DNA of 64,000 bases from [Mycobacterium] zoologicum. Lineage in GTDB: Bacteria > Actinomycetota > Actinomycetes > Mycobacteriales > Mycobacteriaceae. The position numbers and the translations under genes were made by a program. Location of the stretch: the NCBI RefSeq assembly GCF_020172665.1, contig NZ_CP083985.1:2656123-2720122 (forward strand), in the 5' to 3' direction. The notes below the pieces were generated by a model, which saw nothing but the letters and a program-made list of their open reading frames with translations, searched no databases and had not been told where the DNA came from. This document shows, piece by piece, positions 1-64,000 of this stretch; the stretch's first letter is position 1; each line of letters opens with the position of its first letter.

Positions 1-461
1 GCTTCGATCACCGGTGCGCGCACGCCATGAGCACTGAACGTGAGTCCGTCGGACGCCGGGGCGGCACCGATCTTGTCGCGCAACTCCAGCACCAGCCGCT
101 CGGCGCCGCGCTTGCCGATCCCGGGAACCCGGGTCAGCGCGGTGACATCGGAATCGGCGAGTACCCGGCGCAGTGCGGTGGCGTCGTAGACGGCCAGTGC
201 GGCCAGGGCGATCTTGGGCCCGATGCCCGACACCCCGATCAGGGTCAGGAACAGGTCGCGTGCGTCGCCGTCGGGAAAACCGTACAGCGTCATCGAATCC
301 TCGCGCACGATCATCGCGGTGATCAGACGGGATTCGGTTCCCCGGCGCAGCGTCGACAACGTCGACGGAGTGGCCATCACCTTGTAGCCGACCCCGGCCG
401 CCTCGACGACCGCGTGGTCCAGGGCTATGTCGATGACCTCGCCACGCACCGAGGCGATCAT
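1..461 (-). CDS. ruvA: RuvA, Holliday junction branch-migration subunit (partial)
   Basis: RuvA tetramers bind the four-way DNA junction and hold the RuvB motor for branch migration. The reading frame starts at ATG 461 ([10 protein letters not shown], typical of RuvA) and runs off the left edge, so about 153 N-terminal residues are visible and the RuvB-contacting C-terminal domain is mostly missing. Domain I is an OB fold. Two helix-hairpin-helix motifs follow at about residues 76-86 ([11 protein letters not shown]) and 112-122 ([11 protein letters not shown]). It overlaps the ruvC stop by ATGA (458-461), so it is translationally coupled in a ruvC-ruvA(-ruvB) operon driven from the LexA-boxed promoter upstream of ruvC. 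Confidence 0.95.
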
Positions 462-1015
462 GCCCGGGCCGCCTTGAGTTTGGCGGCATACCGGCGCTTG
501 TGTTCGGCGGCCAGCGCCTCGGCGGCGGCCATCCGGGCGATCATCGGGGCTCGCCAGCAGTGGCAGATCGCCAACGCCAGCGCGTCCGCCGCGTCGGCAG
601 GTGTCGGCTTCTGTTGCAGGCCAAGGATTCTGGTGATCATGGCCGTCACCTGCGCTTTATCCGCGGCGCCGTTACCGGTGACCGCGGCCTTGACCTCACT
701 GGGTGTGTGGAAGTGCACCTCGATACCGCGGCGGGCGGCCGCCAGTGCGATCACTCCGCCGGCCTGGGCGGTGCCCATCACGGTGGAGACGTTCTGCTGG
801 GCGAACACCCGCTCAACGGCGACGACGTCGGGCCGGTGGGTGTCGAACCAGTGCTCGGCGGTATCGCTGATCGTCAGCAGCCGCTGCGGCAGCGGCTGAT
901 CGGCGGGTGTGCGCACCACGTCGACGTCCAGCGCGGTGACCTGGCGGCCCTGCCCGCCCTCGACCACCGACAGCCCGCAGCGGGTCAGCCCGGGGTCGAC
1001 ACCCATCACCCGCAC
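458..1015 (-). CDS. ruvC: RuvC, Holliday junction resolvase
   Basis: RuvC is the endonuclease that cuts Holliday junctions after RuvAB branch migration. I place the start at GTG 1015, giving [14 protein letters not shown] and 185 residues, close to the family length. A longer in-frame start at 1087 would put the LexA box inside the gene and has no homology. Acidic active-site residues are visible: Asp7 in GVDPG, a Glu in VERVF and the Asp pair in DAADALALA near the C-terminus, giving the four-carboxylate RNase H-like site. The stop overlaps the ruvA start. Confidence 0.95.
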
Positions 1016-1033
1016 CGCGCGCTCCCTACCGTT

Positions 1034-1049
1034 GTGAACATCTGTTCGA
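1034..1049. promoter_or_regulatory. LexA (SOS) box upstream of ruvC
   Basis: GTGAACATCTGTTCGA matches 10 of 12 fixed positions of the mycobacterial SOS box TCGAAC-N4-GTTCGA. It lies 19 bases upstream of the chosen ruvC start, where a repressor would block the promoter. Damage induction of ruvCAB through LexA is established in M. tuberculosis. This site also supports the short ruvC start. Confidence 0.8.
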
Positions 1050-1114
1050 ACAGTAGCGGGTCGGGCTGACACCGGCACGCACGACACGCGGCGGTTCGCC
1101 CGGGTAAATCCGGA

Positions 1115-1924
1115 CTAGACGACCCTCAGGCCCTCGGGCACGGTTTCGGGATTGCGCCAGAACGCGTCGTTGACGAAGCGATTGAACAGGTCCGGCGGCA
1201 GAATCGTCTCCCGCGAGCGGGACCCGATCTTCCTGTGCACGGTGTGTAGTCCAGGCGTCCCGGCGCGTTCGTCGAACTCGGTGACATCGTAGTCGATGTC
1301 ATCGAAGGTGTGCTCGAAGGCCGGCTCGCCGATGAAGTCATAGACCGCCCGCATGGTGCGTTCCGGGTCGGTGGTCAGGGTCTCGTACTGCACCACCAGC
1401 AGCCGGTCGCGCTGCGCACCGAAGCAGGCCTGTTTGAGCATGTCGTAGGGCGCGCCGACCAGCCCGTCCTGGGCCACGATCCCGTTGGCGCGGGTGTAGA
1501 CGGTGCCGCCGGGGTTGAAGCCGAAGATCGACGACGGGGTGAAGACGTTGCGCTGGATCAGTCGCTCGATGCTGTCGACCACCCACTGCACGTCGCGCAC
1601 ACAGGCGATCACCTTGGCGTCCGGGAACAGTCGTGAGACCGCGGGCATCCAGCCGCACCACGCCCGGTTGGTGTCGAAGATGACCTCGGCGGGATTGTCG
1701 GCGTAGAAGCTGTCGAACAGCCCGTGCAGAACCCGCTCCCGCTTGGCGTCGTCGATGAACACCGAGAACTCGTTGCGAGCGCTCATCTCACCCAGCAGGG
1801 CGCCGAACAGCCCCGCCAACGGCCCTGACATACCGGCGTGACAACGCGGATTCTGGCGCAGCAGTGCGGCCAGCAGCGTCGAGCCCGAGCGGGGCAACCC
1901 CGAGATGAAATGGATCGCCGGCAC
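1115..1924 (-). CDS. Sulfotransferase family protein (copy 1)
   Basis: PAPS-dependent sulfotransferases move a sulfuryl group to a hydroxyl or amine acceptor. The 5'-phosphosulfate-binding loop GLPRSGSTLL is at residues 9-18, and a likely 3'-phosphate-binding segment follows the strand VIACVRD in mid-protein. The 269 residues are the size of a single-domain enzyme, with no signal peptide, so it is cytosolic. The acceptor is unknown; in mycobacteria such enzymes act on lipids, trehalose or menaquinone derivatives. It sits between ruvC and yebC, away from any lipid locus, and is roughly three-quarters identical by eye to the copy at 27,927-28,742. Confidence 0.85.
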   Translation of the reverse strand: MPAIHFISGLPRSGSTLLAALLRQNPRCHAGMSGPLAGLFGALLGEMSARNEFSVFIDDAKRERVLHGLFDSFYADNPAEVIFDTNRAWCGWMPAVSRLFPDAKVIACVRDVQWVVDSIERLIQRNVFTPSSIFGFNPGGTVYTRANGIVAQDGLVGAPYDMLKQACFGAQRDRLLVVQYETLTTDPERTMRAVYDFIGEPAFEHTFDDIDYDVTEFDERAGTPGLHTVHRKIGSRSRETILPPDLFNRFVNDAFWRNPETVPEGLRVV

Positions 1925-1936
1925 CAGTACTGTCCG

Positions 1937-2692
1937 CTACTCGGCTTCGAGTGCGGCCAGCACCTCGTCGGACAGGTCGACGTTGGTCCACACGTTCTGC
2001 ACGTCGTCACTGTCTTCGAGGGCCTCGACCAGCTTGAACACCTTGCGGGCCCCCTCGACGTCAACCGGGACGCTGACCGACGGCTGAAAGCTCGCCTCGG
2101 CCGAGTCGTAGTCGATGCCGGCCTCGACCAGCGCGCTGCGCACCGCCACCAGGTCCCCCGGCTCGGAGATGACCTCGAAGCTCTCGCCCAGGTCGTTGAC
2201 GTCCTCGGCGCCGGCATCGAGGACCGCCACCAGCACGTCGTCCTCGGTCAGCCCGTTCTTGTCCAGGGTGACCGTGCCCTTGCGGCTGAACAGGTAGGCG
2301 ACCGAACCGGGGTCGGCCATCTGGCCGCCGTTGCGGGTCATCGCCACCCGCACCTCGCTGGCGGCGCGGTTGCGGTTGTCGGTCAGACACTCGATGAGCA
2401 CCGCCACACCGTTGGGCCCGTAGCCCTCGTAGGTGATGTTCTGGTAGTCCGCCCCACCGGCTTCCTCACCGGCGCCGCGCTTGCGGGCCCGCTCGATGTT
2501 GTCGTTGGGCACCGAGTTCTTCTTAGCCTTCTGAATGGCGTCGTAGAGCGTCGGGTTACCCGACGGGTCGCCGCCGCCGACCCGGGCCGCGACCTCGATG
2601 TTCTTGATCAACCGAGCGAAGTTCTTGCCCCGGCGGGCGTCGATGACGGCCTTCTTGTGCTTCGTGGTGGCCCACTTGGAATGGCCGCTCAT
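1937..2692 (-). CDS. YebC/TACO1-family protein
   Basis: The opening [15 protein letters not shown] is the family hallmark, and the 251 residues equal the usual YebC length. The acidic C-terminal half ([18 protein letters not shown]) is also typical. Family members have been described as transcription regulators and, more recently, as factors that relieve ribosome stalling at proline runs; which applies here cannot be told. It is the homologue of Rv2603c and follows pdxT by 55 bases on the same strand, as in other mycobacteria. Confidence 0.93.
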
Positions 2693-2747
2693 GCACTACC
2701 TCTTCTTCTCGCTCGCAAAGTCAGGCTGATCAGTCTACGCGGGCACG

Positions 2748-3341
2748 TCAGGCCCACCCGGCTACGACGTCGACGAAGAGCCGGTGGACGCGCCGATCAC
2801 CGGTCACCTCCGGATGAAACGAGGTGGCCAGCACAGCGCCCTGACGCACCGCGACCGGGTGGCCAGCGGCCTCGGCCAAAACCTGCACGCCGGGTCCGAT
2901 CCGTTCCACCCACGGCGCCCGGATGAACACCGCATGCACCGGTTCGTCCAGGCCGTCGAAGTCCACGTCGCCTTCAAAGGAATCGACCTGGCGTCCGAAA
3001 GCGTTGCGCCGCACGGTCATATCGATACCGCAGAGCGGGATGGCGGCACGCCCAGGCGCCCCGGCGTCGACGATCTCGGTGGCCAGCAGGATCATTCCCG
3101 CGCACGATCCGTAGGCCGGCATGCCGCCGGCCAGCCGGGCCCGCAGTGGATCGGCCAGCTCCAGCTCGCGCAGCAGGTGACTGATCGTGGTCGACTCACC
3201 GCCCGGGATCAGCAGCGCGTCGACGGCGTCGAGCTCGGTGCGGCGGCGTACCGGCACCGGTTCGGCGCCGGCGGCCGTCAGGGCGGTCAGATGTTCGCGG
3301 ACGTCGCCCTGCAGTGCGAGCACCCCGATGCGGGGCGTCAC
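2748..3341 (-). CDS. pdxT: PdxT, glutaminase subunit of PLP synthase
   Basis: PdxT hydrolyses glutamine and passes ammonia to PdxS for de novo pyridoxal 5'-phosphate synthesis. I start it at GTG 3341 ([14 protein letters not shown]), giving 197 residues; the longer reading frame to 3575 only runs through tesB. Class I glutaminase features are visible: the oxyanion segment PGGESTT, the nucleophile cysteine in [11 protein letters not shown], and the His-Glu pair in [10 protein letters not shown]. The start overlaps the tesB stop by GTGA. Confidence 0.95.
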
Positions 3342-4177
3342 GAAGCGCCAGTGTGCGGGAACCGGGTCAGGCCCTCCTGCATCACCGCGGCCACCATGTC
3401 TCCGGAGCGGTTGTAGATCTTGCCCTGACACAGCGCTCGCCCGGCGACCGCCGATGGCGACGACTCGTCGTAGAGCAGCCATTCGTCGGCGCGGAACGGC
3501 CGCAGGAACCACATCGCGTGGTCCAGCGACGACACCTCCAGGCGGTCGCGCTCTTCTTTCGGGTGAATCGCCCACGAGGTGCCCAGCAGGGTGAGGTCGC
3601 TCATGTAAGCCAGCGCGCAGATGTGCAGCACCGGGTCATCGGGCAGCGGATCGCGGTGCCGGAACCACACCTGCTGCTCGGCGACCTTGCCCGGCAGGTG
3701 CGGCAGTTGCGTACGCGGCACCCGGCGCAGGTCCCATTCCTCGAACTGTTTGAAGCCTTCGTCGTCAAAGGCGATCATGCTGCTGATCTCGGGGATGCTG
3801 TCCGGTTCGGGTGCACTCGGCATCGTGTTCTGGTGCTCGATACCGAGTTGGGGCACCTGAAAGGACGCCTGCATATGGAAGATCGACTTGCCGTGCTGTA
3901 CCGCGCTGACCCGGCGGGTGCAGAACGAGCTGCCATCGCGAACCCGCTCAACCAGAAACACTGTGGGAGCCACCGGATCTCCGGGCCGCAGGAAGTACCC
4001 GTGCAGTGAGTGCACCTGGTAGCGGGGGTCCACGGTGCGCACCGCCGACACCAGCGATTGGCCGGCCACCCGGCCACCGAATGCGCGGTTGCGGATTCCG
4101 GGGGAATCGTTGACGACGGTACTGCGGAAGATGTCGTTCTCGAGTTGCTCGAGATCGAGGATCTCTTGGATCGCCAC
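3338..4177 (-). CDS. tesB: Acyl-CoA thioesterase II (TesB family)
   Basis: TesB enzymes hydrolyse medium- and long-chain acyl-CoA to fatty acid and CoA. The 279-residue protein has the double-hotdog layout: an N-terminal half with [16 protein letters not shown] and a C-terminal half ending with the thioesterase segment [21 protein letters not shown]. It is the Rv2605c equivalent and lies between pdxS (9-base gap) and pdxT (4-base overlap). It is therefore cotranscribed with the vitamin B6 genes although no direct metabolic link is known. Confidence 0.92.
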
Positions 4178-4186
4178 CGTGTACCG

Positions 4187-5104
4187 CTACCAGCCGCGTT
4201 CGGCCAGCCGGTGCGGCTGCGCGATGTCCTCGACGTTGATGCCGACCATGGCCTCGCCCAGGCCGCGGGACACCTTCGCCAGTACATCGGGGTCGTCGTA
4301 GAAGGTGGTGGCCTTGACGATGGCCGCCGCACGGGCCGCCGGGTCGCCGGACTTGAAGATCCCGGAGCCGACGAACACGCCTTCGGCGCCGAGCTGCATC
4401 ATCATCGCCGCGTCGGCCGGGGTGGCGATGCCGCCGGCGGTGAACAACGTCACCGGCAGCTTGCCGGCCCGTGCCACCTCGGCGACCAGCTCGTAGGGCG
4501 CCTGCAATTCCTTTGCCGCAACGAACAATTCATCTTCCGACAGCGAGGTGAGCCGGCGGATCTCCCCGCCGATGGAACGCATGTGGGTAGTGGCGTTGGA
4601 GACGTCGCCGGTGCCGGCCTCGCCCTTGGAGCGGATCATGGCCGCACCCTCGGTGATACGGCGCAGCGCCTCACCGAGATTGGTGGCCCCGCACACGAAC
4701 GGCACGGTGAAGCGCCACTTGTCGATGTGGTGGGTGTAGTCCGCGGGGGTGAGCACCTCGGACTCGTCGATGTAGTCCACCCCGAGGCTTTGGAGGATCT
4801 GCGCTTCGACGAAGTGGCCGATGCGAACCTTGGCCATCACCGGGATGGTGACCGCCGCGATGATGCCTTCGATCATGTCCGGATCGCTCATCCGCGACAC
4901 CCCGCCCTGGGCGCGAATGTCGGCGGGCACCCGCTCGAGTGCCATCACCGCGACGGCGCCGGCGGCTTCGGCGATGCGGGCCTGCTCGGGGGTGACGACG
5001 TCCATGATGACGCCGCCCTTGAGCATCTCGGCCATGCCGCGCTTGACCCGTGCCGTGCCGGTCTGTCCGCCGGCTGCCGAGCCGTTCTGCGCCGCGCTGT
5101 CCAC
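4187..5104 (-). CDS. pdxS: PdxS, PLP synthase lyase subunit
   Basis: PdxS condenses ribose 5-phosphate, glyceraldehyde 3-phosphate and ammonia from PdxT to form PLP. The 305-residue protein shows the invariant start of the barrel ([18 protein letters not shown]) and the phosphate-binding end ([20 protein letters not shown]). The start chosen is GTG 5104, preceded by AAGGAG at good spacing; the frame extends upstream to 5194 without homology. It heads a pdxS-tesB-pdxT-yebC transcription unit. The C-terminal tail ([14 protein letters not shown]) is normal. Confidence 0.95.
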
Positions 5105-5243
5105 TGAATGCTTCTCCTTGCTGACCGGGATACCGATCCAGTGTAGTGGGCGGTCGCCAGCCGATTTTCCCCTCGTCAGTCCACGGTGATCCATGAAGCC
5201 GCCGACCCGCTGGGACTACGACGCCGCCTGAGGGATACACCGC

Positions 5244-6257
5244 TCACATGGTCAAGACCATGCGGTAGCGCGCCCGGCCCTCCGCCATGGCGGCGTAGGC
5301 CTCGGCGGCCCGCGCCAGCGGCATCTCTTCGATGCGGGCCCGCACCCCCGACTGCACTGCGAAGGCCATGGTCTCCTCGACGTCGCGGGCGGTGCCCGAG
5401 GGGTGGCCGGTCACGCTGAGTCCCGGCCCGATCAACTGCACCGGGGAGATCGGCAACGGCTCTGCGCTCACCCCGATGATCACCAGCTCGCCGCGCGGCG
5501 CCAGCCCGCCGAGCGTGTCGGCCATGGCCTGCGAATTGGCGGCCGTGGCCAGCACCACCGATGCGCCGCCGAGGTCGCGCAACGCGGCCGCGACGTCACC
5601 GGCGGTCGAGTCGACGTAGTGGTGGGCTCCCAGCGCGCGGGCGTCCTCGGCCTTGCCGGCGCCGCGGGCGATGGCAATAGTCTCGAAACCCATGGCGGCG
5701 GCGAACTGCACACCCAGATGCCCCAGTCCGCCGAGGCCCAGCACCGCGACCCGGTCACCGGGCAGTGCCCGGGTGGAGCGCAGCGCATGAAAAGTGGTCA
5801 CCCCGGCGCAGCCCATCGGTGCCGCTTCGGCGAAGGACAGCTGATCGGGGATGCGCGCCAGCGCGTTGGCCGGCACGGTGACCGACTCGGCGTAGCCGCC
5901 CGGGTAAGCCAAGCTGGGCACCTGCCCGTTGGCGCAGTGGATGAAATCGCCTTTGCGGCAGGGGATGCAATGGTTGCAGTGCCCGCCGAACCAGCCCACC
6001 GCGACCCGGTCGCCGACCGCCCACCCCGTCACACCGGTCCCGAGTTCGGCGATGGTCCCGGCGATCTCGTGTCCCGGAGTCAACGGCCAGCGCAGGCCGG
6101 GGAATCCGCCGTTGACGATGCCGTGATCGGTGCCGCACACACCGCAGGCGGCAACGGCGATGCGGACCTGATCGGCCCCGGGGCCCGAGGTGTCGACGTC
6201 GACGAGGGCCAGCGCGGCCCCGGCGGATTGGACGTGCACGGCGCGGTGGGATGACAT
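5244..6257 (-). CDS. Zinc-dependent alcohol dehydrogenase
   Basis: This is a medium-chain NAD(P)-dependent dehydrogenase acting on alcohols or aldehydes. Catalytic zinc ligands are Cys38 (ACGVCGTDHG) and the His63-Glu64 pair. The structural zinc site is intact with Cys94, 97, 100 and 108. The Rossmann motif GLGGLGHLGVQFA is in the second half. The 337 residues fit the propanol-preferring AdhA/AdhP branch. In M. tuberculosis this slot next to pdxS holds pdxH and PPE genes, so the gene is a lineage-specific neighbour. Its substrate is not predictable. Confidence 0.88.
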   Translation of the reverse strand: MSSHRAVHVQSAGAALALVDVDTSGPGADQVRIAVAACGVCGTDHGIVNGGFPGLRWPLTPGHEIAGTIAELGTGVTGWAVGDRVAVGWFGGHCNHCIPCRKGDFIHCANGQVPSLAYPGGYAESVTVPANALARIPDQLSFAEAAPMGCAGVTTFHALRSTRALPGDRVAVLGLGGLGHLGVQFAAAMGFETIAIARGAGKAEDARALGAHHYVDSTAGDVAAALRDLGGASVVLATAANSQAMADTLGGLAPRGELVIIGVSAEPLPISPVQLIGPGLSVTGHPSGTARDVEETMAFAVQSGVRARIEEMPLARAAEAYAAMAEGRARYRMVLTM

Positions 6258-6317
6258 GGGTGGATCCTATGCCGCCCCCGAGCGGCAACCCAGCGTGCGA
6301 GCAGCACCTGCCTTCGG

Positions 6318-6833
6318 TCAGGCGATCCGGCGAATGCCCGGGGTCACGCCGGTCGTGTCGGCTAGCGCCGCGGCCTCGGTCAGCCGCTCACCCAGCTGCA
6401 ACGGGTACACCGTCTCCCCCGCGCCGGCCAGTTCGGCGATCTCCTGCGCATCACACCAGCGATGACCATTCAGGTAGCGCTGCTCCAACCCGGTCCGGTT
6501 CGCGCCGGACGGCTCGAACCGGCCGGTGCGGTGGACGAAGAAGAACTCCTGGCTGTCGATCCGCTCGCCGTTGAACTCGAAGACCGCCTCGCGGCGCCAG
6601 ATCGGTCCGATCAGCTCCCCCGGCTCGACGCGCAGGCCGGTCTCCTCGGCCACTTCGCGGGCCGCGGCGTCGGCCAGCGGCTCGTCCGGCCCGACCTGCC
6701 CGCCGACGGTGAACCACCAGCGCGGCGCCGGGCCGGCCGGGCCGTCGTCGGGCAGCGCCGGATCGCGACCCCGCAGCAGCAGCACCGCCCCGCCCTCGTC
6801 GAGCAGCACCACCCGCGCCGAGACGCGCGGCAT
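6318..6833 (-). CDS. NUDIX hydrolase domain protein
   Basis: A complete Nudix box (G-x5-E-x7-REVAEETG-L) lies at residues 45-67, so hydrolysis of a nucleoside diphosphate linked to another moiety is expected. The 171-residue frame begins with ATG directly after the TAG stop of the upstream membrane gene, in the same frame. In M. tuberculosis Rv2609c the two parts appear to form one 351-residue protein (from memory), exactly 179+1+171. It could therefore be made by termination and immediate restart, by read-through, or be half of a gene broken by a nonsense mutation. Confidence 0.85.
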   Translation of the reverse strand: MPRVSARVVLLDEGGAVLLLRGRDPALPDDGPAGPAPRWWFTVGGQVGPDEPLADAAAREVAEETGLRVEPGELIGPIWRREAVFEFNGERIDSQEFFFVHRTGRFEPSGANRTGLEQRYLNGHRWCDAQEIAELAGAGETVYPLQLGERLTEAAALADTTGVTPGIRRIA

Positions 6834-7373
6834 CTACCCGCTCTCCGCAGGCGGGGCGCCCCCGTGCATGACGGCCCGCTCGACGATCTCGAAATACCGT
6901 GGCATCGGCGCGGTCCCGCCCAGGTGCAATGCCCGCACCAGCGGGCGCTCCCGCAGCGCCACGGTGTCGCGGACCGCATCGTTGTGGAACCGGCGGGCCA
7001 GCAGCACCCGGGCTTCGGCGTCGGCCATCTCGGCGACCAGCGCCACCGGCAGGGAATCAGGGCCGATCATCGCCAGCTGGGCTGACAACGCGTTCTCGGC
7101 GACCTCACGATCCTCGCGTTTCGCCCGCTCGGCGGCGTCGGCCAGGCCCGCCAGACGCCGGCCGGCCGCCGCGTCGCCATGGGCCTCGATCGAGACGGCC
7201 CGCGCCACCACCGCGCGGCGCGCCAGCGCCGCATCCAGTGCATGCCAGGACAGATCGCAGCGCACGTGCAGCCGGTTGAGCCGGCTGGCGGTCTGATACG
7301 CCCAGGCCAACCAGGCGGCCAGCACCGCCACGCCTGTGAGCACCAGCAGGGTCACCACCGTCGGCCACCCCAT
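6834..7373 (-). CDS. Membrane-anchored LemA-like protein (N-terminal half of an Rv2609c-type protein)
   Basis: The 179-residue product has one N-terminal transmembrane helix (residues about 4-26) followed by a helical region (LNRLHVRCDLSWHALDA) resembling LemA-type domains, probably facing the cytosol. It overlaps the pimA stop by one base (TGATG), so it belongs to the PIM operon. Its TAG stop (6834-6836) is directly followed, in frame, by the ATG of the NUDIX gene. Function unknown. Confidence 0.75.
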   Translation of the reverse strand: MGWPTVVTLLVLTGVAVLAAWLAWAYQTASRLNRLHVRCDLSWHALDAALARRAVVARAVSIEAHGDAAAGRRLAGLADAAERAKREDREVAENALSAQLAMIGPDSLPVALVAEMADAEARVLLARRFHNDAVRDTVALRERPLVRALHLGGTAPMPRYFEIVERAVMHGGAPPAESG

Positions 7374-8497
7374 CAGTCACCCACCGTGACCTTGCCGCCG
7401 ACGCCGGCGACGGTCTCGTAGACCCGCATGATCTGGTCGGCCACCACCGACCAGTCGTAGCGCCGCACCGCCTCGGAGCCGGCGGCGACATACGACGCCC
7501 GCAATGTGTCGTCGTCGAGCACCTCGATCAGTGCGGCCGCCAGCGCCGCGGAGTCGTCGACGGGCACCAGCCGGCCCGCCTGTCCGTCGCGCAGCACCCG
7601 GCGGAACGCGTCGAGGTCGCTGGCGACCACCGCGGTGCGCGCGGCCATCGCCTCGGCCAGCACGATCCCGAAGCTCTCGCCACCGGTGTTGGGTGCGCAG
7701 TAGACGTCGGCGCTGCGCAACGCGGATGCCTTCTCAGCGTCGTTGACCTGCCCGAGAAAACGAAGGCACGAAGCCAACTTCCCTGCATTGCTGCGTAATT
7801 CGGCTTCGTCGCCGCGACCGACGATCAACACCTCGACGTCGGGGAACTTCGCGACCAGAGTCGGCAGTGCGGCCACCAGCACCGCCATGCCCTTGCGCGG
7901 TTCGTCGTAGCGGCCCAGAAACAGCACGGTTCGGCCGGGCCGCGGATACCCGGGCAACGGCCGGGCGGACGCGAAAGAGGCGACGTCGACCCCGTTGGGG
8001 ATCTCCACCGCGTCGGACCCGAGCGCCTCCATCTGCCAGCGCCGGGCCAGATCCGACACCGCGATCCGGCCGATGATCTTCTCGTGCATCGGTCGCAGCA
8101 GCGCCTGCACCATGCTCAGGGTCAACGATTTGGTCGTCGAGGTGTGAAAAGTCGCCACGATCGGGCCCTCGGCCGTGTTGAGCGCCAGCATCGACAGGCT
8201 GGGTGCGTTGGGTTCGTGCAGGTGCAACACATCGAAATCGCCCCGCTTGAGCCACTTTTTGACCTTGCGGTGCGCGGCCGGGCTGAACTGCAGCCGGGCC
8301 ACCGACCCGTTGTAGGGAATGGCCACGGCCTTGCCCGCCGACACCACGTACTCGGGCAGCTCGACGTGTGGCGATGCCGGTGCCAGCACGCTGATGTCGT
8401 GACCGCGGTTGCGCAGCACCTCGGCGAGCTGCAGCACGTGCGCCTGCACGCCGCCGGGCACGTCGAACGAGTAGGGGCAGACCATGCCGATCCGCAT
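7373..8497 (-). CDS. pimA: PimA, phosphatidyl-myo-inositol mannosyltransferase
   Basis: PimA adds the first mannose from GDP-mannose to phosphatidylinositol at the inner face of the membrane, starting PIM, lipomannan and lipoarabinomannan synthesis. The N-terminus MRIGMVCPYSFDVPGGVQAH is characteristic, with the GG-loop and the acceptor-side basic segment. The GT4 donor site shows the EX7E-type signature in GGESFGIVLAEAMA. The 374 residues match the family. It overlaps patA upstream by one base. Confidence 0.96.
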   Translation of the reverse strand: MRIGMVCPYSFDVPGGVQAHVLQLAEVLRNRGHDISVLAPASPHVELPEYVVSAGKAVAIPYNGSVARLQFSPAAHRKVKKWLKRGDFDVLHLHEPNAPSLSMLALNTAEGPIVATFHTSTTKSLTLSMVQALLRPMHEKIIGRIAVSDLARRWQMEALGSDAVEIPNGVDVASFASARPLPGYPRPGRTVLFLGRYDEPRKGMAVLVAALPTLVAKFPDVEVLIVGRGDEAELRSNAGKLASCLRFLGQVNDAEKASALRSADVYCAPNTGGESFGIVLAEAMAARTAVVASDLDAFRRVLRDGQAGRLVPVDDSAALAAALIEVLDDDTLRASYVAAGSEAVRRYDWSVVADQIMRVYETVAGVGGKVTVGD

Positions 8498-9456
8498 CAG
8501 CTCTCCTCCAACCGTGCCCGTCGGGACTCGGGGAGATCAGCGACCCACTGCGGCTGCAGCATGTGCCAGTCGGCCGGATGAGCCGCGATCCCGGCTGCGA
8601 ACGTGTCGGCCAGCGCCTGGGTGATCGCTTCAACTCGTTCAGCGACGTCGCCGCGACCACGGCAGTCCAGCGGCGGGCCGATGCGCAGCCCCCAGCCGTC
8701 GCCGTCGAACCAGGTGTGCGTGGGCAGCAGCGCCGCCCCGGTCTGGATCGCGAGTTTGGCGGGGCCGGCGGGCAGCCGGGTCTGTTCGCCGAAGAAGTCG
8801 ACCGGCACACCGTTGCGGGTCAGGTCCCGGTCGGCCATCAGGCACACCAGCCGGTTCGCGGTGAGTCGCTCGGCCAGCACCTCGAACGGCGGGCGGGGCC
8901 CACCCGAGAGCGGCAGCACCTCGAATCCGAGGCCTTCCCGGAAGGCCAGGAAACGCCGGTAGAGCGACTCCGGTTTGAGGCGTTCGGCCACCGTGGTGAA
9001 CCCGCCGTGGGTCTGGGCCAGCCATACCCCAGCCATGTCCCAGTTGCCGCTGTGCGGCAACGCCAGCACCGCCCCGCGACCGGCCTCCAACGCGGCGTCG
9101 ACGTTGTCGGCACCGACGACGGTTTCGTCGACCCGGGCGGCCACCGCCGCGTGGTCCATGGCGGGCAGCCGGAACGCCTCACGCCAGTACCGCCCGTAGG
9201 AGGCCAGCGACTCGCGCATCAGCTTCGAGGGCACCTGTGCCGGTGTCACTCCCAGCACCCGCGCCAGGTTCTTGCGCAGCTGCTCCGGTCCCCCACCACG
9301 CGCCGCATACAACGCACCGGCATCGAACGCGTTGCGGGCGAAGAACTCCGGCATCGCACGGACCATCATCCAGCCGGCGGCGAAACCGGCGTCGGTGGCC
9401 CAGGCGTCGAGCTGGCTCAGGCCGGGAACGCGCAGACCGCTCGGGATGAAGGTCAC
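8497..9456 (-). CDS. patA: PatA-type PIM acyltransferase
   Basis: PatA transfers palmitate from acyl-CoA to the mannose of PIM1/PIM2. The start at GTG 9456 overlaps the pgsA stop by GTGA and gives 319 residues; the longer frame to 9594 is unsupported. The HX4D acyltransferase motif is visible as HSGNWD. An amphipathic N-terminus before AAGWMMVRAMPEF is consistent with membrane association. It is the Rv2611c counterpart, in the conserved order HIT-pgsA-patA-pimA. Confidence 0.93.
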   Translation of the reverse strand: MTFIPSGLRVPGLSQLDAWATDAGFAAGWMMVRAMPEFFARNAFDAGALYAARGGGPEQLRKNLARVLGVTPAQVPSKLMRESLASYGRYWREAFRLPAMDHAAVAARVDETVVGADNVDAALEAGRGAVLALPHSGNWDMAGVWLAQTHGGFTTVAERLKPESLYRRFLAFREGLGFEVLPLSGGPRPPFEVLAERLTANRLVCLMADRDLTRNGVPVDFFGEQTRLPAGPAKLAIQTGAALLPTHTWFDGDGWGLRIGPPLDCRGRGDVAERVEAITQALADTFAAGIAAHPADWHMLQPQWVADLPESRRARLEES

Positions 9457-10115
9457 GATCCCGTGTTCCCCTGCGCGTCGGCAGAAGGCAGCGGCTCCAT
9501 CGCGCCCGGCGAGGTCCGCACGGTGTGTAGGCGCTGGGCGCAGGTGATCAGGCTTGCCACCGCCAGCAGCCACATCGCCACGTGCAGCGCCCACGGCAGC
9601 GGGAAGCCCGGCAGATCAGACAGCCCGGCGCCCACCAGCACGATGATCAGCCGCTCGGGGCGCTCGATGTAGCCGCCGTCGCCGCGCAGGCCGCTGGCCT
9701 CGGCGCGCGCCTTGATGTAGGAGATCACCTGCGAGGTGACCAGGCAGATCAACGTCGCAACCACCAGCGGCGGGCAGTGCAGACCGAAGGCCGCCCACCA
9801 GGCCAGCCCGCAGAACACCGCACCGTCGCTGATCCGATCGCAGGTGGCGTCCAGCACCGCGCCGAAAGCGCTGCCGCCGCCGGTCTGGCGGGCCATCGCG
9901 CCGTCGACCATGTCGAAGTGCACGAAGAACCAGGCGATCAGGGTGCCGGCGAACAGATGCCCGGCGGGAAACAGGGTCAGCGCCGCGAGCACCGCACCGG
10001 CGGTTCCGATGATCGTGACCATGTCGGCGGTGAGCCCGGCGCGCAGAAACGCCCGCGCCACCGGAGTGGTGAGACCGGCGAAGGTCGCCCGGGACAGGAA
10101 AGGCAGCCGGCTCAT
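9453..10115 (-). CDS. pgsA1: PgsA1, phosphatidylinositol-phosphate synthase
   Basis: This CDP-alcohol phosphotransferase joins CDP-diacylglycerol and inositol 3-phosphate, the entry step to phosphatidylinositol. The family signature D-x2-DG-x2-AR-x8-9-G-x3-D-x3-D is intact, running from FDMVDGAMAR to DATCDRISD. About six hydrophobic helices follow. I prefer ATG 10115 (MSRLPFLSR), which overlaps the HIT stop by ATGA, over 10130, giving 220 residues. It is an essential gene in M. tuberculosis. Confidence 0.94.
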   Translation of the reverse strand: MSRLPFLSRATFAGLTTPVARAFLRAGLTADMVTIIGTAGAVLAALTLFPAGHLFAGTLIAWFFVHFDMVDGAMARQTGGGSAFGAVLDATCDRISDGAVFCGLAWWAAFGLHCPPLVVATLICLVTSQVISYIKARAEASGLRGDGGYIERPERLIIVLVGAGLSDLPGFPLPWALHVAMWLLAVASLITCAQRLHTVRTSPGAMEPLPSADAQGNTGS

Positions 10116-10672
10116 TGCTGTTTCGCCCACTCCTCGGCGAGCAGCCGCCGGGTGTCGCGCAGCAGCTGTGGAATCACCTTGGACCCGCCGACGACCGTGA
10201 TGAAGTTCGCGTCGCCGCCCCAGCGCGGCACCACGTGTACATGCAGGTGCTCGGCGAGCGACCCGCCGGCCGACTCGCCCAGGTTCAGCCCGACGTTGAA
10301 CCCGTGCGGGTGGGAGACCGCCTTGATGACGCGAATCGACTTCTGGATGAACTTCATCAACTCCGTGCCCTCGGCGTCGGTGAGGTCTTCGAACTCCGAG
10401 AATCGCCGGTAGGGCACCACCATCAGATGGCCGGGGTTGTACGGGTAGAGGTTCAGTACCGCGTAGACGTGTTCGCCGCGGGCCACCACCAGCCCGTCCT
10501 CGTCGGACATGGTGGGGATGTCGGTGAAGGGCCGGCTGGAGCGTGCGGACCCGGTGCGCTGCAGCGGTCCCTCGGCCAGGTAGGTCATCCGGTAGGGGGT
10601 CCAGAGCCGCTCGAGGCGATCGGGCTCACCGGCGCCGGTGTCCACGATCGACTGCTCCTCGCCGGCGGTCAC
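10112..10672 (-). CDS. HIT-family protein, Ap4A phosphorylase type
   Basis: The HIT triad HLHVHVVP is at residues 142-149. The 186-residue protein is a close match in layout to Rv2613c, described as a diadenosine tetraphosphate (Ap4A) phosphorylase. It starts at GTG 10672, overlapping the thrS stop by GTGA, and its stop overlaps pgsA. The gene thus links thrS, whose product can make Ap4A, to the PIM operon; that functional link is inference. Confidence 0.9.
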
Positions 10673-12714
10673 GCGCTGCCGCCCACCTTCACCGTGTCGG
10701 CGTTCGGTGCGGTGTTGTCCCGCGCCGCGATCCAGCCGGTGATCGCCGCCACCGCCTCATCTCGGGGCACCCCGTTGATCTGGGTGCGGTCGCCGAACCG
10801 GAAGCTCACCGCGCCCGCCTCGACGTCCCGGTCGCCGGCGAGCAGCATGAACGGCACCCGCTGGTTGGTGTGGTTGACGATCTTCTTGGGCATCCGGTCG
10901 TCGCTGGCGTCCACCTCGACGCGCACGCCCTGGCTGCGCAGTTGCGCGGCAACGTCTTCCAGGTAGCCCACGTGCTGGCCGGCGACCGGGATGCCGACCA
11001 CCTGCACCGGCGCCAGCCAGGCCGGGAAGGCGCCGGCGTAATGCTCGGTGAGCACCCCGAAGAACCGCTCGATCGAACCGAACAGTGCCCGGTGGATGAG
11101 CACCGGCCGCTGCCGGGTTCCATCACTGGCGGTGTACTCCAGCTCGAAACGGTCGGGCATGTTGAAGTCGAGCTGGATGGTCGACATCTGCCAGCTGCGC
11201 CCGAGGGCGTCCTTGACCTGCACCGAGATCTTCGGCCCGTAGAACGCCGCGCCACCGGGGTCGGGAACCAGGGTCAGCCCGGAGGCTTCGGCGACCTCGC
11301 GCAGCGTCTCGGTCGCCTCCTCCCACACCTCGTCGGAGCCGACGTACTTCTCCGGGTCCTTGGTGGACAACTCCAGGAAGTAGTCGTCCAGGCCGTAGTC
11401 GGCGAGCAGGTCGAGCACGAACCGCAGCAGCGACGTCAATTCCTCGCGCATGTTCTCGCGCGTGCAGTAGATGTGCGCGTCGTCCTGGGTCATGCCGCGG
11501 ACCCGGGTCAGCCCGTGGATCACACCGGAACGCTCGTAGCGGTAGACGCTGCCGAACTCGAAGAGCCGCAATGGAAGTTCTCGGTAGGAGCGCCCCCGCG
11601 ACCGGAAGATCAGGTGGTGCATGGGGCAGTTCATCGGCTTGAGGTAGTAGTCCTGGCCGGGCTTGCGCAGGGTGCCGTCTTCGGCGAGCTCCGCGTCGAT
11701 GTGCATCGCCGGGTACATGCCCTCGCGGTACCACTCCAGGTGGCCGGACGTCTCGTAGAGCTCGGACTTGGTGATGTGCGGGGTGTTGACGAACTGGTAG
11801 CCGGCCTCGATGTGCTTGCGTCGCGAGTACTCCTCCAGCTCCCGGCGGATGATGCCGCCCTTGGGGTGGAAAACCGGTAGGCCCGAACCGATCTCGTCGG
11901 GGAAGCTGAACAGGTCCAGCTCGACGCCGAGTTTGCGGTGGTCGCGGCGCAGCGCCTCCTCGATCAGCTCGAGGTGGCTGTCCAAGGCCTCCTGCGATTC
12001 CCATGCGGTGCCGTAGACGCGCTGCAGGCTTGCGTTGTTCTGATCACCGCGCCAGTAGGCAGCCGAGGAGCGGGTGAGCTTGAACGCCGGGATGAACCGG
12101 GTGGTCGGGATATGCGGGCCACGGCACAGGTCGCCCCAGATCCTTTCCCGGGTACGGGGATTCAGGTTGTCGTAGGCGGTGAGCTCATCTCCACCGACTT
12201 CCATGATGTCGCTGTCACCGGACTTGTCGTCCACGAGCTCCAGCTTGAACGGCTCACCGGCCAGCTCAGCGCGGGCGGCGTCCTTGGACTCATAGACGCG
12301 GCGGGCGAACAGCTGGCCGTCCTTGATGATCGCGCGCATGCGCTTCTCGAGCTTTTCCAGATCCTCCGGGGTGAAGGCCTCCGGCACGTAGAAGTCGTAG
12401 TAGAAGCCGTCGGTGATCGGCGGGCCGATGCCGAGCTTGGCGGCCGGGAACAGGTCCTGGACCGCCTGGGCGAGCACGTGGGCACACGAGTGCCGGATGA
12501 CGCTGCGGCCGTCGTCGGTGTCGGCCGGCACCGGGACCGCCTCGGCGTCGGTGTCGGGAATCCAGCTCAGGTCGCGCAGTTTGCCGGACCCGTCACGCAC
12601 CACCACGATCGCGTCCGGCGCCCCCCGGCTGGGCAGACCCGCTGTGCGCACCGCGTCGGCGGCAGTGGTGCCGGCAGGAACCCGGATCGGGGCGGGCTGT
12701 GCGGGCGCACTCAT
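10669..12714 (-). CDS. thrS: Threonyl-tRNA synthetase
   Basis: ThrRS charges tRNA-Thr and edits Ser-tRNA-Thr. The 681 residues run TGS domain (N-terminal ~65), editing domain with H75-x3-H79 (HSCAHVL) and its later zinc-site partner, class II catalytic core (motif 2 around [14 protein letters not shown], motif 3 [10 protein letters not shown]) and the C-terminal anticodon domain. No T-box or other leader is evident in the short upstream gap of about 90 bases. It opens the operon thrS-HIT-pgsA-patA-pimA. Confidence 0.96.
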
Positions 12715-12805
12715 GGTGTGGTCTCCAAGGGGATGTGAAGTGTCGAAACGTCTGCGGCCATGCTATCGGGGCTGATCCGGCCGGCCGCTCGGGAGTACGC
12801 CGACC

Positions 12806-13429
12806 TCACGGCTGGCCGGGTTTGAGCACCACGAACAAGGCCTCGGCGTCGGTGAGCAGCGTGTCGCCGTCGCACAACCGGGTCTCGACGAAGATCTTGC
12901 GGCCCTCGGTGCGGCTGACCCATGCCTCGATCTGCAGCTCCTTGTCGATCGGGACGATGTTGCGGTAGTTGATGTGCAGGTAGGCGGTGCGCTGATAGGG
13001 CCCGCCGGTGAGCAGCCACGACGCGGTTCCCAGCACCGAGTCGAACAGCAACGCGATGGCCCCACCGTGCGCTGCCCCGTTGCGCCCTAGGTGGAAGCGC
13101 CGGAATCGGGCCCAGCCACGCAGCCGGTCGGCGGACCCGTCCTGCGAGCGTTCCCGCTCCACCTTCATCGGCACCGGCAGCAGGTTGCCGCGCATCGGCA
13201 GGTCCAGCCGGCGCCCCGACGGCGACGACCATTCGTCGGCGTCGAACGGCGCCAGCAGGTCGCAGACCTGCTGCACTGCGTCGGCAGCCCGGCTGAACAC
13301 CTCGTCGGGGGCGTTGGCGGCCCGGGCGTGGTCCTGCAGAGCGCGCATGGCCTCCAGGAACCGGCCGTAGTCCGGCCCGCCCTTATCGGTCGGTTCGGGC
13401 GGATTGAAACCGCCGCCGGCGTGTGGCAC
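12806..13429 (-). CDS. Hotdog-fold thioesterase, PaaI/THEM4-like
   Basis: The second half has the hotdog acyl-CoA thioesterase signature (RNGAAHGGAIALLFDSVLG followed by YLHINYRNIVPI). The His-Gly-Gly segment marks the active-site region. About 75 residues of unassigned helical sequence precede it. The 207-residue protein is probably cytosolic and hydrolyses an acyl-CoA; the substrate is unknown. The start is a GTG after a G-rich run that can serve as ribosome binding site. Confidence 0.8.
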   Translation of the reverse strand: MPHAGGGFNPPEPTDKGGPDYGRFLEAMRALQDHARAANAPDEVFSRAADAVQQVCDLLAPFDADEWSSPSGRRLDLPMRGNLLPVPMKVERERSQDGSADRLRGWARFRRFHLGRNGAAHGGAIALLFDSVLGTASWLLTGGPYQRTAYLHINYRNIVPIDKELQIEAWVSRTEGRKIFVETRLCDGDTLLTDAEALFVVLKPGQP

Positions 13430-13579
13430 CCCCCTATTTAAGCGTTGCCGCTACGACCGCCGCGCAGGGTGGTGGCCTCACTGACATGAGTTGACATGAC
13501 CGACAAGATGCGGCCACGCCACGGACAGGTCGGGGTCAGCCGTGGCGCGGCCGCAAGCCGGTGGGGGGTCGTGGCGGTG

Positions 13580-14035
13580 TCAGGTCAGCTGACGGACGTG
13601 CACAGCCTGTGCCAGCCGTGCCAGCACGACCGCGGAGACCAGCAGACCGAAGTCACGCAGGGCGACGTCGTAGTAGCCGGACAGCGTGAGCAGGTCGAAG
13701 ATGATGCCGGCGAGCCACGCCGCCACCACCCAGGCCCCGATGCGCGGCGCGACCGCAACCAGCACACCGGCGACGATCTCGATGACGCCGATCAGGTACA
13801 TGGCCTGGTCGCCGTTGCCCGGCAGAATGTCGTTGATCCACCCGGCGAGGTACTTGTCCCAGTGACTCGATCCCGTTGCGCCGGGCACGTGCGGCAGCAG
13901 ATTGAAGAATTTGTCCACGCCGAACAGGATCGGAGCGACCGTGAACAGGGTGCGTAGTAGGAAGAACGCCTCGAACAGCGGATCCTTCAAGCGCTCCGAG
14001 ACAGCGGGTGAACCCGCCCGATTGGTGGTGCTCAT
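13580..14035 (-). CDS. DoxX-family membrane protein
   Basis: The 151-residue protein has four hydrophobic segments and the DoxX-like features FFLLRTLFTVAPILFGVDKF near the start and IEIVAGVLVAVAPRIGAWVV in the middle. DoxX proteins are small inner-membrane proteins linked to thiosulfate or redox chemistry; in M. tuberculosis one forms a complex with SodA and SseA. The gene stands alone, with a perfect inverted repeat just upstream, so it is probably under a dedicated repressor. Confidence 0.82.
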   Translation of the reverse strand: MSTTNRAGSPAVSERLKDPLFEAFFLLRTLFTVAPILFGVDKFFNLLPHVPGATGSSHWDKYLAGWINDILPGNGDQAMYLIGVIEIVAGVLVAVAPRIGAWVVAAWLAGIIFDLLTLSGYYDVALRDFGLLVSAVVLARLAQAVHVRQLT

Positions 14036-14045
14036 GACGTCCTCC

Positions 14046-14081
14046 TCGTTCTAACGGCTAATATTTTGTACGTTAGAACGA
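14046..14081. promoter_or_regulatory. 11-bp perfect inverted repeat, probable operator of the DoxX gene
   Basis: TCGTTCTAACG (14046-14056) and CGTTAGAACGA (14071-14081) are exact reverse complements around a 14-base AT-rich centre. The repeat ends 11 bases before the DoxX start codon, where the promoter must be. The geometry fits a dimeric TetR-like or MarR-like repressor. No such regulator gene is adjacent. Confidence 0.65.
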
Positions 14082-14134
14082 ACCGGCTCTACCGTCAAGA
14101 GTTTTGTTTTATAGAAATTTTGCCAGGCCCTTGG

Positions 14135-15088
14135 CTACCCCCAGCGCGCCAGTAACTCCGCCGCCCCGGCGCACAGCTCCTCAAGCAAAATCCCCACCGG
14201 ACGGCTGTCGACGACCATGCCCACGCCTTGGCCGGCGTCGACCGGAGCCACCCGCTGATCCTCGGCGGCGATCCCGGCGGCCAGTTGCGAGGCGGCATCC
14301 GGATCATCGGCCAGGGTGTCTTCCCGGCCCGCCCAGCGCGTCACGAAGTCGTTGTCCAACACCCGCGACGGGAACCGCGCCGGCCAGTCGAGCCGCTGAA
14401 CGACGTCGAACACCCGGGTGGCGACGGTGTCGGTGCCGGCCGCGGAGATCAGCGCACGCCGGGCGCCGTCGCCGGTCAGCGCCTCGGGGCAGGCCGACAG
14501 GCAGGTGCCCAGCCAGGCACCGGCGGCGCCGGCCGCCAATACGGCGGCCAGGCTGCGCGGCGAGGCGATCCCACCGGCTGCCAGCACCGGCACGGTCGCG
14601 ATGTCGAGCACGGCGTCGAGCAGTGGCAGGGTGGCCAGCCGCATCTCCCCATGTCCGCCGCCCTCGGCGCCGCGGGCCACCAACACGTCCACCCCGGCAT
14701 CCTGGGCGCGCAGCGCGGTCTGGGCGTCATAGACCTGGGTGACGGCCAGGATTCCGGCACCGTGTGCGCGGTCCACCCAGGACAGGTCGGTGCCGAAACT
14801 CACCGACAGCAGGGTCGGCCGGGCGGCCAGTGCGGCGTCGAGCAGATCGGGCTGGTTACGAATCACCCAGTCCACCAGACCGATTCCGAACCGAGACGAG
14901 GTTCCCAGGTGCGCCAGTTCGCCTGCCAGGGTGGCTGCGGTGGCGGTGCTGCCCATGCCGATCATGCCCAGCCCACCGGCAGCGGTGACCGCGGCGGCCA
15001 ACCGTCCCCCGGCGACGCCACCCATCGGGGCGTTGAGCACCGGCAATCGCAGCCCGGCGCGCGACGACCAGGGTGTGGCCAGCGGCAC
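14135..15088 (-). CDS. Nitronate monooxygenase-like flavoprotein
   Basis: The N-terminus (LNAPMGGVAGGRLAAAVTAA) and the glycine-rich FMN loops (ARGAEGGGH and LAAGGIASPRSLAAVLAAGA) are those of the 2-nitropropane dioxygenase / nitronate monooxygenase family, a TIM-barrel FMN enzyme. The 317 residues fit. Members detoxify nitronates or act as enoyl-reductase-like enzymes; which is unclear. It ends 53 bases before the DoxX operator and starts 2 bases after the cupin gene's stop, so it is probably cotranscribed with that gene. Confidence 0.85.
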   Translation of the reverse strand: MPLATPWSSRAGLRLPVLNAPMGGVAGGRLAAAVTAAGGLGMIGMGSTATAATLAGELAHLGTSSRFGIGLVDWVIRNQPDLLDAALAARPTLLSVSFGTDLSWVDRAHGAGILAVTQVYDAQTALRAQDAGVDVLVARGAEGGGHGEMRLATLPLLDAVLDIATVPVLAAGGIASPRSLAAVLAAGAAGAWLGTCLSACPEALTGDGARRALISAAGTDTVATRVFDVVQRLDWPARFPSRVLDNDFVTRWAGREDTLADDPDAASQLAAGIAAEDQRVAPVDAGQGVGMVVDSRPVGILLEELCAGAAELLARWG

Positions 15089-15090
15089 GG

Positions 15091-15429
15091 TCAGTGTGAG
15101 GCGCTCTTGGCCACGGTCAGCAGGATCACCGAGTCCTCCAGCGACTCCAGCGCGTGCCGGGTGCGCGGCAGCGTGACGATCTCACCGACGGAGCCCTCCC
15201 AGGCGTCGTCGCCGGCGGTCAGGCGGACCCGGCCACGCAGCACCTGCAAGGTGGACTCCCCCGGGCTGTCGTGCTCGGCCAGCGCCTGACCGGATTTCAG
15301 CGCGACGAGCGTCTGGCGCAGGTGATGCACGGAGCCGCCGTAGACGGTGTGTGCCGCACGCCCGCTGTGGTGAGCGGCCGCCTCGGCCAGCTTCTCGTCA
15401 GCCAACGCGTTCAGAGAAGTCGATTCCAT
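15091..15429 (-). CDS. Small cupin-domain protein
   Basis: The 112-residue product is a single cupin barrel. Motif 1 is at residues 51-70 (around AEHDSPGESTLQVLRG) and motif 2 around residues 82-93 (GEIVTLPRTRHAL). Metal ligands are reduced to His53, Glu59 and His92, so it may bind a metal or be a regulatory barrel. ATG 15429 is preceded by AAAGGAA. The longer frame to 15888 is only the shadow of the next gene. It sits 23 bases from the membrane gene upstream. Confidence 0.78.
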   Translation of the reverse strand: MESTSLNALADEKLAEAAAHHSGRAAHTVYGGSVHHLRQTLVALKSGQALAEHDSPGESTLQVLRGRVRLTAGDDAWEGSVGEIVTLPRTRHALESLEDSVILLTVAKSASH

Positions 15430-15452
15430 CGGGATTCCTTTCGGTGGATACC

Positions 15453-15878
15453 TCAGCGGGACAACAACAGAATGCCCAATGGCACCAGAGCGGCGACCTT
15501 GATCACTTCCAGGACGACATAGGCGTAGTGGGCGCGGGAGCGCGGCGCCTCCAGCCCGGACAGCACCTGATCGGCGCGGCGCCCCAACCGCGGCCGGACC
15601 GCCACCACCTGGGCCAACAGCATGATCACCGCGATCGCGAACGTCACCGCGATGGGCGTGGTCGGCCGGGTGGAGACGAACGACGCGGCGATGGCGGCCG
15701 CCAGGGTGAATTCGGCGGTGTTCAGGGCCCGAAACACCAGCCGGCCGATACCCAGGCAGATCGGGATGGTCGCGTTGGGCGCACGGAACTTCAGCGGCGC
15801 TTCCATGAACGAGATCGCGGTGACCATCCCCAGCCACAGGAATGTCGCCGCGGTGGCAACGGCAGACCCGAGGCTCAT
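15453..15878 (-). CDS. Conserved four-helix membrane protein
   Basis: The 141-residue protein has four hydrophobic segments (about residues 5-25, 45-68, 75-93 and 118-138) and no recognised motif. It overlaps the stop of the upstream regulator gene by ATGA (15875-15878), so it is in the same transcription unit as the SufR-like regulator and fdxA. Function unknown. Confidence 0.7.
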   Translation of the reverse strand: MSLGSAVATAATFLWLGMVTAISFMEAPLKFRAPNATIPICLGIGRLVFRALNTAEFTLAAAIAASFVSTRPTTPIAVTFAIAVIMLLAQVVAVRPRLGRRADQVLSGLEAPRSRAHYAYVVLEVIKVAALVPLGILLLSR

Positions 15879-16582
15879 CCGACGGCACCGTCTGCCGGAT
15901 CGGCCTGCGACAGCGACGACGACTTCAGGTGTGCCACACAGAGATCGGGTTGGGCGAACGGGTCGAGGCGATCCACCGTCATCGATGCGTCAATCGATTC
16001 AAGGGCACCCTGCATCAGACCGAGGTGGATCGGACACACCACGTTGGTGGCTTCCTCGGCGAGTTCGAGGAACGGGCAGTGCCGCAACCCGAGCCTCTCC
16101 TGCCCGGCGGTGTCGGGTTCGAGGCGCTCGGGTGCGAATCCCAACTCGTCGAGCATGTCCACCAGCTGATCGGTGGTGTCGGCGTCCTCGGGTGCATCGC
16201 CGTTGTGGTCCGCCGGCCGCAGGCGCCGCCCCCACTCCCGGCCGGCCGCGAGCGCCTTGCCGCTGGGGTCCTGATCGGCTGCCAGCCCGATGGTGAGGAT
16301 CTCGGCCAGCAACCGGAAATGGCGGGTACCGCCGCGGTCCATCTGCCGGATCGCCTGGAACATCAGCGCGGGGCGACCACGTCCCTTGTGGTCGGGTTCG
16401 GTGTGTTCGACCCGGCCTTCTTCCACCAGGGTGTCGAGGTGGAAACGCACGGTGTTGGGGTGCACCCCCAACTCATCGGCGATCTGCGCGATGCTCAGCG
16501 GAGCCTCGGCGGCCTGTAGCAGCCGAAGCACGTCGAGGCGACGTCCTCCGGGCGGCCCAGGCAGCTTCGCGATGTTGCTCAC
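15875..16582 (-). CDS. SufR/ArsR-like winged-helix regulator with Cys/His ligand motif
   Basis: Residues 15-65 form a winged helix-turn-helix ([20 protein letters not shown]). The C-terminal half has conserved Cys/His positions: C169 (HCPF), C183-x2-H186 ([10 protein letters not shown]) and C215-x2-H218. This layout is known from the COG2345 and SufR group, where these residues can hold an iron-sulfur cluster. The gene overlaps fdxA by ATGA. A redox- or iron-sensing regulator made together with a ferredoxin is therefore likely. Cluster binding is inferred, not shown. Confidence 0.8.
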
Positions 16583-16923
16583 TCCCCCTGGGGAGGGAAG
16601 CTGGCGACCAGCGGGGTGTCGATACCGAGCGGGCCGATCTTGGCGGCGCCACCGGGTGAGCCGAGCGCCTCGTCGCGCCCCGGCAGCGGGTCGTTGAAGA
16701 ACGCCGCGTTGTCGGCCTGGTGGGGCTGCAACTCGTCCGGCAGGTCATCTTCGTAGTAGATGGCCTCGACCGGACAGACCGGCTCGCAGGCGCCGCAGTC
16801 CACACACTCGTCCGGGTGGATGTAGAGGGCTCGACCGCCTTCATAGATGCAATCGACCGGGCACTCCTCCACGCAGGCCCGGTCCATCACGTCAACGCAC
16901 GGCTTCCCGATCACATATGCCAT
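16579..16923 (-). CDS. fdxA: FdxA, seven-iron ferredoxin
   Basis: Electron carrier with one 3Fe-4S and one 4Fe-4S cluster. Cysteines are at residues 9, 17, 21, 25 and in [12 protein letters not shown]. The 114 residues equal the length of M. tuberculosis FdxA (Rv2007c, from memory), including the C-terminal extension. M. tuberculosis fdxA belongs to the DosR hypoxia regulon, but I found no clear DosR box in the 183 bases upstream. Here it is followed, with overlap, by the SufR-like regulator gene. Confidence 0.93.
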
Positions 16924-17106
16924 GGGAGCAGAGTTTACACAAGAATTTTTGGAGAAACGACATAGGTAGGCCTAAATTTCGGGCGCTCGTCGCGATGCCC
17001 CCTCCAGGCCGCCGAATCGGCAAATCTGCACGGCGCGAGACGATCTCCGGCCGCGACGACACGAAGGGCTGGCCGCGGTGCGCGAGAAGCGCAAGCCGCG
17101 GTTCAC

Positions 17107-18759
17107 CTAGCCGGTGGCCTGCTCCTTGGCCCAGCGGTAGTCGGCCTTGCCGGACGGCGAACGCTGCACCTTCGCACAGAACACCACGTCCTTGGGCAGC
17201 TTGTAGCGCGCGATGTGGCGGGCCGCCTCGGCGACGATGTCCTCCGTGGCGGCTTGTGCATCCTCGGCCAGTTGCACCACGGCGACGACCTCGTTGCCCC
17301 AGCGTTCGCTGGGCCGGCCGACCACCACCACGTCGTAGACGGCGGGATGCTGGGCGATCGCGGCTTCGACCTCCTCGGCGAAGATCTTCTCTCCTCCGGA
17401 GTTGATCGTCACCGAGTCGCGGCCGAGCAGCTCGATACCGCCGTCGGCGTCCCATCGGGCCCGGTCGCCGGGGACCGAATGTCGGATGCCGTCGATCACC
17501 GGGAAGGTGCGCGCGGTCTTCTCCGCGTCACCGAGATAGCCCAGCGGCACTATGCCCTGCTGGGCCAGCCAGCCGATTTCGTCGTCGCCGGGGCTGAGCA
17601 CCCTGGCCATGTCCGCGCTGACCACCACCGCACCGGGGTTCGGGGCGAATCGGCCACTGGCGGCCTGGCTCTTGCTGGACACCTGGCCCATCTGGGCACC
17701 GGACTCCGAGGACCCCACGCCGTCGATGATCGTCAGATGCGGCAGCAGGTCTTGCAGGCGCGCCTTGATGCCCGGCGTCAGCGCGGCACCACCGTTGGCC
17801 ACCACGAAGAACGAGGACAGGTCTTCAACTAGCTTCGGGCCCCCGGCCTGCAGCGCGTCGGCCAGCGGACGGCCGAAGGCGTCACCGACGACCGACAGTG
17901 AGATGACCTTCTCCCGGGCGACCATCTCCCAGGTCTCGGCGGCATCGAACCGGTCGGTGTTGGCACCCATCACGAACGGCCGGCCACCTGTCAGGCTGGT
18001 GAACGCGGCCCACTGGGCGGCGCCGTGCATCAGCGGCGCCACCGTCATCGAACCCGGCCCGCCGGCCGAGGCACGTTCCACGATCTCGGCGATGCTGGTG
18101 ACTGCCTCGGTGGAACCGAACGGCCGACCGCCCATCGCGTTGATGAAGATGTCGTTCTGACGCCACAGGACCCCCTTGGGCATGCCGGTGGTGCCGCCGG
18201 TATAGAGCACATAGAGGTCGTCCGGGGACAGCTCCAGCTCCAGCGGCTCCGGCGAGGTGGCCGCCAGCAGCTCCTCGTAGCGCACCGCACCGGGCAGCGG
18301 CTCGTTGCCCGACTCGTCGTCGACGTGGATCAGCACCGAGGTGGGCAACCGGTCGCCGCTGTGGGCCAGTGCGTCGGCCAGCACCGGCGCGTAGCGGGCG
18401 TGGTACATGATCGCCTCGGCCTCGGCGTTGGTCAGCAGATAGACCAGCTCGTCGGCGACGTAGCGGTAGTTGACGTTGAACGGGGCGACGCGGGCGTAAA
18501 AGGCGCCCAGCATGCCCTCGAGGTATTCGTTGCCGTTGGCCAGGTACAACGCCAAGTGGCTCTGACCGGATTCATGCCCGGCGAGCTCCGAGCGCTCGCG
18601 GCGCAGGCCGAGGCCGCGCTCGTGCAGCGCCCGCGCCAGCCGGCGCGACCGATCCTCGACCTGCCGGTAGCTGAATCGCCGGTCGCCGAAGACGATGCAG
18701 ACGCGATCGGGGACGGCCTGTGCCACCGCCGTGAACACCTGGGCCAGGTTGAACTCCAC
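17107..18759 (-). CDS. Acyl-CoA synthetase, FadD19-like
   Basis: AMP-forming ligase that activates a carboxylic acid to its CoA thioester. The P-loop YVLYTGGTTGMPKGV, the hinge region around INSGGEKIFAEEVEAA and the catalytic lysine near the end (RSPSGKADYRWAKE) are all intact. The C-terminus and overall layout resemble FadD19, a sterol side-chain enzyme. The start is GTG 18759 with GGAGGAG six bases upstream, giving 550 residues; the frame extends to 18876 without homology. It is divergent from dedA. Substrate unproven. Confidence 0.87.
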   Translation of the reverse strand: MEFNLAQVFTAVAQAVPDRVCIVFGDRRFSYRQVEDRSRRLARALHERGLGLRRERSELAGHESGQSHLALYLANGNEYLEGMLGAFYARVAPFNVNYRYVADELVYLLTNAEAEAIMYHARYAPVLADALAHSGDRLPTSVLIHVDDESGNEPLPGAVRYEELLAATSPEPLELELSPDDLYVLYTGGTTGMPKGVLWRQNDIFINAMGGRPFGSTEAVTSIAEIVERASAGGPGSMTVAPLMHGAAQWAAFTSLTGGRPFVMGANTDRFDAAETWEMVAREKVISLSVVGDAFGRPLADALQAGGPKLVEDLSSFFVVANGGAALTPGIKARLQDLLPHLTIIDGVGSSESGAQMGQVSSKSQAASGRFAPNPGAVVVSADMARVLSPGDDEIGWLAQQGIVPLGYLGDAEKTARTFPVIDGIRHSVPGDRARWDADGGIELLGRDSVTINSGGEKIFAEEVEAAIAQHPAVYDVVVVGRPSERWGNEVVAVVQLAEDAQAATEDIVAEAARHIARYKLPKDVVFCAKVQRSPSGKADYRWAKEQATG

Positions 18760-18874
18760 TGCCGCTCCTCCGATTCGCGCACCAGCAGGTTGGGCATCTG
18801 CCCGCGCTACCGTACAAGGTCGCGGCGTGCAGGTCTGCGGGCGGATTCGGCGGGCGTCGTGCATGCTTGGCCGC

Positions 18875-19543
18875 ATGTCGGTGGATGCCCTGCTGTTGTC
18901 GATACCGCCCCTGCTGGTCTATCTGCTCGTCGGCGGGGTGATCGGCATCGAAAGCCTCGGAATCCCGTTGCCCGGCGAGGTGGTCCTGGTCGGAGCCGCA
19001 CTGATGTCGTCGCGGCACGATCTGCCGGTACACCCCGCCGGGGTCGCGGCGGCGGCGATCATCGGCGCGGTGGTGGGCGACTCGATCGGGTACTCCATCG
19101 GCCGGCGATTCGGCATGCCGCTGTTCGACCGGGTCGGAGCGCGCTATCCGAATCACTTCGGGCCCGGCCACATCGCGTTTGCTCAAAGCCTGTTCGACCG
19201 CTGGGGTGTCATGGCGGTGTTCTTCGGACGGTTCGTCGCCCTGCTGCGCATCCTGGCCGGACCGCTGGCCGGGGCACTGAAGATGGCATACCCGCGGTTC
19301 CTGATGGCCAACGTGACGGGTGCGATCTGCTGGGCCGGGGGCACCACCGCCCTGGTGTACTACGCCGGGATGGCGGCTGAGCACTGGCTGTCGCGCTTCT
19401 CCTGGGTTGCGCTGCTGGTCGCGGTGCTCGCCGGTGTCATCGGCACCATGGCGCTGCGCGGGCGCGTCGGCGCCCGGATCGCCGAATTGGAGGCTCAGCA
19501 CCGCCCCGAACCGGATCCTGTCAGCGACTATTCAGCCGAATAG
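18875..19543 (+). CDS. DedA-family membrane protein
   Basis: VTT/SNARE-associated domain protein of 222 residues. Features are the family motif ESLGIPLPGEVVLVGAA near the start, the glycine-arginine segment GDSIGYSIGRRFG, and FFGRFVALLRILAGPLAG, the conserved arginine-bearing re-entrant segment. DedA proteins include undecaprenyl-phosphate and phospholipid flippases. It corresponds to Rv2637 in M. tuberculosis. The start is ATG 18875. Confidence 0.88.
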   Translation: MSVDALLLSIPPLLVYLLVGGVIGIESLGIPLPGEVVLVGAALMSSRHDLPVHPAGVAAAAIIGAVVGDSIGYSIGRRFGMPLFDRVGARYPNHFGPGHIAFAQSLFDRWGVMAVFFGRFVALLRILAGPLAGALKMAYPRFLMANVTGAICWAGGTTALVYYAGMAAEHWLSRFSWVALLVAVLAGVIGTMALRGRVGARIAELEAQHRPEPDPVSDYSAE

Positions 19544-19631
19544 GGGTTGTCGCCGCCGCGCCGACGGAGCATGGTGGACACCGAGACCGGCGGCACCGCC
19601 GGGGTGTCGCCCCGATCACCCGGAGGCCGAC

Positions 19632-20252
19632 ATGTTCGCGCGCGCTACCTCGATACACGCACATCCATCATTCCTCGATGAGGGGATCACCCACGTCCGC
19701 GGCGTGGTGATGCCGACACTGGCCGACACCGACGGCTGCGCGGGGATGTCCATGCTGGTCGACCGCGACGCCGGGCGCTGCATCATCACCTCGTCCTGGC
19801 TGGACGAGGACACCCTGCGTGCCAGCGAGATCAGTGCCCAGCAGCTGTGCGACCGGGCCACCGAGATCTTTCACGCCACCGCCGAGATCAGCCGCTGGGA
19901 GATCGCCGCGGTGCACCGCGACCACCGGTCCCGACGTCACGCCGGCGCTCGGGTCACCTGGCTGCGGACCGACCCGGCGCGGTGCGAGCGACTGATCGAC
20001 ACCTACAACCTGGCGCTGATGCCCGAGGTGGAGGATCTCGGCGGGTTCTGCAGCGCCACGCTGATGGTGGACCGGCGCTCCGGCCGGGCGGTGTCGTCGG
20101 TCAGCTTCGATGACCGGGCGGCGATGGTGGCCAGCCGGGGCGGCGAGCAGGCGATCTGGGCCAGGGCCGTCAACGACGCCTCCGCCGAAGTGGTGGAGGT
20201 CGCCGAATTCGACTTGGCGATAGCGCATTTGAACGTGCCGGAGATGGCCTGA
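19632..20252 (+). CDS. Hypothetical protein, tandem antibiotic-monooxygenase-like (ABM) fold
   Basis: The 206-residue protein has two similar halves, each with an R-x(n)-VVMPTL or SATLMVD type beta pattern and a mid-domain SSWLDEDTLRASE / SVSFDDRAAMVASR element. This resembles a tandem dimeric alpha-beta barrel as in ABM-family proteins. No catalytic residues can be assigned. ATG 19632 follows a GGAGG site. There is no signal peptide. The fold is inferred from the repeat pattern by eye. Confidence 0.6.
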   Translation: MFARATSIHAHPSFLDEGITHVRGVVMPTLADTDGCAGMSMLVDRDAGRCIITSSWLDEDTLRASEISAQQLCDRATEIFHATAEISRWEIAAVHRDHRSRRHAGARVTWLRTDPARCERLIDTYNLALMPEVEDLGGFCSATLMVDRRSGRAVSSVSFDDRAAMVASRGGEQAIWARAVNDASAEVVEVAEFDLAIAHLNVPEMA

Positions 20253-20363
20253 TCGCCGTCAGCCGTATTGGGCGAAGCTGCCGCTGGGGCGCGCTTCGGT
20301 ATCGGTGACCGCACGCTACTCTTTGGTCGCGGCGCCTTGCCGCCTTTGCTAGGAGGTATCCCC

Positions 20364-21137
20364 ATGCGGTCCTTTGCGGTGGCCGTGGTCGCCATCGGCG
20401 CCACCACGTTCGGTTGCCAAGCCGTTGCCGTGGCGGCCCCGACGGATTACTGCGCCGAGCTCCACGGTGGCAATGCCGGCCGTACGTGTGAGATCCAGCT
20501 CTCCGAGACGGGGTACACCGTCGACATCAGCATGCCGCTGAACTACCCCGACCAGAAGCCGGTCGCCGAGTACATCGCCGCGACCCGCGACGCGTTCCTC
20601 AACTCGGCCAAAGCCGGTGCGTCCGGCAGCACGCAGTCCAAGTTGAGCATCAAGCCAACGGAATACAGCTCGGCGATTCCCCCGCGCGGCACACAGTCGG
20701 TGGTGTTCACGGTGAACCAGAACATCGGCGGGGCACAGCCACAGACGACGTACAAGGCGTTCAACTGGGACCAGACCTACCGCAAGTCAATCCTGTTCGG
20801 GGCTGCAGCGGACGACAAAGACCATGCTCCGCTGTGGCAGGTGGACGATCCGCTGAAGACCGTCGCGCCGATCGTCCAGACCGAACTGCAGCAGCAGTTG
20901 GCGCCGCCGCCGCCGGCTACGAACACATCCGGCACCACGGCCAGCGCCACAGCACCGGCACCGGCACCGTTGCCGATCGCCCCGGCCGCGCTGTACGACC
21001 CGAACAACTATCAGAATTTCGCAGTGGTCAACGACGGGGTGATCTTCTTCTTCGATCAGGGCGTGTTGTTACCCGCCTCGGCCGGGGGTTTGCACGTGCT
21101 GGTGCCCAGGGCGGCAATCGACCCGATGATCGCGTAG
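20364..21137 (+). CDS. mpt64: MPT64-family secreted antigen
   Basis: Strong similarity to MPT64/MPB64 (Rv1980c) along the chain. It has a signal peptide (about residues 1-27), then DYCAELHGG, YPDQKPVAEYIAATRD, SAIPPRGTQSVVF, TTYKAFNWDQTYRK, and the C-terminal YQNFAVVNDGVIFFFDQG (RsiV/DUF3298-like). The conserved cysteine pair is present. It differs by a Pro/Ala/Thr-rich insert of about 30 residues before the last domain. AGGAGG precedes ATG 20364. It is followed by a strong terminator and then by the left attachment site of the island. Confidence 0.9.
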   Translation: MRSFAVAVVAIGATTFGCQAVAVAAPTDYCAELHGGNAGRTCEIQLSETGYTVDISMPLNYPDQKPVAEYIAATRDAFLNSAKAGASGSTQSKLSIKPTEYSSAIPPRGTQSVVFTVNQNIGGAQPQTTYKAFNWDQTYRKSILFGAAADDKDHAPLWQVDDPLKTVAPIVQTELQQQLAPPPPATNTSGTTASATAPAPAPLPIAPAALYDPNNYQNFAVVNDGVIFFFDQGVLLPASAGGLHVLVPRAAIDPMIA

Positions 21138-21155
21138 CCATGCGATCTGAAACAG

Positions 21156-21182
21156 AAAAGCCACCCCTTGGGTGGCTTTTTT
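21156..21182 (+). terminator. Intrinsic terminator after mpt64
   Basis: AAAAGCCACCC (21156-21166) and GGGTGGCTTTT (21170-21180) form a perfect 11-bp stem with a 3-base loop, followed by further Ts. The A and T tails make it usable in both directions. It would also end transcripts of a tRNA-Val gene located here before the insertion. Confidence 0.9.
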
Positions 21183-21229
21183 GTGGTCCCGGCTGGGATC
21201 GAACCAGCGACCTTCCGCGTGTGAGGCGG
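21181..21229. repeat. attachment-site repeat, left (tRNA-Val 3' fragment)
   Basis: This stretch is identical over 49 bases to 40059-40107. It carries the acceptor 3' strand, T arm, variable region and part of the anticodon arm of tRNA-Val(CAC) on the minus strand, but the 5' half is missing. It is therefore a displaced tRNA end created by integration. The terminator of mpt64 abuts it. Confidence 0.9.
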
Positions 21230-21321
21230 GTGGAATGACCGCTGACCTGCAGTTTATCTACTTCTATGCGTCGTATGCGGCGCACTGAACGCGTCTGACG
21301 CAGGCCACTCGCCCGGCGACC

Positions 21322-21339
21322 GGACACAAACCGGACACG
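21322..21339 (+). promoter_or_regulatory. candidate arm-type integrase site, left end
   Basis: GGACACAAACCGGACACG lies about 90 bases inside the left core. It recurs with one difference at 39994-40011 inside the right end, in the same orientation. Lambda-type integrases bind such repeats on both arms of attP. Assignment as integrase sites is inferred from position and repetition. Confidence 0.55.
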
Positions 21340-21446
21340 GTGACCGAGCTCCCGACTGGGGATGCCTCCGCCCGGCTGGTCACCCCGATCCGTGCCGCCT
21401 GCGCCAGGGAACAGGCTCCCAAAGCCCGGCACCCCAACCCTACAAA

Positions 21447-21629
21447 CACACCCGCCACGGAGCGACTCACCCACCTCACGCAACAACGCCCCGAACGGCC
21501 AGTCGGAACACGTCCGGAGCTGCGGAGCGGCGTAGGCCGTGTTCCGACTGGGACCAACCAACTTGCCATACCTGCCAAAGTGCCCAGAGAGACCGACCGG
21601 GGGCGACGCCGGGACCCACATCATGACCG
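21447..21629 (-). repeat. structured ~185-nt repeat, copy 1 (minus orientation)
   Basis: Read on the minus strand this is about 80% identical by eye to 37810-37993 on the plus strand. At its centre CCAGTCGGAACA and TGTTCCGACTGG (21499-21510 and 21540-21551) form a perfect 12-bp stem around 29 bases. Two base pairs of that stem differ from the other copy in a compensated way, so structure seems selected. Small frames through it are not conserved between copies. It lies in the 614-base stretch 21138-21751, which holds no gene that I can support. Confidence 0.6.
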
Positions 21630-21751
21630 GGCCCGAAGAAGTCCGGCAGGACGGACGAATCCCATCCGCGACAAAAGGGCCACGGTGCAGGAGCGCCGAA
21701 AGCCCCCAAGCCGCCGGGTGCCGAGTCGCCGTCGCCTTGACGCGTCGCAGA

Positions 21752-22906
21752 TCACCGGCTCGACCGGACTATTCCCCAGCTGCCGTCGCTCCGCTGCGCC
21801 AGGCCGGCTACCTCGAGCATGGCCAGCGGCCCGAACACTTGTGCCGGGGCCAACCCGGAGGCGACGGCGATCTGGTCGACGGTGGCGACGCCGCGGCCCG
21901 GCAGTGCGTCGTAGACCTGACGTTCGGCGTCGCTGAGGCCGTCCAGCGGGGTGGCCGGCCGCGGCGGCTCGGGCGCCAGTTCCCCGGCCCGGCCCGCCAA
22001 CTCGATCACCTCCTCGGCCCGGGTGACCAGTTCGGCACCGGCGCGCAGCAGCTTGTGGCAGCCCGCCGAGGCCGCACTGGTGACCGGACCGGGCACCGCG
22101 GCCACCAGCCGGCCCAGCAGCCACGCCCACGCGGCGGTGTTGGCCGTGCCGCTGCGCAGCCCCGCCTCCACCACCACGGTTGCACCAGACAATGCCGCCA
22201 CCAGCCGATTGCGGGTCAAAAACCGGTAGCCGAGCGGGCGGAAGCCCGGCGGGTACTCGGTGACCAGCAACCCCTGCTCACCGATACGGTGCAGCAGCGC
22301 GGAATGGCCGACCGGAGAGCAGATGTCGATTCCGCCGGCCAGCACCGCTACCGTCGTGCCGTCGACGGCGAGCGCGCCACGGTGAGCCGCACCCTCGATT
22401 CCGTAGGAGCCGCCAGCGACCACCGCCACGTCGCGTTCGGCCAGCCCGGCAGCCAGGTCGGCGGCCACCAGCTCGCCGTAGCTGGTGGCGGCCCGCGTCC
22501 CGATGACGGCCGCGGCGCGCTGCGCGGTGTCGGCGAGGCGCGCCGGGCCCTGCGCCCACAGCGCCAGGGGCGGGAGGCAGTACCGCTTCCTGCCCGCTGC
22601 ACCGGCTGCGGCGCCGTCGAATGCTGCGAACGCCAGCAGCGGCCACTCGTCGTCGTCGGGGGTGATCAGCCGGCAACCGCGGCGGGCCAGCAGCTCCAGA
22701 TCATCAGTGCTCCGGTCGATCTCCCGTCTGGCCGCGGTGTGTTTGGCCAGCTCCGGGTTGACCGCACCTCGCCGGATGCGTTCGGCCGCCTCGATCGGGC
22801 CGACCCGCCCGACCAGCGCGGCCAGGTCCGGGCGCGGCGGTTCGGCCACCCGGGACAGGTAAGCCCAGGCCCGCAGCGTGGTGTCGGCTGGGTCAGTGGC
22901 ACTCAT
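21752..22906 (-). CDS. dprA: DprA, DNA-processing protein A
   Basis: DprA binds single-stranded DNA taken up by a cell and loads RecA onto it. The 384-residue protein is complete. It has an N-terminal helical region, a Rossmann-type core with VIGTRAATSYGE, GGSYGIEGAAHRGAL and YPPGFRPLGYRFLTRNR, and a C-terminal winged helix (VYDALPGRGVATVDQIA). It overlaps the yifB stop by ATGA, the pairing seen as Rv2896c-Rv2897c. Unusually, it lies inside the integrative element, and the normal downstream neighbours (viuB, xerC) are absent. Confidence 0.93.
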   Translation of the reverse strand: MSATDPADTTLRAWAYLSRVAEPPRPDLAALVGRVGPIEAAERIRRGAVNPELAKHTAARREIDRSTDDLELLARRGCRLITPDDDEWPLLAFAAFDGAAAGAAGRKRYCLPPLALWAQGPARLADTAQRAAAVIGTRAATSYGELVAADLAAGLAERDVAVVAGGSYGIEGAAHRGALAVDGTTVAVLAGGIDICSPVGHSALLHRIGEQGLLVTEYPPGFRPLGYRFLTRNRLVAALSGATVVVEAGLRSGTANTAAWAWLLGRLVAAVPGPVTSAASAGCHKLLRAGAELVTRAEEVIELAGRAGELAPEPPRPATPLDGLSDAERQVYDALPGRGVATVDQIAVASGLAPAQVFGPLAMLEVAGLAQRSDGSWGIVRSSR

Positions 22907-24414
22907 CGGGCTGGCCCCGGCGGGCGGAAACTGAGCGCCGCGGAGACCTCGTCGAGGCTGGGCGAGTTCCGGCCCGCCAGATCGGCCAGGGTCCAGGCCA
23001 CCCGCAGGGTGCGGTCGACCCCGCGGATCGAGAGCAGGCCGCGGTCCAGGGCGGTGCGCAGCGGCGCCATCGCGGTGGCGCTCGGCTCGAACGTGCGGCG
23101 CAGCAACGCCCCGCTGACTTCGGCGTTGGTCGCAAAGCCGTGCGGCCCCCAGCGGTGTGCGGCCGCAGCGCGCGCCTGTGCCACCCGGGCCCGCACCACC
23201 GCCGTCGACTCCCCATCGGCAGCGGAGAACGCGCCCGCCCGCACCGGATGCATCTCGACCCGCAGGTCTACCCGGTCCAGCAGCGGCCCGGACAATCGGC
23301 CGAGGTAGCGCCGCTTCTCGATCGGCCTACACGTGCAGTCCCGCGGGTCGGCCGGCGCGCACGGGCACGGATTGGCGGCCATCACCAGCTGGAAGCGGGC
23401 CGGATAGCAGGCCACCCCGTCACAGCGGGCCAGCCGGATCTCCCCGTCTTCCAACGGTGTTCGCAGCGCCTCCAGGGCGCTCACCCGGATCTCGGCGCAT
23501 TCGTCGAGGAACAGCACGCCACGGTGCGCGCGGCTCACCGCGCCGGGCTTTGCCATTCCGGAGCCGCCCCCGACCAACGCGGCGACGCTGGAGCTGTGGT
23601 GCGGCGCGATGAACGGCGGGCGGGTGATCAGCGGTGCGCAACCAGACAGCAGGCCCGCTACCGAGTGAATCGCGGTGACCTCCAACGACTCGGTCTCGGT
23701 CAGCGGCGGCAGCAGGCCGGGAAGACGCTGGGCGAGCATGGTTTTGCCGATTCCGGGTGGGCCGGTCAGCATCAGATGATGCGATCCGGCCGCGGCCACC
23801 TCGACGGCGAACCGCGCCTGGGCCTGACCGACCACCTCCGCCAGCTCCGCGGCGGGGGCGGCAGGCGGGGGCGCCGTGGTAATGCGGTCGGCCAGCCGAG
23901 CCGACCCGTCCAGCCAGCCGTGCAGCTGACTCAGCGTCGCCACCCCAAAGACATCGATGCCGTCCACCAGGCTGGCTTCGGCGAGGTTTTCCAACGGCAC
24001 CACGGCGGCGGGCCAGCCGTCGTTCTTGGCGGCCAGCACCGCAGGCAGCACCCCGTGGACCGGGCGCACCCGTCCATCCAGCGCCAGCTCGCCGAGCAAC
24101 ACCGTCTTGTCCAGCTGCGACCACGGCGTGCCGCGGCCCGCCGAGAGCACCGCGGCCGCAAGGGCCAGGTCATACACCGAGCCGGTCTTGGGCAGCGTGG
24201 CCGGGGACAGCGCCAACGTAAGGCATGAGGTCGGCCAGCGCTGCCCACTATTGGTGATCGCCGCCCGAACCCGGTCCCGCGACTCCTGCAGTGCGGCATC
24301 GGGCAGCCCCACCAGATGCACCTTGGGCAAGCCCGCGGTGATGTCGGCCTCGATCTCCACGATCAGACCGTCCAGGCCGCGCACCGCGACCGAAAACGCC
24401 CGTCCGAGTGCCAT
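22903..24414 (-). CDS. YifB/ComM-type AAA+ ATPase
   Basis: Magnesium-chelatase-like ATPase; the Haemophilus and Vibrio homologue ComM is a branch-migration helicase in natural transformation. The start MALGRAFSVAVRGLDG at ATG 24414 gives 503 residues, the length I recall for Rv2897c. The N-terminal LonC-like domain is followed by Walker A GPPGIGKTML, Walker B VLFLDECAE and the cysteine cluster NPCPCAPADPRDCTC. The longer frame to 24639 is unsupported. It is intact and coupled to dprA, inside the element. Confidence 0.93.
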   Translation of the reverse strand: MALGRAFSVAVRGLDGLIVEIEADITAGLPKVHLVGLPDAALQESRDRVRAAITNSGQRWPTSCLTLALSPATLPKTGSVYDLALAAAVLSAGRGTPWSQLDKTVLLGELALDGRVRPVHGVLPAVLAAKNDGWPAAVVPLENLAEASLVDGIDVFGVATLSQLHGWLDGSARLADRITTAPPPAAPAAELAEVVGQAQARFAVEVAAAGSHHLMLTGPPGIGKTMLAQRLPGLLPPLTETESLEVTAIHSVAGLLSGCAPLITRPPFIAPHHSSSVAALVGGGSGMAKPGAVSRAHRGVLFLDECAEIRVSALEALRTPLEDGEIRLARCDGVACYPARFQLVMAANPCPCAPADPRDCTCRPIEKRRYLGRLSGPLLDRVDLRVEMHPVRAGAFSAADGESTAVVRARVAQARAAAAHRWGPHGFATNAEVSGALLRRTFEPSATAMAPLRTALDRGLLSIRGVDRTLRVAWTLADLAGRNSPSLDEVSAALSFRPPGPAR

Positions 24415-24565
24415 CACTTCACCCCCCGCGGCTGAGTGCTCTCCGGGATGAACGCCACGGTGCGCGTGTCCGGCGCATGGGTCATGGTTGTCATGCCCGT
24501 CAGGTTGGGCCATGGCACCGACGACGTCGAGGCGGACCGCATCGAAAACAGCTCCCGGCAGCCAG

Positions 24566-26371
24566 TTATCCCCAGATCGACCTTTCTGCACAGCTGCGGT
24601 TTCGGGTGAGCGCGACGACGGTGGCGTGCCGCGGTTCACCGGCCGGGTCGACGGTCACCGGGGCCTGCCACTGGGCGACGGTGTCGAGGTCACCGTCGAG
24701 GTATAGGCAGCGGCAGGCGGTACGGCGGATGGGGCCGCTCGCGGTGGTGGGCAGCCGCATAGGCGCCACCAAGAGGATCGAATCCGCTTGGATGCCAGGA
24801 GATTCATGCAGAACCGACTGGATCAGTGGCACCAGTGTGGCCAGTTCTGTCACGCCGATGTCGCGGCTGACCTCGTTCACCACTACCAACTTCTCGTATT
24901 CGTCGGCGAACACCGCGCCACGCCCCGATAGCAACACCGCATGGCAATCCTGCACCGTGGCTTCAATCTCTTTCGGGTAGTAGTGCACCCCACCGAGCAC
25001 CACCAGGTCTTTGCAGCGTCCGGTGACGAATAACTCCCCGCTGCGGATAAATCCTCGATCGCCGGTGCGCAAAAACGGGCCTCCCCCGCCGTCTGCGAGG
25101 AACGCCTCGAAGATCTGATCGCTCTGAGCCGGTGCATCCCAATAGCTTTGGGCGACCCCAGGTCCGCCCACCCAGATTTCGCCCACTTCATCGGGACCGC
25201 ACTCCAGTCGGGTGTCGGGGTCGACGATCGCCACCTGCTGACGCGGTCGCCCACACCCCACCACAGCGACCGCCCCGGGGTCATCCGCGTCGGCGTCCAG
25301 AGCCCACCCCGAGGCTAGGCCAGCGCGATCGATGTGACACACCACCGGTGGGCCGGATTGCGAACCGCCGGAGACCAGCAGGGTGGCCTCCGCCCGCCCG
25401 TACACCGACATGAACGCCTCACGGCGAAAGCCTGCCGGGGCGAATGCGTCGGCGAAGGCCCACATCGTGGCCGCCCGCACCGGCTCGGCCCCAGTAATCA
25501 CCGCGGTGGACAGGCTCAACAGATCGAGCGCCGCACGCTCGGTTGGGGTGCTGCGCTGCACACACAACCGGTAGGCCAGATCCGGAGCCATGGTCAGCGT
25601 GGCCCGCCACCGGCAGATCGCCTCCAACCAGCGCATCGGCCGCTGGATCAACGCCGACGGCGACATCAACACGGTGGTGGCGCCCAGGTAGATCGGCGCC
25701 AGCACCCCGCCGATCAGGCCCCTCTCGTGGTGCGTCGGCAGCCACGACACCGCCACATCACGGTGATCACCGAGCCCCGCCGCACCGATGGCCTCCAGGT
25801 TGGCCATGACGTTCTCGTGGGTCACCACCACGCCCCTCGGGCAGCGAGGTGACCCCGCCGAATACACAATCAGTGCAATGCTGTCGGCGTCGACGGCCGG
25901 CGCCGCCCATTGCTGCGCATCGCCTTCCTCGGTGCCACACCACACCAGAGGTTCATCGTTAACCCGTCCGGCCAAGGTGTCGACCGCCGAGCGGATGCTT
26001 TCCGGCAGCTGCGGGGACCCCACCGCAAACCCCGCCCCGACATCGGCGATTACCGCCGCCAACCGCGGCCCTACCCGCTGCGGCACCGGCACCGCAACCC
26101 CACCGGCATACCAGCACCCGAAAATCCCAGCGATCCCCTCCAAACCCGGACCGCACAACACCAATACCCGCGAACCCGCAGCACCCAACCCCTGCAGCCG
26201 GGCTCCGATCGCCCGCGCCCGAAGATCCAACTCCCGATACGTCAACGCGCTACCGTCGCGGCCATCCCCGTAATAGGAGAAGCTGCACGCGGTCTTCTCC
26301 CCGAACCGCGCTGCCTGCTGACGCAGCAACTCCACCACGGTGTCCGCAGTAGGTGCAATATCCACGCCCAT
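24566..26371 (-). CDS. Fatty-acyl-AMP-ligase-like protein lacking the A10 lysine
   Basis: The 601-residue protein has the full two-domain layout of FadD32-type fatty-acyl-AMP ligases, which activate fatty acids for transfer to polyketide synthases. The A3 loop is degenerate (YSAGSPRCPRGV), and in the C-terminal subdomain the usual Ser-Gly-Lys reads SGP (Pro547, PTTASGPIRR). Loss of this lysine normally cripples adenylation. No polyketide synthase or carrier protein is nearby. It lies 18 bases downstream of a truncated paralogue and may be a decaying duplicate or have a non-ligase role. Confidence 0.78.
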   Translation of the reverse strand: MGVDIAPTADTVVELLRQQAARFGEKTACSFSYYGDGRDGSALTYRELDLRARAIGARLQGLGAAGSRVLVLCGPGLEGIAGIFGCWYAGGVAVPVPQRVGPRLAAVIADVGAGFAVGSPQLPESIRSAVDTLAGRVNDEPLVWCGTEEGDAQQWAAPAVDADSIALIVYSAGSPRCPRGVVVTHENVMANLEAIGAAGLGDHRDVAVSWLPTHHERGLIGGVLAPIYLGATTVLMSPSALIQRPMRWLEAICRWRATLTMAPDLAYRLCVQRSTPTERAALDLLSLSTAVITGAEPVRAATMWAFADAFAPAGFRREAFMSVYGRAEATLLVSGGSQSGPPVVCHIDRAGLASGWALDADADDPGAVAVVGCGRPRQQVAIVDPDTRLECGPDEVGEIWVGGPGVAQSYWDAPAQSDQIFEAFLADGGGGPFLRTGDRGFIRSGELFVTGRCKDLVVLGGVHYYPKEIEATVQDCHAVLLSGRGAVFADEYEKLVVVNEVSRDIGVTELATLVPLIQSVLHESPGIQADSILLVAPMRLPTTASGPIRRTACRCLYLDGDLDTVAQWQAPVTVDPAGEPRHATVVALTRNRSCAERSIWG

Positions 26372-26389
26372 CCCCGAACCCCGCAGCTC

Positions 26390-27937
26390 CTACGCGCTAC
26401 GACCGCAGTCGCCACCACCGGATGGCGGCGTCGCGGTAAATACCGCACCACGCCCGGCAACCAACAGCGGATGACAGGCCGCCACGGTGGCCTCGAGGTC
26501 ATGCGGGTGGTAGTGCGCCCCGCCTAGGACCACCAGGTCGTGGCAGCGCCCGATGACGAACAATTGCCCGCCGCGGACGAATCCGCGATCTCCGCTGCGC
26601 AGAAACGGGCCGTTGCGGGCGTGGGCGGGCATCGCCCCGAACATCTGCTCGGTGGGCGCGGGCGCATCCCAATAGCCGCGGGCCACACTGGGCCCGGCGA
26701 TCCAGATCTCGCCGACCTCATTGGGTTTGCAGGGCCGCCAGGACTGTGGGTCGACGATCACCACCTGTGCGCGGGGCCGCCCACAGCCCACCACCTCGAC
26801 AGCACCGGGATCATCGGGGGCGGCGTCGACAACACGGTCCGACTGCAGCGCAACCTGATCGAGGTGGCGTATCACCGGTAGCGGGGATGCCGCACCGCCA
26901 GCCACTAGCCCGCTGGCCTCGGGCAACCCGTAGACCGGCGTGAACGCTTCACCACGAAACCCCGACGGTGCGAACGCGTCGCTGAAGCTGCGCATCGTGG
27001 CCGCCCGCAGCGGCTGCCCGGTATTGGTCGCCGTGGATAGGCTGGACAGATCCAGGCCCGCCCGCTCCGCAGGGGTGGAGCGCGCCACACACGACCGGTA
27101 CGCGACATCCGGGGCGACGGTCATCGTGGCTCGCCACCGGGAGATCGCTTCCAGCCAGCACAGCGGACGCGCCATGACCGCCGACGGCGACATCAACACC
27201 GTCGAACACCCCCGATAGATCCCGCTCAACACGGCGCCGATCAGGCCCATCCCGTGATGGGTGGGCAGCCACGACACCGCGACGTCACGATGATCGCCCG
27301 GCCAGGCTTCGCCGAGGGCCACCAGACTCGCCATCAGATTGCCGTGCATCAGCACCACACCCCGCGCCGCACGGGTCGGGGCCGACGGGTACTGGACCAT
27401 CGCCACGGTGTGCGCGTCGATCACCGGTACCTGCCAGCTGCCGGCATCCCCGTTTTCGGTGTCGCACCACACCAACGGCTCCCCTACCCGCCCGGCCAGG
27501 GTGTCCACCGCCGCGCGGATGCTGGCCGGCGTCACCGTGGAAGCCAGCGCGAAGCCCGCCCCGACATCGGCGATCACCGACGCCAACCCCGGCCCAACCC
27601 GTTCAGGGATCGGCACCGCAATCCCACCGGCATACCAACACCCGAACATGCCGGCGACACTGTCTAATCCGGGTCGGCACAGCACCAACACCGGCGAACC
27701 CTCAAGCACACCCGACCGCTGCAACCCCGCCCCGATCGCCCGCGCCCGATAATCCAGCTCCCGGAACGTCACCTGGGCGCCGTATCGGCCATCACCGTGA
27801 TACGAGTAGCTGAACGCGGCTTTCTCCCCACACCACGCCGCCTGCTGACCCAACAACTCCACCACCGTGTCCGCGGTCGGCGTCACCTCCCCGAGGAGGC
27901 GGGGTGCGAGACGGTCCTGGACGGGCTCACACGACAC
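26390..27937 (-). pseudogene. Truncated fatty-acyl-AMP-ligase-like gene
   Basis: A close paralogue of the downstream FAAL-like gene, but the alignment ends abruptly at GRGAVF. There an unrelated 14-residue tail (TATPPSGGGDCGRSA) leads to TAG. About 130 residues of the C-terminal subdomain, including the A10 region, are missing. The A3 loop is also eroded (YPSAPTRAARGV). GTG 27937 is the most plausible start, overlapping the sulfotransferase end by 11 bases; no good ribosome binding site is seen. The remaining 515 residues are open, so a truncated protein could still be made. Confidence 0.7.
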
Positions 27938-28742
27938 GTAAACCGTCCGGGATATTGCGGGGGTCGCGCCAAAATGCGTCGTGGACAAAGCGATGGAACA
28001 GATCCGGCGGCAGCAACGTGTCCCGCGGCTGGGCTTTGACCGTGCCACCGACGGTGTGCAGGCCGGGGGTGCCGGCGCGGTCGTCGAATTCGGTGACGTC
28101 GTAGTCGATGTGGTCGAAGTCGTGCTCAAAGGGCGGTTCGCCGAGGAACGCGTAGATGGCGTGCATGGTCTTGGCCGGGTCGGTGGTCAGGGTTTCGTAC
28201 TGCACCAGCAGCAGGCGGTCGCGTTGGGCGCCGTAGCAGGCCTGTTTGAGCGCATCGAAGGGAGCGCCGACCATCCCGTTCTGCGCCGCTACACCGTTGG
28301 CGCGGGTGTACACGGTGCCGCCGGCGGTGTAGTTGAAGATCGACGACGGGCTAAAGACATTGCGCTGGATGATGCGTTCGATGCTGTCGATCACCCACGG
28401 CAGATCGCGCACGCAGGCAATGACTTTCGCGGCGGGGAACAGCTGCACGATTGCCGGCATCCACGCGCACCAGGCCCGGTTGGTGTCAAAAATCACCTCG
28501 GCGTCGCAGTCGGCGTAGAAGTTGTCGAACAACCCGTGCAGGATGCGCTGGCGCTTGGCGTCGTCGATGAACACCGAAAACTCGTTGCGGGCACTCATCT
28601 CGCCCAGCAGCGCCCCGAACAGCCCGGCCAGCGGCCCCGACATCCCCGCCTCACAGCGCGGGTTTTGCCGCAGCAACGCCGCCAACAACGTCGAGCCCGA
28701 CCGCGGCAAACCCGAGATGAAGTGCATCGACGTCACTGACAC
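27927..28742 (-). CDS. Sulfotransferase family protein (copy 2)
   Basis: Paralogue of the gene at 1115-1924 with near-identical stretches: the PAPS loop GLPRSGSTLLAALLRQNP, SARNEFSVFIDDAKR and the C-terminal GLRVV. It heads the gene group sulfotransferase, truncated FAAL, FAAL on the minus strand. That suggests an origin in a sulfated-lipid locus. GTG 28742 is the frame start; a second GTG at 28736 has better spacing from GAGGAG. Sulfuryl acceptor unknown. Confidence 0.86.
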   Translation of the reverse strand: MSVTSMHFISGLPRSGSTLLAALLRQNPRCEAGMSGPLAGLFGALLGEMSARNEFSVFIDDAKRQRILHGLFDNFYADCDAEVIFDTNRAWCAWMPAIVQLFPAAKVIACVRDLPWVIDSIERIIQRNVFSPSSIFNYTAGGTVYTRANGVAAQNGMVGAPFDALKQACYGAQRDRLLLVQYETLTTDPAKTMHAIYAFLGEPPFEHDFDHIDYDVTEFDDRAGTPGLHTVGGTVKAQPRDTLLPPDLFHRFVHDAFWRDPRNIPDGLRVV

Positions 28743-28873
28743 GCTCCTCGCGATGAGGGCCGGCGGCCGCCGAGCCCGAAAGACCCGACGACCGCCGGTT
28801 TTGGGTGACTCCGTGGGCAGATTGGAGATTGTTCACATCGACCACCCGCCGTGCCGGAGCCACGTCTATGGAT

Positions 28874-28906
28874 GGGGTTGCTCGGCGGGTGCGGCCAAGC
28901 AACCCC
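28874..28906 (-). terminator. Hairpin after the PGRS gene, candidate terminator
   Basis: GGGGTTGCT (28874-28882) pairs perfectly with AGCAACCCC (28898-28906), six bases beyond the stop of the PGRS gene on the minus strand. It is GC-rich and has no T tract, as for many mycobacterial candidate terminators. Function is inferred from position. Confidence 0.5.
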
Positions 28907-28911
28907 CCGTG

Positions 28912-31662
28912 TTAGCCAGGCTGGCCATTGGCCCCGGTGGTCCCGGTGCCACCCTGGCTGCCGTCGGGGTTACCGGTGCCGGGGTCGCCGCCGCTGCCGC
29001 CCGCGCCACCGCTGCCGTACTGGCCGCCAGTGCCAGTCCCGGTTGGGGTGCCGCCGTTGCCGCCGGTGCCGCCGTTGCCGCCCGTGCCGCCACTGCCGCC
29101 AGCACCCTCGGCGCCGCTGGTGCCGCTGGTGCTCACGCCGCCTGCGCCAGCGTTGCCACCGACCCCACCGGTACCGCCGGTCCCGCCAGCTCCGCCGGCC
29201 AGGCCGTTGCCGGAGCTGTCGACGCCGCCGAGACCGCCGCCGCCACCGGTGCCACCGGCACCACCGTGGCCACCGGCGCCACCCGTGCCGCCGTTGCCGG
29301 CGGCAGCGGTACCACCCGCACCACCGGTGCCACCCACACCACCGGTGCCACCATCGGCACCGGTGCCACCCGCCGTCGTCGGGGCGGCACTGCCGCCGGA
29401 GCCGTTACCGCCGGCCCCGCCGGTACCACCGGCCCCGCCGTTCCCGGCGTTGACGCTGCCCGCGGCGTTGCCGCCGACCCCTCCGTCGCCGCCGGCGCCG
29501 CCAGTGCTGTTGTGGGCATTGATCGCGACGCCACCGCCGGTACCGCCGATACCGCCGTTGCCGGCGTGGCTGGGCCCGGCAATCGGGGACGGGGCGCCGG
29601 CCGGGGTCACCACACCGCCGCTGTCACCGCCGTTACCGCCGACACCACCGACACCACCGACATTGCCGGTGCCGGGGACACCACCGGTACCGCCGACACC
29701 GCCGGCACCGCCGGAGGCGGTGCCGTAACCGCCCGTACCGCCGGCACCACCGGCACCACCGACTCCGGTCCCGCCGAAGATGCCGCCGCCGGCGCCGCCG
29801 TTGCCGCCGTGACCGCCGGCGCCACCGACGCTGACACCCTGGTCGCCGCCCGCGCCGCCGTTACCGCCGACACCACCAGCGCCGCCGACACCGGTCGAGT
29901 CATAGCCTCCGGTACCCCCCTGGCCACCGGCGCCACCCACGCTGAAGATAGTGCCGTTGTCATCCCAGCCGGTCGGCGTACCGCCGTTACCGCCGGCCGC
30001 GCCAGCACCCCCGGCGCCTTGATAAACGCCTTTGCCGCCACTGCCGCCCTGACCGCCGGCGCCACCCTGGAACGTGCCGGAGCCGCCGTTGCCGCCGTTG
30101 CCCGCGACGCCGGTGGTACCGGCGGTCCCCGCGCCGCCGGCAGCGCCGCCGGCGCCTCCGGCACCGCCGAAGGTCTTGACGGTTTCGGTACTGGTGGCTC
30201 CGTTACCGCCCGCGCCACCCTGGCCGCCGGTACCGCCGGTCCCGGTGCCGCTGCCTGTGATGGAGCCACCGGCGCCACCCTGGCCACCGGCACCGGCGTG
30301 ACCGTCGGTGGCGTTGCCGCCGACACCACCGTTGCCGCCGGCGCCGCCGTTGTAGTCGCCCACAGAGCTGGTGCCGCCGTAGCCGCCGCGACCACCGGCA
30401 CCACCGGAGAGGCCGTTACCGCCAGCGGCGCCGGCGCCGCCGTAGCCGCCTTGACCGCCGTTACCGCCGTTACCGCCGGCTCCGCCCTTGGCACCGCTGC
30501 CCAGATAGACGCCCGCGGCGTTTTTGTAGCCGGCGCCGCCGACGTTACCGGCGCCGCCGTTGCCGCCGTTGCCTTGCTGGCCCGCTTGCCCGAGCGAGCC
30601 CCAAACCTTGACGCCGCCCGCACCGCCGTTACCACCGTCGCCGCCATTGCCCCCGTAATTTCCGCTGGGGTTGTCGGCATTGCCGTCAACGCCCGCCCCG
30701 CCGGCACCACCGACTCCGCCGGCGCCGCCATGGCCGCCTTCGCCGATCAGGAACCCGCTGCTGCCGCCCGCACCGCCAACTCCACCGTCGCCGCCGAAGC
30801 CGACGTAGCCGTAGTTGGTCCAGCTCGCGTTCGCGCCGGCGGTGCCGGCACCACCGGCGCCACCCGCACCACCGTTACCGAATAGCCAGCCGGAGGCGTT
30901 GCCGCCGGCACCGCCGGCACCACCAGGACCGCCGTCGCCGTATTGGTCGACGTTGGTAAGACCCGCACCACCGTTGCCGCCGGCACCACCGGAGCCCATG
31001 AACGAGCCACCGGCACCGCCGGCGCCTCCGTCGGCACCCACCCCGCCGTCGCCGCCATCACCTCCATTGCCGAGCAGGCCGGCAGCGCCACCGCTGCCCC
31101 CGGCAACGCCGGGATCGGCGCTCGCGTCGTAGCCGCTACCGCCATCGCCAAACAACAACCCGGCGTCACCGCCGTTAGGGTTCGCGGCCGTCCCGTCGAC
31201 TCCATTACCGATCAAATACAGTCCGGACGCCTGGTTGATGGCGTTGTCGAGCTGCTCCCCGAATGAACTAGTGATCCAGGCCTGTTCGGCCACGTGGATC
31301 GGGGCGTAGATGTAGGTGTCGAACAGCTGCGCGTAGTCGATCGAAGAACTGGTTGCGGCAGCGTTGGCAGCATCGAGTGACGACGCCGCCGCTGCGGTGT
31401 CAACGGCAAACGAAGGATCGAAGCTACCCACCAGGCCGGTCAGATCGGCACCCAGGGTGGGGTCGATCCCGGCCAGCGCATTGATGATCGGGTCGAAGAT
31501 CAGGTCCTCGATATCAGCGTGAGCCGCCGGCGTGGCCGCCAGCGGAGCCATCCCTAGCGCGAGAAACGCGCCCACCGCACTACCGGAACCGATCGCCCGG
31601 TTGCGGCGCAGCCCCTTCTTCCGGTGAAGGTCACGCTGGTTGTTGGTGTGACGACGGCTCAT
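28912..31662 (-). CDS. Exported PGRS-repeat protein without a PE domain
   Basis: The 916-residue product starts with a basic stretch and a Sec-type signal ending near AHA at about residue 49. A domain of about 110 residues follows ([19 protein letters not shown] onward), then from about residue 160 to the end glycine-rich GGxGG repeats typical of PGRS. The classical PE domain is absent, so this is not a PE_PGRS sensu stricto. It is probably surface-exposed. The start has AAAGGTG upstream and lies 69 bases after the porin gene, so the two may be cotranscribed. Antisense frames over it are shadows of repeat DNA. Confidence 0.85.
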
Positions 31663-31731
31663 GTGCGAACACCTTTCGTGTGAACAGCCCCGATGGGGCG
31701 GTAATGCTTGGGGTGGAATGGATTTGGCCGA

Positions 31732-32909
31732 TCAGAATGCGGCAAGAAGGTCTTGCACCCACGTGGACAGGTCCGCGGCCACGGCGGCGGCGCTCGTGCC
31801 GCTATCGAGGATGTCGGTAGGGATGACAGGGAGCGTGACGTCAGCCAACGGCGATCCCGAGCCGTCCCAGCCGAGCAGCGAAGCGATGGTCTGCACCCAG
31901 CCCTCCCAGGCCCCGATTGGGCCGACCGCCTGACTGATTGTTTCGAGTTGTTGAATCGTCGGGACACCGGTGAGATCGATGCCAAGGCCATTGAAGATCG
32001 AGCCGCCGACGTCGGGGGTTACGCCGTCAGTGACCGTGCCGACTTGGCCAGGTGTGAGCAATCCACCGAATGCGAAGTCGAGATTCTCGATGTTCATGCC
32101 CGCCGGCAAGACATCCGCTTGCTCGATCGCCGGGATCAGACTGTCGAGGTTGAGATCCGCACCGTTGAAGAAAGCGCCAACCATGTTGGCCAGTGTCTCG
32201 TTGAAGCCGTCGCCGGCAGTGATGCTGTTGCTCAGCGCGACCCACGGGGCGATGTAGGGGCCCAACTCGCCGATGATGATGCCGCTGGCCGGCGAGGCCA
32301 TGAAATCCAGAATCTGCGTGACCGTCGCGGCGTCGCTGGCCGGCAAGAATGACGGAATCTCGCCGAAGACAGCCGCGTGGCCGGTGGGGTCCCCGTTCAA
32401 GCCGCTGAATATGCTGCCGTACTTATCGAGCGTGTGTGCCGTCACGATACTCGTGGTTGCGGTGGTCGCGTTCTGCAGCGTATAGCCCGTCAACACTGCC
32501 GCCAGGTTCTGCTGCATCTCCTGGCTCACGCTGGTGACGGTGCTGCTCGTCGGGTCGTTGAAGAAGTCCTGCAGGAAGCCGGCCCAGTTGGCGAGCAGCT
32601 GCTGGAGCCCCACAGCAGGAGCTTCGAAGAAGCTGTTGAGCAGCGTCGTCGAGTTGGCGGACGCGGTGTTGAAAACGTCGATCCAAGGGGTGAGATCGGC
32701 CTCGCCGGAGGTGAGCGCGACGTCACGGAACGTGCCCATGTCGGGCAACGGGGCCGCCACCGGGGTAAATATGACAAGGCCGGCACCCAGGAGAACGGCA
32801 CCGGCGGTCGCGAAGGGGCGAAGCTTACTTAGGCAGGGAGACGCCCCCCCCCCCCCGCCTGGGCGCGCACAGTTGCGCGAGGAGCGGTGATGTCCTGCTG
32901 ACGAGCCAT
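31732..32909 (-). pseudogene. GjpA-type outer-membrane porin gene, start out of frame at a poly-G tract
   Basis: From the signal segment LRPFATAGAVLLGAGLVIF onward, about 365 residues resemble proteins annotated as GjpA-like porins, with WIDVFNTASANSTTLLNSFF, MASPASGIIIGELGPYIAPW and FNETLANMVGAFFNGADLNL. The best start, ATG 32909 (MARQQDITAPR, preceded by AAGGGA), is in another frame: with 13 Gs (32844-32856) it stops after 26 residues. Fourteen or eleven Gs would join the two frames. The gene may be phase-variable, mutated or affected by a sequencing error. Confidence 0.75.
32844..32856. repeat. 13-nt homopolymer (C on plus strand, G in the gene)
   Basis: An uninterrupted run of 13 C on the plus strand within the first 25 codons of the porin gene. 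A change of one base moves the reading frame between early termination and the full porin. Such tracts are prone to slipped-strand mutation and to sequencing error. Confidence 0.85.
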
Positions 32910-33488
32910 GGATGTTGTCCCTTCGCTGCGGTGGGTGAATGCACTGGACGTCGTGGCTGAGCCGAACGGGTCCGGGGCCGTGGTGGGGCCGGCGGTGGTG
33001 CCGGGTGCCAGGTGCACGATGCCTCCTTGGACGTGTGTCGGCTCGAAACTCAAGGTGTTCACGAGTAAAGCTGAGCACAACCAACTTTTCGATAGCGTTC
33101 TCTTAATTCGCTGCTGGACATCGTCGCACCGCAACTGGGCAACGAGATCGTCATCACAGTTCAAGAGGCAGATATAAGCCACATGAGCAAACAAATATGA
33201 CCGTCGTGGTAGTTCAAACAGAAACAGCTGTCTCGGCACTTCTGAAACACGTTCCGCGCACTACGGGCAGTTTGCCAACTTGTGGCTAACCTCGTTGATC
33301 TCAAGCGATTACAAATGTCTTCCGGTTAGCTATCCGGGCAACAGGTTGCACGAGGTCTTGTTGCTGCGACACTGGTTGACCAGGAACAGCGAGCGTTGGC
33401 ATGCCGTGGCGGCGCGGTCTATTTCGGAACCCGCCACGCCCACGGACGCCGGCCAAGATCTGACGGACACCGCCCCTAGGATGAAGCC
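32910..33488. other. 579-base non-coding stretch between the porin and ietA
   Basis: No frame here has recognisable homology or good codon use. Base composition is visibly lower in GC than the flanking mycobacterial genes. It must hold the divergent promoters of the porin gene (minus) and of ietA (plus). No convincing operator or terminator was found. The composition shift suggests a junction between cargo segments of different origin. Confidence 0.5.
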
Positions 33489-34463
33489 GTGGCCGGGCGA
33501 CAGTTAAAGGAAATCTTCCGCGCGTTCCACGCGCGGGATGAGTTGGCGTTCCGTCGCGCGGCCACTGAGATCATCGAGGAAGAGCAAGCGAAGCATCACA
33601 ACGCGCTGGCCCGTGATCTCCAGAAGCTCCTCGTCGCTGGTGGTGGCGCAGTCGACTCTGGCATGACCGTCGTCGTCCCGGCGCCACCGAAGGATCGTGA
33701 AGGCGAGTGGGACCTCGGAGAGATCCGCGAACCGGAGCGTTTACTCGAGGATCTCGTTCTTCGTCAGGCCGTCTCAACGGCCCTAGAGAACATTGCCGAA
33801 GAGGTGCGTCAATGGCCCTCACTGGACGCCGCTGGTCTCCCTCGGCGACAGCGACTCCTCCTCCAAGGACCGCCCGGCTGTGGCAAGACCACCGCGGCCG
33901 AGGGCGTCGCTGCAGAGCTAGGTCGACCGCTTCTTGTAGTTCGGCTGGATGCAGTTGTTTCCTCGTACCTCGGAGAGACCGCAAGCAACCTTCGTCGAAT
34001 TCTGGACTACACAAATCAGGCACCGTTCGTCGTCCTGTTCGATGAGTTCGACGCGCTTGGCCGGTCACGAGACGATGCTTCCGAACACGGTGAGATGAAG
34101 CGCGTCGTCACCGCCTTCCTTCAGATGACGGACCGCTACCGAGGGCCGAGCCTGCTGCTCGCGGCAACCAATCATCCATCGCTTCTTGATGAGGCACTCT
34201 GGCGCCGCTTCGACGAAGTACTGACATTCGAACTACCCACCGTTCATCAGATTCGCCAGCTCCTCCGCCTCCGTCTCAAGAGTGTGTCTCACTCGGGATT
34301 GGAAATCGACCAATATGCGAGTGCTCTCAAAGGACTTCCGCACGCGGCGGCCGAGAAACTCGTGATTGACGCGCGCCGCAACGCCATCCTGCGCAACTCA
34401 GGGATCGTCGAGAACGAGGACATGAGAAAGGCGCTGCCTGGCATTACGTCGCGGCCCTGGTAA
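33489..34463 (+). CDS. ietA: IetA-like AAA+ ATPase
   Basis: First gene of an ATPase/subtilase pair. The 324 residues hold a helical N-terminus, Walker A GPPGCGKT (residues 127-134), Walker B VVLFDEFD (181-188), sensor 1 Asn228 (ATNHP) and arginine fingers at 239-240 (WRRFDE), followed by a small lid domain. The pair matches IetAS, first described as a plasmid incompatibility/stability locus in Agrobacterium and later among anti-phage systems. The GTG start is four bases downstream of a dense stop region. The ietS gene follows after four bases. Confidence 0.82.
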   Translation: MAGRQLKEIFRAFHARDELAFRRAATEIIEEEQAKHHNALARDLQKLLVAGGGAVDSGMTVVVPAPPKDREGEWDLGEIREPERLLEDLVLRQAVSTALENIAEEVRQWPSLDAAGLPRRQRLLLQGPPGCGKTTAAEGVAAELGRPLLVVRLDAVVSSYLGETASNLRRILDYTNQAPFVVLFDEFDALGRSRDDASEHGEMKRVVTAFLQMTDRYRGPSLLLAATNHPSLLDEALWRRFDEVLTFELPTVHQIRQLLRLRLKSVSHSGLEIDQYASALKGLPHAAAEKLVIDARRNAILRNSGIVENEDMRKALPGITSRPW

Positions 34464-34467
34464 CACA

Positions 34468-36807
34468 ATGCCTGAACATCTACTGCTTCCGAATCCTCGA
34501 CAACTTCAGTCACGACGATCCAGCCCTGCAGGCGGAGCCTCCCCAACTCGCCAGCGCGGGGAGCACGGTGGCCATCTTCGTCGACAGCTTGACGCCGCCC
34601 GAACTCCTCGCGAACTCAACGCAGGGGTAGATCCCGACTTCGTATTCAAGATCAAGGCGGCCTCTCGACCCGAAGACTCAGCATTCGAAGGCCGAGGGCT
34701 TCAAGTTCTCGGTGAGACCATCGACTACACGTACTTCGTGTTGTCGAGCGACCAGGGTGCATCGCTGGAAGATGCGATCCAACGCTACGTCCGTACTGGC
34801 GAGCTTCGCAGCTTCTTCAATCAGATCGACGACATCGAGCCATATGGCCCAGCAGATCGAACTGGGCCGGGAATCGATGAGCTGGCACCTGACTTCACGG
34901 GCACGAATGTCGTAGACATCACCATCTGGCCATCGGGAACACACAACGAGGCCGAACGGCGCGCCGGCATCATCCAGGAGATCGTCGCCGAGAACGACGG
35001 CCAAGTGTTGCTCCGATCTGTCTCCGCACGCCGCAGTTACCTCCGCATACAGATCACGGCCGCCGGGCTTTCTGACCTGTTGAACACCAGCGTCGTCGAG
35101 TTGGTCCGCAGGCCACCAGTTCCGTTCCTCGACTTCCGTGACTGGCGGAACGTCGACATCTCGTCTGTTTCCCGAGGCGAGCAAGCCAGTGAGGTCATCG
35201 GCGTTCTCGATGACTCACCGGAATCGTCACATCCACTGCTGACGGGTCTGGTGCTGTCTGATGAGTCCCTCGCGCCACCGGCCTACCAATGGCAACAGCG
35301 CGGAACCCACGGAACCGAGGTGATCGGCCGCCTCCTCCTGCCGAACCTTCACGAAGAACTCCGTGATGCGTTGCCTATCACCGCCGCTGGACATGTTCGG
35401 GTCGTTCGGATCCTTGAGCCCGATCCGTCCCGACCCGACCATCCTCCACGGTTCGCCGCCTATGCCGCGCCACACGACTTGGTGGAGAAGGCGATCCGCC
35501 ACCTGCATGGCGCCTACGGCGTTCGGGTGTTCAACCTCTCGATCGGCTATTCGGAGCCGTTCAACGACCTCCATCTTGGACCGCTGACGGAGACCATCGA
35601 TGATCTCGCGCGAGAGCTCAACATCGTCGTCGTCCTGCCGACGGGCAACGTTCCGGCGGATATCACCGCACGCATGCCGAGCGGTCACCACATCATCAAC
35701 GACAAGCCCGAGTACTTCTTCGCACCTGAGCACCGTTTGGCTGAGCCCGGCCCCGCGGCCCTCGCTGTTACGGTCGGCGCGCTGGCACTTAGCGGAGCGC
35801 CCGCCGAGCTGCCGCGCCGCTTCGGATGGCAGGCGGCGGCCGATGCCGGCGAGGCTTCTCCTTTCAGCCGGAGCGGCCCAGGGCTCGGGACGAACTCCCG
35901 CCGCGCCAACAAGCCTGACGTAACCCACTTCGGTGGAAATGTGGTCGTGAACGACACAGGACACATGGTGCCGAACGATCCTGGCGCCTCGTTGGTCAGC
36001 ACTTCGACGCGTGGTGCCGGCGGCCAGATTTTCGCAGCCGTCAACGGCACAAGTTATGCGGTACCCGCCGTTGCACGAGTCGCGGCCGACATCGCGTACG
36101 CATACCCCGACGCATCCGCCAACCTGATCCGCGCCCTCCTAGCGACAGGGGCTTCACAGACCCCGCCAGCGGCCGCCGTCACCGAACTCCACCGGCGCAA
36201 CCGCATCTACGGGCTCGGCCTTCCCGATGGGGAGAGGGCGGTCTCAAGCGATGACCATCGGGTCACGATGACGTACGACGGCACTATGCCCGTGGACACC
36301 GTCCAGATTCACCCGATGCCCGTACCGGAGGAATTCCGCCAGGGCAGCCGGCGCGACCGCATCATCAGCGTCGCGCTCGCGTTCGACCCGCCAGTACGAC
36401 GCCAACGCCGCGAATACCTCGCTGGCACAATGAAGTTCGAAGTCTACCGCGACATTAGCGCTGACGAGCTCGCTGAGATACTCGAGCGGCAGGACCCCGA
36501 CGATCCGTCCGACCTGATTAGCGACCGGCGCAAGCTGAATCTTCAACCCGGAGTGAACACCTTCACCCACAGCACGCTTCAACTCCGTTCATGGGTCGGA
36601 CGCAACTCGTTCGTCAACGACGACAAAACGTTCCTGATCGCCGTCACTCACAAAGCGCAAACCTGGGCACGCAACGATCCCGCGTACGAGAGCCAAACAT
36701 ACGCCCTGGCTGCAACATTGGAGGACCGCGATCTCGCGACAGCACACCTCCATCAATCACTACGACAACAACTACGCATCCCGAACCGCGTTCGCCTCCG
36801 CAGTTAG
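34468..36807 (+). CDS. ietS: IetS-like subtilisin-family serine protease
   Basis: The 779-residue protein has about 240 N-terminal residues of unknown fold, then an S8 peptidase domain with the triad Asp248 or 249 (VIGVLDDSP), His281 (GTHGTEV) and Ser529 (NGTSYAVP), and the oxyanion Asn394 (PTGNV). A C-terminal beta-rich region of about 190 residues ends it. There is no signal peptide, so it acts in the cytosol, unlike ESX mycosins. In IetAS the protease is thought to be the toxic effector controlled by the ATPase; that role is inferred here. Confidence 0.85.
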   Translation: MPEHLLLPNPRQLQSRRSSPAGGASPTRQRGEHGGHLRRQLDAARTPRELNAGVDPDFVFKIKAASRPEDSAFEGRGLQVLGETIDYTYFVLSSDQGASLEDAIQRYVRTGELRSFFNQIDDIEPYGPADRTGPGIDELAPDFTGTNVVDITIWPSGTHNEAERRAGIIQEIVAENDGQVLLRSVSARRSYLRIQITAAGLSDLLNTSVVELVRRPPVPFLDFRDWRNVDISSVSRGEQASEVIGVLDDSPESSHPLLTGLVLSDESLAPPAYQWQQRGTHGTEVIGRLLLPNLHEELRDALPITAAGHVRVVRILEPDPSRPDHPPRFAAYAAPHDLVEKAIRHLHGAYGVRVFNLSIGYSEPFNDLHLGPLTETIDDLARELNIVVVLPTGNVPADITARMPSGHHIINDKPEYFFAPEHRLAEPGPAALAVTVGALALSGAPAELPRRFGWQAAADAGEASPFSRSGPGLGTNSRRANKPDVTHFGGNVVVNDTGHMVPNDPGASLVSTSTRGAGGQIFAAVNGTSYAVPAVARVAADIAYAYPDASANLIRALLATGASQTPPAAAVTELHRRNRIYGLGLPDGERAVSSDDHRVTMTYDGTMPVDTVQIHPMPVPEEFRQGSRRDRIISVALAFDPPVRRQRREYLAGTMKFEVYRDISADELAEILERQDPDDPSDLISDRRKLNLQPGVNTFTHSTLQLRSWVGRNSFVNDDKTFLIAVTHKAQTWARNDPAYESQTYALAATLEDRDLATAHLHQSLRQQLRIPNRVRLRS

Positions 36808-36957
36808 CATCGATCGGCGATGCCAGAGCAACGCTATCTGTCGTATGGTTCCATCGCCGGGAGCCTTGCGCTGTGCCCGACTGTGGGCTACTGCGTCGGC
36901 GTCCCCCAGGCGGCCCCGGCATGAGGGCGAGTGACATAGGTCGGTCAGCCCGCTAAG

Positions 36958-36969
36958 CTAGTCGTCTAG
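36958..36969. promoter_or_regulatory. CTAG-N4-CTAG box upstream of gntR
   Basis: CTAGTCGTCTAG overlaps the promoter region of the GntR gene. A second CTAG-N4-CTAG is at 38179-38190, upstream of xis-int. The tetranucleotide CTAG is rare in such DNA, so two boxes of this form beside these genes suggest a shared operator, probably for the GntR protein itself. Confidence 0.5.
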
Positions 36970-36992
36970 ATATGACGGCGGGAGGCGGGTCA

Positions 36993-37772
36993 GTGCTCGA
37001 ACTTGGTCAGGTCGATCGGACCGTGGACAGCCCGCCCTATCGGCAGATCGCCAGCATGCTGCGCGAGGCCATCAGCTCGGCCCGGCTAGCTCCCGGAGAA
37101 CGGCTGCCGTCGGAGACTGAGTTGATCGAGCATTTCGGTGTGGCACGGATGACGGTCCGGCAAGCGGTCCAAGAGCTTCGTTCCGAAGGGCTGGTGATCG
37201 CCGAGCGCGGTCGCGGCGTGTTCGTCCGCCCGGCGCCTCAGATCCAGCGCGTGGCATCCGATCGATTCGCGCGGAAACACCGAACCGGCGGCGGCGCTGC
37301 GTCCGACATCGGAGTGGAGGAATCTGGGTACTCGCCGCAAGTCGACCGGATCGCGGTGACTCGGAAGAAAACGAACCAGCTTGTGGCCGAACGTCTTCAG
37401 GTGTCGGCCGCCGATAAGGTCGTCGCGTGGTCAAGGCGCTACCTCGCCGATGGGCAACCCATTGAGACGGCCGTCTCCTACCTACCCTTGACGATTGCCG
37501 AAGATGCGCAGATCTCCGAGGCCGATACCGGACCGGGTGGCATCTATGCCCGCTTGGAGGAAACCGGTCACGCCCTCGCACGTTTCACCGAGGAAGTCAC
37601 CGCTCGGATGCCCACCCCCGAAGAACGCCGCGAGTTGCAGCTGGAGTCAGGGGTTCCCGTTCTGAGCGTGCTGCGGACCGCCTACGACACCAACGACGCG
37701 GCAGTTGAAGTCTGCGCCAGCGTCAAAGTCGCGTCCGCCTATGTGCTCGAATACGAGTTCCCAGCGCGCTGA
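36993..37772 (+). CDS. GntR-family regulator, HutC/UTRA type
   Basis: An N-terminal winged helix (ERLPSETELIEHFGVARMTV) is followed by a UTRA effector-binding domain. I prefer GTG 36993, with GGGAGG seven bases upstream (259 residues), to ATG 36972, which lacks a binding site and touches the operator. In actinomycete integrative elements such as pSAM2 a GntR protein (KorSA) represses excision and transfer; a similar role over xis-int is inferred from position and the shared CTAG boxes. A small-molecule ligand is possible but unknown. Confidence 0.85.
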   Translation: MLELGQVDRTVDSPPYRQIASMLREAISSARLAPGERLPSETELIEHFGVARMTVRQAVQELRSEGLVIAERGRGVFVRPAPQIQRVASDRFARKHRTGGGAASDIGVEESGYSPQVDRIAVTRKKTNQLVAERLQVSAADKVVAWSRRYLADGQPIETAVSYLPLTIAEDAQISEADTGPGGIYARLEETGHALARFTEEVTARMPTPEERRELQLESGVPVLSVLRTAYDTNDAAVEVCASVKVASAYVLEYEFPAR

Positions 37773-37809
37773 ACCACACCATCTCAGGACGCCTCGACTA
37801 CAGAGGCAC

Positions 37810-37993
37810 CGGTCATGATGTGGGTCCCTGCGTCGCTCTCGTCGGTCTCTCAAGGCGCTTTGGCTGGTGTGGCACGTCTTTTGGTCCCATCCGAAACACG
37901 GCCTGCGCCGCTTCGCGGCTCCGGCCCTGTTCCGGATGGCCGTTCAGGTGGGGTTGCGTGAGGCGGGTGGGTCGCTTCCTGGAGTGGATGTGG
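37810..37993 (+). repeat. structured ~185-nt repeat, copy 2 (plus orientation)
   Basis: Counterpart of 21447-21629 in opposite orientation. Both copies begin CGGTCATGATGTGGGTCCC and share a central stem. Here CCATCCGAAACA (37887-37898) pairs with TGTTCCGGATGG (37928-37939), 11 of 12 pairs, with the same 29-base interior. The stem differs from copy 1 at two pairs that change together. The surrounding stretch 37773-38389 holds no supported gene; besides this repeat and one CTAG box I see nothing assignable. Confidence 0.6.
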
Positions 37994-38178
37994 TTCTGGC
38001 TGCGGCCCTTGATGGTTGCCGGGCATTGAGGGAAATGATGATGCCCAACCCCACTCAGAAGTGGCGGGTTCATCCCCGATGTTGGGCTGGACCGCACTGC
38101 TCTGCTTCGACTGGCCCCCTTGCGTTCTCGCGTCGTTGCATCTCGGACAAACAATCTCCGGCAATGCGTTGAACACAT

Positions 38179-38190
38179 CTAGATAACTAG
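38179..38190. promoter_or_regulatory. CTAG-N4-CTAG box upstream of xis-int
   Basis: CTAGATAACTAG, with a further CTATCTAG at 38202-38209, lies 200 bases before the xis start. It has the same form as the box in front of gntR. It is a candidate operator for GntR control of excision. A short leader or an unrecognised small gene could lie between it and xis. Confidence 0.45.
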
Positions 38191-38389
38191 GTAGGATGGA
38201 ACTATCTAGAGCAGTTCCCGAGAGGCTTGACCAATGCTTGTACCGAAGGTGCCCCACCAGGAGGTTTTTGCACACCGTGGGTGTGTCCACGACGACCACT
38301 GGCCACGTGGGTTAATTCGTTCTGTCACAACGCGATACGGAATTCTTTGCCGTACGCAGATAGCTTTCGGCCAGAGCTGAGGAATCGCC

Positions 38390-38614
38390 ATGACAATCCT
38401 CGATTCCAACACCGCGGCCACCGTATTTCCGGAGCTTCTGACGGCCGAGCAGGTCGCGGACTTGCTTGGCGTGTCCACGGCCACCGTCAGCCGCTGGGGC
38501 GCGATGCGGGACCAGGGTCAGCAAGTGGGACCACCGTGCTACGCACTTTCTGATCGCGTAAGACGTTGGGATGCAGCCGAAGTCCGCACATGGCTACGCC
38601 GGGTGCGACGCTGA
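38390..38614 (+). CDS. Excisionase-like small MerR-type DNA-binding protein
   Basis: The 74-residue protein is a single winged-helix domain (LTAEQVADLLGVSTATVSRW, then a WDAAEVRTWL end) of the AlpA/Xis kind found next to integrases in actinobacterial elements. Its stop overlaps the integrase start (TGATG at 38612-38616), so the two are coupled. It probably binds near the attachment sites and directs integrase towards excision. Confidence 0.82.
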   Translation: MTILDSNTAATVFPELLTAEQVADLLGVSTATVSRWGAMRDQGQQVGPPCYALSDRVRRWDAAEVRTWLRRVRR

Positions 38615-39771
38615 TGGCCGGCTCACTACCCCCCGGAATCCGAAAGCGGACCAACGCCGCCGGCCAAGCCCGCTATCAAGTGCGCTACCTGGTGCGCGAC
38701 TCCAACTCACCGTCCGGGTGGGTGGAAACCTCATCGACATTCGCCACGCTGCGAGAAGCTCGGGCATTCAAGGCCGAGCGAGATAGTGAAGTGGCCCTCG
38801 GAACCAGACGTTTCGATCCGCGTCTCGGCCGGGTCCGCCTCTCGGCGATCTGGACGCAATACAGCGCATCCAAACGCCCCGCCGTATCCCCCAAGACATG
38901 GAGCGGTTACACCCAGCACTGGGAGCTGCGCATCGGCCCGCGCTTCGGCCATGTGCCCGTCGATGAGATCAGCCGCAGGGATATCCAGGTCTTCGTCGAC
39001 ACCCTGACTGTCGGCCCCTGGGCCAAGATGTCCACGGTGCGGCTGCTGCGGTCGATACTCGACATGGCGCGCGAGGAGGGCCGGATTCACAGCAACCCGG
39101 CACAGGGCGTATCAGCGGGACGGTTACCGGTACGGGAACGCCACCGCTACCTCACCACCGCCGAAGTTGCGACCCTGGCCGCGGCATGCGGTGACCAAGG
39201 CGATGTCGTCACGGTCCTGGCCTACACCGGACTGCGGTGGTCTGAGCTGGTGGGCTTGCGGGTGGGCGACATCGACTTGGCGGCACGCAGGCTCTACGTG
39301 CGCCAAGCCGCACCCGAGGTCGAAGGGCACATCATCGTCGGCCCACCGAAAACCCGGGCGGCCGTGCGGACCATCCCGCTCCCCCAGGTCGTCGTCGAAC
39401 TGCTCAAGGCGCGCATCGCCGGCCGTGAGCCCGCCGAGCAAGCCATCACCTCGCCGAACGGCGGCTTCCTGCGATCCAACAACTGGCGCCGCCACACCCA
39501 CTGGACCCGCGCTCTGCAAACGACACACCTCGCGCCGTTGACAATCCACGAGCTACGCCACACCTATGCGAGCTTGGCCCGGGCCTCGGGCGCCGATCTG
39601 CGCTACGTCCAGAAGACCATGGGCCATTCGACACCCACCGTCACCGCCAACATCTACAGCGATCTCTACTCGGACGAACTCGACCAGGTGGCAGTCAACC
39701 TCGACCGGCTCCACGCGTCGGACGGGACCAAGGCGGACCGACAGGAACCTGGCATGCCGAATCAGCCGTAG
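38614..39771 (+). CDS. int: Tyrosine-family site-specific integrase
   Basis: The 385-residue protein has an arm-binding N-terminus, a SAM-like core-binding domain (about residues 75-160) and the catalytic domain with Arg208 (TGLRWSEL), Lys246, His312 and Arg315 (IHELRHTYAS), His338 (MGHSTP) and Tyr348 (NIYSDL). All catalytic residues are present. ATG 38614 overlaps the xis stop; the longer frame from 38566 lies within xis. The intact tRNA-Val target begins 290 bases downstream, the usual arrangement for a tRNA-targeting integrase. Confidence 0.93.
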   Translation: MAGSLPPGIRKRTNAAGQARYQVRYLVRDSNSPSGWVETSSTFATLREARAFKAERDSEVALGTRRFDPRLGRVRLSAIWTQYSASKRPAVSPKTWSGYTQHWELRIGPRFGHVPVDEISRRDIQVFVDTLTVGPWAKMSTVRLLRSILDMAREEGRIHSNPAQGVSAGRLPVRERHRYLTTAEVATLAAACGDQGDVVTVLAYTGLRWSELVGLRVGDIDLAARRLYVRQAAPEVEGHIIVGPPKTRAAVRTIPLPQVVVELLKARIAGREPAEQAITSPNGGFLRSNNWRRHTHWTRALQTTHLAPLTIHELRHTYASLARASGADLRYVQKTMGHSTPTVTANIYSDLYSDELDQVAVNLDRLHASDGTKADRQEPGMPNQP

Positions 39772-39993
39772 AGTTTCGTCGTCGCCGTCTGTGCACCTCA
39801 ACACCGACCGGCTACGGCCTGCGGTCCAGCAGTAGCGTGAGGGCCCCGCGCCCGGCGGAGAATATCGACGTTCAGCTTCCAGCGGTTCGCGAGGTGACCT
39901 GTCGCCGTCCCACGATATCCGCGATAGTAGAGCGTGTGCCCACTCATCCGATAAGCCGACAACGGGCCCGGCGCCAGTCAGAAGCAGGCGAAC

Positions 39994-40011
39994 GGACAGA
40001 AACCGGACACG
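39994..40011 (+). promoter_or_regulatory. candidate arm-type integrase site, right end
   Basis: GGACAGAAACCGGACACG is about 50 bases inside the right core and differs at one base from 21322-21339. The rest of the 290-base stretch between int and the tRNA holds no gene that I can see. Confidence 0.55.
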
Positions 40012-40058
40012 CCGCATCAGCGAAAGTGTGACATCACCGCGTCCGTGCAGATCAAACC

Positions 40059-40107
40059 TTGTGGTCCCGGCTGGGATCGAACCAGCGACCTTCCGCGTGT
40101 GAGGCGG
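40059..40107. repeat. attachment-site repeat, right (within tRNA-Val)
   Basis: The 49 bases are identical to 21181-21229. Here they form the 3' 46 bases of an intact tRNA-Val(CAC), restored by element-borne sequence. The repeat ends inside the 3' edge of the anticodon region on the tRNA, so strand exchange took place between the anticodon loop and the 3' end. Confidence 0.9.
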
Positions 40108-40133
40108 ACGCTCTCCCCCTGAGCTACGAGACC
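40062..40133 (-). tRNA. tRNA-Val (CAC)
   Basis: The 72-base cloverleaf is complete. The acceptor pairs GGTCTCG with CGGGACC, the D arm is GCTC/GAGC, and the anticodon loop CTCACAC sits in the stem TCCGC/GCGGA, giving anticodon CAC. The T arm is GCTGG/CCAGC. CCA is not encoded. It reads GTG codons. It is the integration target of the element. Confidence 0.95.
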
Positions 40134-40292
40134 GGATGAACGAGGTCGAAGACTAGCACGCCCGAAGCCCGGAGCCTCAACGCGCAGGCCGAATTCCGAT
40201 CGACTCGCCGATCTGACGGGCCAAGTTGTGTTGCCTCACATCAGTGGACTAATGTTCTGCTTCGCGACGGGCGACGATCTCGCCCGTGGCAC

Positions 40293-40365
40293 GCGGATGT
40301 AGCGCAGTTGGTAGCGCATCACCTTGCCAAGGTGAGGGTCGCGGGTTCGAATCCCGTCATCCGCT
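40293..40365 (+). tRNA. tRNA-Gly (GCC)
   Basis: The 73-base cloverleaf has acceptor GCGGATG/CATCCGC and anticodon loop TTGCCAA in stem TCACC/GGTGA, giving anticodon GCC. The T loop TTCGAAT is normal and the discriminator is T. It opens a three-tRNA cluster Gly-Cys-Val on the plus strand. Confidence 0.96.
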
Positions 40366-40396
40366 CGAGGGTGTCAAGTGGTTTCAACCCCCTTGC

Positions 40397-40467
40397 GGTG
40401 GAGTGGCCGAGTGGTGAGGCAACGGCCTGCAAAGCCGTGCACACGGGTTCGATTCCCGTCTCCACCT
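40397..40467 (+). tRNA. tRNA-Cys (GCA)
   Basis: The 71-base cloverleaf has acceptor GGTGGAG/CTCCACC and anticodon loop CTGCAAA in stem ACGGC/GCCGT, giving anticodon GCA. The discriminator is T, the identity base for tRNA-Cys. It lies 31 bases after tRNA-Gly. Confidence 0.96.
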
Positions 40468-40484
40468 CCGTCCCAAGGCTCTAA

Positions 40485-40556
40485 GCGCGGTTAGCTCAGC
40501 GGGAGAGCGCTTCCCTGACACGGAAGAGGTCGCTGGTTCAATCCCAGTACCGCGCA
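40485..40556 (+). tRNA. tRNA-Val (GAC)
   Basis: The cloverleaf has acceptor GCGCGGT/ACCGCGC and anticodon loop CTGACAC in stem CTTCC/GGAAG, giving anticodon GAC. The 3' CCA is encoded (40557-40559), unlike in the other three tRNAs here. A strong terminator follows after 14 bases. Confidence 0.96.
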
Positions 40557-40573
40557 CCAGGTTTCGCATACTG

Positions 40574-40611
40574 AAAACCCCTGCCGTCACCGGGTGACGA
40601 CAGGGGTTTTT
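40574..40611 (+). terminator. Intrinsic terminator of the tRNA cluster
   Basis: AAAACCCCTGCCGTCACC pairs with GGTGACGACAGGGGTTTT, a stem of 18 bp with one mismatch and a tight loop, ending in five Ts. It ends the Gly-Cys-Val tRNA transcript. The stem can also work for transcripts from the other side. Confidence 0.93.
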
Positions 40612-40649
40612 CGCGTTCCGTGCCGGCTCAGGCCTTCTTGCCCTTCATC

Positions 40650-40679
40650 AGGCAACATGAAAATAGGCAACATGAAAAT
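40650..40679. repeat. two tandem copies of a 15-bp unit
   Basis: AGGCAACATGAAAAT occurs twice without a gap (40650-40664, 40665-40679), in the 190 bases between the tRNA terminator and the lipoprotein gene. It is AT-richer than its surroundings. It could be a slippage product or paired protein-binding sites; nothing else in this gap is recognisable. Confidence 0.7.
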
Positions 40680-40802
40680 CGTCGACGCGCAAGATTCGCG
40701 CCCGCTCAAGCCGAGACGGGGTCGAGCCGAGTCGACGGGCGGCCAGGCAGCACAATTGGGAACCACACGCGCAGCTCCACACTGACGAAAGGCGAGCCTT
40801 CC

Positions 40803-41351
40803 ATGAATCGACCGGACGTGACCCTTGCGGTGTTTGCCATGTTGAGTGTCGCCGTGTCAGCGGGATGCTCCAGCCACGCCGAGACCGCGCCGGCCGCGAC
40901 CCCCGGCGTTTCCGGACCCGGCACGGGCACACCGGCGGCGACCGGGCACATCGGCGACACCCTGACTCTGACCCGCGCCGACGACAGCCCCATCGCGGTG
41001 ACCCTGCAAGAGGTCATCAACCCCGCGACACCGACTCCCAGCCCCGGCGATCCGGGCGTCACCTACATCGCCACCAAGCTGATGGTCGCGGCGCCGGGAA
41101 CAGCGGCGATCGAGGGCAACGTGAACATCAACGTCTCGATGGTGGCCTCGGACGGCCAGAGCCTCGCACCGGATCTGCGGAACGTCAGCGAATGCGCGAA
41201 CTTCGACTCCGGGGTGTTCAACCTCCAACCGGGCCAATCGGCGACCGGATGCGTGGTCTTCGCGCTGCCGCCCAACGTCAGCCCGGCCAAGCTCAAATAC
41301 CTGCCGTCATCGGGATTCGCCGAGGACTTCGGGGAATGGAACCTGCCCTGA
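40803..41351 (+). CDS. Putative lipoprotein, MPT63/DUF1942-like
   Basis: The 182-residue protein has a signal peptide ending in an imperfect lipobox (VSAGC, Cys21). A Pro/Thr linker follows, then an Ig-like domain starting GHIGDTLTLTR and ending GEWNLP. Start motif and end resemble the exported protein at 42196-42738 and the secreted antigen MPT63. It flanks clpC2 on the upstream side. The fold assignment is by eye and the function is unknown. Confidence 0.7.
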   Translation: MNRPDVTLAVFAMLSVAVSAGCSSHAETAPAATPGVSGPGTGTPAATGHIGDTLTLTRADDSPIAVTLQEVINPATPTPSPGDPGVTYIATKLMVAAPGTAAIEGNVNINVSMVASDGQSLAPDLRNVSECANFDSGVFNLQPGQSATGCVVFALPPNVSPAKLKYLPSSGFAEDFGEWNLP

Positions 41352-41371
41352 GCACAAGAGCGTCAATTTGT

Positions 41372-41407
41372 GGTTGACGGTCCCTTATCGTCAACCTAGG
41401 GTTGACG
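41372..41407. promoter_or_regulatory. GGTTGACG repeats upstream of clpC2
   Basis: GGTTGACG (41372-41379) and CGTCAACC (41389-41396) form a perfect 8-bp inverted repeat with a 9-base centre. A third copy, GGTTGACG (41400-41407), ends two bases before the clpC2 ATG. This leaves no room for a normal ribosome binding site, so the mRNA may be leaderless. M. tuberculosis ClpC2 has been reported to bind its own promoter (from memory), and the protein here has a helix-turn-helix. Confidence 0.65.
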
Positions 41408-41409
41408 GC

Positions 41410-42123
41410 ATGGTCGATCCCACGCCCCTCATCCCGTCCGTCCGCCTCGACGACCTGATCAACGCCATCACCGGCGTACACGCCGATCCGCTGGAGCAGT
41501 TGACCGACGCGGTGCTGGCCGCCGAGCACCTCGCCGAGGTCGCCGATCATCTGATCGGACACTTCGTCGACCAGGCTCGCCGATCCGGGGCGTCCTGGAC
41601 CGACATCGGCAAGTGCATGGGCGTCACCAAACAGGCTGCCCAGAAGCGATTCGTCCCACGCGCCGAAGCCGCCGGCGCAGACGAGCAGGGCTTCGCCCGC
41701 TTCACGCCACGGGCACGCAGTGCGGTGGTGGCGGCCCAGAATGCCGCCCACCGGGCCCGCAACGCCGAGATCACCCCCGACCATCTGGTGTTGGGACTGC
41801 TCGATGATCCCGGCGCCCTGGCCACCGCACTGCTCACCGCCCAGAACGTCGACCCCGCAGCCCTCGCCGCCGGCGTCACCCTGCCTCCCGCCGGGGCCGA
41901 GTCCCCCACACTGATTCCGTTCAGCGGCCCGGCCCGCAAGGCACTGGAGTTGACCTTCCGTACCGCACTTCGCCTGGGCCACAACTACATCGGCACCGAG
42001 CACCTGTTGCTCGCACTGTTGGAGTGCGAGGACGACACCGGGCCGTTGCACCGCGCCGGCGTGGACCGGGACCAAGCCGAGAGCGACCTGGCGCAGGCAC
42101 TGAAGTCAATCGCCGCGAACTGA
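41410..42123 (+). CDS. clpC2: ClpC2-like Clp N-domain protein
   Basis: The 237-residue protein has no ATPase module. Residues 62-81 form a helix-turn-helix (SWTDIGKCMGVTKQAAQKRF), and residues 98-237 a double Clp N-domain (FTPRARSAVVAAQNAA; then RTALRLGHNYIGTEHLLLAL), like the ClpC1 N-domain. The Rv2667 homologue is reported to bind cyclomarin-type antibiotics and so shield ClpC1. A DNA-binding head plus drug-binding tail suggests an antibiotic-responsive autorepressor acting on the repeats just upstream. Confidence 0.88.
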   Translation: MVDPTPLIPSVRLDDLINAITGVHADPLEQLTDAVLAAEHLAEVADHLIGHFVDQARRSGASWTDIGKCMGVTKQAAQKRFVPRAEAAGADEQGFARFTPRARSAVVAAQNAAHRARNAEITPDHLVLGLLDDPGALATALLTAQNVDPAALAAGVTLPPAGAESPTLIPFSGPARKALELTFRTALRLGHNYIGTEHLLLALLECEDDTGPLHRAGVDRDQAESDLAQALKSIAAN

Positions 42124-42195
42124 CCGGCTGCGCAGAGGCTGCTGCACCGCTGCGGCCGATGTGCCATCATTCCCCAAAAGAAATCGGAGAAGTTC

Positions 42196-42738
42196 ATGAT
42201 GCACCGCTGGATTCTGGCCCTGGTCACTTCCATCATCACCGTGGCGGCCGCCCTGAGCGCGCCGGCCACCGGATACGCCACGCCGACCACCAATCCGGAG
42301 GCTCCAATCGGGCGCCTCGGCGACACGCTGCGCATCCAGTACAAGGACGAGGCCTTCGGCCCGATCGTCGCCGACGTGACCGTGCACGACGTGCTGCCCA
42401 GCGAGATCCCGCCGGGCTGGGGCCAGAACGGCTCGCCGCGGTGGCGCAATCAGGGCGGTCCGTGGCGGGCCAACATCACCGTCCACCCCATCTCGGTGCC
42501 CAACCCCTACATCATGGCGGCCTCGACCACCTTCAACGGCGTCACTCCGGGCGGAGACGCCTACGTGGCCAAGCACACCGACGACCCCACCACCCTGGAC
42601 GCGCTGCTGACCAACGCGCCGGCGGGCTCCACCATCACCGGCGGGGTCTACTGGGATGTCTACCGCGGCCTGGTCACCCACGTCACAATGCTGTCCCGCA
42701 ACACCGGCCTGCGCCTGGCGCAGTGGAACCTGCCCTAG
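42196..42738 (+). CDS. Exported MPT63-like protein (Rv2668 homologue)
   Basis: The 180-residue protein has a signal peptide (about residues 1-29). The mature part begins with IGRLGDTLRIQYKD and ends with GVYWDVYRGLVTHVTML and AQWNLP, similar to MPT63 (DUF1942), an Ig-like secreted antigen of unknown role. It follows clpC2 by 72 bases and overlaps the convergent zapE gene by four bases. It resembles the lipoprotein on the other side of clpC2, so the two are probably paralogues. Confidence 0.75.
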   Translation: MMHRWILALVTSIITVAAALSAPATGYATPTTNPEAPIGRLGDTLRIQYKDEAFGPIVADVTVHDVLPSEIPPGWGQNGSPRWRNQGGPWRANITVHPISVPNPYIMAASTTFNGVTPGGDAYVAKHTDDPTTLDALLTNAPAGSTITGGVYWDVYRGLVTHVTMLSRNTGLRLAQWNLP

Positions 42739-43793
42739 CGAAGCCCCGCCCCGGGGCTGCTCAACGCCAGCAGCCGCGAGGTGGCCCGCAGGTACTTCTT
42801 GCGGTAGCCGCCGGCCAGCATCTCCGCGCTGAAGATTGCGTCCAGTTTGGTCCCCGAGGCCACCACCGGAGTGCCCGCGTCGTAGAGCCGATCAGTCAGC
42901 GCCACCAGTCGCAGCGCGACGTTCTGGTCATCGATCGGGTGCGCCCCGGTCAGGAACACACCGGTGACGCCGTCGATCAGGGTCAGATACCGCGAGGGAT
43001 GCATGGTCGCCAGGTGCGCGCACAGGGCGTCGAAGTCGTCCAACGTGGCACCGGGCCGCGCCGCGGCGAGCTGGGCAACCCGCTGGGCCGACGGCGGTTC
43101 GGGCGCCGGCGGCAGGTCGCGGTGCCGATAGTCCGGGCCGTCGACCCGCACCGAGGTGAAAATGCTTGCCAGCGCACTGATCTCACGCAGGAAGTCCTGG
43201 ACCGCGAACCGCCCCTCGCCCAGTTGATCGGGCAGGGTGTTGGAGGTGGCCGCAATCGACACCCCACGCGCCACCAGCTCCGACAGCAGCCGTGACACCA
43301 ACGTGGTGTTGCCCGGGTCGTCGAGTTCGAACTCGTCGATGCACACCACGGTGTAGCCGCCGAGCAGCTCGATGCACTCGGTGAATCCGAACACCCCGGC
43401 CAGCTGAGTCAGCTCCATGAAGGTGGCGAACGCCGTCTGGTGCGCGTCACCGCCGTCGGTGCCCTCGGTGATCCGCCGATAGATCGAGGCCAGCAGGTGG
43501 GTCTTGCCGACCCCGAATCCGCCATCGAGGTAGAGCCCCACACCGGGGAGCACCTCACGTCTGCCGAGCAGCTTGCGCCGACCGGCCCGCCGCGTCAGTG
43601 CCTGCCCGCAGAACGCGGTGCACGACGCCACGGCCGCCGCCTGGGTGGGCTGCGCCGGGTCGGGCCGGTAGCTGTCGAAGCTGGCGCCGGCAAACGTCGG
43701 CGGCGGTGTGAGCTGGGCGATCAACAGCTCCGGCGACACCGCGGGATGCCGGTCCACCAGGTGGTCGACGGAAGCTACAGCGGGATTGGGCAC
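42735..43793 (-). CDS. zapE: ZapE/AFG1-family ATPase
   Basis: AFG1/ZapE ATPases act in cell division (ZapE) or in mitochondrial protein quality control (AFG1). Walker A is LDGGFGVGKTHLL and Walker B VVCIDEFELDDPGN. The conserved SIAATSNTLPDQLGEGRF and the C-terminal YRKKYLRATSRLL are present. It is the Rv2670c homologue. The start is uncertain: GTG 43793 (353 residues) avoids the divergent ribD start at 43828, whereas ATG 43829 would abut it. Confidence 0.88.
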   Translation of the reverse strand: MPNPAVASVDHLVDRHPAVSPELLIAQLTPPPTFAGASFDSYRPDPAQPTQAAAVASCTAFCGQALTRRAGRRKLLGRREVLPGVGLYLDGGFGVGKTHLLASIYRRITEGTDGGDAHQTAFATFMELTQLAGVFGFTECIELLGGYTVVCIDEFELDDPGNTTLVSRLLSELVARGVSIAATSNTLPDQLGEGRFAVQDFLREISALASIFTSVRVDGPDYRHRDLPPAPEPPSAQRVAQLAAARPGATLDDFDALCAHLATMHPSRYLTLIDGVTGVFLTGAHPIDDQNVALRLVALTDRLYDAGTPVVASGTKLDAIFSAEMLAGGYRKKYLRATSRLLALSSPGAGLR

Positions 43794-43827
43794 GCAGGAA
43801 CTGTAGCCACATGGTGCAATCGAGGGC

Positions 43828-44604
43828 ATGTCCGACCTGAGTGCCGATCTGGGTTTCATGCGGTTGGGCTCCACGGCCCCCGTCGACGACACCGAGCTCG
43901 CCGAGCTCTACGCCTACCCCGAAGAGTCACGCCCCTGGGTGCGGGCCAACTTCATCAGCAGCATCGACGGCGGCGCGACCATGTCGGGCACCTCCGGCGG
44001 CTTGGCCGGGCCGGGCGACCGCAGCGTGTTCACCCTGCTGCGGACGCTGGCCGACATCATCGTGGTCGGAGCCGGCACAATCCGAGTCGAGAACTACGGC
44101 GGCGCCCACCTCAACGTCACCGAACGTCAGCGTCGCCGGGACCGCGGCCAGACCGAGGTACCCCGGCTGGCGATCGTCTCCGGTTCCGGGCGCCTGGACC
44201 GCGATCTGCGGGTGTTCACCGAAACCGAACTGCCGCCACTGATGCTGACCAGCGCGGCCGCCGCCGACGACACGGCGCGGCGGCTCGCCGGACGCGCCGA
44301 GGTGCTGGCCTGCTCGGGCGCCGACACCACGCGGGTCGACGTGGCCGAGGTATTGAGCGCGCTGGCCCATCGCGGCCAGCATCGGGTGCTCACCGAAGGC
44401 GGCCCGAGTCTGCTGGATTCGTTCATCGAAGCCGACCTTCTCGACGAGCTGTGCCTGACCGTGGCGCCGTACCTGGTCGGGGGTCTGGCCCGACGTATCG
44501 CCACGGGTGCCGGCGAACAGAGCACCCCGATGCACCGCGCACATCTGCTCAGCGACGAGGCCGGCTACCTCTACAGCCGCTACGTCAAAAGCACGCGCCT
44601 ATAA
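43828..44604 (+). CDS. ribD: RibD-type reductase domain protein (Rv2671)
   Basis: Stand-alone reductase domain of the riboflavin enzyme RibD/RibG, without the deaminase part. It has VRANFISSIDGGATMSG at the start, an NADPH-binding region with VGAGTIRVENYG, and VLTEGGPSLLDSFI. The 258 residues match the length I recall for Rv2671. In M. tuberculosis over-expression of this gene gives p-aminosalicylate resistance because the enzyme can act as a dihydrofolate reductase. It is divergent from zapE and followed 10 bases later by the lipoprotein hydrolase gene. Confidence 0.92.
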   Translation: MSDLSADLGFMRLGSTAPVDDTELAELYAYPEESRPWVRANFISSIDGGATMSGTSGGLAGPGDRSVFTLLRTLADIIVVGAGTIRVENYGGAHLNVTERQRRRDRGQTEVPRLAIVSGSGRLDRDLRVFTETELPPLMLTSAAAADDTARRLAGRAEVLACSGADTTRVDVAEVLSALAHRGQHRVLTEGGPSLLDSFIEADLLDELCLTVAPYLVGGLARRIATGAGEQSTPMHRAHLLSDEAGYLYSRYVKSTRL

Positions 44605-44614
44605 GGTGACTGTC

Positions 44615-46186
44615 ATGAGTCGGCACACCGGATTCGCCACGATCGCGCTCGCGGCCTTCTTGCCGGTGGCGGTGACGTTGGCCGGCTGCGCCCCCGGCCT
44701 GGCGGCCGACCCACGCTTTGCCACCAACTCGGACGCCCGGCCGCAGGGACAGCCCGAATCCACCTCGGACCAGGCCGGGCCGCCGCCGATCGAGGCCCCC
44801 AAGAACGACCTGGGCTGGCGTGACTGCACGGCACGGCTGTTCGGTGACGCCGCGGTCCCCGCCACCCCGGGAGTTCGGCTGGACTGTTCGAGCTATGACG
44901 CCGACGTCGACCCACTCGGCGGGGGTTCCGCGGCGATCAGCATCGGCGTGGTGCGGGCCCGATCGGTGCAGACCCCGCCCGACGCCGGGCCGATCGTGTT
45001 CACCACCGGCTGGGACATGCCGTCGTCGCAGCAGCTCCCGGTCTGGCTGGCCCGGTCCGGCGCGGACGTGCTCAAGAGCCACCCGATCCTGGCCGTGGAC
45101 CGGCGCGGTACCGGGCTGTCGAGCCCGGTCGACTGCCGCAACCGCGCACAGCGCGACACGATGTGGAACCAGGCGCAGTTCTCTCCCGGCGACGACCCGG
45201 TCGCCAACCTGGGCACCGTCGTGATCGAGGCCACCACCGACTGCACCGACGCCATCTCGCCCGGCGAATCGTCCTACGACAACATCCACGCCGCCACCGA
45301 CCTGGAACGACTGCGCAGCATCTTCGACGTTCCGGCACTGGCGCTGATGGGGATCGGCAACGGCGCCCAGATCGCGCTCGCCTACGCCGGCTCCCACCCC
45401 GGCAAGGTGGCCCGGCTCGCGCTGGATTCACCGATTGCGCTGGGGGTGGCCGCCGAAGCCGCGGCCGAGCAGCGGATCAAGGGCCAGGAGGCGGCCTTCG
45501 AGGCCTTCACCGCCCAGTGCATCGCGATCAACTGCCCGCTGGCGCCCGACCCGAAGGGTGGGATCAACGCGGTCCTGGACTCCGCGCGGTCGGCACACAG
45601 TCCGGGCGGGCCGTCGGCGGCCGCGGTCACCCAGGCCATCGTCACCGCGCTGGGTTACCCCAGCGGAGACCGGGTCAGCAACACCAATGAACTGGGCAAA
45701 GCCCTGGCGGCGGCGAATTCCGGCGACGCGAACCTGCTGAACAACCTCATCAACCGCGCGCAGGGCACGGTCGGCACCGACGGCCACTTCGTCAACGCGT
45801 GCGCCGACGCCCTCAACCGGCCCACCCCCGACCGGATCCGCGAACTGGTGGTCGCCTGGGGCAAGCTCTACCCGCAGTTCGGCGTGGTCGGCGCACTCGA
45901 CATGGCGCAGTGCCTGAGCTGGCCCAGCAGCAGCGCCCCGGAGCTGCCGAAGGACCTCAAGATCGACGTGCTGCTGCTCGGGGCGCAGAACGATCCGATC
46001 GTCGGCGAGGAGGGCGTGGCGGCCACCGCGGCAGCGGTCATCAACGCCGGGACCACCAGCAAGCGGGTGATGTGGCAGGGCACCGGGCACGGCGCGGCGG
46101 TGTACTCCGCGTGCACCCTGACACCGTTGATCGGCTATCTCGACAGCGGGAAACTTCCCGACACCGACGTCTTCTGCCCGGCCTGA
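44615..46186 (+). CDS. Lipoprotein alpha/beta-hydrolase (Rv2672-like) with altered nucleophile
   Basis: The 523-residue protein has a lipoprotein signal with a perfect lipobox (LAGC, Cys25), so it is anchored outside the membrane. It has the Tap/SCO-tripeptidyl-hydrolase layout: VDRRGTGLSSPVDC, the elbow strand, a lid, then a C-terminal Asp/His region (GAQNDPIV; GTGHGAAV). At the elbow where GxSxG is expected it reads GIGNG, with Asn249 in place of serine. It may be inactive as a serine hydrolase. ATG 44615 is preferred over a GTG six bases upstream. Confidence 0.83.
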   Translation: MSRHTGFATIALAAFLPVAVTLAGCAPGLAADPRFATNSDARPQGQPESTSDQAGPPPIEAPKNDLGWRDCTARLFGDAAVPATPGVRLDCSSYDADVDPLGGGSAAISIGVVRARSVQTPPDAGPIVFTTGWDMPSSQQLPVWLARSGADVLKSHPILAVDRRGTGLSSPVDCRNRAQRDTMWNQAQFSPGDDPVANLGTVVIEATTDCTDAISPGESSYDNIHAATDLERLRSIFDVPALALMGIGNGAQIALAYAGSHPGKVARLALDSPIALGVAAEAAAEQRIKGQEAAFEAFTAQCIAINCPLAPDPKGGINAVLDSARSAHSPGGPSAAAVTQAIVTALGYPSGDRVSNTNELGKALAAANSGDANLLNNLINRAQGTVGTDGHFVNACADALNRPTPDRIRELVVAWGKLYPQFGVVGALDMAQCLSWPSSSAPELPKDLKIDVLLLGAQNDPIVGEEGVAATAAAVINAGTTSKRVMWQGTGHGAAVYSACTLTPLIGYLDSGKLPDTDVFCPA

Positions 46187-46196
46187 TATCGCCTCG

Positions 46197-47507
46197 GTGT
46201 ACGGTGCGCAGGTGAGCGCAGCCGACTCCATTGCAAACCGGGTGAGCACCGCACTATCGGCCGCCTTCCGGCCGCCCACCAGCGCACCGAGCACCGCGAC
46301 CGTGCTGCGTTCGGTGCTGTGGCCGGTGGCCATCATGTCGCTGATCCACCGCGCGGTGGTGCTTCCGCTGAACGGCAACATCACCGACGACTTCAAGCCG
46401 GTGTACCGGGCGGTGCTGAACTTCCGCCACGGCCTGGACATCTACAACGAGCATTTCGACTACGTCGACCCGCACTACCTGTACTCCCCCGGCGGCACCC
46501 TGCTGATGTCGCCGTTCGGGTTCCTGCCCGAGACCCTGTCGCGCTACACCTTCATCGCCGCCAACACCGTCGCGATCGTGCTCGCCGCCTATCTGCTGTT
46601 GCGGATGTTCGGATTCGGACTGGGCTCGGTGGCCGCGCCGGCGCTGCTGGCCACCATGTTCCTCACCGAAAGTGTCAGCAGCACACTGGTGTTCACCAAT
46701 ATCAACGGTGTGATCCTGCTGGCCGAGGTGCTGTATCTGTGCTGGCTGCTCGACGCCCGGACCAGCCGGCAGTGGTGGGCCGGGGTGGCGATCGGAGTGA
46801 CCCTGGTGGTCAAGCCGGTGCTGGCACCGCTGCTGCTGCTGCCGCTGCTGAGCCGGCAGTGGCGGCCGTTCGTCGGAGCGATGGCGGTACCGGTGCTGTT
46901 CAACCTGGTGGCATACCCGCTGGCCAGCGACCCGACCAGCTACTTCACCCAGACGGTGCCCTACATCATGGGCACCCGCGACTACTTCAATTCCTCGATC
47001 CTGGGCAACGGGATGTTCTTCGGCCTGCCGCCCGCGCTGATCCTGTTCATGCGGGTGGGCTTCACGCTGCTGGCCGCTGTGAGCCTGTGGCTGCTGTACC
47101 GCTACTACCGCACCCGCGACCCGCGGTTCTGGATGCTGACCTCCTCGGGAGTGCTGCTGACGACGTCGTTCCTGGTGCTGTCGTTGGGCCAGGGCTACTA
47201 CTCGATCGTGCTGTTCCCGTTCCTGATGACGGTGGTGCTGCCGAATTCGGTCCTGCGCAACTGGCCGGCGTGGCTGGGCATCTACGGTTTCATGACCCTG
47301 GACAAGTGGTTGATCTTCCGGTGGATGAATGTCGGCCGGCCGTTGGACTACCTCAAGATCACCTACGGCTGGTCGCTGCTGCTGATCGTGATCACCACCG
47401 TGCTGTGCTACCGCTACCTGGACGCCAAGGAGCAGGGTCGCCTGGATGACGGGATCGATCCCGCGTGGCTGGCCGCCGAGCCGGCGAAGGCTAACGTGGA
47501 GGCATGA
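46197..47507 (+). CDS. aftC: AftC, alpha-(1->3)-arabinofuranosyltransferase
   Basis: AftC places the 3,5-branch points in arabinogalactan and lipoarabinomannan arabinan, using decaprenylphosphoryl arabinose outside the membrane. The 436-residue GT-C protein has about ten transmembrane segments. The conserved DD motif is in the first large loop (NGNITDDFKPVYRAVLNF), and NEHFDYVDPHYLYSPGGT follows. GTG 46197 (MYGAQVSAADS) matches my memory of the M. tuberculosis start. It overlaps msrB by ATGA. Confidence 0.94.
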   Translation: MYGAQVSAADSIANRVSTALSAAFRPPTSAPSTATVLRSVLWPVAIMSLIHRAVVLPLNGNITDDFKPVYRAVLNFRHGLDIYNEHFDYVDPHYLYSPGGTLLMSPFGFLPETLSRYTFIAANTVAIVLAAYLLLRMFGFGLGSVAAPALLATMFLTESVSSTLVFTNINGVILLAEVLYLCWLLDARTSRQWWAGVAIGVTLVVKPVLAPLLLLPLLSRQWRPFVGAMAVPVLFNLVAYPLASDPTSYFTQTVPYIMGTRDYFNSSILGNGMFFGLPPALILFMRVGFTLLAAVSLWLLYRYYRTRDPRFWMLTSSGVLLTTSFLVLSLGQGYYSIVLFPFLMTVVLPNSVLRNWPAWLGIYGFMTLDKWLIFRWMNVGRPLDYLKITYGWSLLLIVITTVLCYRYLDAKEQGRLDDGIDPAWLAAEPAKANVEA

Positions 47508-47911
47508 CCTCTCCCAAGGTGTCGCTCACCGACGACGAGTGGCGCGCGAAGCTGACCCCCGATGAGTTCGCGGTGCTGCGCCGCGCCGGCACCGAGCCGC
47601 CGAACACCGGCGAGTACACCGACACCACCACCGAAGGCGCCTACGAGTGTCGGGCCTGCGGCGCCGAATTGTTCCGCAGCACCGAGAAATTCCACTCGCA
47701 CTGCGGTTGGCCGTCGTTCTTCGACCCGGCGGACTCCGACGCGGTGATCCTGCGCTCCGATGACTCGCTGGGGATGCGCCGCACCGAGGTGCTGTGCGCG
47801 TCCTGCCACAGCCACCTGGGGCACGTCTTCGAAGGCGAGGGCTACCCCACCCCGACCGACCAGCGGTACTGCATAAATTCCATCTGCCTGCGGCTGGTGC
47901 CGGAGTCCTGA
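47504..47911 (+). CDS. msrB: Methionine-R-sulfoxide reductase B
   Basis: Repairs oxidised methionine (R epimer) with thioredoxin. The 135 residues have two CxxC zinc pairs (CRACG, CASCH), the conserved FHSHCGWPSFFDP, GHVFEGEG and the catalytic cysteine in RYCINSICL. It overlaps the aftC end, as Rv2673-Rv2674, and is the last plus-strand gene before a convergent methyltransferase. Confidence 0.96.
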   Translation: MTSPKVSLTDDEWRAKLTPDEFAVLRRAGTEPPNTGEYTDTTTEGAYECRACGAELFRSTEKFHSHCGWPSFFDPADSDAVILRSDDSLGMRRTEVLCASCHSHLGHVFEGEGYPTPTDQRYCINSICLRLVPES

Positions 47912-47913
47912 GA

Positions 47914-48651
47914 TCAGTCGATTCGGGTGGCGTGGATCTCCCAGAACGGGGCGTGCGCCAGTTGGCCGTCCATCAGCGGTTCGATGACCGCCAGTCGATC
48001 GGCGATCGCCCGGATCCGGGGCGGGGCAGCCGGATTCTCCTGCACCTGCGCGGCGAACCGGGCCGCACTGACATTGACCAGGTAGCTGGTCGGCCCCAGA
48101 TAGTCGATCCGCCAGCCGCCTGCCGGTAGCCCGGTCCGCAGCTCCTCGGCCGACATCGCCGGCGGCATGAAGAATCCGTTGATGTTGTAGTCGGCGGCCT
48201 CGATCATGAACAGCCGGGCCCCCGGCCTGGTGGCCCGATGCAGCGCCCGCAGGTAGTGCTGCTGAGCCTGGCCGCCGAAGGTGTTGTAGAACGCGGTGTC
48301 GACCACGGTGTCGAAGCGGTCGGTGAAGCCGTCGAGGGTCTTGGCATCCCCGACCTGGAAGTCCACCGACACCCCGGCCGCCCGTGCGTTGGCGCGGGCA
48401 CGGTCGATGGCCGTCTCCGCCACGTCGACACCGGTTGCGGTGCAACCGTTCTGGGCGAAGTGGATCGCGTGATGTCCCGGGCCGGTGCCGGGGTCGAGCA
48501 CCGCACCCCGGATCGCGCCCAGGGCGACCAGCCGGCGCACCGCCGGTTGCGGTCCGCCGATGTCCCAGGGTGTCGCCGCGGGCAGTCCCTGGGTGGTCAG
48601 ATCGGTGCGGTAGATCTCCTCGAAGCGTTCGGCGTCCGAGCTTCCCGTCAT
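47914..48651 (-). CDS. Class I SAM-dependent methyltransferase (Rv2675c-like)
   Basis: The 245-residue protein has the SAM-binding motif [18 protein letters not shown], with the acidic residue in motif II ([10 protein letters not shown]), and a later [13 protein letters not shown]. No substrate domain is recognisable. It overlaps hemQ by ATGA, so it is the last gene of the heme operon hemE-hemY-hemQ. A role in heme or siroheme chemistry is suggested by position only. Confidence 0.85.
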
Positions 48652-49349
48652 GGCAGGGAGGCGACCAGCTGCTCGATCTCAACTCGCGGGCCGGTGAAGA
48701 ACGGGGTCTCCTCGCGGGCGTGCAGGCGGGCCTCGGTGTTGCGCAGGTCGCGCATCAGGTCGACGATGCTGTGCAGTTCGGGCGCCTCGAAGGCGAGCAA
48801 CCACTCGTAGTCCCCGAGTGCGAACGCCGGCACGGTGTTGGCGCGGACCTCCTTGTACGGCCGGGCGGCCATCCCGTGCTCATGCAGCATCCGGCGGCGG
48901 TCCTCTTCGGGCAGGACATACCACTCGTGCGAGCGCACGAAGGGGTACAGGCACAGGTAGGCACCCGCCGGTTCACCGGCGATGAACGCCGGGACGTGAC
49001 TCTTGTTGAACTCCGCAGGCCGGTGCAGCCCGACGTTGCTCCAGACCGGGCTGCTGGCCCGGCCCAGCGCGGTGCGCCGGAATTCGGAGTAGGCCGCCTG
49101 CAGGTCCTCGACCCGCTCGGCATGGGTCCAGATCAGGAAATCCGCGTCGGCACGCATGCCCGCGATGTCATAGACACCGCGGACCACCACGCCGCGCTCC
49201 TCCTGCTGCTTGAGGAAGGTAGCGGCCTGGTCGGCCACCTCGGAACGGCTGATCGTGCCGTCATCGAGCACTCCAGGACGAACCGAGAACACCGAGAACA
49301 TCACGTAGCGGATGGTGGAATTCAACTTGTCATAATCGAGGTGCGCCAT
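48648..49349 (-). CDS. hemQ: HemQ (ChdC), coproheme decarboxylase
   Basis: Last enzyme of the coproporphyrin-dependent heme route of actinobacteria. It decarboxylates coproheme to heme b with hydrogen peroxide. The 233-residue chlorite-dismutase-fold protein shows YVMFSVFSV, the substrate-side tyrosine region ([19 protein letters not shown]) with the proximal histidine, and [18 protein letters not shown]. The start is ATG 49349 ([11 protein letters not shown]). It matches Rv2676c and is in an operon with hemY and hemE. Confidence 0.94.
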
Positions 49350-49384
49350 GGCCCATATGCTGCCACGGGTCGTCGTAAAAGGCT

Positions 49385-50746
49385 CTAGGGCGCCGGGGTG
49401 GCACTTATCACGGCCGCCACCGCCCGATCGGCCGCCGCGATGCACGCCGGCACCCCGATACCGTCCAGGAAGTTTCCCGCCACGGCCACCGTCGGAGGCA
49501 GTCCGGCCCGCAGCGTGGTGGCCAGCGCCGCATGCCCGGAGCGGTATTGCGGCATCGCCGCAGGCCAGCGCTGCACCCGCACCTCGACCGGATCCACCAC
49601 GACCCCGAAGACGGCTTCGATGTCCTGCACCGACCAGGTGACCAGCTGGCCGTCAGAGGCCCGGATGCGGGAGTCGCCGAACCGGCCGAACGACAGCCGC
49701 AGCAACTCCACCTTGCCGCCGTGGCCCCAGCTGCCCCACTTGCGCGAGGTCAGAGTCATCGCCTTGGCGTGCAACCGCTCCCCGGTGGCGACCAGAACCC
49801 CGGAGTTGTCCGGCAACGCCGCCCCGGCGGGCACCGCCATCGCCACCACCACCGACGACGCATGGTCGATCCGGCTGGCCGCTGCCGCGGCGACGGGCGC
49901 GAACCCGGTCGCGACCCGTGCCAGCACATGGGCCGGCACGGCCATCACCACCCGGTCGGCACGATGGACGCCGCCGGCCGAATCGCGTAGCTGCCAGCCG
50001 TCGCCCACCGGGTCGATCTGCGTCACCGCCGACTGGATCCAACGCAGTCCGCTGCTGCGCGCCAGGGCGTCGATCAGCACCTGGTAACCACCGTCGATGG
50101 CGCCGAACACCGGTGCGCTGCTGGTCGCCGGCAGGGCCCGCCGCACCGCCTCGGTGAGGTTGGGGGCGCCGGCGTCCAACGCGGTGGCCAGGCCGGGCAC
50201 CGCCGAGCGCAGCCCTACGGTGGCCGCCGATCCCGCGTACACCCCGCCTATCAACGGATCGACCGAATGAGCCACCACCTGCTCGCCGAACCGGTCGGCG
50301 ACCAACGCACCCAGCGCCGGGTCGCTGCCCGGTTCGAACTCCAGCGGCCGGCCGGGTTCGGCGGCGATGCGGGTCAGCGTCTCGTCGTCGACCAGGCCGG
50401 TCATCGATTCCGGTGACGCCGGAATGCCGCTCAGCGTGCCCGGCGGCAACCGGTGTAGCAGCCGACGGCTGTAGAGCAGTGGTCGCACCCCGGTGGTGCT
50501 GCGCTGCCGATCGGCCAGGCCGAGCTCCGCCAGCAGAGCGGGCACTTCGGGTCGGCGCGCGATGAACGCCTCGGCACCCACGTCCATCGGGATGCCACCG
50601 AGGCTCTCCGTGCGCAGCACCCCGCCGAGCCGCTCAGCCGGCTCGAAGACGGTGATGTCGACGGCGCCACCGAGCGTCGCACGCAGCCGGTGGGCGGCGG
50701 CCAAACCGGAGATACCGCCTCCGACAACGCAATACGATGCTGTCAC
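49385..50746 (-). CDS. hemY: HemY (CgoX), coproporphyrinogen oxidase
   Basis: FAD enzyme that oxidises coproporphyrinogen III to coproporphyrin III. The FAD dinucleotide motif is right at the start ([18 protein letters not shown]), with [13 protein letters not shown] and the C-terminal [23 protein letters not shown] 50746 overlaps the hemE stop by GTGA and gives 453 residues, the family length; the frame to 50905 has no homology. Rv2677c counterpart. Confidence 0.94.
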
Positions 50747-51792
50747 AACGTATGGACCAACGAGACCAGATCGGTGAGGATGCCGGGGTCGGAGTCTGGT
50801 AGCACGCCGTGCCCGAGGTTGAACACGTGCCCGCTTGCCCCGGCGGCGACCGCAGCCCGGCCGTCGTCGACGACGGCGCGGGCGGCCCGCTCGACCACCG
50901 GCCATCCCGCCAGCAGCACGGCGGGGTCCAGGTTGCCCTGCACTGCGGTGCCGGCGCCGACCCGGGCGGCGGCAGCGGTCAGCGACGTCCGCCAGTCCAC
51001 CCCGACCACAGTGGCACCGGCTTCCGCCATGGCCCCGAGCAACTCGGCGGTCTGGACCCCGAAGTGCGTCATCGGCACATCCCGGTCGGCCAGCGTGGCG
51101 AACACCCGGGAGCTGTGCGGCAGTACGAAGGCGCGGTAGTCGGCCAGCGACAAGGTCCCGGCCCAGGAGTCGAACAGTTGGATGGCGTCCACGCCGTGGT
51201 CGAGCTGCACGGTCAGAAACGCGATGGTCAGGTCGGTGAGCCTGGTCATCAGCTGGTGCCAGTTGTCCGGATCGGCCAGCATCATCGCCTTGGTGCGAGC
51301 ATGGGTGCGGCTGGGCCCACCCTCGACCAGGTAGGACGCCAGGGTGAACGGCGCCCCTGCGAAGCCGATCAGCGGCACCTCGCCGAGCGCGGCTACCAGC
51401 AACGACACCGCTTCGGCAACCGCGGTCACCCGCTGGGGCTCCAACGGCGGGAGCCCGGCGATGTCGGCGGCGGTGCGTACCGGGTCGGCGATCACGGGTC
51501 CGACGTCAGGAACGATGTCCAGGTCCACCCCAGCTGCGCGCAGCGGGACCACGATGTCGGAGAACAGGATGGCGGCGTCGACGTCGTGCCGGCGCACCGG
51601 TTGCAGGGTGATCTCACAGACCAGCTCGGGATCGAAGCAGGCCGACAGCATGCTGTGCTGTGCGCGCAACGCCCGATATTCCGGGAGGGACCTGCCGGCC
51701 TGCCGCATCATCCACACCGGAACACGGCTCGGTGTCCGGCCGGTGGCGGCGTTGAGGTAGGGGGAATCGGGCAGTTCACGACGGGCACTCAT
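50743..51792 (-). CDS. hemE: HemE, uroporphyrinogen decarboxylase
   Basis: Decarboxylates uroporphyrinogen III to coproporphyrinogen III. The invariant [17 protein letters not shown] and [17 protein letters not shown] are present, as is [13 protein letters not shown] start at ATG 51792 ([11 protein letters not shown]), as in M. tuberculosis, giving 349 residues; an ATG at 51810 is also possible. It heads hemE-hemY-hemQ-methyltransferase and is divergent from the DUF3000 gene across 163 bases that must carry both promoters. Confidence 0.95.
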
Positions 51793-51955
51793 CGTGCTCA
51801 ATGCTGCCATGCCCGGCGAGCCTGTTCACACCGACCGGCGCCGGGGGTTAGCGTGAGGTCAGGCGACCCGCGGCGCTGCGGTGCGCATCAGCATCTGGGG
51901 GTCGGCCGCTGGCTGTCACTGCGACGCACAGCGATGAGTTAAAGGAGCGGCATCC

Positions 51956-52537
51956 GTGACATCAGCCGAGCCTGCCCCCTTTCGTGAAGCGGTGGCGACC
52001 ATGCACGCGGCGACAGTGCGGTCCGAGATCGAACTGGGCCCGATCCGTCCGCCCCAGCGGCTGGCGCCCTACAGCTACGCACTGGGCGCCGAGGTCAAGC
52101 ACCCCGAGACCGACTTCATCCCGGAGGACTCCGACGGCGACGCGTTCGGCAGGCTGATCCTGCTCTACGACCCTGACGGCACCGACGCCTGGGATGGCAC
52201 CATGCGGCTGGTGGCGTTCATCCAGGCCGACCTGGACCACAATGAGGCGATCGATCCACTGTTGCCCGAAGTGGCATGGAGCTGGCTGGTCGAGGCGTTG
52301 GGGGCCCGCACCGAGCACGTCACCGCGCTGGGCGGCACCGTCACCGCGACCACCTCGGTGCGCTACGGCGACATCTCCGGCCCGCCCCGCGGGCACCAGC
52401 TGGAGCTGCGGGCGTCCTGGACGGCGACCACCCCAGAACTGGGGACGCACGTGCAGGCGTTCTGCGAAGTCCTCGAACACGCCGCGGGCCTGCCACCGGT
52501 CGGGATCACCGACCTGAGCTCGCGAACCCGCGTCTGA
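51956..52537 (+). CDS. DUF3000-family protein (Rv2680-like)
   Basis: A 193-residue cytosolic protein conserved in actinobacteria, always next to the RNase D-like gene. It contains RLAPYSYALGAEV, GRLILLYDPDGTDAWDGTMRLVAFIQ (in two conserved strands) and SWTATTPELGTHVQAF. The GTG 51956 start has AAAGGAG upstream. No biochemical function is known. One base separates its stop from the exonuclease start, so the two are cotranslated. Confidence 0.88.
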   Translation: MTSAEPAPFREAVATMHAATVRSEIELGPIRPPQRLAPYSYALGAEVKHPETDFIPEDSDGDAFGRLILLYDPDGTDAWDGTMRLVAFIQADLDHNEAIDPLLPEVAWSWLVEALGARTEHVTALGGTVTATTSVRYGDISGPPRGHQLELRASWTATTPELGTHVQAFCEVLEHAAGLPPVGITDLSSRTRV

Positions 52538-52538
52538 G

Positions 52539-53804
52539 ATGTCAGAGCAGATCACCGAACCGGCACCCGAGGAGTCCGAGGAGCCCGAGCCGACGCCGCT
52601 GCCATGTCCGGCCGACGGGGTACCGGAGGTGTCGGTCACGCCCGCGCAGATCCGCGCCGCCGCCGACCTGCTGTCCGGCGGCCGGGGCCCGTTCGCGGTG
52701 GACGCCGAGCGGGCATCTGGGTTCCGCTACTCGAATCGGGCGTACCTGATCCAGATTCGGCGTGCCGGCGCCGGCACCGTACTGATCGACCCGGTCGACG
52801 CCGGCGAGGACCCGGCAGCACTGCTGCGCCCGGTCGCCGAGGTGCTCGACGACGACGAATGGATTCTGCACGCCGCCGACCAGGATCTGGCCTGCCTGTC
52901 CGACGTCGGCATGTGGCCCAAGGCGCTCTATGACACCGAACTGGCCGGGCGGCTGGCCGGTTTCGACCGGGTCAACCTCGCCGCGATGGTGCAGCGCCTG
53001 CTGGGGCTGGGTCTGGCCAAGGGCCACGGTGCTGCCGACTGGTCGAAACGCCCGCTTCCCCAGGACTGGCTCAACTACGCCGCACTGGACGTCGAGGTGC
53101 TCATCGAACTGCGTCATGCGATTGCCGAGGTGCTGGCGGATCAGGGTAAAACCGACTGGGCGGCACAGGAATTCAATCATCTTCGGGTCACCGACATCGC
53201 CACGTCGACCCGGCGCGACCGGTGGCGCCGCACGTCGGGAATCCACAAGGTGCGTGACCAGCGCGGCCTGGCAGCGGTGCGCGAGCTCTGGCTGGTACGC
53301 GACCAGATCGCCCAGCGCCGCGATATCGCGCCCGGGCGGATCCTGCCCGACTCGGCGATCGTCGCCGCCGCCGTGGCCAACCCCACCACGGTGGAGGACC
53401 TGATCGCGCTGCCGGTGTTCAGCGGGCCCAAGCAGCGGCGCAGCGCGGCCACCTGGCTGGGGGCGCTGGCCGCCGCCCGTGACAATCCGGATCCGCCGGA
53501 GGCCGTCGAGTCCAACACCGGTCCCCCGCCGCCATCGCGCTGGTCACGGCGCAAACCCGAGGCCGCCGCCCGGCTGGAGGCCGCCCGCCTCGCGCTGGGC
53601 GAACTGTCGCAGCAGGTGACGGTGCCGACCGAAAACCTGCTCAGCCCCGACCTGGTGCGCCGTCTGTGCTGGGACTGGAAACCCCCGACCGGCGACGCCG
53701 CGGCCGTGATCGAGGCGTTCCTGATCGACGGCGGCGCCCGGGAATGGCAGCGTGAGCTGACGGTGTCGGTGCTGGCCGCCGCACTCGGCGGCGGCGCGAA
53801 TTAA
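52539..53804 (+). CDS. RNase D-like 3'-5' exonuclease with HRDC domain
   Basis: DEDDy exonuclease acting on RNA 3' ends. Exo I is [11 protein letters not shown], Exo [13 protein letters not shown], and Exo [13 protein letters not shown] with the catalytic tyrosine. An HRDC domain follows (about residues 240-310, [17 protein letters not shown]). The 421 residues fit Rv2681. It is coupled to the DUF3000 gene. Its end overlaps the convergent dxs stop by four bases. Confidence 0.9.
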
Positions 53805-55714
53805 TCCAGCTGCTCGCTGACTTCTTCCACGCAGTTGCAGGCGCCCATCGCCGCGACCCAGCCGGTGACCTGGCGAGCGACGTCCTGCGCGGTCAGGCCG
53901 ACCTCGGCCAGCAGCTCGCCCCGCGAGGCGTGGTCGTAAAAACGTTGCGGCAGACCGATATCGCGGCACGGGACATCGATATCGGCGGCCCGCAGCACCG
54001 CCGACACCGCTGAGCCGACGCCGCCGGCCACCCCGTTGTCCTCGCAGGTGACCACCAGTTTGTGGGCGGCGGCCAGCTCGGTGATCACCGCGGGCACCGG
54101 CAGCACCCAGCGCGGGTCGATCACCGTCACACCGATCCCCTGGTTGCGCAGCCGCTCGGCGACCGCCAGTGCCATCGGCGCGAACGCACCGACCGCGACC
54201 AGCAGCACATCGGCGGGTAGCTCATCGGCCGGCACCGCGAGCACGTCCACCCCGCCGCGCCGCTCGATAGCCGGAATGTCCTCGCCCACATCGCCTTTGG
54301 GGAACCGCAGTGCGGTGGGTCCGTCGTTGACATCCAGTGCCTCGGCCAGTTCCTCGCGCAACCGGGAGCCGTCACGGGGCGCGGCCACCCGCATGCCCGG
54401 CACGATCCCCAGAATCGACAGGTCCCACATGCCGTTGTGGCTGGCGCCGTCCGGCCCGGTGACGCCGGAACGATCCAGCACCAGCGTGACCGGCAGCCTG
54501 TGCAGCGCCACGTCCATCATCACCTGGTCGAAGGCGCGGTTGAGGAACGTCGAGTACACCGCCACCACCGGGTGCAGGCCGCCCATCGCCAGGCCGGCTG
54601 CCGAGGTGACCGCATGCTGCTCGGCGATCCCGACGTCGAACATCCGGTCCGGATAGCGCTGGCCGAACGCCGCAAGCCCGGTCGGGCCGGGCATCGCCGC
54701 GGTGATCGCGACGACGTCGCGGCGCTTGGCGCCGTACTCGATGAGCGCGTCGGAGAACACCGATGTCCAGCCACGTCCCGAGGTCTCGGTGGCGTACCCG
54801 GTCAGCGGGTCGATCACGCCGCAGGCGTGCATCTGCTCGGCCTCGTCGTTCTCGGCGGGGCCGTAACCCTTGCCCTTACGGGTGACCACGTGCACGATCA
54901 CCGGCCCGCCGAAGCCGCGCGCGCGCCGCAGCGCGGACTCCACCGCGGCCTCGTCGTGACCGTCGATCGGGCCCAGATACTTCAGGCCCAGGTCGGTGAA
55001 GAGCGCCTGCGGCGCCAGCGCGTCCTTGAGGCCCGCCTTGAAGCTGTGGATCACCTGGTAGCCCAACTCCCCGACCACCGGCATGCCACGCACCGCAGAG
55101 CGGCCCCGCTCCAGCAGCCGCTCGTAGGCGGGCTGGAGCCGCAACGCGGCCAGGTGGTCGGCGAAGCCTCCGATGGTGGGCGCGTAGCTGCGGCCGTTGT
55201 CGTTGACCACCACCACAACCGGCCGGCGGCCCGCCGCGATGTTGTTCAGCGCCTCCCAGCACATGCCGCCGGTCAGTGCCCCGTCGCCGACGACGGCGAC
55301 GACGTGCCGGTTGCGGTGCCCGGTCAGCTCGAACGCCTTGGCCAGTCCGTCGGCATAGGACAGCGCGGAGCTGGCGTGGCTGGATTCCACCCAGTCGTGA
55401 TCACTCTCGGCGCGCGAGGGATACCCGGACAGCCCACCCTTCTTGCGCAGGGTGCCGAAGTCCGGGGCGCGCCCGGTGAGCATCTTGTGCACATAGGCCT
55501 GGTGCCCGGTGTCGAAGACGATCGGGTCATGCGGCGAGTCGAACACCCGGTGCAGCGCCAGCGTCAGCTCCACCACACCCAGATTGGGCCCCAGATGGCC
55601 CCCGGTGGCGGCGACCTTGTGGATCAGGAACTCACGAATCTCCGCCGCTAGGTCGGTCAACTGCGCCTGTGACAGGTGCTGCAGATCGGCGGGGCCGCGG
55701 ATCCCTTCAAGCAT
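53801..55714 (-). CDS. dxs: 1-deoxy-D-xylulose-5-phosphate synthase
   Basis: First enzyme of the MEP isoprenoid pathway, joining pyruvate and glyceraldehyde 3-phosphate with thiamine diphosphate. The 637 residues include [16 protein letters not shown], the thiamine motif GDGALTGG...NDN, and the transketolase pyrimidine-binding segment ([20 protein letters not shown]). It is full length and matches Rv2682c. It is monocistronic between convergent RNase D and a divergent CBS-domain gene. Confidence 0.96.
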
Positions 55715-55763
55715 CGGCTCAGTCTACGCATGACGGGGAACACGCACCGTATGGTCTTGAGTC

Positions 55764-56207
55764 ATGCACGCTGAGGAGATTGCCGAGGAATACCCGGTGG
55801 TAACCGTCGACTCCGAGGCACTGGAGGCGGCCAGGCTGCTGGCCGAACACCGGTTGCCGGGCCTGGTGGTGACCGATCAGACTGGCATGCCGTACGCGGT
55901 GCTGCCGGCCTCGCAGGTGGTGCGGTTCATCGTGCCGGGCTACGTACAGGACGACCCGTCGCTGGCCGGGGTGCTCAGCGAGACCGCGGCCGATCGGGTC
56001 GCCGAGAAACTGCACGGCAAGACGGTGCGCGACGTTTTGCCTGAACACCAGCATGATGTGCCGTCCGCGGGAGCCGCCGACACCCTGGTCGAAGTGGCCT
56101 CCACCATGGCCAGACTGCGCACCCCGCTGATCGCCGTCGTCAAGGACGGTAAACTGCACGGCGTGATCACCGCGTCGCAGTTGCTGGCCGCAGCCCTAGA
56201 AGTCTGA
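55764..56207 (+). CDS. Two-CBS-domain protein (Rv2683-like)
   Basis: The 147 residues are two CBS motifs (about residues 5-65 and 85-145; [19 protein letters not shown] and [17 protein letters not shown]), which usually bind adenine nucleotides. It lies four bases ahead of an ion-transporter-like gene and may sense energy state for it. Shorter than the length I recall for Rv2683, at its N-terminus. Confidence 0.85.
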
Positions 56208-56211
56208 TCGG

Positions 56212-57501
56212 GTGGCATTTCTGGCGGTGGCGGTCTTTCTGACCGCCTATGCGTTCATAGCCGCCGACCGCATCAACAAGACGCTGGTTGCGCTGGCGGG
56301 CGCGGCTGCCGTGGTGATCCTGCCGGTCATCTCCTCCGACGACATCTTCTACTCCCGCGAGACCGGCATCGACTGGGATGTCATCTTCCTGCTGCTGGGC
56401 ATGATGATCATCGTCAGCGTGCTGCGCCAGACCGGCGTTTTCGAGTATGTCGCGATCTGGGCGGCCAAGCGCGCCAACGGTTCTCCGCTGCGGATCATGA
56501 TCCTGCTGGTGCTGGTGACGGCGGTCGCATCGGCACTGCTGGACAACGTCACCACCGTGCTGCTGATCGCCCCGGTAACCCTGCTGGTCTGCGACCGGCT
56601 CGAGATCAACCCCGCGCCCTACCTGATGGCCGAGGTGTTCGCCTCCAACATCGGCGGGGCCGCCACCCTGGTCGGCGATCCGCCCAACATCATCATCGCC
56701 AGCCGAGCCGGGCTGACATTCAACGCCTTCCTGGTGCACCTGGCGCCGATCGTGGCCATTGTGCTGGTCGTGTTCATCGTCATGCTGCGTTGGCTGTTCC
56801 GCGGATCGTTCACCGTGAATCCCGACCGGGTCGCCGACGTGATGGCACTCGAGGAACGCGAGGCGATCCGCGATCGCGGCCTGTTGATCAAGTGCGGCGT
56901 GGTGCTGACCGCGGTTTTCGTCGGGTTTCTGGGTCACGGGGCCCTGCACCTGGAACCATCCGTGGTCGCACTGCTGGGCGCCGGCGTACTGATCGTGATC
57001 TCCAAGATGGAGCGCTCGGACTACCTGTCCGGTGTGGAGTGGGAGACGTTGCTGTTCTTCGCCGGCCTGTTCGTGATGGTCGGCGCGCTGGTGGACACCG
57101 GTGCGATCGGCGCACTGGCCCGGACCGCCACCGACATCACCGGCGGCAACGCGGTGCTGACCACGCTGGGAATCCTCGGTGTCTCGGCACCGGTGTCCGG
57201 GATCATCGACAACATCCCCTATGTCGCCACCATGACTCCGATCGTGGCCGAGCTGAGCACCACACTTCCCAACGACCTGCACCCGGACGCACTGTGGTGG
57301 GCGCTGGCGCTCGGGGCCGACTTCGGCGGCAACCTCACCGCGGTGGGTGCCAGCGCCAACGTGGTAATGCTCGGAATCGCCCGTCGCGCAGGGAATCCCA
57401 TCACATTCTGGGAGTTCACCCGCAAGGGCATCGTGGTCACCGCGGTCTCGGTTGCGCTCGCAGCGCTGTATCTGTGGTTGCGCTACTTCGTGTTCGGCTG
57501 A
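56212..57501 (+). CDS. ArsB/NhaD-type transporter (Rv2684/Rv2685-like)
   Basis: The 429-residue membrane protein has about eleven hydrophobic segments and the ion-transporter signature ([50 protein letters not shown]). It belongs to the ion transporter superfamily containing ArsB, NhaD and CitM. M. tuberculosis has two tandem copies here (arsA, arsB1); only one is present. No arsenate reductase or ArsR gene is near, so arsenite export is unproven. The GTG start follows the CBS gene by four bases. Confidence 0.87.
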
Positions 57502-57509
57502 GCGCCCCG

Positions 57510-58685
57510 TCAGCGGGTCAGCACTGCCACGCACTCCACGTGATGGGTGAGCGGAAACGCGTCGAACACCCGGATCGCCTCCACGGCATACCCGCTTCTG
57601 CGATACAGGCCGATGTCGCGGGCGAACGAGGCCGCCTCACAACCGATGTGCACAATGCGTGGCACGTCCGCGGCGGCCAGCGCCTCGATCACCTCGCGCC
57701 CGGCCCCGGCACGCGGCGGGTCCAGCACAGCGACATCGGCACCGGACTGCGCGTCGGCCAAGACCCGGCGCACCGAGTCGGTGCGCACCGAGATCTGCGG
57801 CAGGTCTGCCAGCGCGACCCGGGCGGCACCGGTTGCGGCGCGGGACGTGTCGGCGCTGATCACCTTGCCCGACTCCCCCACCGCCTCGGCCAGCGCCGCG
57901 GCGAAGATCCCGGCCCCACCGTAGAGATCCCATGCGGTCATCCCGGCCTCGGCCTGCGCCCATTGCGCCACCAGGCCGCTGTAGAGCGCGGCCGCCCGCC
58001 GATGCGCCTGCCAGAACGATGTGACCGGGATCTGCCAGCGGCGCCGCCCGACCCACTGGGTGGCGTGATAGTCGCCCTCGATGACCTCCGGTCGATGATC
58101 ACGCCCGGTGCTCACCACATGCCGGACGCCGTCGTCGTCGGCCACCACGTGCAGGTGGTCACCGGGCCGCCAGGTCTGCTCGGCCAGGCCCTTGATCATC
58201 CCGGCCGGCAGCTGCCCGCAACGCAGGTCACAGACCAGCTCATCACTGTGATAGCGGTGGAACCCGGCCCGCCCGTCGGCGCCGACCTCCAACCGGACCC
58301 GGCTTCGCCATCCGGTGGCTCCGTCGTCCCCGAGGGATTCTGCAGCGCCCTGCCACTGATGCCCGCCGATCCGGGCCAGCTGGTTGGCGACCACCTCGCC
58401 CTTCAGGCCGCGGGCCACCACCGGGTCGGCAAACGCCAGGTCGCAGCATCCGGCACCGTCCACCCCGGCGATCGGGCACAGCGAGGGCACCCGGCCGTCC
58501 GCGGGATCGAGCACCTCGATGGTCTCGGCGTGCCAGTACGAGCCCCGCTGCGCGGTGATGCGCGCCCGCACCCGCTCTCCGGGCAGCGCATAGCGCACGA
58601 AGATCACCCGGCCTTCATGGCGGGCCACACAACTGCCGCCGTTCGCGGGAGCCTCGGCGACCAGGGTCAGCTGATGTTCGTTCAC
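57510..58685 (-). CDS. TrmA/RumA-family RNA (uracil-5) methyltransferase
   Basis: SAM-dependent C5 methylation of uridine in tRNA or rRNA. The 391-residue protein has a TRAM domain at the N-terminus, cysteines of a possible Fe-S site (SLCPIAGVDGAGCCDLAF), SAM motif DLYGGAGIFAAAL, the DPPRAGAG segment, the catalytic cysteine in VHIGCEAAS and the final glutamate HHVECVAVL. GTG 58685 overlaps the transporter stop by GTGA. Rv2689c counterpart; the exact target base is unknown. Confidence 0.9.
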   Translation of the reverse strand: MNEHQLTLVAEAPANGGSCVARHEGRVIFVRYALPGERVRARITAQRGSYWHAETIEVLDPADGRVPSLCPIAGVDGAGCCDLAFADPVVARGLKGEVVANQLARIGGHQWQGAAESLGDDGATGWRSRVRLEVGADGRAGFHRYHSDELVCDLRCGQLPAGMIKGLAEQTWRPGDHLHVVADDDGVRHVVSTGRDHRPEVIEGDYHATQWVGRRRWQIPVTSFWQAHRRAAALYSGLVAQWAQAEAGMTAWDLYGGAGIFAAALAEAVGESGKVISADTSRAATGAARVALADLPQISVRTDSVRRVLADAQSGADVAVLDPPRAGAGREVIEALAAADVPRIVHIGCEAASFARDIGLYRRSGYAVEAIRVFDAFPLTHHVECVAVLTR

Positions 58686-60679
58686 TCCATGAATCCTCGT
58701 CGGGCGTCGCCGGGCGCGTGATGCGGCGCCAGCACCTTGCGCCGCTCCGAGGAGTTCAGCTGCCAGGGCACCGACGTCACCATCACCTGCGGCATGAACA
58801 GCAGCCGGGTCTTGAGCCGTAGCGCACTCTGGTTGTGCAGCACCTGTTCCCACCAGTGGCCCACCACATACTCGGGGATGTAGACGGTCACCACCGTACG
58901 CGGCGACTCCTTGCTGATGCGTTTGACGTAGTCGAGCACCGGGCGGGTGACCTCGCGATACGGCGACGCGATCACCTTGAGCGGCACGGTGATGTCGCTG
59001 TCCTCCCAGTCCCGCACCAGCTTTCGGGTCTCGGTGTCGTCGACGCTGACGGTGATGGCCTCCAGGGCGTCCGGACGGGTCGCCCGCGCGTAGGCCAGCG
59101 CGCGCCGAGTCGGCAGGTGCAGCTTGGACACCAGGACGAGGGCGTGGTTGCGACTGGGCAGCACGGCCTCGTCCGCGGAGGCCGCGGTCTGTGCCTCCAA
59201 CTCCTGGCTGACCGCGTCGTAGTGCCGGCGGATCAGTTTCATCAGGGCGTACAGCACGGTCATCGCGACGATCGCGATCCACGCCCCGTCCAGGAACTTG
59301 GTGAGGACCACCACGATCAGCACCGAACCGGTGGCGATGAAGCCGATGGTGTTGACCACCCTGGACCGCATCATCTTGCTCCTGGCCGCTCGGTCGGTTT
59401 CGGTGCGCAGCAACCGGTTCCAGTGGATGACCATGCCGATCTGACTCAGCGTGAACGAGACGAACACCCCGACGATGTAGAGCTGAATCAGTGCCGTCAC
59501 CTCCGCGCCGAACGCCACGATGAAGGTGATGGCCACCACCGCCAGAAAGACGATGCCGTTGGAGAAGGCCAGCCGGTCGCCGCGGGTGTGCAACTGGCGC
59601 GGCAGGTAGGAGTCCTGGGCCAGGATCGACCCCAATACCGGGAACCCGTTGAACGCGGTGTTGGCGGCCAGCGCCAGGATCAGCGCCGTCACCCCCGCGA
59701 TAACCCACAGGCCGGGCGGAAATCCGCGAAACACCGTCTCGGCCAACTGGGCCAGCAGGGTCTTCTGGTCGTAGTCGGCCGGCGCACCGATCAGCTGCTC
59801 GTGCGGGCGGGCGGCGATCTTCACCCCGGTCTGGCCGGCCAGCACGATGATGCCCATCATCAGGGTGACCGCGATCCCGCCGAGCATGAGCAGCGTGGTG
59901 GCGGCGTTGCGCGACTTCGGTTTGCGGAAGGCCGGCACACCATTGCTGATCGCCTCCACCCCGGTCAGTGCCGCACAGCCCGAGGAAAACGATTTCGCCA
60001 CCAGGAACACCAGAGCCAGTCCGACCACCTCACCGTGCGCCGAGTGGATCTTGAACGACGCCGACTCGGCCCGCAGCGGGTGCCCCAGCACGAAGATCTG
60101 GAACAGCCCCCAGCCGAGCATGGCGAACACGCCGATCATGAACGCGTACGTCGGGATCGCGAACGCCGTCCCCGACTCCCGGATGCCACGCAGGTTGGCC
60201 GCGGCGACCACGATCACCGTCCCCACCGCGAAGACGACCTTGTGCTCGGCGATGTAGGGTATCGCCGATCCGATGTTGGCGATCCCCGCCGAGATCGAAA
60301 CTGCAACGGTCAGAACGTAATCCACCATCAACGCACTGGCCACCGTCAGCCCCGCGGCGGCCCCGAGGTTGGTGGTGACCACCTCGTAGTCGCCGCCTCC
60401 GGACGGGTAGGCGTGCACGTTCTGGCGGTAGCTGGCCACCACCGTCATGAACACGAACGCCACCGCCAGACCCACCCAGGGCGTCATCCGGTAGGCGGTG
60501 ATGCCCGCCACCGACAGCACCAGGAAGACCTCTTCGGGCCCGTAGGCCACCGAAGACAGCGCATCGGAGGCGAACACCGGCAGAGCGACACGCTTGGGCA
60601 ACAGGGTGTGGCTGAGCCTGTCGCTGCGAAACGGCCGGCCCAGAAGCAACCGGCGCGCGGCCGTGGAAATCTTCGACAC
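58682..60679 (-). CDS. APC-superfamily transporter, KimA-like (Rv2690c)
   Basis: The 665 residues comprise about twelve transmembrane helices (residues 40-480) and a soluble C-terminal UspA-like tail (about 520-660, RNHALVLVSKLHLPTRRALAYAR). This layout and motifs such as LPVFASDALSSVAYG and FPVLGSILAQDSYLPRQ fit the YdaO/KimA group, in which KimA is a potassium importer. GTG 60679 is chosen; the frame to 61207 runs antisense through ceoB. It is divergent, by 66 bases, from the two TrkA-like genes ceoB-ceoC, which supports a potassium role. No c-di-AMP riboswitch can fit there. Confidence 0.85.
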   Translation of the reverse strand: MSKISTAARRLLLGRPFRSDRLSHTLLPKRVALPVFASDALSSVAYGPEEVFLVLSVAGITAYRMTPWVGLAVAFVFMTVVASYRQNVHAYPSGGGDYEVVTTNLGAAAGLTVASALMVDYVLTVAVSISAGIANIGSAIPYIAEHKVVFAVGTVIVVAAANLRGIRESGTAFAIPTYAFMIGVFAMLGWGLFQIFVLGHPLRAESASFKIHSAHGEVVGLALVFLVAKSFSSGCAALTGVEAISNGVPAFRKPKSRNAATTLLMLGGIAVTLMMGIIVLAGQTGVKIAARPHEQLIGAPADYDQKTLLAQLAETVFRGFPPGLWVIAGVTALILALAANTAFNGFPVLGSILAQDSYLPRQLHTRGDRLAFSNGIVFLAVVAITFIVAFGAEVTALIQLYIVGVFVSFTLSQIGMVIHWNRLLRTETDRAARSKMMRSRVVNTIGFIATGSVLIVVVLTKFLDGAWIAIVAMTVLYALMKLIRRHYDAVSQELEAQTAASADEAVLPSRNHALVLVSKLHLPTRRALAYARATRPDALEAITVSVDDTETRKLVRDWEDSDITVPLKVIASPYREVTRPVLDYVKRISKESPRTVVTVYIPEYVVGHWWEQVLHNQSALRLKTRLLFMPQVMVTSVPWQLNSSERRKVLAPHHAPGDARRGFME

Positions 60680-60745
60680 GAGAGCCAAGGGTAAGGCAGC
60701 GCGGCGATGCCGGTAGCGTTCACCGAATACGAAAGGACCATGCAC

Positions 60746-61417
60746 GTGCGGGTAGTTGTGATGGGATGCGGCCGGGTCGGCGCCTCGGTGGCCGACGGGC
60801 TTTCCCGGATCGGCCACGAGGTCGCCATCATCGATCGTGACAGCGCTGCGTTCAACCGTCTCAGCCCGGAATTCAACGGCGAGCGGGTGCTGGGCATGGG
60901 ATTCGACCGCGACGTGCTGCTGCGGGCCGGCATCGAGGACGCGGGCGCGTTCGCCGCGGTGTCCTCGGGTGACAATTCGAACATCATCGCGGCGCGGCTG
61001 GCCCGCGAGACGTTCGGTGTGTCGCGGGTGGTCGCCCGTATCTACGACGCCAAGCGCGCCGCGGTCTACGAGCGCCTGGGCATTCCCACCATCGCCACCG
61101 TGCCCTGGACCACCGACCGGTTGCTCGACGCGTTGACCCGCGAAAGCGAGACCACCAAGTGGCGCGACCCGACCGGGACGGTGGCGGTGGCCGAGGTCGT
61201 CCTGCACGAGGACTGGATCGGCCGCCCCGTCACCGATCTGGAGGCGTCCGTGAACGCCCGGGTGGCGTTTTTGATCCGGTTCGGCACCGGGATCCTGCCC
61301 GAGCCCAAAACGGTCATCCAGGCCAGCGATCAGGTCTACATCGTCGCGGTGTCCGGCCGAGTCGCCGAGTCCATCGCGATCGCCGCGCTGCCGCCCAGCG
61401 AGGATCTGGACAAATGA
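60746..61417 (+). CDS. ceoB: CeoB, TrkA-type potassium-uptake regulatory protein
   Basis: NAD-binding RCK domain (VVVMGCGRVGASVADGLSRI, with the acidic end IIDRD) followed by a TrkA-C domain. GTG 60746 has AAAGGA eight bases upstream; an ATG six bases earlier is too close to that site. The 223 residues match Rv2691. With CeoC it probably forms a gating ring for a K+ transporter, perhaps the divergent KimA-like one. Confidence 0.93.
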   Translation: MRVVVMGCGRVGASVADGLSRIGHEVAIIDRDSAAFNRLSPEFNGERVLGMGFDRDVLLRAGIEDAGAFAAVSSGDNSNIIAARLARETFGVSRVVARIYDAKRAAVYERLGIPTIATVPWTTDRLLDALTRESETTKWRDPTGTVAVAEVVLHEDWIGRPVTDLEASVNARVAFLIRFGTGILPEPKTVIQASDQVYIVAVSGRVAESIAIAALPPSEDLDK

Positions 61418-62076
61418 AGGTCGCGGTAGCCGGGGCCGGAGCCGTCGGCCGTTCCATCGCCCGTGAGCTGCTCGACAGCGACCATCAGGTGACGTTGATC
61501 GAGCGCAATCCCGATCACATCGCCGTCGAGGACATCTCAGACGCGCAGTGGCACCTCGGTGACGCCTGCGAGCTGAGCCTGCTGGAGTCGGTGCACCTGG
61601 AGTCCTTCGACGTCGTCATCGCCGCCACCGGCGACGACAAGGCCAACGTGGTGCTGTCGCTGTTGGCCAAGACCGAATTCGCGGTGCCGCGGGTGGTGGC
61701 CCGGGTCAACGATCCCCGTAACGAATGGCTGTTCACCGACGCCTGGGGCGTCGACGTGGCGGTGTCCACCCCGCGCATGCTGGCCTCACTGGTCGAGGAG
61801 GCCGTCGCAGTCGGTGACCTGGTGCGGCTGATGGAGTTCCGCAAGGGCCAGGCCAATCTGCTGGAGATCACCCTGCCCGACGACACCCCGTGGGGCGGCA
61901 AGCCGGTGCGTAAGCTCACGCTGCCTCGCGACGCCGCGCTGGTGACGATCCTGCGTGGGACGCGGGTGATCGTGCCGCAGGACGACGAGCCGCTCGAAGG
62001 CGGCGACGAGCTGCTGTTCGTCGCGACCTCCGGTGTGGAGGACGAACTGCGCGAGTTGCTGCTACCCGCGCACTGA
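61414..62076 (+). CDS. ceoC: CeoC, TrkA-type potassium-uptake regulatory protein
   Basis: Second RCK protein of the pair: KVAVAGAGAVGRSIARELL Rossmann motif, then a TrkA-C domain (PWGGKPVRKLTLPRDAALV). The 220 residues equal Rv2692. It overlaps ceoB by ATGA and the convergent DUF3159 gene by 15 bases. Confidence 0.94.
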   Translation: MKVAVAGAGAVGRSIARELLDSDHQVTLIERNPDHIAVEDISDAQWHLGDACELSLLESVHLESFDVVIAATGDDKANVVLSLLAKTEFAVPRVVARVNDPRNEWLFTDAWGVDVAVSTPRMLASLVEEAVAVGDLVRLMEFRKGQANLLEITLPDDTPWGGKPVRKLTLPRDAALVTILRGTRVIVPQDDEPLEGGDELLFVATSGVEDELRELLLPAH

Positions 62077-62724
62077 GCTTTCGCGGTCGGCGCCTGGCGC
62101 GGGCTGGGCGTCATCCACGGCCCGCTGCACGTACTTGACCGCCAGGTAGGTCACCAGCGCCGCCACCGCGGTCAGCGGCCAGCCCATCGAGATGCGGGCC
62201 ACCCCCAGCCAGCCGGTCTGGTCGGCGTTGTAGAGCAACCGCTGCACCACGAAGCGGGCGCCGAACACCAGCACCCACACCAGGGTGGCGATGTCGTAGG
62301 CGTAGATCGCCGCGCGCAGCTCCCGCCACGCCGAGCCCTGGCCGCTGGCCCAGCTCCAGATGTAGCCGACCGCGGGACGGCGGACCAGTATCGAACCGGC
62401 GAACACCACCGCCCACCCCAGCGACGTCCAGATGCCGAGCAGGAAATACCCCTTGGAGTCACCCATCAGATAGGCGATCAGGGCACAGACGGCCACCCCG
62501 AAGAACCCCGACATCGCCGGCTGGGTGGACTCCCGGCGGATCAGCCGCCAGACCAGCACCGCGGCGGCGACGCCCAGCGCCGCGAAAACGGCGGCACGCA
62601 CTCCGAAGGCACTGGACACGGGCACGAACACCACCACCGGCAGTGACGAATAGATGAGCCCGGCCACGCCGCCGATCTGATCCAGAAGCCGCTGCGGCCC
62701 CTGGGCGTCGAAATCACCTGTCAC
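62062..62724 (-). CDS. DUF3159-family membrane protein (Rv2693c)
   Basis: The 220-residue protein has six hydrophobic segments and the conserved WSWASGQGSAWRELR and FGARFVVQRLLYNADQ. It is an actinobacterial family of unknown function next to the ceoBC genes. Its start overlaps the stop of the upstream OB-fold gene by ATGA, and its end overlaps ceoC by 15 bases on the other strand. Confidence 0.87.
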   Translation of the reverse strand: MTGDFDAQGPQRLLDQIGGVAGLIYSSLPVVVFVPVSSAFGVRAAVFAALGVAAAVLVWRLIRRESTQPAMSGFFGVAVCALIAYLMGDSKGYFLLGIWTSLGWAVVFAGSILVRRPAVGYIWSWASGQGSAWRELRAAIYAYDIATLVWVLVFGARFVVQRLLYNADQTGWLGVARISMGWPLTAVAALVTYLAVKYVQRAVDDAQPAPGADRESSVRG

Positions 62725-63092
62725 TGCTGGATTTCGTAATGGGGGTTGTAGATCGCCTTACAGCCGCTGTCGAGCTTGCCGAGTCGGCCGTGCACCCGCA
62801 GGGTGCGACCCGAGTCGATTCCGGGGATTCGCCGCTGCCCCAGCCAGACCAGGGTCACCGTGTCAGTACCGTCGAAGAGCTCGGCTCGAACACCGCCCAC
62901 ACAGCCCTTGGCGTTGGCCTCCACGCTGCGCAACACCCCCACCATGGTGACCTCTTGGCCACGTTGGCAGTCGATCGCGCGCTGCGCGCCGGTGTTAGCG
63001 GCTTCGTCGGAAAGCTCCTCAACGTCCTGCAGTTCGAGATCTTCCGTCAGCCGCCGCGTCAGCCGACGCAGATACCCTTTCGGCGCAGCCAT
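62721..63092 (-). CDS. OB-fold nucleic-acid-binding protein (Rv2694c)
   Basis: The 123-residue protein contains a single OB fold (residues 45-118: EVTMVGVLRSVEANAKG through TLRVHGRLGKLDSGCKAIYNP), as in the tRNA-anticodon/RecG type domain. It is coupled to the DUF3159 membrane gene. Function unknown; the fold suggests DNA or RNA binding. Confidence 0.87.
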   Translation of the reverse strand: MAAPKGYLRRLTRRLTEDLELQDVEELSDEAANTGAQRAIDCQRGQEVTMVGVLRSVEANAKGCVGGVRAELFDGTDTVTLVWLGQRRIPGIDSGRTLRVHGRLGKLDSGCKAIYNPHYEIQQ

Positions 63093-63140
63093 GCCCTCTC
63101 CTCATGTGTGTGCGACCGCTACGGTAGACCTGTTGATTAG

Positions 63141-63181
63141 CGAATGCCACATGACCCGGCACGATCATGGGGTGGCATTCG
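63141..63181. promoter_or_regulatory. 10-bp perfect inverted repeat around the Rv2695-like start
   Basis: CGAATGCCAC (63141-63150) and GTGGCATTCG (63172-63181) are exact reverse complements separated by 21 bases, bracketing both possible starts (ATG 63151 and GTG 63172). In DNA this could be an operator; in mRNA a stem that hides the GTG start. Confidence 0.55.
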
Positions 63182-63912
63182 ATCTACACGGCACGACGGC
63201 CGTTCTACTTCCGGGTACCGGATCCGACGACGACTACATCCGCCGGGTCTTTTCGGCACCGTTGCAGCAGGTAGGCGCCGGATTGATCGCACCCCGACCC
63301 GAACCTGACCGGCTGATCGCCGGGTACCTGGCGGCGCTGGACGACGCGGCGGCCCGGTCGGGGCCGATCATCGCCGGCGGCGTGTCGATCGGAGCGGCGG
63401 TGGCCGCCGCCTGGGCGCTGCAGCATCCCCGGCAAGTGGTCGCGGTTCTGGCCGCGCTACCGGCCTGGTCGGGTACACCCGACGGAGCCCCGGCCGCCCA
63501 GGCCGCCCGTTTCAGCGCCGGGCAGTTGCGCCGCGACGGGTTGGCGGCCGTGGTCGCCGAGATGCGGGCGTCCAGCCCGGCCTGGCTCGGCGATGAGCTG
63601 ACCCGCTCCTGGACCGCGCAGTGGCCGCAGCTGCCCGATGCGCTGGAGCAGGCCGCTGCCTATGTGGCGCCGACGCTCACCGAGCTGGGGAAGCTGTCGG
63701 TACCGATGGGTGTGGCTGCCGCCGTCGACGACCTCGTTCATCCGCTGCCGGTAGCCGCCGAATGGGCCGACGCCGCTCCGCGGGCCGCGCTGTGCACGGT
63801 GACGCTCGATGAGATGGGCGCCGATCCAACGGTATTGGGCGCCGCCTCCCTGACCGCGCTGGGCCAAGCCTCCCTAGACGGTATGGGGGGCTGGGGCCTC
63901 ACTCACATGTGA
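63151..63912 (+). CDS. Alpha/beta-hydrolase-like protein (Rv2695-like)
   Basis: The 253-residue protein has an alpha/beta-hydrolase layout: TTAVLLPGTGSDDDYIRR at the oxyanion side and the nucleophile elbow GGVSIGAAVAAAWAL with serine present. A C-terminal VDDLVHPLPVAAEW may hold the acid. The C-terminal ten or so residues (GMGGWGLTHM) look unlike a normal end and may be encoded by the left edge of the IS element that follows. The start could also be GTG 63172. Confidence 0.8.
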   Translation: MTRHDHGVAFDLHGTTAVLLPGTGSDDDYIRRVFSAPLQQVGAGLIAPRPEPDRLIAGYLAALDDAAARSGPIIAGGVSIGAAVAAAWALQHPRQVVAVLAALPAWSGTPDGAPAAQAARFSAGQLRRDGLAAVVAEMRASSPAWLGDELTRSWTAQWPQLPDALEQAAAYVAPTLTELGKLSVPMGVAAAVDDLVHPLPVAAEWADAAPRAALCTVTLDEMGADPTVLGAASLTALGQASLDGMGGWGLTHM

Positions 63913-63975
63913 ACGTGGGTTGCCGACAGGAATCAGGTCCTGGCCGGTAGAGCCACAAGATGTGGGAGGCCCCAG
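63891..63975. mobile_element. Left-end region of an IS110-family element
   Basis: CTGGGGCCTC (63891-63900) and GAGGCCCCAG (63966-63975) form a perfect 10-bp inverted repeat over 65 bases directly in front of the transposase start. IS110-family elements carry a non-coding left end between the element edge and the gene that encodes the bridge RNA. The exact element edge is not visible and may lie inside the preceding gene. Confidence 0.5.
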
Positions 63976-64000
63976 TGAAGGTTCAGCGTACGAGTGTTGG
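63975..64000 (+). CDS. IS110-family transposase (5' end only)
   Basis: GTG 63975 opens a frame VKVQRTSVG that continues past the window. This matches the usual start of mycobacterial IS110-family (IS116/IS110/IS902) transposases, which go on to the DEDD motif LDVHA. A GGGAGG sequence eight bases upstream can serve as ribosome binding site. Only nine codons are visible, so identification relies on this short signature and the structured leader. Confidence 0.6.

Follow-up and report, generated by a model that had tools for sequence, protein, structure and literature searches.

An integrative island at a tRNA-Val(CAC) gene of [Mycobacterium] zoologicum, probably derived from an AICE-like family that usually occupies tRNA-Phe

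Among described integrative elements, two kinds lie closest to the island reported here. phiRv2 of M. tuberculosis is a 10.8-kb element with a tyrosine integrase, reported in valU at a locus with a Gly-Cys-Val tRNA transcript (PMC3861185, PMC3986857). AICEs of the pSAM2 type, as described in PMC3218068, combine a tyrosine integrase and excisionase at a tRNA 3' end with FtsK/SpoIIIE and replication genes and a GntR-type regulator, the KorSA-like form of which is frequent but not obligatory. According to the same source, the Mycobacterium AICEs of Ghinet et al. 2011 use serine recombinases in all cases but one (Mkan24688), and related AICE integrases of Frankia are reported in different tRNAs. 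Work on Ms6 reported that altering the att core, with the integrase left unchanged, can redirect integration from one tRNA-Ala gene to another (PMC1762012).

The island is found in a genome assembled as a single contig of 4,425,202 bp, of which we analysed a stretch of 64,000 bp (2,656,123-2,720,122; hereafter the window, to which all coordinates refer unless another replicon or locus is given). It is bounded by an exact 49-bp repeat of the 3' part of a tRNA gene, forming the left (21181-21229) and right (40059-40107) att cores; the start-to-start distance of 18,878 bp gives an element of 18.9 kb, and about 3e-20 exact repeats of this length would be expected by chance in the window on a rough uniform-base estimate. 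The intact target, tRNA-Val(CAC), was called at 40061-40133 on the minus strand, beside the integrase and excisionase genes, and the left core is a partial copy of it. These features had been noted in a first-pass annotation of the window, and all of the coordinates were confirmed when re-checked. In three other genomes of the genus the tRNA-Val(CAC)-Gly-Cys-Val cluster is intact and directly adjoins the left-flank gene. When the two flanks of the element are joined, they align with these genomes over the junction, with identities of 92% over 597 bp in G022, 94.5% over 511 bp in G101 and 87% over 1294 bp in G086. Alignment of the same locus in relatives, proposed earlier as a check, yielded three genomes with an empty attB; together with the conserved ends of the family these support integrase-driven insertion at the tRNA 3' end. 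Like AICEs, the element combines a site-specific recombinase with att repeats at the 3' end of a tRNA gene.

At higher coordinates, tRNA-Val(CAC) is followed by tRNA-Gly, tRNA-Cys and tRNA-Val(GAC) (40485-40559), all on the plus strand. It had been proposed that the element uses the same target as phiRv2, and this part of the earlier reading did not hold: PMC3861185 places phiRv2 in valU of the Gly-Cys-Val operon, which by synteny with the window would be tRNA-Val(GAC) and not the divergent tRNA-Val(CAC). With valU so identified, both ends of the cluster appear to serve as attachment sites, for different elements. Like the island, phiRv2 has a tyrosine integrase and occupies an end of this tRNA cluster (PMC3861185, PMC3986857), but the two differ in size and in the tRNA gene occupied. 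A phiRv2-like identity was considered and rejected, as the element is not inserted in the Val gene of the Gly-Cys-Val operon as described there. A probable mycobacterial insertion hotspot, also claimed in the first-pass annotation, is no more than hinted at for tRNA-Val(CAC): two of the 30 tRNA-cluster loci checked directly (our genome and G069) have an adjoining integrase match. Further occupants of tRNA-Val(CAC) are found in at least three genomes (G013, G044 and G045) and remnants in at least two (G051 and G066), the cluster being matched in 110 genomes and the search covering relatives of the element's integrase. Separately, integrase matches of about 28-32% identity were seen about 8-12 kb past the tRNA-Val(GAC) end in G023, G046, G058, G080 and G100, as a phiRv2-like arrangement would give.

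The recombination genes lie at the right end of the element. The tyrosine integrase gene (int, 38614-39771, plus strand; 385 aa; Pfam Phage_integrase) is preceded by xis (38390-38614, plus strand), the TGA of which overlaps the ATG of int. The xis product scores 25.4 against a cut-off of 27 for Pfam HTH_17, has an excisionase family as its top PHROG match and is kept before int in the relatives. Near-identical 18-bp boxes with one difference start at 21322 and 39994 as noted earlier, and both are contained within a 25-bp match of 92% on the plus strand (21315-21339 and 39987-40011). The left box is kept in all eight aligned left ends of relatives, the right box is marked by the repeat match and by conservation, and the box-to-core distance is constant for both boxes in every aligned end (9 left and 11 right, our own element included). 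The left 178 bp and the right ~150 bp of the element are also conserved with relatives. This conservation across the family ends supports the proposal that the boxes are arm-type sites, and we regard them as likely candidates for that role. The right end is more complex. From left to right it has a first, degenerate arm copy (39731-39804, plus strand) whose end falls where the core edge would be, a 180-bp spacer (39805-39984), a second, well-kept arm copy containing the right box (39985-40058) and the tRNA-Val core. A search of 118 genomes of the genus for the origin of the spacer gave no substantial match, only matches of 22-44 bp in four other genomes.

The integrase groups with mycobacterial integrases of 61-83% identity whose usual site is tRNA-Phe(GAA), and the island, otherwise an orphan, thereby joins a broad family of AICE-like elements in mycobacteria. 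A tyrosine-integrase match of some kind is present in all 118 genus genomes, and relatives of 63-81% identity occur in at least 18 other genomes. Of the 18 loci examined (L012-L029), 15 lie at tRNA-Phe(GAA) and two, in G013 and G044, at tRNA-Val(CAC). The last, in G045, had no tRNA within the stretch first inspected and proved also to lie at tRNA-Val(CAC), its int being interrupted by an inserted element. Another 61 loci came from named genomes (L082-L142, out of 80 returned, the remaining 19 of ≤33% identity being left out), including more distant integrases and some loci that share one genome; 51 are at tRNA-Phe, four at tRNA-Val(CAC), one each at tRNA-Pro and tRNA-Thr, and four are without a target call. 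L028, looked at besides, is a duplicate of L121. Nine viral-contig loci in IMG/VR carry family integrases of 75-81% identity, eight at tRNA-Phe and one without a target call; all plasmid records matching the integrase fall below 60% identity, the best-ranked at 34.9%. Upstream of int, a second tRNA-Phe end copy of about 46-52 bp is found in 9 of 17 relatives' loci, and in the clearest eight of these the element measures about 13-17 kb. Among open-licence PMC papers on mycobacterial tRNA-Phe elements, phiMmar05 (19.6 kb) is reported at tRNA-Phe (PMC3986857). Our genome has an intact tRNA-Phe gene, and no integrase of the family lies within 1.5 kb of it. In L049, L050 and L054, complete integrases are accompanied by partial ones and by additional copies of the tRNA-Phe end, which suggests that elements have accreted in tandem at tRNA-Phe.

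Within this one family of integrases, the tRNA used as target has changed on more than one occasion. The integrase tree comprised 46 integrases (40 at tRNA-Phe and 6 at tRNA-Val), none of them joined from pieces. The first tree omitted 14 of the 61 named-genome loci, namely fragments or distant sequences (L135, L136, L138, L139, L141 and L142), integrases in pieces (L123, L128 and L140), one short sequence (L134) and those with no tRNA found beside int (L113, L119, L126 and L132); later trees besides omitted L130, L131 and L133 and added L215. Four target changes are needed on the tree, three of them forced by well-supported branches. The element's integrase falls in a clade with 100/99 support together with 13 tRNA-Phe members, forming the first branch of these 14 rows, with weak support for the rest. 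Holding the element, M. hubeiense and G045 together was rejected (p-AU 3.9e-44), as was pairing the element with M. hubeiense alone (p-AU 1.7e-5), and grouping M. hubeiense with G045 was allowed (0.062). A single origin for the element and the tRNA-Val members of M. hubeiense and G045 is ruled out by this test. As the bootstrap had not settled, the first branch is weak and the three outer rows (L121, L122 and L127) are at tRNA-Val, the count of four is given with the Phe/Val direction left unfixed.

The att core here is tRNA-Val(CAC) sequence, and the integrase type and both arm boxes are retained. In our own genome the Phe and Val ends are identical at 45 of 55 positions, including GACCTTCCGC and AGGCGGACGCTC. 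A second tRNA-Val copy was sought in L055, L127 and L043 and not found, so that the crossover could not be mapped from mismatched cores. The Ms6 work is similar in that a change of att core with the same integrase shifts the site to another tRNA gene (PMC1762012); the change reported for Ms6 was made in the laboratory and within tRNA-Ala genes, whereas the present family shows a natural Phe/Val difference. The natural Phe and Val versions offer a tractable pair for studying how tyrosine integrases change target.

Within the stretches compared, the only genes common to the element and its relatives are gntR, xis and int, the first encoding a GntR/UTRA-domain regulator (36972-37772, plus strand) that matches over its full length at 69-73% identity in 11 of 17 relatives' loci. 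In 15 of the 17 loci an FtsK-like gene lies between gntR and xis, truncated in one of them by the end of a contig. Ten of the 17 have a Rep homologue, which is partial in some, and in some loci the stretch is too short for Rep to be judged. The FtsK assignment rests on PHROG labels in L041, L042, L045 and L048 and, among three loci tested with Pfam, on a match above the cut-off in L045 and below it in L048, with none in L041; the Rep assignment has one Pfam domain match, in L048. When the FtsK and Rep homologues of the relatives were sought in the element at E 1e-5, none was found. The element's scanned ORFs contain no recognisable virion, replication or transfer gene, and no replication domain of the RepSA, RepAM, RepPP or Prim-Pol type as used to define AICEs; the earlier remark that such genes are lacking is in agreement with both searches. 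The absence of FtsK and Rep is supported as a loss relative to the AICE-like relatives, and movement may accordingly depend on a helper. Since neither FtsK/SpoIIIE nor a replication gene was matched, the element is classified from its gene content as AICE-derived and not as a complete AICE; it shares with the pSAM2 type of PMC3218068 the tyrosine integrase, xis, tRNA 3' end and GntR-type regulator.

Two inverted, hairpin-containing repeats of 82% identity may mark where these genes were lost. The left copy (21446-21643, plus strand; hairpin z -3.96) aligns with the beginning of the rep region of L041, L048 and L054, and the inverted copy (37796-37991, minus strand; z -3.19) stands where relatives have the FtsK gene. 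Lying near where each lost gene would be, the repeats could be footprints of the losses. An interpretation of the inverted repeat as a remnant of rep itself could not be carried further, as its protein matches reached only E 0.004-0.005 over 17-28 residues.

The cargo between the ends includes a candidate defence system. An ietA-like AAA ATPase gene (33489-34463, plus strand) and an ietS-like S8 peptidase gene (34468-36807, plus strand; PF00082) are neighbouring ORFs that match the PADLOC profiles for IetA (4.7e-87) and IetS (1.2e-77), as in the ietAS anti-phage system, but differ from it in falling below the NCBIfam equivalog cut-offs (243 of 510 bits for IetA and 90 of 900 bits for IetS). 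By eye, the translations contain what we take to be the S8-type Asp, His and Ser motifs and the AAA Walker motifs. We consider this a likely anti-phage gene pair. The first-pass annotation mentions neither this pair nor the fact that several cargo genes duplicate chromosomal ones. An IetS-like protein was found at E 1e-20 in only one other of the 118 genus genomes (G061, 32%); the closest elsewhere, as the best of 7997 candidates scored, are at most 87% identical, their named sources being actinobacteria such as Rhodococcus, Nocardioides and Cellulomonas. Restriction-modification genes are found in two relatives, and elements of this kind appear to carry defence genes (ietAS-like here) in addition to captured genes of chromosomal type.

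The latter are arranged in two groups, all on the minus strand. A second dprA (21752-22906; TIGR00732 above cut-off) and a second comM/YifB (22903-24639, the true start probably inside the ORF; TIGR00368 above cut-off) have their other copies at G000:C1:2872865-2873989 and G000:C1:2874004-2875650. comM is present twice in our genome and once in each of 112 other genomes with a match, and the element copy is closer to the single copy in sister genomes (84-89% identity) than to our own chromosomal copy (82%). In the dprA tree, the element copy and seven relatives form a 98/98 clade with our own chromosomal copy outside it; the comM tree did not resolve the donor. A recent duplication of our own chromosomal dprA-comM pair was rejected on the comM identities. 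The second group consists of two fatty-acyl-AMP ligase-like genes (24566-26371 and 26390-28129, both PF00501; the ORF start of the latter overlaps the next gene and its true start is uncertain), a sulfotransferase (27927-28742; PF13469) with paralogues in our genome, a PGRS-repeat protein (28912-31662; PF21526 only, with no PE domain match) and a gjpA-like gene (31732-33084; NF033942 above cut-off). A locus of the same order lies at ~1.40 Mb in our own genome, at 64-84% nucleotide identity. Within stretches of limited reach, the relatives' loci gave no match to ietAS, dprA, comM, the sulfotransferase or gjpA, and five of the 61 named-genome loci have weak matches to the ligases (24-29%).

The ends, the empty site, the family, the absence of FtsK and Rep homologues and the cargo are direct readings of the DNA. 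We consider it probable that, taken as a whole, they describe an AICE-like family island at tRNA-Val(CAC) from which FtsK and Rep have gone and which has acquired ietAS-like defence cargo and captured chromosomal-type genes. On this account, Int would recombine the two cores and Xis would favour excision to a circle, the tRNA gene being restored either way. Lacking FtsK and Rep, the element would neither replicate nor transfer alone; it would either stay where it is or depend on a complete relative acting in trans. The benefit to the carrier would most likely be phage defence by the ietAS-like pair, and the dprA-comM pair and the ligase-sulfotransferase-PGRS-gjpA block would have been captured from other mycobacteria.

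Several other explanations were weighed against this account. tRNA 3' ends can be duplicated, and the other tRNA-Val gene agrees with the repeat at 33 of its 49 positions, but an old tRNA duplication unrelated to int is scarcely credible against the empty site in three relatives and the conserved family ends. A defective prophage or phage satellite would fit the size and tRNA site, candidate mycobacterial PICIs with tyrosine integrases at tRNAs have been described (PMC10654092), and the nine IMG/VR contigs point the same way; we nevertheless hold it to be very improbable, as no virion or terminase match was found among the scanned ORFs (and no virion or packaging gene by the integrase, as in PICI-like elements), none of the 1725 matches among 50,697 phage records reached 60% identity to the integrase (best-ranked 33.7%), and the relatives carry FtsK and Rep. 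An immobile fossil, in which an old insertion lost its transfer and replication genes, suffered damage to its right end and ceased to excise, is a more serious contender though still somewhat unlikely: the missing FtsK and Rep, the duplicated right arm with its degenerate copy and spacer, and the two diverged hairpin repeats agree with it, while the exact cores, the open xis and int and the well-kept boxes on both sides speak against it.

The history of the target also admits of different readings. We suggest only tentatively, and with some doubt, that the family switches tRNA isotype by swapping the att core only, the element keeping a scar of this in the old core-less arm, the 180-bp spacer and the second arm with its tRNA-Val core; given the positions that the Phe and Val ends share, an integrase built for one could act on the other. 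That tRNA-Val was instead the ancestral target, with tRNA-Phe gained later and tRNA-Val kept or regained here, seems unlikely; the three outer tRNA-Val rows favour it, but four changes are still needed on the tree and the more distant integrases (43-49%) with an adjoining tRNA (L130, L131, L133 and L134) are all at tRNA-Phe.

Some minor features were also observed. ARAGORN called a 102-bp tRNA-Trp at 15100-15201, which Rfam does not support and which is probably a false call. On visual inspection, the PGRS-repeat protein starts with what looks like a signal sequence. Our genome has a second iet-like pair, of a different subtype, at ~1.405-1.409 Mb (L073:7242-10750); absent from the IetS search list, it is flanked by a PGRS gene and a sulfotransferase, within a block that has the gene order of the element cargo. 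In its 5' part, gjpA contains 13 consecutive C (G on the coding strand) at 32844-32856; the frame from the ATG at 32909 stops shortly after it and the longer ORF enters from another frame, and the run could be either a phase-variable tract or a sequencing error.
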